Below are positions 1 through 31,798 of a stretch of 31,798 nt of DNA, piece by piece. Each line of letters begins with the position of its first letter. Within the stretch, counting starts at the first letter, position 1. The stretch spans positions 1 to 31,798 of IMG/VR virus record IMGVR_UViG_3300044470_000351; one strand, written 5' to 3'. A program made the translations under genes and the position numbers. Under the pieces are notes generated by a model, which was not told the DNA's origin, searched no databases, and saw only the letters and a program-made list of their open reading frames with translations. The stretch is from a virus.

Positions 1-338
1 TAAAAATTAGTGAAGCACAAACAGGAAAGAAGCATACTGAAGAATCAAAAAGAAAAATGAGTGAAGCAAAAACAGGTAAAAACAATCCTATGTGGGGAAA
101 GAAGCTTTCGGAAGAAACAAAAATAAAAATTAGTGAAGCACAAACAGGACATATGGTTTCGGAAGAAACAAAAATAAAAATGAGTGAAAATCATGCTAAT
201 CAGATAGGTAAAAACAGTCCTATGTGGGGAAAACACCATACTGAAGAAACAAAGAAAAAAATGAGTGAAGCACAAACAGGTAAAAATCATCCTATGTGGG
301 GAAAACACCATATTGAAGAAACAAAGAAAAATGAGTGA
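1..338 (+). CDS. Homing endonuclease C-terminal region, upstream fragment (partial at left edge, frameshifted)
   Basis: The reading frame is open from the left edge (first full codon at 3), so the N-terminus lies outside the window. What is visible is a run of NUMOD3-type DNA-binding repeats of the form GKNxPMWGKxxxEETKxKxSEA, about four copies, rich in Lys, Glu and Ser. These repeats are typical of the DNA-recognition arm of GIY-YIG and HNH homing endonucleases, so a GIY-YIG nuclease domain upstream is likely but not seen. The frame ends at a TGA shortly after an A-run (327-331) that has five A where the sister repeat at 255-261 has seven. The same repeat protein then continues in the +1 frame (next entry). 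The gene is therefore a decayed homing endonuclease, a sequencing error, or a frameshifted product. Confidence 0.8.
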
Positions 339-380
339 AGCAAAAATGGGAAGGAAGCTTTCAGAAGAAACAAAGAAAAA
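3..380 (+). repeat. Tandem degenerate coding repeats (NUMOD3 units)
   Basis: Units of about 60 bp recur, sharing the cores agtgaagcacaaacagg, cctatgtgggga and gaagaaacaaag. They encode the NUMOD3 arm of the adjacent homing endonuclease. Copies differ by substitutions and by the length of A-runs, which makes slippage the likely cause of the frame break at 327-331. Confidence 0.75.
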
Positions 381-915
381 AATTAGTGAATCACAAAAAT
401 TAGTAAAGCATAATAAGGCTTCAGAAGAAACTAAAAGAAAAATAGGACTGAAAGCTGAACAAAATTTTAAGGGGGAAGGAAATCCTTTTTATGGTAAACA
501 TCATACTAAAGAGTCTAATGAAAAAAATAGGGAAGCTCACTTAGGTAGATATGATGGAAAGAATAATCCCATGTATGGTAAAAATGCTAGAGACTATATG
601 ACTAAAGAAGCAAAAAGGAAACATGATAAAAAAATATCAGAAGCCAATAAGGGAAATAGTCCTTTTAAGAAAAAGTCCAAAGAAGAGATGGTAATTATAA
701 AAGAAAGAATGAGCAAAGCAAAGGATGGGTTTTATTTTGGAAATAATAATCCTCATGCTAAAAAAGTAATATGTGTAGAGACTAATGAAATTTTTTCTAC
801 AATAAAAGAAGCTGCTGATAATAAAAAAATGGATTATAGGGGAATCTCGCAATGTTGTAATCATCCTAAAATTTATAAATCTGCTAAAGGACTTCATTGG
901 AAATTTCTTGACTAA
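331..915 (+). CDS. Homing endonuclease C-terminal region, downstream fragment (NUMOD3 repeats plus NUMOD1)
   Basis: This is the continuation, in the +1 frame, of the repeat protein in the previous entry. It carries further degenerate NUMOD3 units ([37 protein letters not shown]). It ends in a NUMOD1/IENR1-like helix-turn-helix segment of about 50 residues ([19 protein letters not shown], then [17 protein letters not shown] and HWKF), the usual C-terminal DNA-binding cap of phage-borne homing endonucleases. The ATG at 331 lies inside the A-run that breaks the frame and has no Shine-Dalgarno site, so independent translation is doubtful. The frame itself is open further upstream (an ATG at 265), but there it reads the repeats out of frame. 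It is best read as the second half of one broken gene. It ends 15 bp before the next gene. Confidence 0.75.
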
Positions 916-930
916 ATAAGAGAGGCTATT

Positions 931-1215
931 ATGTTAAATTTTAATCAATTTGATTACATTGAGGAAGATATTGATACTCCTGCTCCTCCAGATATGGGAG
1001 AAGGGTCTTTAGGAACGGGACTAGAGGCTACAGGAGCAGGAGACTCTAGTTCTGGTGGTGCTGGTGGTAGTGCTGGTGGTGGTGCGGAGATGCCCTCTTC
1101 TACTCCTCCTGTACAAAATGAAAGTAAAAGAAGGGTAGAGTCTAATAATGAAGACCTCTCTGAGGAAGAAGAGCAGGATCAACTTAGGCAACAAAGAATC
1201 CTGAGTATTCTATAG
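931..1215 (+). CDS. Gly/Ser-rich acidic protein, function unknown
   Basis: This 94-residue protein is not recognised. It has a short N-terminal segment (MLNFNQFDYIEED), then a low-complexity Pro/Gly/Ser linker including GGAGGSAGGGAE. A charged C-terminal helix follows (about residues 66-94, with EDLSEEEEQDQLRQQR), which could pair as a coiled coil. The start is supported by AGAGG six bases upstream of the ATG. It sits directly after the homing endonuclease and one base before the next gene, so the two small genes are probably translated together. The flexible linker plus helix recalls phage scaffolding or assembly-adaptor proteins, but nothing specific supports that. Confidence 0.65.
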   Translation: MLNFNQFDYIEEDIDTPAPPDMGEGSLGTGLEATGAGDSSSGGAGGSAGGGAEMPSSTPPVQNESKRRVESNNEDLSEEEEQDQLRQQRILSIL

Positions 1216-1216
1216 T

Positions 1217-1609
1217 ATGTATAGCGGAATATATTATGCTCATTTTTTAGTTCTCTTAAAGTGTAAAAATAAAGCAGAAGTATATAAAATACCCTATAAA
1301 TTTAAATATGCTAAAAGCATACTAAAGCCCGAACATTTAGCATGGTTCTATTCACAACTACAAAAAGAAGATAAAGAAAATGAAGAAATTAAAAAAAATA
1401 CAGGGAGCGTTGACCCCCTGTATGAACAGCAGCAGCATGAACTAATGCCTTATTTTAGGCAATACAATGTTAAAAATGTAAAAGAACTACTGATGGCTAT
1501 GTACGAGAAGCTTTCCTCTTATACACCGTCACCCAGCCCTGGAGCTCTCCAAAGCACGACAAACCATAGCCAAACTGACCTGGGTACTTTTGGTCAATCT
1601 GAGCTATAA
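1217..1609 (+). CDS. Hypothetical protein with doubtful C-terminus
   Basis: This 130-residue frame is not recognised. Its ATG lies one base past the TAG of the previous gene and lacks its own Shine-Dalgarno site, which suggests reinitiation. Residues 1 to about 95 look like a genuine basic, aromatic-rich protein (KYAKSILKPEHLAWFYSQL, then PYFRQYNVKNVKELLMAM). The last 35 residues are Ser/Thr/Pro/Gln-rich and are encoded by DNA that also encodes the convergent gene at 1497-1895 on the other strand. This 113-bp tail-to-tail overlap, with an abrupt change in character near 1497, suggests a recombination joint that replaced the original 3' end. Confidence 0.5.
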   Translation: MYSGIYYAHFLVLLKCKNKAEVYKIPYKFKYAKSILKPEHLAWFYSQLQKEDKENEEIKKNTGSVDPLYEQQQHELMPYFRQYNVKNVKELLMAMYEKLSSYTPSPSPGALQSTTNHSQTDLGTFGQSEL

Positions 1610-1895
1610 GCCTAAAAAGTTGTCTATGGGTCAGAGCGGGCTCATTTTCTGCTCCCATGCCCGAGATATCCACAAAAAACCTAACAGGGTTCTCGGAGTC
1701 TGCCTGGGCCTTGATATCTAAAATATCAATTTCCTCAAGAGTAGCAGGAGCCCACTGAGCAAAGGTTTTCTCTCCTGTAAAAGGAATTACAGGAATAGTA
1801 TTCCCTTCAACTTGCTCCTTTGAAATAAGCACAGGCTGTCGAGCCCTCGCCTCTGCTTTTTTGTTTTTTCTTGCCATAGTAACTAAATCCATCAT
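1497..1895 (-). CDS. Hypothetical protein, last gene of a minus-strand operon
   Basis: This 132-residue protein is not recognised. The start chosen is the ATG at 1895 (MMDLVTMARKNKK), which has AGGAG seven bases upstream. The frame is open further upstream, but that part overlaps the preceding gene and has no ribosome site. The N-terminus is very basic (MARKNKKAEARARQ) and the rest is mixed alpha/beta with the segment FFVDISGMGAENEPALTHRQLF. It lies 10 bp after the membrane-protein gene at 1906-2130 in the same operon. Its 3' end overlaps a convergent + strand gene and no hairpin terminator is visible there. Confidence 0.65.
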   Translation of the reverse strand: MMDLVTMARKNKKAEARARQPVLISKEQVEGNTIPVIPFTGEKTFAQWAPATLEEIDILDIKAQADSENPVRFFVDISGMGAENEPALTHRQLFRLIAQIDQKYPGQFGYGLSCFGELQGWVTVYKRKASRT

Positions 1896-1905
1896 ACAGT
1901 GTCTC

Positions 1906-2130
1906 CTAGTTCTCGTATGCTTTTTGGGTAAGATAGGTAATGAAAACATTACTAATCTCCCCTAAAACTACATAAGCAAAGAATGCTATTCCTATCATCC
2001 ATATTGAATTTAGAATGATTCCTACTATAGCTAGAATAATTAGAGCTAAAGATAACCCTGCAATAAGAAAGAAATACACACGATTTCTTCCTAATAGATA
2101 TACCATTGGATTTACCATTTTCAATTTCAT
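1906..2130 (-). CDS. Small two-helix membrane protein
   Basis: This 74-residue protein has two clear hydrophobic spans, about residues 18-40 (VYFFLIAGLSLALIILAIVG and on) and 43-62 (IWMIGIAFFAYVVLGEI). The N-terminus is short and basic, and the tail is short and polar. GGGAGGAG lies just upstream of the ATG. That ATG overlaps the stop of the preceding small gene as ATGA, so translation is coupled. Function is unknown. Paired tiny membrane proteins in early phage blocks are often superinfection-exclusion, lysis-control or host-takeover factors, but nothing here chooses among these. Confidence 0.75.
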   Translation of the reverse strand: MKLKMVNPMVYLLGRNRVYFFLIAGLSLALIILAIVGIILNSIWMIGIAFFAYVVLGEISNVFITYLTQKAYEN

Positions 2131-2297
2131 TTCTCCTCCCTTGAATCAAAAATTACATCAGCTACCCATGACCACATTATAGCCCCAAGTAGTATCCCTA
2201 TCCACCACATAGGATTACGCATAATAGGACCAGGGAGAATAATAGAAAGAAGTATTCCATCAAAGCAACCAGTAATACTCATGAATACATATCTCAT
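2127..2297 (-). CDS. 56-residue hydrophobic membrane protein
   Basis: This short gene runs from the ATG at 2297 to a TGA at 2127-2129. The protein starts MRYVFMSITGCFDGILLS and ends VIFDSREEK. Two hydrophobic stretches (about residues 10-25 and 31-48, the latter containing PMWWIGILLGAIM) suggest a small double-spanning membrane protein. A GGGGAAAG Shine-Dalgarno site precedes the ATG. Its TGA overlaps the next gene's ATG by four bases, the tight coupling seen throughout this operon. It fills exactly the space between genes at 2308 and 2130, which supports it as real. Function unknown. Confidence 0.7.
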   Translation of the reverse strand: MRYVFMSITGCFDGILLSIILPGPIMRNPMWWIGILLGAIMWSWVADVIFDSREEK

Positions 2298-2307
2298 TTC
2301 TTTCCCC

Positions 2308-2709
2308 TTAGATTAGTGGTAGATAAATGCTCTCGTCTTTGATGAACTGGGCTATTTTTTTACAAGCCTTCAACGAGGCTTCATTGCGAAGATCAGAATA
2401 CATGGACTCATCCAGATTACCATATTTTTTGATGAGGCTAAAGATAGCATCAAAAAAGGACTGTTGAAGGGTCCGATGGTCTTGAACTACACAAGCAAGG
2501 AGAGCCTCTACAATATTGTCATGATTACTCATGACATTGAGAGTACGAGAGATAGTATCAAATGCCCGAGCTAGGTTTTCTAGTTCGTTAGCAGCCTTAT
2601 CATATCTTTCATTATACCGTACTATGTCTTCAGGAGAATCTTTATTTACTTTCTCCCAGGAAATACCGGCATATTTTTGAATCTCTTCCATTCTAAAGGT
2701 TTTCACCAT
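2308..2709 (-). CDS. Hypothetical helical protein
   Basis: This 133-residue protein is not recognised. It is predicted mostly helical and charged, with a central amphipathic stretch (YDKAANELENLARAFDTISR). The start at 2709 (MVKTFRMEEIQ) follows GAGGAGG with seven bases of spacing. It overlaps the end of the preceding gene by seven bases, so the two are translationally coupled. It belongs to the operon driven by the promoter at 3205-3233. Confidence 0.7.
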   Translation of the reverse strand: MVKTFRMEEIQKYAGISWEKVNKDSPEDIVRYNERYDKAANELENLARAFDTISRTLNVMSNHDNIVEALLACVVQDHRTLQQSFFDAIFSLIKKYGNLDESMYSDLRNEASLKACKKIAQFIKDESIYLPLI

Positions 2710-2852
2710 AGTCCATCCTCCTCGGTGTTGAATCCTTCAAGCATACCCATGCTATCTGCGCTGTAGTAGATTATTTTACCTTTGATGGCATCTACATTGA
2801 CTCTATGCCCAGGACAGCCATGCTCTCCCCCCATAGCAATATAGTGGGTCAT
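2703..2852 (-). CDS. 49-residue hypothetical protein
   Basis: The start chosen is the ATG at 2852 (MTHYIAMGGEHGCPGHRV). An AAGGAGG site lies immediately upstream, and the ATG overlaps the TGA of the preceding gene as ATGA. The frame is open for 22 more codons upstream (MAFDLGRVQ), but that part would lie inside the neighbour and lacks a ribosome site. The protein has Cys14 and His16 close together (HGCPGHR) and an acidic C-terminus (NTEEDGLW). Function unknown. Confidence 0.6.
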   Translation of the reverse strand: MTHYIAMGGEHGCPGHRVNVDAIKGKIIYYSADSMGMLEGFNTEEDGLW

Positions 2853-3175
2853 ACCACCTCCTTCTTTTCGGTGAGCTGTGCAATTCTCTGATTGCACTCG
2901 TCCCAGGTCAAAGGCCACTCGGCCTCAATCTGATTGATATGATCCCAGGCTCCTTCATCATTATCATCGAAGTATACCCTAATACTCAGATACTCCCCGA
3001 ATTCATGAGGATTGGTGGCAATTTTGAATTCCATGTTAGGCCACAATTTGCGGCAAACACCTATCATTCGTTTGGCCTCTGCTCGCATGGTGACCATATA
3101 ATCTCCACCTTGGATAACCTGAGCGCATGGCTCCTGGATAGGAGTAGTGTCAAAATCGTAATAGTCCTTAGCCAT
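2849..3175 (-). CDS. Hypothetical protein, LPD29-like (weak)
   Basis: This 108-residue protein is the first gene after the promoter at 3205-3233, with GGAGG six bases before the ATG. The middle (about residues 30-80) reads RAEAKRMIGVCRKLWPNMEF followed by a strand such as YLSIRVYFDDNDEGAW. That order, a helix ending in a Trp/Phe-Pro turn and then a strand containing S-I-R-V, resembles the LPD29 domain of large polyvalent phage and plasmid proteins. This is a pattern impression only and no catalytic residues are evident. It is coupled to the following 49-residue gene by an ATGA overlap. Confidence 0.65.
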   Translation of the reverse strand: MAKDYYDFDTTPIQEPCAQVIQGGDYMVTMRAEAKRMIGVCRKLWPNMEFKIATNPHEFGEYLSIRVYFDDNDEGAWDHINQIEAEWPLTWDECNQRIAQLTEKKEVV

Positions 3176-3204
3176 GTATGGCCTCCCTCAATCAAGATAT
3201 AGAT

Positions 3205-3233
3205 ATTATACTTGTATCCTTCTACTTTGTCAA
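3205..3233 (-). promoter_or_regulatory. Sigma-70 promoter for the 3175-1497 operon
   Basis: On the minus strand, TTGACA (3228-3233) and TATAAT (3205-3210) are separated by exactly 17 bp, a perfect consensus. The -35 box overlaps the last codons of the gene at 3222-3407. The 25-30 base leader ends in GGAGGCCATAC-ATG and is almost identical to the leader behind the promoter at 4532-4560. Confidence 0.9.
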
Positions 3234-3407
3234 TACTTTTTCGAATAAAAGATCAGTTTTTCCTGTAGGTTTTATTTTGTAGCACAAAATTCTTTTTCCT
3301 TTGGTATTTACACTATACACATAGATATCTCCCTTCTGTGCTGGTTCAATCTCAATTTTGTGGAGCTTTGCCATTTTAGTTGCCATGTGTTTCTGTAAAA
3401 TAGTCAT
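3222..3407 (-). CDS. 61-residue hypothetical basic protein
   Basis: The start at 3407 (MTILQKHMATKMAKLHKIE) follows AAGGAGG with four bases of spacing. The protein is Lys-rich, with a beta-rich C-terminal half (GDIYVYSVNTKGKRILCYKI). Not recognised. It is the last gene of the operon starting at 4502. Its final codons contain the -35 box of the next promoter, so transcripts probably run through into the 3175 operon, as no hairpin terminator lies between. Confidence 0.65.
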   Translation of the reverse strand: MTILQKHMATKMAKLHKIEIEPAQKGDIYVYSVNTKGKRILCYKIKPTGKTDLLFEKVLTK

Positions 3408-3416
3408 ACTGCCTCC

Positions 3417-3611
3417 TTATAGCATTCTTGTATAGGGCTCAAATTCAAGCCCATCAAATCTCCAATACACCCCGGATAGAGGGCTTTGAAGATAATCTCC
3501 TGGCCTAAGCCTTTCCCCTAATCGCTTCTGGGCTTCAGGCAGAGACCCAGCTTCGATCTTCCTACGAAAGACAAACAGTTTACGCTTATGGACAAAGTAT
3601 TTGTATATCAT
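3417..3611 (-). CDS. 64-residue hypothetical protein
   Basis: The start at 3611 (MIYKYFVHKRKLF) overlaps the stop of the preceding membrane-protein gene (ATGA) and has AGAGGG upstream. The protein has a basic N-terminus, then SLPEAQKRLGERLRPGDYLQ and the aromatic tail GVYWRFDGLEFEPYTRML. Its sequence is compatible with a small alpha/beta fold. Not recognised. Confidence 0.65.
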   Translation of the reverse strand: MIYKYFVHKRKLFVFRRKIEAGSLPEAQKRLGERLRPGDYLQSPLSGVYWRFDGLEFEPYTRML

Positions 3612-3784
3612 TTTATATACCCTCTAAGAATACAAGCTGCTATAAAAATACCAAGGATATTAAGAGCAACTATAATTTCTCGAAAAGGAGTGTCTTTTTC
3701 TCTTAGTTCCCGTATGTGGGCTATAACTCCAAGAGTATTACCAAAAAAGCAAAGCATCCAAAAAATAAACATAAAGATTTTCAT
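3608..3784 (-). CDS. 58-residue membrane protein
   Basis: This short gene runs from the ATG at 3784 to a TGA at 3608-3610. The protein begins MKIFMFIFWMLCFFGNTLGV, a strongly hydrophobic first span. A charged loop (HIRELREKDTPFRE) and a second span (IIVALNILGIFIAACIL) follow, ending RGYIK. AGGAG lies six bases before the ATG. The gene exactly fills the gap between the DUF2786-like gene and the 64-residue gene, and its stop overlaps the next start. It has the same architecture as the small membrane proteins at 1906-2297, so this block encodes at least three. Confidence 0.7.
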   Translation of the reverse strand: MKIFMFIFWMLCFFGNTLGVIAHIRELREKDTPFREIIVALNILGIFIAACILRGYIK

Positions 3785-3785
3785 A

Positions 3786-4502
3786 TTACGCTCCTATCGC
3801 TTGAAGATTTCCCTTCTTCTGGTCTATCTGTCCATTCAACGAGACAGCCATAGCATCCTGTCCACCAAGGATTCCACCAAGGAAGCCCTTGACATCAGTA
3901 TTGATTTTTCCTTTGCTTACAGTCATACCTTCCTTCTCATTCATATATTTATCCACTTCTGCTGTAGCAACTACAACAAGTGCCCTGCATTCAGCATTCT
4001 CTTTGATTTTTGCCTCTTCAATCATGTTACGAATCCTTACAGCAAGAGTAAGGCAAAAAGCTTTTTTATAGGAAGCTACCTCAATCCTGCCCATGCCCTT
4101 CACTCGTTTGGCCCCTCGTTCCAGTACGTCAAAAACGTAGTCAACCATGACCCGAGTAGAGGCTATGTTTTGCTGCTGTCCCACAAGAACTCTCTGGAAA
4201 CTGGAGTGCCTACGGTGATTCTGCCAGAACTGCTGGTGTGCTGTATACATCGTACACAGATTATACAGTGCTACAGAGTAGATAAGGGAAGTCTCATAGT
4301 CATGTTCCCCACCTCCCTGATCGTACACATCCTCCACAATAGAGGATTTAATCTCAAGCTCCCCCATGTCCAAGTTGTACTGAAGCAGCAAAGCACGAGC
4401 TCTCTCCATAGCGGAAGCAGCTTCATTGGCATTATTGCTCTCGGAAAGAGCAAGCAATTTTCGGATTTTATCTTTGACTTTATCAGTAACTATGTCAGCC
4501 AT
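3786..4502 (-). CDS. DUF2786-like protein
   Basis: This 238-residue protein has at residues 10-50 the DUF2786 signature (KIRKLLALSESNNANEAASA, then MERARALLLQYNLDMGEL). The family is found in phages and mobile elements and its function is not established. The central part (YETSLIYSVALYNLC, GQQQNIASTRVMVDYVFDVL, SYKKAFCLTLAVRI) matches the usual helical second domain of such proteins. The C-terminus is Gly-rich (GFLGGILGGQDAMAV). It is the first gene of its operon: the promoter at 4532-4560 and a GGAGG site six bases upstream support the start at 4502. Confidence 0.75.
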   Translation of the reverse strand: MADIVTDKVKDKIRKLLALSESNNANEAASAMERARALLLQYNLDMGELEIKSSIVEDVYDQGGGEHDYETSLIYSVALYNLCTMYTAHQQFWQNHRRHSSFQRVLVGQQQNIASTRVMVDYVFDVLERGAKRVKGMGRIEVASYKKAFCLTLAVRIRNMIEEAKIKENAECRALVVVATAEVDKYMNEKEGMTVSKGKINTDVKGFLGGILGGQDAMAVSLNGQIDQKKGNLQAIGA

Positions 4503-4531
4503 ATATGGCCTCCTTCACTCAAGATAAAGAT

Positions 4532-4560
4532 AGTATACATACTATCTCGGATACTGTCAA
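4532..4560 (-). promoter_or_regulatory. Sigma-70 promoter for the 4502-3222 operon
   Basis: On the minus strand, TTGACA (4555-4560) and TATACT (4532-4537) have a 17-bp spacer. The leader (ATCTTTATCTTGAGTGA and on to GGAGGCCATAT-ATG) is a near copy of the leader at 3176-3204. This points to a duplicated promoter-leader cassette. Confidence 0.9.
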
Positions 4561-4574
4561 GGAAAATCGTATAA

Positions 4575-4598
4575 AAAAGGAGGGTTTTCCCTCCTTTT
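4575..4598 (-). terminator. Intrinsic terminator after the J-domain-like gene
   Basis: A perfect 10-bp stem (AAAAGGAGGG with CCCTCCTTTT) and a four-base loop are followed on the minus strand by a T-run. It lies three bases past the stop of the gene at 4601-5068 and 14 bases ahead of the next promoter's -35 box. Confidence 0.9.
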
Positions 4599-4600
4599 AT

Positions 4601-5068
4601 TTACGCTATTTGTTCCAACTCCTTCCTCTGCCTCATAATCTGACAGCCCCAGTTCTGCCTATTTTCCTCAGTAGTAAACCGGCTCCTAAAAGGCTTGCGA
4701 ACTCCACCATTGTAAATCCAGGCTTTGTGCTTACCAGAGAAGAAGAATCCCATAGCCTTAAGCTGATCCTTGACTTCGAAGGATTCGAAGGCGTAGACCC
4801 AAAAACCGATCAACTCGATGCGGCAATTGAGTTTCATGGCCTCCCTGAGCACCTCGGCGAAGACCTCGGCCTTGAAATTCTGGGTTTTGTCATCTCCCGC
4901 CTGGGAGAAGGCACCAGCCATTTTGCGATTGCAGAACGTATCGAACTGATTAATAATGTCAGCAGTGATCGTAGCATTCCCACCAAGGTCGGGATGATTT
5001 TCTTTGATCAACTTACGGAAAAGACTCTTTCCTTCGTCCAAGCTCAGATCGTCGCTGAAATACTGCAT
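4601..5068 (-). CDS. J-domain-like (DnaJ-type) protein
   Basis: This 155-residue protein carries near its N-terminus the motif LFRKLIKENHPDLGGN. The HPD tripeptide at residues 25-27 is the part of J domains that stimulates the ATPase of DnaK/Hsp70. The domain is abbreviated, with helix I mostly missing. The C-terminal half (ELIGFWVYAFESFEVKDQL, GFFFSGKHKAWIYNG) resembles a domain that often accompanies short J-domains in phage and integrative-element proteins, with the pattern W-x-W followed by a G-F-x-(W/F)-S-x-K-x-x-W segment. The ATG at 5068 was chosen because AAGGAG lies five bases upstream; a GTG six bases earlier is possible. It has its own promoter (5097-5125) and terminator, so it is a single-gene unit. 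It likely recruits the host Hsp70. Confidence 0.7.
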   Translation of the reverse strand: MQYFSDDLSLDEGKSLFRKLIKENHPDLGGNATITADIINQFDTFCNRKMAGAFSQAGDDKTQNFKAEVFAEVLREAMKLNCRIELIGFWVYAFESFEVKDQLKAMGFFFSGKHKAWIYNGGVRKPFRSRFTTEENRQNWGCQIMRQRKELEQIA

Positions 5069-5096
5069 ATTCACTCCTTATCTCTAAGCTAAGGTA

Positions 5097-5125
5097 ATAA
5101 TACAGTATATTTTAGATAGTGTCAA
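5097..5125 (-). promoter_or_regulatory. Sigma-70 promoter for the J-domain-like gene
   Basis: On the minus strand, TTGACA (5120-5125), a 17-bp spacer and TATTAT (5097-5102). It drives only the gene at 4601-5068. Confidence 0.85.
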
Positions 5126-5140
5126 GCATAAAAATAAAAA

Positions 5141-5166
5141 AAAGAGAGGATTTTACTCCTCTCTTT
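5141..5166 (-). terminator. Intrinsic terminator after the 5815-5186 operon
   Basis: A 10-bp stem (AAAGAGAGGA with TCCTCTCTTT) and a six-base loop are followed on the minus strand by a run of eight T. It sits 19 bp past the stop of the 62-residue gene. Confidence 0.9.
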
Positions 5167-5185
5167 GCTTTACATCTGTGTAGTA

Positions 5186-5374
5186 TTAAGTTTCCCGTTT
5201 TATATCCTCTTCTAAAATAAGATTAGCCAATTCAATACTAGCTGTATGATACTTCTTAAATTCCTCTGTTCCAGGGACTTGATAGGCTTTTACTCGTCTG
5301 CCTCCATACATTTTATACTTAGAAGTAGCCATAATTTTTTTCATATACGAGAATAACTGTTTTTTAGTTGCCAT
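5186..5374 (-). CDS. 62-residue basic hypothetical protein
   Basis: This small Lys-rich protein starts at the ATG at 5374 (MATKKQLFSYMKKIMATSKY) with AGGA upstream. The start overlaps the last codons of the preceding gene by 11 bases. The middle is basic and aromatic (KMYGGRRVKAYQV), and the C-terminal helix is amphipathic (ASIELANLILEEDIKRE). It could bind nucleic acid, but no known motif is visible. It is the last gene of its operon, before the terminator at 5141-5166. Confidence 0.65.
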   Translation of the reverse strand: MATKKQLFSYMKKIMATSKYKMYGGRRVKAYQVPGTEEFKKYHTASIELANLILEEDIKRET

Positions 5375-5603
5375 AATCTTTTCCTATCCATACAAGCATA
5401 CCATCCTCCACATTATATTGTATGGCTTTTCCTGCCCATACCAAAAGCTCTGTGGACCCAAACATATCATTCAATACCTGTTTGGTTCTTCTAGATTCAC
5501 ATGGGACTACATCAAATTTCTTTCCCTTTCCTTGGATGTAGAGTGTTCCTATAGGGAAAAGAAGACTCTCTTCAAAATTTGCTATAGTCCCTGTTTGTGT
5601 CAC
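5364..5603 (-). CDS. Hypothetical protein, probably GTG start
   Basis: A start at GTG 5603 gives 79 residues (VTQTGTIANFEESLLFPIGT and on). The GTG overlaps the stop of the previous gene as GTGA, and AAGGGG lies about eight bases upstream. The frame is also open to an ATG at 5645 (MVSTAPKRAEG), but that would overlap the upstream gene by 46 bases without a ribosome site. The protein is beta-rich, with segments such as LLVWAGKAIQYNVEDGMLVW. Not recognised. Confidence 0.6.
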   Translation of the reverse strand: MTQTGTIANFEESLLFPIGTLYIQGKGKKFDVVPCESRRTKQVLNDMFGSTELLVWAGKAIQYNVEDGMLVWIGKDYGN

Positions 5604-5815
5604 TCTTCGTACCCCTTCAGCTCTCTTTGGAGCCGTACTGACCATGGATAGGTGGCAGTATGGGTGGCGATGCCTTTCTTGTCCATCACATACTCCTGTA
5701 CCTGGGAAGAATCCTTTGCATGGGTATACAAAATAAGCTCCCCTACAAAATTAGTGTCTACAACCCAAGATCGATCAAACTTTTTCACTGCTAATCTCTG
5801 TGCTGGTGTTAACAT
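5600..5815 (-). CDS. 71-residue hypothetical protein
   Basis: The start at 5815 (MLTPAQRLAVKKFDRSW) follows AAGGAG with a normal spacing. It is the first gene behind the promoter at 5837-5865. The middle is beta-rich (VVDTNFVGELILYTHAKD) and the C-terminal part is basic then acidic (RLQRELKGYEE). Not recognised. It is coupled to the next gene. Confidence 0.65.
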   Translation of the reverse strand: MLTPAQRLAVKKFDRSWVVDTNFVGELILYTHAKDSSQVQEYVMDKKGIATHTATYPWSVRLQRELKGYEE

Positions 5816-5836
5816 ACTGTATCTCCTTTATGTAGA

Positions 5837-5865
5837 AGTATAACAGGCTTTCTATTATTTGTCAA
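5837..5865 (-). promoter_or_regulatory. Sigma-70 promoter for the 5815-5186 operon
   Basis: On the minus strand, TTGACA (5860-5865), a 17-bp spacer and TATACT (5837-5842). The -35 box lies five bases from the Hsp20 terminator, so terminator and promoter are packed back to back. Confidence 0.9.
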
Positions 5866-5869
5866 TAAA

Positions 5870-5897
5870 AAAAGGAGAGATTTTATTCTCTCCTTTT
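5870..5897 (-). terminator. Intrinsic terminator after the Hsp20 gene
   Basis: An 11-bp stem (AAAAGGAGAGA with TCTCTCCTTTT) and a six-base loop are followed on the minus strand by T residues. It starts five bases past the Hsp20 stop codon. Confidence 0.9.
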
Positions 5898-5902
5898 GTT
5901 GC

Positions 5903-6376
5903 TTATCCCTTATTGATAGGAATGGAAACAGGCTTTGCCTCTTCCTTACGAGGAATCTGAATTGTCAGAATCCCATTTACACTATTAGCAACAGCCTTAT
6001 CAATCTCAAATTCAGCAGAAGGAACTAAAATCTTTTTCTGCGCCTTTGAGTTTCTAATGCCCCGCATTTTAAGAGTAAGACCCTCAAACTGTGATTCTGA
6101 TGGAATACAATTAACAATAAGGTATTCATCCTTATAGCTCAGAGTAATACCATCGTCGGGGTATCCTGCTATCGACATTTGTATGACAAAGTTCTCGTCC
6201 TTGTCAGTAAGAATATTGGTTGGGGGAAAATCTCCACATACCAAATTTGAAGGAAATTGTGAGACCGCTTCTCCCATGGAGCCCATGACCTCATCAAATA
6301 ACCTAAACGCTGATTCGAGTCCCTCAAAGCCAAAGCCCCTGGGGAACACCCTAACACGACAGCCGCATCCTTCCAT
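5903..6376 (-). CDS. Small heat-shock protein, Hsp20/alpha-crystallin family
   Basis: This 157-residue protein has the normal length for the family. The alpha-crystallin domain spans about residues 50-145. It opens with PPTNILTDKDENFVIQMSIA, includes ITLSYKDEYLIVNC, and closes with the family's G-x-L-x-x-x-x-P motif (GILTIQIPRKE). A C-terminal SIPI tail matches the I/V-x-I/V motif that docks onto neighbouring dimers. Such proteins are ATP-independent holdases; phage versions are found in T4-like phages and cyanophages. The start at 6376 follows AGGAGGG with normal spacing. It is transcribed alone between the promoter at 6483-6511 and the terminator at 5870-5897, and with the J-domain-like gene gives the phage two chaperone functions in one block. 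Confidence 0.9.
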   Translation of the reverse strand: MEGCGCRVRVFPRGFGFEGLESAFRLFDEVMGSMGEAVSQFPSNLVCGDFPPTNILTDKDENFVIQMSIAGYPDDGITLSYKDEYLIVNCIPSESQFEGLTLKMRGIRNSKAQKKILVPSAEFEIDKAVANSVNGILTIQIPRKEEAKPVSIPINKG

Positions 6377-6476
6377 GCCAGCCCTCCTATAAAATGATTA
6401 TCCTGTTGATCAGGCATAATCTAATCGACTGATAAACGACCGATTATCCTCACTTATTGACTGATAATTGATCCAT
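6377..6476 (-). promoter_or_regulatory. Long, possibly structured leader of the Hsp20 gene
   Basis: The start site inferred from the promoter gives a leader of about 100 bases, against 20-30 for the other minus-strand promoters. It holds a 6-bp dyad (TAATCG/CGATTA at 6422-6427 and 6441-6446) and repeated TATCAGTC. A possible pairing of GGCAT around the start codon (6375-6379) with ATGCC (6413-6417) would hide the start. Small heat-shock genes often carry RNA thermometers, but this folding is inferred by eye only. Confidence 0.35.
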
Positions 6477-6482
6477 ATAATT

Positions 6483-6511
6483 AGTATAATATCAAAAAAC
6501 TCAATTGTCAA
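6483..6511 (-). promoter_or_regulatory. Sigma-70 promoter for the Hsp20 gene
   Basis: On the minus strand, TTGACA (6506-6511), a 17-bp spacer and TATACT (6483-6488). The -35 box overlaps the last codons of the sigma-like gene. Confidence 0.9.
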
Positions 6512-7097
6512 TTGACTGCCATTTTACTCTCATTTTTTTAACCAAAAGACTGACCCGTTGTTTTGATATACCCATTCTTTCTCCTACTTCTCGCATAGAG
6601 GGTATTTTACTTTTAGTACCTGGAATAAGATAATTTTTCATTATTAGTTTTTCTTGTGAGGTTAATAAAGTTAAGAAGTCTTCAATTTGTAAGGAGTGTT
6701 CAACAGATTCTATTGTTGTATCTATTTGCTGGAGCCTATCAATAAAAGCATATAGAGAAGTGCAGATAGCGTCCTTTCTTCTCGGATATTTAGTATTACA
6801 GGTATCTCCTAATTTTTTATAAACCATTAGATTATTCCATAGCAATCGCTTTTTGAAAAAAGAGGTAAAGTCCCATCTGTCGGGGTTATTGACTTTAGCT
6901 TCTTTGAAAGATTTTATGGCTTTATGTAGAATTAAATAGGCTTCATTCATATAGTCGTTAAATTCAAAGCCTCGGGATTTATTTATTTGTATATAGGTCT
7001 TATAGTTTCTCTGTATTAATGGCTCATACTTCTTATATAAAGTATACATATATTTTTGATCCGTTTTTGCCTTACACACTAGCTCGTAATCTGTCAT
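6501..7097 (-). CDS. Sigma-70-family-like transcription factor
   Basis: This 198-residue protein has a region-2-like N-terminal half: YEPLIQRNYKTYIQ, then FEFNDYMNEAYLILHKAIKS and WDFTSFFKKRLLWN at about residues 24-95. This is the helical pattern that binds the polymerase clamp helices and the -10 element. The C-terminal part (about 145-195) is a region-4-like helix-turn-helix, LTSQEKLIMKNYL followed by SMREVGERMGISKQRVSLL. The length matches phage or extracytoplasmic-type sigma factors. The start at 7097 follows GAGGAG. Its gene is divergent from the clamp gene, with only about 60 bp between the two start codons. No clear sigma-70 promoter was found for it. A DNA-binding regulator with the same fold is the alternative. 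Confidence 0.75.
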   Translation of the reverse strand: MTDYELVCKAKTDQKYMYTLYKKYEPLIQRNYKTYIQINKSRGFEFNDYMNEAYLILHKAIKSFKEAKVNNPDRWDFTSFFKKRLLWNNLMVYKKLGDTCNTKYPRRKDAICTSLYAFIDRLQQIDTTIESVEHSLQIEDFLTLLTSQEKLIMKNYLIPGTKSKIPSMREVGERMGISKQRVSLLVKKMRVKWQSIDN

Positions 7098-7107
7098 AAT
7101 GCTCCTC

Positions 7108-7136
7108 TTGACTTTTTCTTTTCCCTATGGTATACT
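7108..7136 (+). promoter_or_regulatory. Sigma-70 promoter for the clamp operon
   Basis: TTGACT (7108-7113), a 17-bp spacer and TATACT (7131-7136) lie about 20 bases upstream of the clamp start codon. This promoter also indicates that the clamp begins at 7156 rather than at the in-frame ATG at 7099, which lies upstream of the -35 box. Confidence 0.85.
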
Positions 7137-7155
7137 CTATTGTAAGGATGTAACT

Positions 7156-8358
7156 ATGAAATTAACTGCCACAAACCTTGACTTCTCTAACTTACTACAA
7201 TTATCAGGCATTGTCAAGGGCTCCAATCCTACTGTACAATTAGAGAATCTCAATGCCTATCTTTTTTATGATAAGCAAAAGAATCTCTTATCCTTTCTTG
7301 TAAAGGGAAGAATTCTGACGGCAGCTATTGGTATTCCTGCTATACTAGACGTTGATTCTGATACAGATATAGCTATAGCTATCTATTCTGATAACCTTAT
7401 CCATCTAATAAGCACCTACTCTGAAGAGCAAAAGAAAACGCTTATCATGACTATTGAGGCCGATGAGGATACTTCTTATTTAGAGTTTATCTGTGAAAAA
7501 GATAAAATACTCTTTGCTCACCTTATTTCTAAGGAAGCAGAAGTAAAAGAGATAGGAATGCTTATAGATAAGTTAGAGACTGTAGCTGACAGTAAATCTT
7601 TATTTTCTACTAATATGCTCTTAGGAGAAGATAAGCAGTATTTCTTGACAGGCATAGAAAACTGTCTATCTTTTATTGAAGGAGACCTACGAAATAACGC
7701 TATTGCTATTTATCAGGATAGGCTTATTGCCAATGATAAGCGCCATATATATCTCTACGATTTTGTAAATAAGCTTCCTATAAATGATCCTCCTTTGGCT
7801 CTCCATAAGGAAGTAGCACAAGTAATAATAAATCTTAATACCAAAAAAGGCAAAATGATTTTTTTCCTTTTGGACAATAACAAAGTGCATTTGTATGATG
7901 AAAAACTCAAATTCTATGCTGAGCTAAATAATTCAATGTCAAATATATTGCCTCCTACAGCGGAAGACTTAAAGATGCTGGCCCCTACTGATCTTGTATT
8001 TTCCTATGGAAAAAAGGCTCTGGAGGAGCAGCTAAAATTCTTTATGGGATTCTATACCAATAAGGTAGGCTATAAGACTATCTGTTTGGATACACTGCCA
8101 GAAGGAATAAAATTTGTATTACGAAATTCAGGAGTAGTAGGATACAGTTCTTCACATATAGAGCGGACCCTTGACGTAGAGATAAATCCGCAGTATACTG
8201 ACTTACATGCGGTGGTTATTATTACTTCAATAATGGATTTTATCCATGGATTGGCTGCTGATGACAAAGTGGAATTCTACCTGGATAACGAGCATAGGGC
8301 AGTAGTACTGAAGTGTAACAGACAGCAGATTTATTTACCTAAATCACAGGAGAAATAA
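7156..8358 (+). CDS. Probable DNA polymerase sliding clamp (DnaN-like)
   Basis: The start at 7156 (MKLTATNLDFSNLLQLSGIV) has GTAAGGATG upstream and lies just after the transcription start expected from the promoter. The 400-residue length fits a three-domain bacterial-type beta clamp (about 370-390) and not the shorter two-domain T4 gp45. The C-terminal third carries the family's typical run: a strand and helix like INPQYTDLHAVVII, then a charged strand (KVEFYLDNEHRAVVLKC) and a final NRQQIYLPK, comparable with the closing strand of DnaN. Identity is low, so this rests on fold-like pattern. A clamp tethers the replicative polymerase and, in T4, also activates late transcription. It leads an operon with the genes to 9452. 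Confidence 0.55.
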   Translation: MKLTATNLDFSNLLQLSGIVKGSNPTVQLENLNAYLFYDKQKNLLSFLVKGRILTAAIGIPAILDVDSDTDIAIAIYSDNLIHLISTYSEEQKKTLIMTIEADEDTSYLEFICEKDKILFAHLISKEAEVKEIGMLIDKLETVADSKSLFSTNMLLGEDKQYFLTGIENCLSFIEGDLRNNAIAIYQDRLIANDKRHIYLYDFVNKLPINDPPLALHKEVAQVIINLNTKKGKMIFFLLDNNKVHLYDEKLKFYAELNNSMSNILPPTAEDLKMLAPTDLVFSYGKKALEEQLKFFMGFYTNKVGYKTICLDTLPEGIKFVLRNSGVVGYSSSHIERTLDVEINPQYTDLHAVVIITSIMDFIHGLAADDKVEFYLDNEHRAVVLKCNRQQIYLPKSQEK

Positions 8359-8359
8359 A

Positions 8360-8704
8360 ATGGAAAAGATGGAAGTAGAAAAATTTATTGGCATTATATC
8401 TCCTTATGACATTGATGGTAGGTATAGTTCTCCTCAAGAACTGTGGGATGCTTTAATACCTACTAATGAATGTTCATGTATCAGAATAAACTACAACTCT
8501 CCCTCTTATGATGATAGTAATGGTCATTTTGATATCATGGAACTTCGTCCAGAGACGGATGGAGAACTTGCACGTAGGGAGAACCTAGAAAGAATTAATA
8601 GAATTATAAAAAAAGCAAAAAAAGAAAAGGATAAAGCAGAGAAACTAGAACGAGACAAGAAGGAATATGAACGTCTCAAGACATTATTTGAGAAGGACAA
8701 ATGA
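8360..8704 (+). CDS. Hypothetical protein with C-terminal coiled coil
   Basis: This 114-residue protein is not recognised. Residues 1-65 look globular (VEKFIGIISPYDIDGRYSS, CSCIRINYNSPSYDD). From about residue 70 to the end it is a Lys/Glu-rich helix (INRIIKKAKKEKDKAEKL) likely to form a coiled coil. AGGAG precedes the ATG, one base after the clamp stop codon, so it is coupled to the clamp. Its TGA overlaps the next gene's ATG. Confidence 0.65.
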   Translation: MEKMEVEKFIGIISPYDIDGRYSSPQELWDALIPTNECSCIRINYNSPSYDDSNGHFDIMELRPETDGELARRENLERINRIIKKAKKEKDKAEKLERDKKEYERLKTLFEKDK

Positions 8705-8961
8705 GTCCCTATGTAGTTCATTGTAAGCAGGGACTCTATGATGTCTACATAGGTAGACCCTCTAAATGGGGGAATCCTTTTGAAATAGGCAGGGATGGAA
8801 CCCGTTATGAAGTAATAGAAAAGTATAGAGAGTATGTAAAAACAGCTTTTACTGAGGAAGAGATTGTGAAGGAGCTTAAAGGTAAAGTTTTAGGCTGCTG
8901 GTGTGCACCCGAAAATTGCCATGGAGATGTTCTAGCTGAAATAGCCAATAAGGAGACATAA
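8701..8961 (+). CDS. DUF4326 family protein
   Basis: This 86-residue protein matches DUF4326 throughout. YVVHCKQGLYDVYIGRPSKW with GNPFEIG at the N-terminus is followed by the helix YEVIEKYREYVK. The conserved cysteine and histidine motif GKVLGCWCAPENCHGDVLAE lies near the C-terminus (about residues 61-80). The family is common in phages and has no settled function; the invariant Gly-Asn-Pro-Phe and Cys-x-Cys-x5-Cys-His residues suggest a ligand or metal site. The start overlaps the preceding stop (ATGA), and the gene sits in a small operon with a MazG-like protein. Confidence 0.85.
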   Translation: MSPYVVHCKQGLYDVYIGRPSKWGNPFEIGRDGTRYEVIEKYREYVKTAFTEEEIVKELKGKVLGCWCAPENCHGDVLAEIANKET

Positions 8962-9219
8962 ATGAGAGGTAGTGTAGAATGGTTTGCTGATGAAATGGAA
9001 AAGAAACTCCGAAGAAATGATGAAAAAAAAGGCCCTGAAGGGTGGAGAGATATGTCTCCTCTTTCTTTGTACTCCTCCTTAATGCAGGAGATACGAGAAT
9101 TGAAAATGGCATTAAATGAGGGCGTATCTGAATCTATTATTGGTGAATGTGTAGATGTTGCCAATTTTGCTATGATGATTGCTGATAATGTACAGAAAAA
9201 GATGGAGGCTCAGTTGTGA
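8962..9219 (+). CDS. MazG-like nucleotide pyrophosphohydrolase-type protein
   Basis: This 85-residue helical protein begins GSVEWFADEMEKKLRRND, then has WRDMSPLSLYSSLMQEIREL and IIGECVDVANFAMMIAD. The Glu-x-x-Glu in the first helix and Glu-x-x-Asp in the second (QEIREL; ECVD) match the metal-binding motif of all-alpha NTP pyrophosphohydrolases of the MazG/dUTPase type. Such enzymes hydrolyse NTP or dNTP to NMP and pyrophosphate, and phages use them to alter nucleotide pools or lower (p)ppGpp. GGAG lies six bases upstream, and the ATG follows the previous stop with no gap. It is shorter than full MazG, with only one domain. Confidence 0.7.
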   Translation: MRGSVEWFADEMEKKLRRNDEKKGPEGWRDMSPLSLYSSLMQEIRELKMALNEGVSESIIGECVDVANFAMMIADNVQKKMEAQL

Positions 9220-9452
9220 AAAAGTTTATTTGTGTCTATTTTTGTCTCATATTCCTATTATCATGTGCCCCTAAAGGAGTATCATTAGAACACGCTTTAG
9301 CCCCCTATATTGCTAAATATGGACAGCCTATAAGACTACATACTGCTACTTTTCGTGGTGGACTGCAAACAACTACAGAAAAAACCTTTTATTGGAAAAA
9401 TGATAATAGTGTAGAGGTAGATTCTTTTGATATAAAAGGTGCCACTAATTAA
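9216..9452 (+). CDS. Small lipoprotein
   Basis: This 78-residue protein uses a GTG start that overlaps the preceding stop (GTGA), with GGAGG seven bases upstream. The signal peptide MKKFICVYFCLIFLLSC ends in a lipobox (Leu-Leu-Ser-Cys, lipidated Cys at residue 17), so the mature protein should be membrane-anchored. The mature part includes KYGQPIRLHTATFRGGLQ and FYWKNDNSVEVDSFDI. Phage lipoproteins of this size often block superinfection at the envelope, but no specific family is recognised. The TnpB gene begins three bases after the stop; a cut-off C-terminus is possible (see findings). Confidence 0.7.
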   Translation: MKKFICVYFCLIFLLSCAPKGVSLEHALAPYIAKYGQPIRLHTATFRGGLQTTTEKTFYWKNDNSVEVDSFDIKGATN

Positions 9453-9454
9453 GT
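9443..9454 (+). promoter_or_regulatory. Recurring ACTAA-type motif abutting the tnpB start
   Basis: CACTAATTAAGT directly precedes the ATG at 9455, with no Shine-Dalgarno site between. The same type of 12-mer abuts the starts at 10761, 12056, 17373 and 24717. Confidence 0.4.
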
Positions 9455-10714
9455 ATGGGAATGATACATAAAGCATTGAAAGTACGATTATATCCTAACT
9501 CAAAACAACAGGAGATTCTAAATAAGACTCTTGGGAGTTGCCGTGCAATCTATAATATGATGCTGTATGAGAGAATTCAAACTTATGAGAATTGGAAAGC
9601 TTCCGGAGATACGGATACACGAAATCTATATAATCATAAGCATAAAACTGAAAAAGAATACAAAGAAGAATACGAATGGTTGAAGGATTCTGTAGATTCT
9701 CAAGCTTTGCAACAAAGCAGAATCAACCTTTCTATGGCTTATCAAAACTTCTTCAAATCCTTATCTGGAAAACGAAAAGGAGCTAAAGTAGGCTTTCCTA
9801 AGTTTAAGAAAAAGAAAATTGGGTCATCATACCGAACGATGATGACAAATAATAATATAGCAATAGATTTTGAAACTCATAAAGTTAAACTCCCAAAAGT
9901 TGGCTATGTGAATTTTAAGGATATTAGAACTAAGATTGAAGGTATTATCAAGTCAGCTACTGTTAGTAGATCACCGACTGGAAAATACTTTGTTTCTCTT
10001 CTCATTGAACAAGAGTTAGAACTTCAAGGAGTCATGTTAGATTCGGTTAACGAAAACCAAGTAATCGGGTTGGATATGTCTTTGGAGAAACTCTTTGTTG
10101 ATGATAATGGAAACAGCCCTGCTTATGAAAGACTGTATCGAAAGTATGAACCTCTTCTAAAGAAAGCTCAAAGAAAAATGAGCAAGAAAAAGAAAGGTTC
10201 AAAAACTTGGTACAAGGCTCTTCATAAAGTGAGTCTGATTCACGAAAGAATCACAAATAAGAGGAAAGACTTCACTCAAAAATTATCAACTGAATTGGTT
10301 AAAAATAATGAAGTGATAGTGGTTGAGCATCTTTCTCTCAAAGGAATGAGTCAAGCATTGCATTTAGGAAAGTCTGTTATGGATTTAGGCTATTCGGAAT
10401 TTGTAAGACAATTATCTTACAAGTCCCTATGGAATAACAAAACATTCATACAAGCTGACAAATGGTTTGCTTCTTCAAAAACTTGTTCTATTTGTGGATA
10501 CAAAAAAACAGATTTACAACTTTCTGATCGAGAATGGAAATGTTCTAATTGTGGAACAGACCATGACAGGGACCAGAATGCAGGGATCAATCTTAAAAAT
10601 TATGGATTAAATTACTTAGGGCTGGGACAGCCCGAATCTAAGCCTGTGGAGACATCGATGCACAAGGTCGAGTCTGTGAAGCAGGAAGCCCTGAAATCTT
10701 TAGTTTCAGGGTAG
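9455..10714 (+). CDS. tnpB: TnpB, RNA-guided RuvC-type nuclease of the IS200/IS605 group
   Basis: This 419-residue protein is full length. The N-terminal OrfB domain opens MGMIHKALKVRLYPNSKQQE, with the usual KVGFPKFKKKK segment at about residue 110. The RuvC nuclease is intact: Asp207 in GLDMS (motif I), Glu291 in VVEHLSLKGM (motif II) and Asp373 in DRDQNAGINL (motif III). The four zinc-finger cysteines are present (344, 347, 363, 366; CSICG and CSNCG). TnpB cuts double-stranded DNA next to a target-adjacent motif, guided by an omega RNA from the element's right end. No TnpA gene lies nearby, so movement would need a transposase in trans. The start is 9455 or 9461. An insertion between a lipoprotein operon and late genes is typical of cargo in large phages. 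Confidence 0.9.
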   Translation: MGMIHKALKVRLYPNSKQQEILNKTLGSCRAIYNMMLYERIQTYENWKASGDTDTRNLYNHKHKTEKEYKEEYEWLKDSVDSQALQQSRINLSMAYQNFFKSLSGKRKGAKVGFPKFKKKKIGSSYRTMMTNNNIAIDFETHKVKLPKVGYVNFKDIRTKIEGIIKSATVSRSPTGKYFVSLLIEQELELQGVMLDSVNENQVIGLDMSLEKLFVDDNGNSPAYERLYRKYEPLLKKAQRKMSKKKKGSKTWYKALHKVSLIHERITNKRKDFTQKLSTELVKNNEVIVVEHLSLKGMSQALHLGKSVMDLGYSEFVRQLSYKSLWNNKTFIQADKWFASSKTCSICGYKKTDLQLSDREWKCSNCGTDHDRDQNAGINLKNYGLNYLGLGQPESKPVETSMHKVESVKQEALKSLVSG

Positions 10715-10719
10715 TTCAC
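10619..10719 (+). ncRNA. Putative omega (guide) RNA at the right end of the TnpB element
   Basis: In TnpB elements the guide RNA overlaps the 3' end of the gene and runs to the element's right end. Here two hairpins lie in the 3' coding part: GGGCT/AGCCC at 10619-10633, and the perfect 8-bp CCCTGAAA/TTTCAGGG stem at 10689-10711. TTCAC follows at 10715-10719. The bases from 10720 on (beginning gaataactttg) would then be the guide copied from the insertion site. The 5' end is not determined. Confidence 0.45.
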
Positions 10720-10748
10720 GAATAACTTTGAGGAATACGAATACATAT

Positions 10749-10760
10749 AACTAATTGGAT
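10749..10760 (+). promoter_or_regulatory. Recurring ACTAA-type motif abutting a start
   Basis: AACTAATTGGAT directly precedes the ATG at 10761, and no Shine-Dalgarno site lies between. It is one of the recurring start-associated motifs of the + strand late genes. Confidence 0.4.
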
Positions 10761-11261
10761 ATGGCTTCAGCAGAAAAAAACAGTTATGCCTTTGCATCTA
10801 ATAACAACTATTACTCTAAAGGTGATAATCCCCAAGATAATAAATACTCCTCCTCAGATCGCACATTAGGTTCTAACTCTCAAGCCCATTTTACTCGTTT
10901 CCCAGACCCAGAAGGTGAAAAAGCCACAGGTATAAACTTTGTGGCCTTCAGTTTGCTTATGAGCGATGGGGGAATTATTGACTATGACTCTGATACCTTT
11001 TCGAATGAAGAGGAGGCCCAGGCATACTGTGAGACTTTAGCCCAAGAAAATTCAGGACATAGTAGAAAGAGTATAGTGGTCCCTGTAGAGCAGCGGGCAG
11101 AGACTGAAATGAAAATAATAAACATGATAAACAATGGTGATCCTAATAAAGGTGATGAACACTCTGGAGCACTTCCTAATAGTCCTAATAAAACTGCTAC
11201 TGTAGATGCTTTTTTCTCTGAATCTAAATTACAGAAACTAAAATATCTCAAAAGTCTCTAA
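10761..11261 (+). CDS. Hypothetical protein
   Basis: This 166-residue protein is not recognised. The ATG at 10761 is preferred to a TTG two codons earlier. The N-terminus is Asn/Ser/Tyr-rich and probably disordered (NSYAFASNNNYYSKGDN). A middle segment looks folded (GINFVAFSLLMSDGGIID followed by FSNEEEAQAYCETLA). The C-terminus has a Pro/Asn/Gly linker and a short helix (FFSESKLQKLKYLKSL). No ribosome site is visible. The leader is the ACTAA-type motif directly after the TnpB element. Confidence 0.65.
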   Translation: MASAEKNSYAFASNNNYYSKGDNPQDNKYSSSDRTLGSNSQAHFTRFPDPEGEKATGINFVAFSLLMSDGGIIDYDSDTFSNEEEAQAYCETLAQENSGHSRKSIVVPVEQRAETEMKIINMINNGDPNKGDEHSGALPNSPNKTATVDAFFSESKLQKLKYLKSL

Positions 11262-11265
11262 AAAG

Positions 11266-11294
11266 TAGACAATCTCTTATATTTACCTTATACT
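11266..11294 (+). promoter_or_regulatory. Sigma-70-type promoter for the second sigma-like gene
   Basis: TAGACA (11266-11271), a 17-bp spacer and TATACT (11289-11294). Only one base of the -35 box departs from consensus. The expected start is near 11301, giving a very short leader in which AGGAG is at the extreme 5' end. Confidence 0.6.
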
Positions 11295-11310
11295 ATATAT
11301 AGGAGATTTT

Positions 11311-12036
11311 ATGGCTAGAAGTAAACAGAAACCAGTAACAGAAGCATTACTAACACGATTAGAAAAAGAGTATTTAGAAGAAAGGGAATTGAGAGCAGAA
11401 AGCAATACTCCCTCTGCTCTTGAAACACAACTTTACCATCAAATGTTTAAGGAACTTGTACCTTATGCCCGATCCCTAATTCTAAAGAAAACTAAAGGTA
11501 AAATATTTCTTCCGCCTGACATTGTAGAAGAGACAGCATTAGAATCTACAGTAAAATTTATGGCGCAATATGAGAAGCCAGACTTTAAGACACGAGCATC
11601 CTTTGCAGGTTTACTGTCTTTTAAGGTGCTAGAATCCCTATATGGACCTAAGATAAAGGCTGCTGATAAGATTACTTCCCTAAATGAGCATATTGAGAAT
11701 GGTAAGAGCAGAGAGACAGAATTAGGGGAACTGTCAGAAAGCTATAACTTTACTTATCTATTTAGACCCTATGATAATGATATTATTGACGATCCCGCTA
11801 ACTACCTTTTTAATAAAGAAACCGATGCTATTAATAATATGATGACAGTAATAAAGGATTTGTATAAATGTACTACCTTACATCAATTTTATATTATTTG
11901 TATTGGTATTTGGCAATTCATAGAAAAGTCAAAGACGTTAGAGAAATTCAAAGAGCTATTCTTTACTCACGAAATTAATGAGGTATATGAGGTTGCTTTA
12001 CTTGAACTTAGGAATAGATTGCAGGGAATAGCCTAA
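11311..12036 (+). CDS. Sigma-region-2-like protein, possible late sigma factor
   Basis: In this 241-residue protein, residues 38-110 read like sigma region 2. YHQMFKELVPYARSLILKKT opens it; LPPDIVEETALESTVKFMAQ corresponds to the conserved acidic helix; FKTRASFAGLLSFKVLESL corresponds to the -10 recognition part, and ITSLNEH follows. Unlike the factor at 6501-7097, no region-4 helix-turn-helix is evident. The C-terminal half is helical (MMTVIKDLYKCTTLHQFYII and on). T4 gp55, the late sigma, similarly has region 2 and little else. AGGAG precedes the ATG. It stands immediately upstream of the virion genes. Confidence 0.55.
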   Translation: MARSKQKPVTEALLTRLEKEYLEERELRAESNTPSALETQLYHQMFKELVPYARSLILKKTKGKIFLPPDIVEETALESTVKFMAQYEKPDFKTRASFAGLLSFKVLESLYGPKIKAADKITSLNEHIENGKSRETELGELSESYNFTYLFRPYDNDIIDDPANYLFNKETDAINNMMTVIKDLYKCTTLHQFYIICIGIWQFIEKSKTLEKFKELFFTHEINEVYEVALLELRNRLQGIA

Positions 12037-12043
12037 TTATATT

Positions 12044-12055
12044 GACTAACTATAT
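12044..12055 (+). promoter_or_regulatory. Recurring ACTAA-type motif abutting a start
   Basis: GACTAACTATAT directly precedes the ATG at 12056. It is nearly identical to GACTAATTATAT at 24705-24716. No Shine-Dalgarno site is present. Confidence 0.45.
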
Positions 12056-13141
12056 ATGGCATTGATTACTCCACCATCTTATTATGACTTATCACTCTAT
12101 TCAGATAGCTTGACACTTATAAGAATGGCTATTGAGACCTATTTTGCCAATAACCTCCTTAGAAGCGACTTAAGTAGAGTCATCTTTGCTTCAGAGAAAT
12201 ATGCTTTTAGGCAGAGACTCAATTTAAAGTCTAAAAATGCTAACCCTTCTATTCAAGAATTAGACCTACCTTATATGCGCTACTTCTGGACAGGCAACTG
12301 GCAGATAGACGATAGACCTGCCGTACAGAATGCTACTGCTGGCCTAATGGGCTTTCCAGACTCATCAATAGGCTTTCAAAATATACGGTTTCTACAAGGT
12401 CAAATCATATTCAATTGTACTGCCTTTTTTAGTAGAACCGATGATGCCCAATTGGCTTATGAAACCTTAATTTGGATTCAGAACCCCGCCCCCCAGCAAT
12501 TCACATATGGATCATTAACCTATAAAGGCTATGCTATACAAATACCTATATTATTCGAAGTGGAGGATATACAATGGATGCCCACCTACGATGAAACTGA
12601 ATGGTTGGAAAAAGCCCACATTATACCTATCAACTTTAATATTCACTTGCGATCTACTATTATGAGCCAGATACCCCAAACCCCTCAATCTTCTACATTC
12701 TTTGTTGATTCTCCTCCTGTTATTACTGAAAATGTATTACTAGACTTTTTATCCTATAAGTTTCAAAATACCTATTATGATAAAGCAAACTATGGCCTAG
12801 AGGTTCAAGGTATATTTACAGCCGATCCTGAACTAATGGGTATAGTTTTCACTGAAGATATTACTGCTAATTCTATGACCGTAACCTGGGCATACAATCA
12901 GGCAGTAATGCCTTATTATACTGAAAACACTGTAGTAATAAACGTCAACGGTGCTGATAATTTTACTGCTCCAATGAATCAATTATCATATATCCTCACA
13001 GACTTACATTCTGATTCCACCTATAACATTACTGTTTGGTTTACCTCTGATAATGGCAACATTACAAAGTACGTGACACAGGCTACAACGTTAGCTGGGG
13101 ACAATGGAGTAGGAATTCCTGGTATTATGGGCTACACCTAA
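12056..13141 (+). CDS. Virion structural protein with C-terminal FN3-like domain
   Basis: In this 361-residue protein, residues 1-240 are a beta-rich virion-type domain (MRYFWTGNWQIDDRPAV, LIWIQNPAPQQFTYGSL, YKGYAIQIPILFEVEDIQW). From about 255 to 345 it follows the fibronectin type III pattern: MGIVFTEDITANSMTVTWAY, then LSYILTDLHSDSTYNITVWF, ending in KYVTQATTL. FN3-type domains decorate tail tube and neck proteins in many phages. The gene sits one before the tail sheath, so a tail-terminator, neck or tail-completion role is plausible. The specific role is not recognised. Confidence 0.65.
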   Translation: MALITPPSYYDLSLYSDSLTLIRMAIETYFANNLLRSDLSRVIFASEKYAFRQRLNLKSKNANPSIQELDLPYMRYFWTGNWQIDDRPAVQNATAGLMGFPDSSIGFQNIRFLQGQIIFNCTAFFSRTDDAQLAYETLIWIQNPAPQQFTYGSLTYKGYAIQIPILFEVEDIQWMPTYDETEWLEKAHIIPINFNIHLRSTIMSQIPQTPQSSTFFVDSPPVITENVLLDFLSYKFQNTYYDKANYGLEVQGIFTADPELMGIVFTEDITANSMTVTWAYNQAVMPYYTENTVVINVNGADNFTAPMNQLSYILTDLHSDSTYNITVWFTSDNGNITKYVTQATTLAGDNGVGIPGIMGYT

Positions 13142-13181
13142 TAAAAAAATAAGGACTAAATAAAGGTAAAGGACTAAAACA

Positions 13182-15929
13182 ATGCAAAGTGATCGATTAC
13201 GTTTTCAATACATAGACCAATCTTTTACAGTTGGTACCACAACTGCCATTACAGGGGCTACTGTAATAAAGGCTTCAAAAGGAACCAATTATCCTCAACT
13301 TGTAAATAAAGGAGATACTCAAACTTTTCTAAATTTGTTTGGTGCTCCTTCATCTCAATACCCTGGAGTTCAGGAAGCTTTAGATTTTTTACAAAATTAT
13401 AGTCTATGGATATCAGCACCTGGAGGAGCAATTTCCTCCGCATCTTTGACTTCTTATTATGGTGGTGTATATCTAACTACATTAGGCTCAATGGAACAAT
13501 TTTATGCAGTCACTGAAGGTAATGCTGGAGTTCCATCTATAAACTTCCTTACTTCTGTTCAAACAGGAGATGGATCACCATTATCTGGACCTTCAACTAT
13601 GTCTTATAATGCAGGAACATATACATTGTCTATAAGTAATATCCCTGCTGCATTTTTTTCTGCTGGAAGCATAAGTTCAATTATATTAACCTTTAAAAGA
13701 AGTGATGGCACTATAGCAACCATACCCTTTACTGTAAGTGGTACTTCATTGCTTTGTGTTAACCCTTCTTCAGGATTGACTTTAACAGCAACTAATGCTG
13801 TTTCTTCTACAGGTATAAGTATTATTGGTGCTACTGGTGGTTTTTTTGATAATTACTCAATAACTACATCTACTGGCACTTATTCTGATTTAAGTTTTCA
13901 AACAAATAGTACTTATCTTACTTCTCTATGGGGAACTACAGTTCCATCTGGTACTTTAATGTGGATATATAACATTCAACAATATGTTATTATGGCTCTT
14001 TACCAAACTTCTCCACGAACAACTATTGGTTCATTAACGTTAGGTACAACTTATCCTATAGATACACGTACTACAGTAGCAACACAATATTCTTCTATAT
14101 TTACTTTCTTAGGATCAGCCACATTATCTAATGGAACAACATATCCTCTAACAATATGTAATAATACCTACTCCTTAACTCCAAAAATAGGAGGAACAGG
14201 TTCATCAATTCCAGTAACCTCGACTGCTACTTTAATTCAAGCTATTATGAATTCTCTTACAAATGCCTTTGTTCCTGGTGGTTATGCTGTAACCAATACT
14301 ACCTCTACAATAACCATTACCTATTCAGGTAATACTCTTGCGCCTTCAATTGTACTAGGTTCTTTACTTACAGCAGTCCCCTATGCTGTTAATTTTGTTA
14401 CACAGTATACAGTAGGGGGTCCTGGATCAGAAACCAATGGCTCTTTTATTCTAAATGGAACTCAATTTACTTTAGGTGCGACACTAATATCAAATACCAC
14501 AACTCTAGCTGCTGCTATAACTTCTGCGTGTACAGGAAATACAGGAAGTTATATAGTATCTAATCTAGGACCTATTATTAGTATTACTTATCCTATATCT
14601 TTGCCTGGACCTATCCTTTCATTTAATTCTTCTATGGGTGGGTTTACAACAACTATTACCAGTATCCCTGTAGCACCAACACCAACAGCAACTATAACTT
14701 CAAACCCATACTATAATACCTTTACCTTTAATTATACTGAACTAGCATATACAGGTTATAATTATACTAATGGTGGTAAGCCTTATATTTTAAGTCCTAG
14801 TCCTACAGCCGTAGATTCCTCTGGAAATAGTACCTATGCAGGAACTGTATTGGCAGGAGATAGTTTCTTAAATGCTATTTGTTATCAGAATTTTACAAAC
14901 ACACTAGCGGGATATACATGGAATCCTTCAGCACAAAATCTACAAGGAACTCGTGCAGCTTCTTCTATTTATCTTAATCCAACTGTAAGCTCTTATCAAT
15001 CAACATACTTGCCAATAGTATTAGCTGCGGGATGGAATATGATGACTCTCCCCGCCTTAGATAATGTAAATATATTCTTTGATCCAGAGTGTGATTTAGC
15101 AACTGCTTCTACAATGGCTTCAATGAGGACAGGCTCTATTTCTGATCCTTCTTTCTCAACCTATATAACAGGTATAAAAGTATCAGATGGTATATCTATA
15201 GGAAATTCCGATGTAAATAATGTAGTAAATGATCTTATTACAGCTCGGGCATCTTATCCTAATCTCTCTGGACTAGCGTATTATTGTAATGAGTTTCAAC
15301 AAACAGAAAATTATAATGGAACTACTTACTATAACATTCCTATAGGAGCTATAGCTTCAATGCTTGCCCTTATTATGGATGTAAAACTAGGTGGAGCGGC
15401 ACCAATGTATACTAATGAGGGGCAACCTTCTATTGGTGGACAAATAAATAAAGCTGTATCCAATCAAAAGTATAATTTTCAAGCTCAACATTTTAGTGCT
15501 TTATCTGCTGTTGGGTTGAATCCAATAATTCTTGACCCTTATTATCAGCTTATGATAACATCTCAATTAACAGCCCAGTCCCCTGCTAATGTTACGGATT
15601 GGTCTTATCTTGGTCACCAAATGTCCTTTGATCTGTTTATGGCCGAGATTAGACAAAATGTAATGATACCTCAAATTGGCAAGCTGATTGATTCTGCTCA
15701 TATGCAGTTAAGAACAGATCAATCAAACATTATTCTAAATAAGCGATTATCAGGACCTACAGCAATATGGAGTGCTGGTCAGGTATTCATTACTGAAGTT
15801 AATACTCCTGAAACTAAGGCCCAGAATAACTTTATTATGAAAATTCGTGTCAAAGTTACTCCCTTCTCAGAATACTGCACATTAATTTTTAATAATGTGG
15901 GGCAAACCTCCTCAGTTACTACAGCATAG
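13182..15929 (+). CDS. Tail sheath protein
   Basis: At 915 residues this is longer than T4 gp18 (659). The N-terminus (LRFQYIDQSFTVGTTTAITG, then TVIKASKGTNYPQLVNKGD and TFLNLFGAP) and the C-terminal core (YKFQ-like NKAVSNQKYNFQAQHFS; VDWSYLGHQMSF-like text; SAGQVFITEVNTPETKAQNN; IRVKVTPFSEYC) are those of contractile sheath proteins. The extra length is in residues about 110-480, where several beta-rich surface modules are inserted, two of them (306-390 and 419-473) of the kind that recurs in other tail proteins here. The sheath forms the contracting outer tube. Its leader has GGACTAA twice and no classical Shine-Dalgarno. A terminator follows directly. Confidence 0.9.
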   Translation: MQSDRLRFQYIDQSFTVGTTTAITGATVIKASKGTNYPQLVNKGDTQTFLNLFGAPSSQYPGVQEALDFLQNYSLWISAPGGAISSASLTSYYGGVYLTTLGSMEQFYAVTEGNAGVPSINFLTSVQTGDGSPLSGPSTMSYNAGTYTLSISNIPAAFFSAGSISSIILTFKRSDGTIATIPFTVSGTSLLCVNPSSGLTLTATNAVSSTGISIIGATGGFFDNYSITTSTGTYSDLSFQTNSTYLTSLWGTTVPSGTLMWIYNIQQYVIMALYQTSPRTTIGSLTLGTTYPIDTRTTVATQYSSIFTFLGSATLSNGTTYPLTICNNTYSLTPKIGGTGSSIPVTSTATLIQAIMNSLTNAFVPGGYAVTNTTSTITITYSGNTLAPSIVLGSLLTAVPYAVNFVTQYTVGGPGSETNGSFILNGTQFTLGATLISNTTTLAAAITSACTGNTGSYIVSNLGPIISITYPISLPGPILSFNSSMGGFTTTITSIPVAPTPTATITSNPYYNTFTFNYTELAYTGYNYTNGGKPYILSPSPTAVDSSGNSTYAGTVLAGDSFLNAICYQNFTNTLAGYTWNPSAQNLQGTRAASSIYLNPTVSSYQSTYLPIVLAAGWNMMTLPALDNVNIFFDPECDLATASTMASMRTGSISDPSFSTYITGIKVSDGISIGNSDVNNVVNDLITARASYPNLSGLAYYCNEFQQTENYNGTTYYNIPIGAIASMLALIMDVKLGGAAPMYTNEGQPSIGGQINKAVSNQKYNFQAQHFSALSAVGLNPIILDPYYQLMITSQLTAQSPANVTDWSYLGHQMSFDLFMAEIRQNVMIPQIGKLIDSAHMQLRTDQSNIILNKRLSGPTAIWSAGQVFITEVNTPETKAQNNFIMKIRVKVTPFSEYCTLIFNNVGQTSSVTTA

Positions 15930-15946
15930 GATTGAAAATTAGAGTG

Positions 15947-15977
15947 AAACTCCTACTAACTATAGTAGGAGTTTTTT
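15947..15977 (+). terminator. Intrinsic terminator after the sheath gene, overlapping the next ribosome site
   Basis: A 12-bp stem at 15947-15958 and 15963-15974 (core AACTCCTACTA/TAGTAGGAGTT) has a four-base loop and then a T-run to 15977. The 3' arm contains TAGGAG, the only Shine-Dalgarno site for the endonuclease ATG at 15978, so the hairpin both ends transcription and hides that site. Confidence 0.9.
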
Positions 15978-16580
15978 ATGGGTATAATTTATTGCGCTAC
16001 AAATAAATTAAATGGAATGATGTATTTTGGGTATTCTACTCGAATTCTAGAAAAAAGACAAAAAGAGCATCAAGATATGGTAAAATATGGTTCTAGCTGT
16101 TATTTTCATAGTGCTATTAGAAAATATGGCTGGAATAATTTTTCATGGAAAGTGATAGATTATGCTAATACAAAAAAGGAATTAGGAATATTAGAAATGC
16201 TTTATATTGAAATGTTTGATACATGCTTCCCTAGAAAAGGATATAATATGACAGAGGGTAATGATGGAGGAGTACAAAATGAAAAAACAAAAAATAAAAT
16301 GAGTGAATCTCAAAAATTAAGGCATAAACATTATATTCATCCTATGGCAGGTAGACATCATTCAGAAGAAGCAAAAAAAAAGATGTCAAAAAGTCATGAG
16401 GGAAAGCAAATAGGATCAGAAAATGGAATGTTTGGTAAACACTTTTCTCAAGAAACTATTGCTAAATTTAAAGAAGCCAGACAGGGGAGCAAACATCCAA
16501 TGTATGGTAAGCACCACTCTGAGGAAACCAAAAAAAAGATTAGTGAAAGTAAAAAGAAGTTTATGAAGAAAATAGACTAA
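15978..16580 (+). CDS. GIY-YIG homing endonuclease with NUMOD3 arm
   Basis: This 200-residue free-standing endonuclease has a GIY-YIG domain in residues 1-95: GIIYCATNKLNGMMYFGYS gives Tyr5, Tyr16 and Gly18. Arg27 and Glu73 (ILEMLYIEMFD) match the catalytic Arg27 and Glu75 of I-TevI, and KGYNMTEGNDGG follows. Residues 105-195 hold NUMOD3 units ([52 protein letters not shown]) for DNA binding. It is inserted between the sheath and tube genes, and likely cuts the matching site in related phages that lack it. Translation should be low from sheath transcripts because its ribosome site lies in the terminator stem. Its NUMOD3 units resemble those of the broken gene at 1-915. Confidence 0.9.
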   Translation: MGIIYCATNKLNGMMYFGYSTRILEKRQKEHQDMVKYGSSCYFHSAIRKYGWNNFSWKVIDYANTKKELGILEMLYIEMFDTCFPRKGYNMTEGNDGGVQNEKTKNKMSESQKLRHKHYIHPMAGRHHSEEAKKKMSKSHEGKQIGSENGMFGKHFSQETIAKFKEARQGSKHPMYGKHHSEETKKKISESKKKFMKKID

Positions 16581-16596
16581 TTAGAAGAGGAATATA

Positions 16597-17319
16597 ATGG
16601 CAGACTCAACAGGTCAAGTTACACTTTTAATGAACTCGGGTATTGATGCTTTTACCAATCTTTATGATATACAAATGGTATTTCCTACAAATGTTACTCC
16701 TTCATATGATTCTACTGCTACTTCAGGAGCAGGAGGATACGCTTATAGTGTTCGTGCTATGGGGTTTCAGCCCCCCGAGCTAACTTTGATGATATATAAT
16801 TCTGATTACAAAGGGGTTCAGTTGACAAAACAGGCTCCAAAAATACAAGGAGAGAGAACTTTTACTATTGAATTTAGAATGGATACTAATTATTATTTAT
16901 ATTATGATTTATTACAATGGAAACATATTTGGGTTGATCCTTCTGGAGAAGGAAACATTCAACCTGGGAGCTTATCCGATAATATAATGGATTCTACTAC
17001 TACTCCTGTAACTGGGAATATAGCACAATATGGACAAATAACTGTAGGGGCATACTCTGTTACTACTCCTTTAGATGGTTATTCTGATCCTTCTAATGTA
17101 GTAGATATAACATCACCTGGGGCTTCTTGGATTTTCTGGGATGTAGTATGCAATAAAGTAGGAACCCCTAATTATCAGCGGGCCGGAGCTGATGCAGTTA
17201 CAGTTACTGCTGAGTTTATTTTTGGTAGGTATAGTGAACCTTACTCTAATGGCTCCCCTTTAGCCCTAGCTACTCCTGGATCAACTATTCCTGCTCTTAC
17301 AGGAAATGCAGCAAACTAA
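16597..17319 (+). CDS. Tail tube protein, gp19-like
   Basis: This 240-residue protein has the T4-gp19-type tube pattern: N-terminal TGQVTLLMNSGIDAFTNLYD, a central strand pair (RAMGFQPPELTLMIYNSDYK), KIQGERTFTIEFRMDTNYYL, then the C-terminal VTVTAEFIFGRYS. Its place after the sheath, interrupted only by the endonuclease, is the usual sheath-tube order. It is longer than T4 gp19 (163) because of an insertion around residues 120-180 and an Ala/Pro-rich tail. AGAGGA precedes the ATG, and a strong terminator follows, as expected for a highly expressed tube subunit. Confidence 0.85.
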   Translation: MADSTGQVTLLMNSGIDAFTNLYDIQMVFPTNVTPSYDSTATSGAGGYAYSVRAMGFQPPELTLMIYNSDYKGVQLTKQAPKIQGERTFTIEFRMDTNYYLYYDLLQWKHIWVDPSGEGNIQPGSLSDNIMDSTTTPVTGNIAQYGQITVGAYSVTTPLDGYSDPSNVVDITSPGASWIFWDVVCNKVGTPNYQRAGADAVTVTAEFIFGRYSEPYSNGSPLALATPGSTIPALTGNAAN

Positions 17320-17332
17320 AATTATAAAAATT

Positions 17333-17359
17333 AAGCCCTTCCTTGCGGAGGGCTTTTTT
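17333..17359 (+). terminator. Intrinsic terminator after the tube gene
   Basis: A stem AAGCCCT/AGGGCTT (17333-17339 and 17349-17355) with an inner CC/GG pairing around TTGC is followed by a six-T run. It lies 13 bases past the tube stop codon. Confidence 0.9.
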
Positions 17360-17360
17360 A

Positions 17361-17372
17361 TACTAATTATAC
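17361..17372 (+). promoter_or_regulatory. Recurring ACTAA-type motif abutting a start
   Basis: TACTAATTATAC lies directly between the tube terminator and the ATG at 17373. Transcription must either read through or restart here, so this copy is a good test of promoter function. Confidence 0.45.
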
Positions 17373-17945
17373 ATGAGTACTGGTCAATTAACTACTCTTC
17401 TCAATGTTGAAAGTTCAAGGGCTTTTTCTAATCTTTTTGAAGTGAGTATAACGAAAAGTACTGGTTTTGCGTTCTCATCTGATTCCTCTTCTATACCCTA
17501 TCAAGCTAAATCCTTAAACTTTTCTGATAATTTTGGATTTAAGTTAGAATTAAATGAAGCAATACAAATGTTTATGATGAAGGGTGTAGAGAGAATAAAG
17601 GGAGTTAGTATTGTATTTAAGGAAACAAGTAACTATACTATTACTAATCTAATAAAATCATGGATGAATTCAATATATGACTTTAATCAGCATGTATTTC
17701 TATCTGGAGACCCAACTGGAACTATTACGGTAAACCTTGATGACAACCACTCCCATGTAGGTTCTATTGTAATAGAAGATGTAATACCTCAAACTTTAAC
17801 CTATCCAAACTATACATGGTCTGATTCAAATCCCATTGATATAACAGCTACTTTTGCGTGTGGTAGAGTATACTGGAATAATAGTTATGATGATACTTTA
17901 AGTTCAAATTCTAAAAATTCTTATTATGTAGGTAAAGGAATATAA
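17373..17945 (+). CDS. Second tail-tube-like protein (gp19/gp54-like)
   Basis: This 190-residue protein is a paralogue of the tube: its start STGQLTTLLNVESSRAFSNL aligns with the tube's TGQVTLLMNSGIDAFTNLYD. The order of elements that follows is the same (FKLELNEAIQMFMMKGVERI, then GVSIVFKETSNYTITNLI, ending with the strand IDITATFACGRVYW). In T4, gp54 shares the tube fold and forms the tube initiator on the baseplate, so an initiator or a second tube ring is the likely role. The next gene is gp25-like, which fits. Its TAA overlaps the next ATG (TAATG). No Shine-Dalgarno site is present. Confidence 0.75.
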   Translation: MSTGQLTTLLNVESSRAFSNLFEVSITKSTGFAFSSDSSSIPYQAKSLNFSDNFGFKLELNEAIQMFMMKGVERIKGVSIVFKETSNYTITNLIKSWMNSIYDFNQHVFLSGDPTGTITVNLDDNHSHVGSIVIEDVIPQTLTYPNYTWSDSNPIDITATFACGRVYWNNSYDDTLSSNSKNSYYVGKGI

Positions 17946-18331
17946 TGGCAAATACAAATAGTATAAGTGTAGACAAATATGCCGATATTCCTTATGATGG
18001 TGCTACTGGAAATTTTCTTCAAGCTACCAGTATAGATGCTATAAAAAATGTAATTAAGATGTATTTATTTTCTAAAAATGGAGATTACCAAAGAAACATA
18101 ACTAAGGGTGGAGTTTTATTCGACATGATAGGAAAGAAGCTTACTGATGTAAATGCACAACTTTTAGAAAAAAAGATAACTGATGCTTTAAATCAATTTT
18201 CTAATATTAATGTAAATAGTGTACTGGTATCTTTAGATATTCAAAATAAAATGTTTATAGCTAAAATAACCTTTTCTGATACTTATAATAAATTCGTTTC
18301 TTCTACCTCAATAGGAGTATCAGCCTCATGA
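17945..18331 (+). CDS. Baseplate wedge protein, gp25-like
   Basis: In this 128-residue protein residues 26-110 match the GPW/gp25 family: SIDAIKNVIKMYLFSKNGDY, then GGVLFDMIGKKLTD and ITDALNQFSNINVNSVLVSL. Gp25 staples the gp6 wedges to the sheath and tube initiator, so the order tube-like, gp25, gp6 is the expected baseplate layout. AAAGGAATATA-ATG gives the ribosome site. Both its ends overlap neighbours (TAATG and ATGA), showing tight coupling. Confidence 0.9.
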   Translation: MANTNSISVDKYADIPYDGATGNFLQATSIDAIKNVIKMYLFSKNGDYQRNITKGGVLFDMIGKKLTDVNAQLLEKKITDALNQFSNINVNSVLVSLDIQNKMFIAKITFSDTYNKFVSSTSIGVSAS

Positions 18332-20754
18332 AACAATTTGATTCCGCTTCAATAGCGAGTAGAACATTAGCTTCCTTGTCTACAAGTAGTAATTGGTCTC
18401 AGTTATTAGGAGATAGCGCTACTACTGAACTCATTTCTTCTTTTGCTGACTCCGAAGCAGAATCAGTACGATATATGGAAAATTTACTCTCTGAAGCAAA
18501 ATGGGGGTATGCTCAAAATCTATCTTCCTTTGTTACTCAAGCTTCTTATTTAGGGTATATACCACAAAGAAGAGTATCCGCTATTGGCACTATATATATT
18601 TCCCATGATCCCCAAATGGCTAATTTAGGTGCTACCTTATTTACATTAAGCGATTTACAATCTAATTTAACTACTTATGGAGGGAGTACAATTCCCATAG
18701 CAGTAGGTACTGTATTTTCAACTACTACTTCTCCACAAATAAAATTTTTATCTACTCAAGCAGTAGCTTATGCTTCTGGTATGCAGTATTTAGCAATACC
18801 AGTTATTCAAGGAGTAGTATCTTCAGTTGTGACAACAATGCTAGGAAATCCTTTTGAAGAAATACAAATAACTGATAATACTATAGAAGATGCTTCTAAT
18901 TCTATTTCTTCACAGTTTTTTTATGTGAATATTACTCCAGCAGGAACAAGTACTTCTGTACTTTGGAATAAACTAGAAGATATTTATTTAGCTGATAGTA
19001 CTGACACTAGCTATGATATTAAGGTTCCTACTGACCTTTCTTCAACAATAGTTAGATTTGGTAATGGAATTGTTGGAATGATTGTCCCCGCTCAATCAAC
19101 AGCATCGGTAACTTATATAAGCTCCCTTGGTATTGATGGTAATATAAATAGCAATTATAGTGTTAATACTATTCTAACTCCTCTACCAATAAGTATGTAT
19201 TGTTCTAATCTTTCTCCTATACTAGGAGGAGCAAGTATAGATACCCCATTAAACATTCAGGGGAAAGCACCTACGGCATATGTGATAAATGGAGGATCAA
19301 TTATATCTGCCCCAGGATATAAAGCCCTAATAGAAAGTTTCAGCTATGTTAAAACTGCTTCTGTATATGCTGCTTTGTATCTTAACCCACTTTCTGGTTT
19401 AACCCAGAATACCATTATGTATTCAGCTATTAATACAGAGGGGGCAGATGCTAATTATGATGTTTATTCAGGGACCTCAGGATTATTAGTAAGTGCTGTA
19501 GAAACAGCTTTACTAAATAAAAATTCTCCTTTGGATGTAATTCAATATATCTCCCCTAATTTTTTGCATGTAAAATTTAATATAATAGCACAAGCATTAT
19601 CCCTATCTTCTATATCCTTATCTTCGTTAGAATCTACTATACAGGAAGATATTTATTCCAATTTTGGCACATTAACACAATCTTTTAATTCAGTATATGA
19701 TAATTCTGCTCTTTTATCCTATATTAATAAAAACTACTCCTTACAACAAATAAGCCCTCAGTTAGAGGCTGTGACTAATCTTTTACCAAGTAATTTTACT
19801 ATTGATAATGCTCATTCAGGAAGTTATCTCTCTAATTTTTATTTTGATCCTTCCTTTAATTCTTTGTATGGTTTTGACAACAATCATCAATATTGTCTTA
19901 AAATAAACATCATATTTACTTGTGCTTCCTGTTTATCTAATAGTAGAACCTTATTTTTAGTTCCTATCTCAAGTACAGCCATAGCTTATACCTGTACAAT
20001 AAACTCATCAGCTATGATAGTAGGTATAGGCAATTCATATACTACTTTTACTTTTAATAGCACAGTGTTTTCCCCTGGTTCTTCTCCTTCCTTTACTATA
20101 CCTGTATCTCCTGTCCCGACAGTAGCTTCAGTAATGAAAGCAATATGGACTACTCTTAATGCCAGTTCGTATAATACCTCTTATAGTTTTATTTTAGGTA
20201 GTAATAATGTTTTATATGTAACTCCATTATCTACAACAGTTGGTTCTTCCTCAATAAGCCTTTCTCTAACCACTGGATTACAAGGAATTACATTTAATAC
20301 AGTAAATTCGGGAAACTGGCAAGTATTACAATATCCTTATATTTCTGTTGTTACTGATAATAATTATATGCTAAATTATGTTTTAAACAATAATACAGCT
20401 CCATATGTAATACCTAGTACTAACACATCATTAGTAGTAGGAAGTAATATAGAAACACTCTATATACCTTTTGCTATAACTTTTGATTATTCTACATTAA
20501 ATCCTTCTAATTTAAGCTCTACTCAGTTAGGATCAGGAAGTATTAGTATACCTACCTTATTGCCTGGAGGAAGTGCTAATTCGTATTATTTGAATTTTAG
20601 TTCCTCTACCGCTAATGAAAATGTAGTGATAGAGGTTATTGCTATGCCTATTTCTGGAAATATTGTTCCTTATGCTGAAAATAATATAGTTCAACTAGGG
20701 CAGATAACCCAAAATGGTATTACTGTTGACGATGTTATAATACAACTACAATAG
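18328..20754 (+). CDS. Baseplate wedge protein, gp6/J-like
   Basis: In this 808-residue protein the N-terminus (ELISSFADSEAESVRYMENL) and the conserved stretch at about residues 240-275 (STIVRFGNGIVGMIVP followed by SVTYISSLGIDGNINSN) are typical of the Baseplate-J/gp6 family. That family forms the ring of wedge dimers. Residues 290-480 continue the family's C-terminal part (KALIESFSYVKTASVYAALY). An extra region, about 540-650, is a beta-rich module (FTFNSTVFSPGSSPSFTIPV) of the type that recurs in the sheath and the fibre proteins. The start overlaps the gp25 stop (ATGA). Confidence 0.85.
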   Translation: MKQFDSASIASRTLASLSTSSNWSQLLGDSATTELISSFADSEAESVRYMENLLSEAKWGYAQNLSSFVTQASYLGYIPQRRVSAIGTIYISHDPQMANLGATLFTLSDLQSNLTTYGGSTIPIAVGTVFSTTTSPQIKFLSTQAVAYASGMQYLAIPVIQGVVSSVVTTMLGNPFEEIQITDNTIEDASNSISSQFFYVNITPAGTSTSVLWNKLEDIYLADSTDTSYDIKVPTDLSSTIVRFGNGIVGMIVPAQSTASVTYISSLGIDGNINSNYSVNTILTPLPISMYCSNLSPILGGASIDTPLNIQGKAPTAYVINGGSIISAPGYKALIESFSYVKTASVYAALYLNPLSGLTQNTIMYSAINTEGADANYDVYSGTSGLLVSAVETALLNKNSPLDVIQYISPNFLHVKFNIIAQALSLSSISLSSLESTIQEDIYSNFGTLTQSFNSVYDNSALLSYINKNYSLQQISPQLEAVTNLLPSNFTIDNAHSGSYLSNFYFDPSFNSLYGFDNNHQYCLKINIIFTCASCLSNSRTLFLVPISSTAIAYTCTINSSAMIVGIGNSYTTFTFNSTVFSPGSSPSFTIPVSPVPTVASVMKAIWTTLNASSYNTSYSFILGSNNVLYVTPLSTTVGSSSISLSLTTGLQGITFNTVNSGNWQVLQYPYISVVTDNNYMLNYVLNNNTAPYVIPSTNTSLVVGSNIETLYIPFAITFDYSTLNPSNLSSTQLGSGSISIPTLLPGGSANSYYLNFSSSTANENVVIEVIAMPISGNIVPYAENNIVQLGQITQNGITVDDVIIQLQ

Positions 20755-20762
20755 GATAAAGT

Positions 20763-23700
20763 ATGTCATACATAGCGCCTATCGGACAAGCAAATTTAAT
20801 AGAAAGACTAGGAACAATTCCTACCCCCTACCCTTCATATGTAACAGTTATTCCTACAGATGATACTTATGCCACTGATGATATATCTATTTCTAATGTA
20901 ATTAGATCACAATCTGATTATGTTACAGTAACTAATCCATATAATAATCTTCATAGCTTAATGCAAAATGAGTTTTATCAAGAAATATGCGATATTTTAA
21001 CTTCTGAATATCAATATGTTATTGATAAATTTAATGAGCTAAAAACTCTTTATAATATTGATTACTATGATGGGGATCAAGATACTTTTTTAAAAAAAAT
21101 AAGCAATATCGCTAATGAATTTAATGTAGTGCTACCTCTTTCTTTTATTCCCTATACTAATATAGAAAATGCCAATGGAGCTACATTAGAAGCATCAGCT
21201 AATGTTACAAAACAAAATGATTTTTTAAGAAACATAGTAAAAAGAATATGGTTAATGAGAAGATGGACAGGGAGCCTTTTTGGATATAAATTACCTGTAA
21301 AACTAATAAATAGGATTGGAGCTGTTCATTTAGGATTATTAACTGTATCCTCCTCTTCCTTTTTAAATAATAGAATATATGAGACCATTGATCCAGTGCA
21401 ATACTCTAATATATATCCTAATTCTTCAACCTATCCTAATAGCATTAGCATTCCTGGGGCTAAAAGTTTTAGTTTGATACAAGACGCTTATTACTATTGG
21501 GATACACAGTTAACATGGGATCAAACTATATTAAACAATTCTTTAGAGTGGGATACTACAGTAGCATTACCTCATTCAGGAAAAAGATTATTTATTGAGA
21601 TAGCCTTAGATAGAGTTATTACTTATATAAATAGTATATCTTCTAATCCCTCTGTTTGCCTAATGGAAAATATTTATTTAGATACTGTGAAATCTTTAGA
21701 AGGATATGTACATAAAATACAAGATATAGTTAATATTGGTTGTCAATTATCATTACTAACAAGTAAGGATGGATACTTTAATACCTACAGTAGTGCTGCT
21801 TCTACTCCAAGCCTAGTGTATACTCATCCTAACATACAAGCCAAATTTCAAGTATTTCCTAATTGGAATCTTTCTGCTCTCTCTGTCTCTGGTTCTTATA
21901 TAAAAATAGGAACTGGTGGGTTTATTAAAAATCAGTATCACACTGCTACTTTTACTATTACTAGTCCTTGTAGTACTACAGGAGTATTAACGTGGGGTGG
22001 TGGTGCTTCTGGTATTTTACCAGTTTCAAACTCATTAGTAACTACAACTCAAGTTGCGGCATATATACAACAGAATCCCCCTGTAGGATGGTCTATTACC
22101 AATATTGGTGCTTTAGTTATAATGTCTACGATTAGTAGCAATGCTCCTACTATCAATGTAGGAAACACAGGAATAGTAATATCTACAATTAATTTTACTC
22201 TATTACAACCAGGAATACCTATAACAATATTACAATCTACTGCTACCTCTGGAACTTCGTCAAGTTTAACTGATATCACACAGAATTGGAGTGTAAATTG
22301 GGCTCAATATTCAACAGCAATAAATATAATAGCAGGTACAGGGGCAGGAAATAGTTATACTGTTGCATCTAACACTACTACCCAAATAACTTTTAATCCT
22401 TCTTCTTATACTTCGGCTCTAGACTCTACCTCTGTATATCAAATTATAGGGACTATAGATTTAAATGTATTTAATAGTTGTGGTTTGAATGGAAGTGTAC
22501 CATCAATACCTACACAGGCATTGGTTCAAATAAAAGATTTACAATCCCCTGTATTTTCTTCTCCTTTATTAACTACAAATGAAATAGTAAATTTAGGAGC
22601 ATTTATTTTAATAAACCATGTAATACACTCAAGAGACATGTACTTTCCTAACTTTACTGTTCCTATTGTTACAAATAATATCTCAGCTATCCCCCAAACT
22701 GCATATAGTACTTGTATTTCTTTACCTAACCCTTATGTAGCAGCAGGGTCTGTACAACTAGGAATAAATATAAATGTTATCATTCCTGCTCCTGTAGTAA
22801 CTCAAAATAATCCTGGACCTTTAGTTATAACCCCTCTTCCTTCTAATAACAGAAATACATATTATTATGCTATTACTCTTACTACTACTACAGTTGCCAC
22901 TACCATTACTATTAGTTCTCTTGATAGCCTAACTAATAATACTTATACTTGTAATTTATCAGTATCTCCATCATTAACATCATTGGTTGCTGTTATGGCT
23001 CAAATAAAAACAGATTTACAAACTAATTCTCTTTCTAATTGGAGTATAACTACAACTGGAAATATCCTTACTATATCCTCTATTTTAAATGAGCTTCACC
23101 AGCAAATAAAGATATATGAACAATATGACAGTATAAAAAGAATATACTATCCTAAAGTTACTACTTTATCCCTTCTCCCTCCCTCTTTCACTACCCCACT
23201 AATAGTTTCCACTTCAGGAGTAACATTTTCTACCGTAACAACTAATAATAATTATCCTTACTCTTTCAAATTTCAAATTTTATACTTGGATAATCTTCAA
23301 GATGGACAATCATTTACTTTAAATGGTATTGAAATACCAGTATATGCTAATGATACCTATCAAAGCATTGCTGAAAGGATAGTATTAGTAGACATCCCTT
23401 CTTGGGATATTTCATGGGGGGCATCTCCGGTTATTCTTAACACTGTTGTAGTTGGATACAATTATTATATTTATATGTCCTATGTTAATCCGTATACTGA
23501 ATTAAATAATTACTCTATATATTCAGGATATACTACAGATTCTTATTATGAACAACAATCTCCTAACCAGTATTTATCAACAGCTCAAATGCAATGTGTA
23601 AATCTACTCCCTCTGTTTGGTATAGATAACTATCCTTCGTTGTATAAAAATCTTGTAGGTGATTACAGGCTTGATAATGGGTCCACATCAGTACTTACAG

Positions 23701-24701
23701 ATTATACTTCTACCTCTCTTACTACTTCATTAAGTGGTACCTCCACAAATGTAACAACAGGGACTAATGGATATATACCATTAGGGACCCCTGGAGTAAC
23801 TAATGGATATAGTGGTATTATTTCCTATTATTATAAATATGCTGGATCGGGCTATTCTTTAGTAAACAATGTAGCATCATATAATCAAAATATGCCCATA
23901 GCTTTTTCTGGTATGACTATAGCCTTTTCTTACAATGTATCCACCCTTACTGCCCAATCAAATAGTGTTATTATAGCAAAACAGAATGCAGCAAAAAGTG
24001 GTGGTTGGGGATTATACTATACTTATGCAGCAGGAGTTGGCACTTTATCTTTATACTCTGTGTCTGCTGGAGGAACCAATACTTGGAGTATAAATATTCC
24101 CACCTCTGGATGGCATAGAGTACTAATAACTCTTAATTCCAACGCTATAGCTACTGCTCCTCTTGCTTCTATTTATATAGATAGTATTATTTATGCTTTA
24201 GCATTTTCTTCCACTGTTTCTGGTACTGCCTATACTTATAATGTAGATACGAGCTATCCTTTATCTATAGGGGGTTTTTCTACTCCTTCCAATAATTTTA
24301 CTGGTTGGCTATCCGATATAAAATTATGGAATAGGGGGCTAACTTCTTATGAAATAGCACAAGAAGTTCCATCTATTTTATCTAGGTTACTCTATCTAAT
24401 AGATACTATTGGAAATTCTCAATATGTTTCGATAGATCATACTACAGGAACTGTTGGATTAAAATTTCAGTATAATCCTTCTGGGTTATTGTCAACAGCT
24501 TATACTGCCCAAAGTACTACTGTAAACAATTTTTATACTGATGAAACATACTCTTTAATTACTTCTAATGCTCTTATAGCTATATCAGAGCTTGGAGTTT
24601 TTGATAGTAGTAATAATCTAATGGCTTATGCTACCTTTCCTTCTGTTATTTATAACCCTAAAGATTACCATTTATCAGTAAATCTTCTAGTTCAGAACTA
24701 A
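20763..24701 (+). CDS. Large baseplate/tail protein (gpI/gp7-like N-terminus) with LamG-like domain
   Basis: In this 1312-residue protein the N-terminal 200 residues (QNEFYQEICDILTSEYQYVI, then NDFLRNIVKRIWLMRRWTGS and LFGYKLPVKLINRIGAVH) read like a wedge or gpI-type protein that links baseplate to fibres. The place after gp6 fits gp7. The rest is beta-rich: three copies of the recurring module (about 392-479, 699-769, 842-902), then a concanavalin/LamG-like domain at about 961-1204. This last has DYRLDNGS, MTIAFSYNVSTLTAQSNSVI, GWHRVLITLNSNAIA and the typical closing FTGWLSDIKLWNRGLTSYEI. LamG folds bind sugars, so this wedge probably carries its own host-binding arm. AGGATAAAG precedes the ATG. 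Confidence 0.65.
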   Translation: MSYIAPIGQANLIERLGTIPTPYPSYVTVIPTDDTYATDDISISNVIRSQSDYVTVTNPYNNLHSLMQNEFYQEICDILTSEYQYVIDKFNELKTLYNIDYYDGDQDTFLKKISNIANEFNVVLPLSFIPYTNIENANGATLEASANVTKQNDFLRNIVKRIWLMRRWTGSLFGYKLPVKLINRIGAVHLGLLTVSSSSFLNNRIYETIDPVQYSNIYPNSSTYPNSISIPGAKSFSLIQDAYYYWDTQLTWDQTILNNSLEWDTTVALPHSGKRLFIEIALDRVITYINSISSNPSVCLMENIYLDTVKSLEGYVHKIQDIVNIGCQLSLLTSKDGYFNTYSSAASTPSLVYTHPNIQAKFQVFPNWNLSALSVSGSYIKIGTGGFIKNQYHTATFTITSPCSTTGVLTWGGGASGILPVSNSLVTTTQVAAYIQQNPPVGWSITNIGALVIMSTISSNAPTINVGNTGIVISTINFTLLQPGIPITILQSTATSGTSSSLTDITQNWSVNWAQYSTAINIIAGTGAGNSYTVASNTTTQITFNPSSYTSALDSTSVYQIIGTIDLNVFNSCGLNGSVPSIPTQALVQIKDLQSPVFSSPLLTTNEIVNLGAFILINHVIHSRDMYFPNFTVPIVTNNISAIPQTAYSTCISLPNPYVAAGSVQLGININVIIPAPVVTQNNPGPLVITPLPSNNRNTYYYAITLTTTTVATTITISSLDSLTNNTYTCNLSVSPSLTSLVAVMAQIKTDLQTNSLSNWSITTTGNILTISSILNELHQQIKIYEQYDSIKRIYYPKVTTLSLLPPSFTTPLIVSTSGVTFSTVTTNNNYPYSFKFQILYLDNLQDGQSFTLNGIEIPVYANDTYQSIAERIVLVDIPSWDISWGASPVILNTVVVGYNYYIYMSYVNPYTELNNYSIYSGYTTDSYYEQQSPNQYLSTAQMQCVNLLPLFGIDNYPSLYKNLVGDYRLDNGSTSVLTDYTSTSLTTSLSGTSTNVTTGTNGYIPLGTPGVTNGYSGIISYYYKYAGSGYSLVNNVASYNQNMPIAFSGMTIAFSYNVSTLTAQSNSVIIAKQNAAKSGGWGLYYTYAAGVGTLSLYSVSAGGTNTWSINIPTSGWHRVLITLNSNAIATAPLASIYIDSIIYALAFSSTVSGTAYTYNVDTSYPLSIGGFSTPSNNFTGWLSDIKLWNRGLTSYEIAQEVPSILSRLLYLIDTIGNSQYVSIDHTTGTVGLKFQYNPSGLLSTAYTAQSTTVNNFYTDETYSLITSNALIAISELGVFDSSNNLMAYATFPSVIYNPKDYHLSVNLLVQN

Positions 24702-24704
24702 AAG

Positions 24705-24716
24705 GACTAATTATAT
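24705..24716 (+). promoter_or_regulatory. Recurring ACTAA-type motif abutting a start
   Basis: GACTAATTATAT directly precedes the ATG at 24717. AAAAGG just upstream could also act as a distant ribosome site. Confidence 0.45.
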
Positions 24717-25943
24717 ATGACAAATAATGCAGGAACAGCTACAAATCTTGGAAATCAACAAGTATCAATATACCAGACTCAACAGTTAGCTTCTATATAT
24801 GGTAATCAATTATTATATGGTGTATTACAGCCTGGAGTAGCAAATGCTAAAGTAACCATTACTCAAAGTGCTGATACTACTTTAATATTCACTATTGCAG
24901 CAGGAACAGAGCTTTTTTTTCAACGTTCTACCTCCTCTGATCCTGCAAGTCAAGGAACTACGGATACCTATATAGTAAAAGTAGTTCTTGCTAGTAATGC
25001 TATCATAAATACTCTCTCTAAAGTCTCTTGGACATCAGGAAATTATGTAGGGTCTAGTAAACTTTATATTATTGCAGATTGGGACTATGCTTATTCTTAT
25101 GCCTCTTTTACTATAGCCAATGATATTAGTATTCTCTCTTATAGCTTTACTGGAAACTATAGCACTACCCAAGGAAATCAAGTTTTAGTAGCAACAATTC
25201 TAAATAACGTAGTAGCTGAATCTCATGCTAATCCTCTATCAACTGCAATTACCTATTTTCATATTTCTTATGAAGGACAAACAGGTAGAGATGTATTAGC
25301 AAGAGTTAATAACAAAAATGAACAATATTTAGTAGAATTTGTTGGGGATGGTAGTGGGGTTCGCATATCCCAAGGTTCTAATTTTGTTGGGGAAAACTTT
25401 ACTTCTCCAGAAACCCTAACTTCTAGCTTTTGGTCTTCTCCTGTATACTACCCTACTAGCAATGACTCCCCTTATTCCAATGTACTTGCTCCTACACTAT
25501 GTACTACTTATATAAATAATGTCACTACAGGAGCATCAATAACTGTATCTTCAGGTAACTATGGTAATTACTATCAAGTAGATTTTTTACGCATCAAATT
25601 TGATGAAATCTCACATACACAAGTATTTGTTTGGGAAAGCTTTTTACAACCAACCAATGGGTTTACTTTTGTACTAGGGTCTACCACACAACAACAATTG
25701 ATTGATTATTTATCTACTGCCCCTGCTTCTGCTCCAGGAACACCTGCATATACTTTAAATGGATTAGGGCATACTTTACTTGTATCAATAAGATTACTAT
25801 CTGCTGTAAATACAGCTAATGTATTATGGCCGGAATCTACAGTAATTTTTAAAGGAAATAATTTATCTGAAAATACTGGGGTTACCAATCATTCAAGATT
25901 TAAATTACCCGTATGGAAGGCATCAGATTTAGGATTATCATAA
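24717..25943 (+). CDS. Tail/baseplate structural protein, family not recognised
   Basis: This 408-residue, beta-rich protein starts TNNAGTATNLGNQQVSIYQT. It includes FHISYEGQTGRDVLARVNN, YYQVDFLRIKFDEISHTQVF and a C-terminal SRFKLPVWKASDLGLS. Its place between the gp7-like and fibre genes would suit a gp8-like wedge protein or a fibre adaptor. No diagnostic motif supports either, and low charge with many Ser, Thr and Asn residues is shared with all its neighbours. Confidence 0.6.
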   Translation: MTNNAGTATNLGNQQVSIYQTQQLASIYGNQLLYGVLQPGVANAKVTITQSADTTLIFTIAAGTELFFQRSTSSDPASQGTTDTYIVKVVLASNAIINTLSKVSWTSGNYVGSSKLYIIADWDYAYSYASFTIANDISILSYSFTGNYSTTQGNQVLVATILNNVVAESHANPLSTAITYFHISYEGQTGRDVLARVNNKNEQYLVEFVGDGSGVRISQGSNFVGENFTSPETLTSSFWSSPVYYPTSNDSPYSNVLAPTLCTTYINNVTTGASITVSSGNYGNYYQVDFLRIKFDEISHTQVFVWESFLQPTNGFTFVLGSTTQQQLIDYLSTAPASAPGTPAYTLNGLGHTLLVSIRLLSAVNTANVLWPESTVIFKGNNLSENTGVTNHSRFKLPVWKASDLGLS

Positions 25944-25953
25944 GGATTAAAAG

Positions 25954-28900
25954 ATGGGTGGATATTACCAATATACAAGTTTAGCACAACTATTAGTTCC
26001 TTCAACAATAGTAGGAACTGACCCTACAGGAATAGACAATACTGCTCCGTTTACAAACACATTGACCTATCCTTCTACCTATAGTTCAACTTCCGCTATT
26101 GGAACAATACCTACTATGATAGCACCTTTCACTGGTGAAGCTATCAATACTAATTTCTATAACTTAGCCTTATCAGCTATTGATAATACTAGTCGTATTA
26201 CTAATATTGAGGCTAGGTCATTATCTTCCTCTTCTTCATTAGTAGGATATGTTACTTACAATGGTCTTACTGAGGCTTTGGGAGAGTTTTATTCAGGAAC
26301 CCCTCTATCTATTTCTTCTGTGAATACTTTTAGTCTAAATTTACAATTGGATGGAACTACTGGTCATAAATTTGCATTTAGGGTAGCAGCAGGATCAGGG
26401 ATAGCGTATATAGGTAGTTCTGTAAATATACCTGCATCTACCTTTAGAACAGTTTTTATTGGTGATGCTACTTATGGTGGAACATATAGCTCCACTGCTA
26501 CTTTATATACCTATTTAATTTCTAAGCTAAGATACAATAGTAATACTGCTTCTTATGGAACTTCAGCTTTTAATGTTACAGGAAACTCTTCTCCTGCAAC
26601 TTATACCTATCCTATAACCATAAATAAAACTTTCATGATTTATATCAATGATAGCTATATGACAGGAACAGGTGCTGTATGTACAATAAATAATACTTAT
26701 ACTAATTTTACAAATTATATGGGTGGTATAGCAAATGCTATGAATGCAGCAGTAGTTGGTACCTTTGGAGTAGCGTATAACAATTTATTTTATGTAGCAC
26801 AAACAGGAAACAATGTAATTATTACTGCTAATAATAATAGGGCTACTGGTGGAGTATATGAATTTTTATTAGCAATGGCAAGTGGAGATACAACCACTAC
26901 CTCTATATTAGGAACAAATTCAGTATATGGTGGGTTAGGAGTATTGAATACTAGTGGTAATACTTCTCAAGTTGAAACATATGATCTTTCTTCTTTCTTA
27001 AATTTTACTTTTACTGGTTCGGCTAACCCTTATTATCTTAATCTTGTAGGCAATGGTCCTTCAATGACTATGGCTTTCCTAGATGGAGACACTTCTGTTT
27101 ACACTACTCCTGGATTTTTCTATAATAATGGTTCTGGTAGTTTTATGGGTCTTTCTGGTCCTACAGCTACTTCATCATTATTAACTTCGCATACTCGCTA
27201 TCCTACTTCCTTAACGTATTCTTCACCTTATATATTAAATTATGGTGGAAATTTAAATGTAAATAATTTTAGTTGTAATAATTTTACTGCTACAGGTACT
27301 GTTACTTATTCAGGAACAGTTTCTTTCTCTGGTGTGCAGGTATTTAGCAATATTACTGCTAATGGAAATTTGACAGTAACTGGAACTACACAAAATGTAG
27401 GTTCTTTTGATGCTGGTACAACTCTTTCTAACTTTCCCTATTCAACAACAACACGATTAAATTATGATGGTATACTGTATGCAGCATTATTTAATGGTGA
27501 TGCTATTGGAATACATCTTCCTACTTACATTTATAACTTTGCCTATAGCTCTGCTGCTCCTTTAGGCTATGGCTATTATAATGATGCTTCTGGTGCTATT
27601 CCTACTAATGGATATGGTGGTCCTTTTTATTATGCCAATGGTGGTGGTACTGGATTTAGTTCACCTCTTACCTTGGCATCTACAAACAATACTGTATTAT
27701 TTAATACTTTTGATATAACATTATCAAAGCCCGCTTCCAACTGTCAAGGACAAGGTATTTCTTATGATTTTGCTATTGATTATGGTATGACTACTCAGCC
27801 CTTTCAAATTTCATTTATATATACCACTCCGAATAATACAAACTATGCTACTGGCTATATATCCGTATTTTTATATGATAAATCTAATTCTAATTTAATT
27901 CCTTTGTCTACTAATCAGATTATTGCTACTAATGGATTGCCCTCTATGTTCTTGGCTACTTTCTTACCTTCTTCCTCTACACAATATAGATTGATATTTC
28001 ACATAACTACATCTACAGATACAGCTTCATATACGTTACAATTTAATGCTGTATCTGTAGTACCACAGACATTCTTGACTACTACCTCTACCATGATAAA
28101 TGCATGGACATCTTATCCTTTAACAATAGGTACATATGGAACAGGAACCACTAATGTTACTTTAGGAACAGGGGGTATAGCCTCTGCTCAATGGAGACGC
28201 TCAGGCTCAGACATGGAAATTTTGTTTAATTACACCCATACCTCTGCGGGTTCTGCGGGCTCGGGAACTACATATTTATTCCCTTTACCTGCTGGTTATA
28301 CTATTGATCAGACAAAATTAACTTCTACGCTAGGAACAGCTACTTTTCTACCAGTTGGACATGGTAAAATAGCAATAGCGGCTAGTACTACTGTTTCCTA
28401 CGCTACTATGTATGTTAATCCCTCACTAACAAATATAAGTACTACAGGTTTAACTTGGTATAATAGTCTTATAATGCAGTACTTATCCTCATTAACAGCA
28501 GAGACCCAAGTAGCTACAGCTAACTCTGGTAATATAACTCAAGCCACTTATTTAGGATATGATTTCTATGCTAAAGTTCCTATTGCTCAATGGAATGTCC
28601 CTACTAATCTTTCTACTGATTATCAAGAATACGCCTATAATAGTAATAATATTACTCCTGCTGCAAACGATACTACTTCTTTTGCATATGGAGCTAATGG
28701 AGTATTGGTTCAATCCTTTTCTACATCTGGGGTTACTCCAATAACAAGATATGTTCAATTTACAAAAACAATAAATAATAGAGATGATTTTGTTGTAGAG
28801 TTCATGAACCCTACCTATCCCTCAGTATGGTTAACAGCTAATCAGCTTGGTTATGGGTATACAGCATTATCTACTACAAATTACTATGGAGTATCCACAA

Positions 28901-29484
28901 CCATAGTGAATAGTACTACAGTTTCTGTAAATTTCTATCAAGCATATGATGTTGGTACTGGTCATACGTGGGCATCAATAAATACATGGTATTGGAGAGT
29001 AAGAAAGAGATCAGTAGGGAATACAGCGGAACAGCCACCCGTAATTCGTGCCGAATATTACACTACCTCTTCTTCTGTAGGTTCTTCAGGAACAGTTATT
29101 AACTGTGATACCATGTTTGAAGACACCCATACTTGTGTTTCTACTCCTGCGTCAGCTTGGAAATTCACTGCCCCTTCTCCTGGAGTATACCAAATGGAAG
29201 TAACCTTGGGGTTACAAACTGGTAAAGTATTCAGTCTGAATGAAATTGATTTAGTAGTTCTTTTCAAGAATGGCACTGCATATTCTACATTATCTTCATA
29301 TAATAATGGTGCTGCTTATACTACTTCAGGGAATTTTGTTATTACTGGTACAAAAACTATAAGATTAAAACCTGGAGACTATATTCAAGCTTTTTACTAT
29401 TATGCTAATTCCCCTTCTTATATTACTTATGCTCTTAGTGCCCCCTATTGCACACGTATAATTGTAGAAAGAATAGGGGCATAA
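25954..29484 (+). CDS. Tail fibre protein with C1q/TNF-like C-terminal domain
   Basis: This 1176-residue protein starts with MGGYYQYTSLAQLLVPSTIV, which may dock to the baseplate. The recurring beta module is at about 222-292. Around residue 740-770 it has the fibre segment AQWRRSGSDMEILFNYTHTS followed by YLFPLPAGYTIDQTKL, a pattern seen in many phage fibre tips. The last 150 residues resemble a C1q/TNF-type jelly roll: TMFEDTHTCVSTPASAWKFT, APSPGVYQMEVTLGLQTGK, TKTIRLKPGDYIQAFYYYAN, ending IIVERIGA. Such trimeric domains bind receptors. AAGGATTAAAAG before the ATG gives a ribosome site. Confidence 0.75.
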   Translation: MGGYYQYTSLAQLLVPSTIVGTDPTGIDNTAPFTNTLTYPSTYSSTSAIGTIPTMIAPFTGEAINTNFYNLALSAIDNTSRITNIEARSLSSSSSLVGYVTYNGLTEALGEFYSGTPLSISSVNTFSLNLQLDGTTGHKFAFRVAAGSGIAYIGSSVNIPASTFRTVFIGDATYGGTYSSTATLYTYLISKLRYNSNTASYGTSAFNVTGNSSPATYTYPITINKTFMIYINDSYMTGTGAVCTINNTYTNFTNYMGGIANAMNAAVVGTFGVAYNNLFYVAQTGNNVIITANNNRATGGVYEFLLAMASGDTTTTSILGTNSVYGGLGVLNTSGNTSQVETYDLSSFLNFTFTGSANPYYLNLVGNGPSMTMAFLDGDTSVYTTPGFFYNNGSGSFMGLSGPTATSSLLTSHTRYPTSLTYSSPYILNYGGNLNVNNFSCNNFTATGTVTYSGTVSFSGVQVFSNITANGNLTVTGTTQNVGSFDAGTTLSNFPYSTTTRLNYDGILYAALFNGDAIGIHLPTYIYNFAYSSAAPLGYGYYNDASGAIPTNGYGGPFYYANGGGTGFSSPLTLASTNNTVLFNTFDITLSKPASNCQGQGISYDFAIDYGMTTQPFQISFIYTTPNNTNYATGYISVFLYDKSNSNLIPLSTNQIIATNGLPSMFLATFLPSSSTQYRLIFHITTSTDTASYTLQFNAVSVVPQTFLTTTSTMINAWTSYPLTIGTYGTGTTNVTLGTGGIASAQWRRSGSDMEILFNYTHTSAGSAGSGTTYLFPLPAGYTIDQTKLTSTLGTATFLPVGHGKIAIAASTTVSYATMYVNPSLTNISTTGLTWYNSLIMQYLSSLTAETQVATANSGNITQATYLGYDFYAKVPIAQWNVPTNLSTDYQEYAYNSNNITPAANDTTSFAYGANGVLVQSFSTSGVTPITRYVQFTKTINNRDDFVVEFMNPTYPSVWLTANQLGYGYTALSTTNYYGVSTTIVNSTTVSVNFYQAYDVGTGHTWASINTWYWRVRKRSVGNTAEQPPVIRAEYYTTSSSVGSSGTVINCDTMFEDTHTCVSTPASAWKFTAPSPGVYQMEVTLGLQTGKVFSLNEIDLVVLFKNGTAYSTLSSYNNGAAYTTSGNFVITGTKTIRLKPGDYIQAFYYYANSPSYITYALSAPYCTRIIVERIGA

Positions 29485-29486
29485 AA

Positions 29487-29498
29487 GACTAATTAGAT
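29487..29498 (+). promoter_or_regulatory. Recurring ACTAA-type motif upstream of the last gene
   Basis: GACTAATTAGAT lies 12 bases ahead of the ATG, with AGAGGA between. The same arrangement (GACTAATTAGAA, then AGAGGA) is at 16575-16586 before the tube gene. Confidence 0.4.
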
Positions 29499-29510
29499 AG
29501 AGGATAAACA

Positions 29511-31798
29511 ATGCCAGCCTACCCTTCAGAACATGGTGATGTATTTATACTTGCTGATACTACTCGACAGCAATTAGCATTTAATGCTCATGGAACAAAT
29601 TATACTATTCAACCTAATGTATGGTATATGCTTGGCACTACTCAAGCTGTATATAAAGGGTATGCAATAGCAATATTAACAACAAACCCCATTACTGTAG
29701 GAATTGCTGATCAAAATTCAGTAGCAGCAATTATTGGTGTGGCTTTAAATACAGTCACCTCTCCCTCTTCTTTAGTTACCCTATCTGGAAGCTCAATAGA
29801 TACTACCGATTTACATAAAATACTTATGGCATCTACTACCGGAATAGTTTCTGGTATGATGGTATCAGGTATTGGTATCCCTATTAATACCTTTGTAGCT
29901 TCTGTTTCTAATAATACCTATATTATATTAAATAATGCACCATCAGGATATACTAATCTTACATTTGGTACCGCTATTGAGGTAGCCTCTGAAGGACCTT
30001 TTAACTTTACTTCTGCTGTTTTCAATGCATCAGATATAGGGTTGCCTCTCTATATGTATCCTGCTGCTTCTACTACTTTTACTGGTCCAGGAACCATAAG
30101 CCCGCCTACTACTCAACTTACAACCTCGCACTCTTTAGCATCAGCCTCAGGACAACCTATACTTGAAGTAGGAGTATGCACTTCTATTTATTCTATGCTA
30201 ATAGACCTACAAGGAGATGTCCGAGGAGCATCTGGCTTATCTCAAGTATCAGTAAATGCTGGTGAGGCTATCCCTAATATAGCTACCCCTTTAGTAGTTT
30301 CTATGGGATCAGATGGGTATGCATACGTTGCTGATAAAAGAAAATCATCCAATATATTAGCACCAAAATTATTATTAGGTACAAATTCAAGTGGATTAAC
30401 ATTACAACAAGCTACACCTCAAACCACTATGGCTACTTTTACTGTTACTCATGGGGCTACCTCAGGAGGAAGTGTAGTTCAGTGGGGAGGGGGTGCATCT
30501 GGAAATGTAACAGTATCTGCTTCTGATGATATGCCCACCGTAGCTTTAGATATTATTACTTCGGCTCCTTCAGGATGGGTAATAACCTCACAAGGGCCTA
30601 ATGTTACTATGGTAAAGACAGGAATACAGGCTGCTCCTACCATAGCACCAGGTAATGGTGTTACTTTTAGTGCTATTTCAACTACTTTTACTTATTCACA
30701 ATATACATTAACTTTATCTGGTACTGCTAATGGTGGTAGTATTGTTATTCATGGGCTATCTATTACTCCTACTACAGGACACACTTCTAATCAAGCTGCT
30801 TCTGATATAGTCACCGCTATAAATCTTTCCACTAATGGGTTGTCAACAACATGGTTAGCATCTTCTTCTACAAATATTGTTACTCTAACCTCTATAGTAA
30901 ATACTAATAGAAATACTCCGGTAGGGTTTTTAATAGGGGCTAATTCTGGATTTAGTAATACTTATGCTTCTGGTACAGGTTCAGCAGGTGGGAGTATAGC
31001 CAAGATACTGTGGATTCCTGATTTAGGATATTTTGTAGGGCTTGTAAGTGGTTCATCAAATGCTGCATATTATTCCATTGATGGTATAAATTGGGCAGCA
31101 ACAGGAAACTTACCTTCTTCAGGAAACTGGATGGACTTGGCATGGTCCCCCTCTTTAGGCACTTTAGTTGCTATATCTCAAACTACTGCTGGTGCTTATT
31201 TTGTTTCTGCATCAAAAACATGGTCGTCTATGACACTTTCTTCTCCAGGAGGTGGATCATGGTGGGCAGTAAAATGGTCACCATCATTAAATTTATTTGT
31301 AGCTATAGCCAATGGCTCAACGGCAACATCATATTCCTCTACTGGAACAGGAACATGGTCAACAGGTGGAACATTTACTACTACAACTCAATGGGGTTCA
31401 TTAGAATGGAGTCCTGATTTAGGAAAATTTGTTGCAACCTCCTTAAATGCAGGTCGTTCTGCTTATTCAACAAGTGGATTAACATGGACAGAGAGCACCG
31501 CAGGATTACCTTCAGGTGGAACTAAATCTATAAAATGGTCTTCAACTTTAGGGTTGTTTGTAGCCCTTTGCCAGACTACCAATACTACTATTTCAGTAGC
31601 CTCCTCTGATGGTATTAATTGGCAACAATATGCAAATTTACCAGCAGCAGGGGTAGGATTTACATGGTCAGCATTGGAATGGTGCCCAGATAGATTAATT
31701 TTTATAGCACTTTCTAATAATACAAGTGCAGCAACAGTAGCTTACTCCTCTGATGGAAAAGCATGGACAGCATTAACAACTTCTCCAGTATTACCTGC
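29511..31798 (+). CDS. Large tail fibre/adhesin protein with beta-propeller-like repeats (partial at right edge)
   Basis: The frame is open from the ATG at 29511 to the window end: 762 codons with no stop. AGAGGATAAACA precedes the ATG. The N-terminus is MPAYPSEHGDVFILADTTRQ. At about residues 303-376 is a copy of the recurring module with QWGGGASGNVTVSASDD and PSGWVITSQGPNVTM, and another copy lies at about 396-463. From about residue 495 a repeat of 40-50 residues begins, at least five copies. Each copy has a W-x-P-x-L-G-x-F-V-A strand (AWSPSLGTLVAIS, KWSPSLNLFVAIA, EWSPDLGKFVATS, KWSSTLGLFVALC) and an Asp-Gly turn before a tryptophan (SIDGINWA, SSDGINWQ, SSDGKAWT). This is the pattern of BNR/sialidase-type propellers, a common ligand-binding head. 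The end is outside the window. Confidence 0.8.
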   Translation, partial: MPAYPSEHGDVFILADTTRQQLAFNAHGTNYTIQPNVWYMLGTTQAVYKGYAIAILTTNPITVGIADQNSVAAIIGVALNTVTSPSSLVTLSGSSIDTTDLHKILMASTTGIVSGMMVSGIGIPINTFVASVSNNTYIILNNAPSGYTNLTFGTAIEVASEGPFNFTSAVFNASDIGLPLYMYPAASTTFTGPGTISPPTTQLTTSHSLASASGQPILEVGVCTSIYSMLIDLQGDVRGASGLSQVSVNAGEAIPNIATPLVVSMGSDGYAYVADKRKSSNILAPKLLLGTNSSGLTLQQATPQTTMATFTVTHGATSGGSVVQWGGGASGNVTVSASDDMPTVALDIITSAPSGWVITSQGPNVTMVKTGIQAAPTIAPGNGVTFSAISTTFTYSQYTLTLSGTANGGSIVIHGLSITPTTGHTSNQAASDIVTAINLSTNGLSTTWLASSSTNIVTLTSIVNTNRNTPVGFLIGANSGFSNTYASGTGSAGGSIAKILWIPDLGYFVGLVSGSSNAAYYSIDGINWAATGNLPSSGNWMDLAWSPSLGTLVAISQTTAGAYFVSASKTWSSMTLSSPGGGSWWAVKWSPSLNLFVAIANGSTATSYSSTGTGTWSTGGTFTTTTQWGSLEWSPDLGKFVATSLNAGRSAYSTSGLTWTESTAGLPSGGTKSIKWSSTLGLFVALCQTTNTTISVASSDGINWQQYANLPAAGVGFTWSALEWCPDRLIFIALSNNTSAATVAYSSDGKAWTALTTSPVLP

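Follow-up and report, generated by a model that had tools for sequence, protein, structure and literature searches.

A probable sheath-insertion domain multiplied over at least three tail proteins of a divergent contractile-tailed phage

Six copies of one small beta-rich module hold up in three tail genes of the phage record studied here: the sheath gene, the gene for a 1312-aa protein, and the last gene of the record. It is quite probable that they represent a known promiscuous sheath-insert domain that has multiplied in a divergent myophage, so that at least three of its tail proteins carry it. The count of six copies in three genes comes from the outcomes of BLASTP, held-out HMM and block-profile comparisons, most of which these segments passed. 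The two sheath copies were the weakest, and the second of them was marginal by sequence.

The window, meaning the whole stretch of DNA analysed, is an IMG/VR record of 31,798 bases; it includes a tail module, seemingly that of a large contractile-tailed phage. Genes of this tail module are as follows, with the label gp6-like given by similarity and the label gp7-like by gene order only:

Sheath-like protein, 915 aa, assigned from its place among the genes and from a weak match in its C-terminal part
15978-16580, plus strand: GIY-YIG/NUMOD3 homing endonuclease, which separates the sheath gene from the tube genes
16597-17319 and 17373-17945, plus strand: two tube proteins, matched to PHROG 45 (tail tube) at E 0.002 and 0.0002
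gp25-like wedge protein, assigned by weak PHROG wedge matches
gp6-like protein, 808 aa, similar by tblastn (E 2e-5 to 1e-4) to baseplate wedge proteins of Rhizobium phages
20763-24701, plus strand: gp7-like protein (baseplate wedge/fibre), 1312 aa
29511-31798, plus strand: last protein

The C-terminal part of the 915-aa protein weakly matched T4-type sheaths (HMM E 0.001), and its place ahead of the two tube genes supports the sheath call. The two neighbouring tube proteins aligned with one another at 26% over 130 aa (E 6e-4), a similarity in sequence that suggests duplication of the tube gene. Three fibre-like proteins were found in the tail module.

Several other features of the window were recorded. 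A TnpB-family RNA-guided endonuclease gene lies upstream of the tail genes (9455-10714, plus strand; NCBIfam guided_TnpB, E 7e-85), and an Rfam scan of the window at the gathering threshold gave no match. Two overlapping plus-strand frames, 3-338 and 265-915, were both NUMOD3-type endonuclease-like, which suggests a single frameshifted or decayed gene of this type, cut by the window edge. On the minus strand, 5903-6376 codes for an HSP20 small heat-shock protein (E 1e-8), and 6501-7097 is a gene that weakly resembles one for a sigma factor. The protein upstream of the sheath (12056-13141, plus strand) had a fibronectin type III match below threshold at aa 262-335 (E 5e-4). Near its C-terminal end, the 1312-aa protein contained a Laminin_G_3/concanavalin-like lectin domain (aa 1046-1199, E 4e-7, above cut-off), plausibly a sugar-binding part. 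Residues 498-758 of the last protein contained WSPDLG-like repeat units, akin to proteins of the jumbo phages CM1, RAS14 and XacN1 (at most 32.7% identity, E 1e-14); these repeats look like a beta-propeller.

The preliminary description of this DNA had proposed at least nine copies of one module in five genes. Common origin was examined with leave-one-out (jackknife) HMMs, in which the score of each real segment was set against 2000 shuffles of that segment with composition kept, with leave-pair-out HMMs, also scored against 2000 shuffles, and with a block profile, built partly on sheath inserts from outside the window, with 400 shuffles per segment. The blocks of this profile were hand-picked, so its shuffle counts tilt somewhat toward the module. 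The segments are listed here with the number of shuffles that reached the real score:

14091..14399, plus strand: S1, sheath copy 1, aa 304-406; leave-one-out 4/2000, leave-pair-out 9/2000, block profile 41/400; BLASTP to LA
14403..14666, plus strand: S2, sheath copy 2, directly 3' of S1, aa 408-495; leave-one-out 49/2000, leave-pair-out failed (373/2000), block profile 3/400; fold match to sheath insertion domains
21930..22214, plus strand: G7A, copy 1 of the 1312-aa protein, with WGGGASG, aa 390-484; leave-one-out 0/2000, leave-pair-out 18/2000, block profile 4/400; BLASTP to LA and fold match
22851..23135, plus strand: G7B, copy 2 of the 1312-aa protein, aa 697-791; leave-one-out 1/2000, leave-pair-out 0/2000, block profile 0/400
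30420..30689, plus strand: LA, copy 1 of the last protein, with WGGGASG, aa 304-393; leave-one-out 0/2000, leave-pair-out 1/2000, block profile 21/400; homologous to G7A by sequence
30690..30980, plus strand: LB, copy 2 of the last protein, directly after LA, aa 394-490; leave-one-out 2/2000, leave-pair-out 1/2000, block profile 0/400
23247..23531, plus strand: G7C, doubtful third copy of the 1312-aa protein, aa 829-923; leave-one-out 688/2000, leave-pair-out failed, block profile 3/400 (the only test passed)
19978..20307, plus strand: G6, claimed copy of the gp6-like protein, aa 551-660; leave-one-out 1149/2000, leave-pair-out failed, block profile 89/400; layout only
26608..26904, plus strand: FB, claimed copy of the 1176-aa fibre, aa 219-317; leave-one-out 422/2000, leave-pair-out failed, block profile 230/400; layout only

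Two of the three genes carry their copies as adjacent pairs: S1 and S2 occupy aa 304-495 of the 915-aa sheath-like protein, and LA and LB adjoin in the last protein. G7A and LA are plainly homologous as judged by BLASTP, in which aa 391-480 of the 1312-aa protein aligned with aa 304-393 of the last protein (44.6% over 92 aa, E 7e-7 to 1e-6). These are the segments with WGGGASG (21993-22013 and 30483-30503), in genes 20763-24701 and 29511-31798, which had been picked out as especially close, and this proved correct. The two were alike over part only at the DNA level (67% over 89 bases), so the duplication or exchange that produced them is old. The strings quoted for the module were also all found in place: SGWVITSQGPNVTM at 30570-30611, VGWSITNIGALVIM at 22083-22124, SNWSITTTGNILTISS at 23034-23081, GSYIVSNLGPIISITY at 14544-14591 and GGYAVTNTTSTITITY at 14277-14324. 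The strand motif proposed with them was too weak to use when written as a regular expression: it occurred 3 times in the real sequence, against 1.1 +/- 1.0 times in shuffles.

The other copies were less sharply resolved. BLASTP of sheath aa 337-430 against aa 327-419 of the last protein gave E 0.006 in one direction and 0.26 in the reverse, and the leave-pair-out score of S1 was 5.8, while non-module windows reached up to 11.7 in that test. When the block profile was trained on the outside inserts alone, only G7B and G7A exceeded most shuffles. G7C passed with the full block profile, but its score of 12.1 was below those of the best non-module windows (14.6).

The proposed nine copies in five genes are therefore best divided. 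Most of the tests bore out six, in the sheath, the 1312-aa protein and the last protein, but G6, FB and G7C were without convincing sequence support. Likewise, the proposed spread of one domain over the tail stands for these three proteins, on sequence and models, but not for the gp6-like protein and the fibre, where sequence support was absent. It is not very likely that all nine segments are one module and that the gp6-like and fibre copies have diverged beyond sequence recognition. By eye, G6, G7C and FB do have the order strand-strand-helix-strand-strand, and baseplate-J-like proteins of other phages match the module fold among viral models. However, G6 and FB were no better than shuffles in the leave-one-out, leave-pair-out and block-profile tests, and no helix was predicted for G7C in a model of very low confidence.

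The predicted structures point to a known fold. AlphaFold was given aa 385-930 of the 1312-aa protein, aligned to a single further row, LA, and modelled G7A with a pLDDT of about 78; no other part was confident. The G7A model consists of strands at 8-17, 23-28 and 33-37, a helix at 44-53, and strands at 59-64, 67-73, 79-81 and 93-97. Its best match among solved structures was the sheath insert of phage A-1(L) (Z 9.0, rmsd 2.4 over 83 residues), and the next were the sheath inserts of Milano (Z 8.9), Mu (8.4) and PhiTE (8.3). Flagellin 4nx9 (Z 8.1), FliD (7.4) and then podophage tail proteins followed, and the Bxb1 capsid matched weakly. G7B was predicted at low confidence in the order strand-strand-helix-strand-strand.

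Sheath aa 295-500 were modelled separately (mean pLDDT about 49-50). In this low-confidence model S2 matched Mu (Z 8.1), PhiTE (7.8), A-1(L) (7.6), FlaD (7.2), FliD (7.0) and Milano (6.7), and Foldseek assigned it to 8kee with a probability of 1.00. S1, predicted as strands-helix-strands with low pLDDT, chiefly matched a T4 baseplate chain when taken alone (Z 4.9). Compared through their matches to solved structures, G7A and S2 gave the same sheath inserts. Both S2 and G7A aligned to about residues 85-215 of the solved sheaths of A-1(L), Milano, Mu, PhiTE and XM1. Against a library of viral models, the sheath model matched tail sheaths and proteins of the baseplate-J-like, major tail and capsid kinds; phage ctWb16 was hit with two of its proteins. 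The fold searches also listed collagen-adhesin, EF-Tu and antibody rows, which were dropped for low Z or high rmsd.

According to the fold-search tool, Z under 8 can mean a common arrangement, and Z of 7-9 for one small domain is only moderately above that; the Z values of S2 are mostly near or under 8, so S2 alone is insufficient. The alignment for the sheath included rows from G7A, G7B and LA-LB, so that the two models are not wholly independent. That models of two different proteins reach the same solved domains is nevertheless the strongest evidence for a shared fold. From these models, the module is likely the accessory insertion domain of contractile-phage sheaths, named Ig-like or InD in the literature and akin to the D2/D3 outer domains of FliD and flagellin. 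The premise that sheath and baseplate proteins normally lack such inserts was mistaken, as solved sheaths carry insertion domains of this fold.

It is unlikely that G7A and LA are the only homologous pair and that the remaining copies arose separately as beta-rich inserts and converged on one layout in T/S/N-rich tail proteins. A decisive pairwise E-value was obtained only for G7A and LA, the proteins carrying the copies are compositionally biased, S2 failed one held-out test in which S1 scored under some non-module windows, and the profiles are thin, with non-significant hhalign links to outside inserts. Against convergence, shuffles that preserve composition rarely equalled G7B, LB, S1 or LA, and the models of S2 and G7A selected the same solved domains.

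Sequence searches did not place the module in a family. No profile of Pfam, PHROG or NCBIfam matched it in scans of whole proteins and segments. Scans of viral contigs with the sheath, last, gp6-like, 1312-aa and tube proteins and with the WGGGASG pair gave no close relative. Nothing was found for the sheath among phage records, its sequence gave nothing useful against solved structures, and a DUF3383 alignment found nothing in genome contigs. The Flagellin_IN family (PF07196), a sequence family related to the FliD and flagellin outer domains, had no match in the window even with E allowed up to 10. Nor had PF11863, for which control genomes gave no match in that search either; a Pfam scan of the sheath also gave no PF11863, and the same scan does detect it in AP22.

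Comparison with known systems thus falls mainly on fold and layout, as profile comparison gives no tie to outside inserts. The sheath insertion domains of A-1(L) gp9, Milano, Mu, PhiTE and XM1, of about 85-100 residues, have the same fold as the module with no detectable sequence link. Unlike those sheaths, this phage has a tandem pair in its sheath and more copies in the 1312-aa and last proteins. The D2-D3 domains of FliD and the outer domains of flagellin matched the module with Z of 7.0-8.1, but they are flagellar parts, while the module is a virion part without a PF07196 match. The XM1 insertion domain was itself matched to FliD by its authors (PMC10457771).

The DUF3383 (PF11863) sheaths of AP22 and twelve others contain an insert which, read from sequence, has the same strand-strand-helix-strand-strand layout. 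The comparison with DUF3383 made in the preliminary description was apt in this respect but did not extend to a sequence-level link, because profile-profile comparison of these inserts with the window copies was not significant. Among 17 phage records scanned with Flagellin_IN, only Rhizobium phage RHph_N46 responded, below the cut-off. Its 773-aa sheath has two copies of the layout, one with the weak Flagellin_IN match (E 0.041); they lie apart, whereas the sheath copies of the window are adjacent, and their profile link to the window copies was not significant.

Phage Ig-like domains offer a further comparison. Phage capsids, tail tubes and sheaths can all bear them (Fraser et al. 2006, as cited in PMC9230969), and the domains added to sheaths, which are frequent in large phages, are often Ig-like and sit at a distance from the tube (PMC9230969). 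Ig-like domains are said to be present in about a quarter of tailed phages, and phage Douge has them on its capsid and its tail tube, where they bind mycobacterial glycans (PMC13033339). Such domains place one surface-exposed domain type on several virion proteins. Here, likewise, one domain type is found on more than one virion protein, with G7A and LA in two genes and, less strongly, S1, S2, G7B and LB. The module differs from domains described as Ig-like in having a helix between its strands, and glycan binding is known for those other domains.

The preferred explanation is that the module is an accessory domain of about 90 residues, with three strands, a helix and three strands in that order, of the type inserted in many contractile-phage sheaths. 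Such a domain would have entered tail genes by insertion, undergone tandem duplication, and reached at least three proteins (sheath, 1312-aa and last) through duplication or recombination. The copies may face away from the tail, as is the case for added domains in solved sheaths. They could there make weak multivalent contacts with the cell surface, steady the contacts between neighbouring subunits and fibres, or do both, and copies in fibre proteins may act as spacers. A role in adhesion or stability has about an even chance of being right. Surface binding, as proposed at the outset, is a fair guess; shielding and antigenic exchange were also considered, and there was no evidence for either.

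Adhesion or stabilisation was rated likelier than docking between copies. It is very unlikely that the fibre and wedge copies bind the sheath copies and keep folded-back fibres on the tail before adsorption, and most unlikely that copies multiplied on sheath, wedge and fibre for docking together, holding the fibres back and releasing them on adsorption or contraction: one domain type does occur on the sheath, wedge/fibre and last proteins, and in A-1(L) a long tail fibre lies in the sheath groove, held by a wedge insertion domain (PMC10966104), but there is no evidence of contacts between such domains in this phage.

The multiplied sheath-insert domain is ordinary in kind and well marked in degree, that is, a known promiscuous domain and not a new system. 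The presence of a sheath-insertion/flagellin-D2-like domain in genes of different function within one divergent tail supports the view that such domains are interchangeable surface decorations. Domains of this kind can escape current sequence families, and their spread is therefore probably underestimated.
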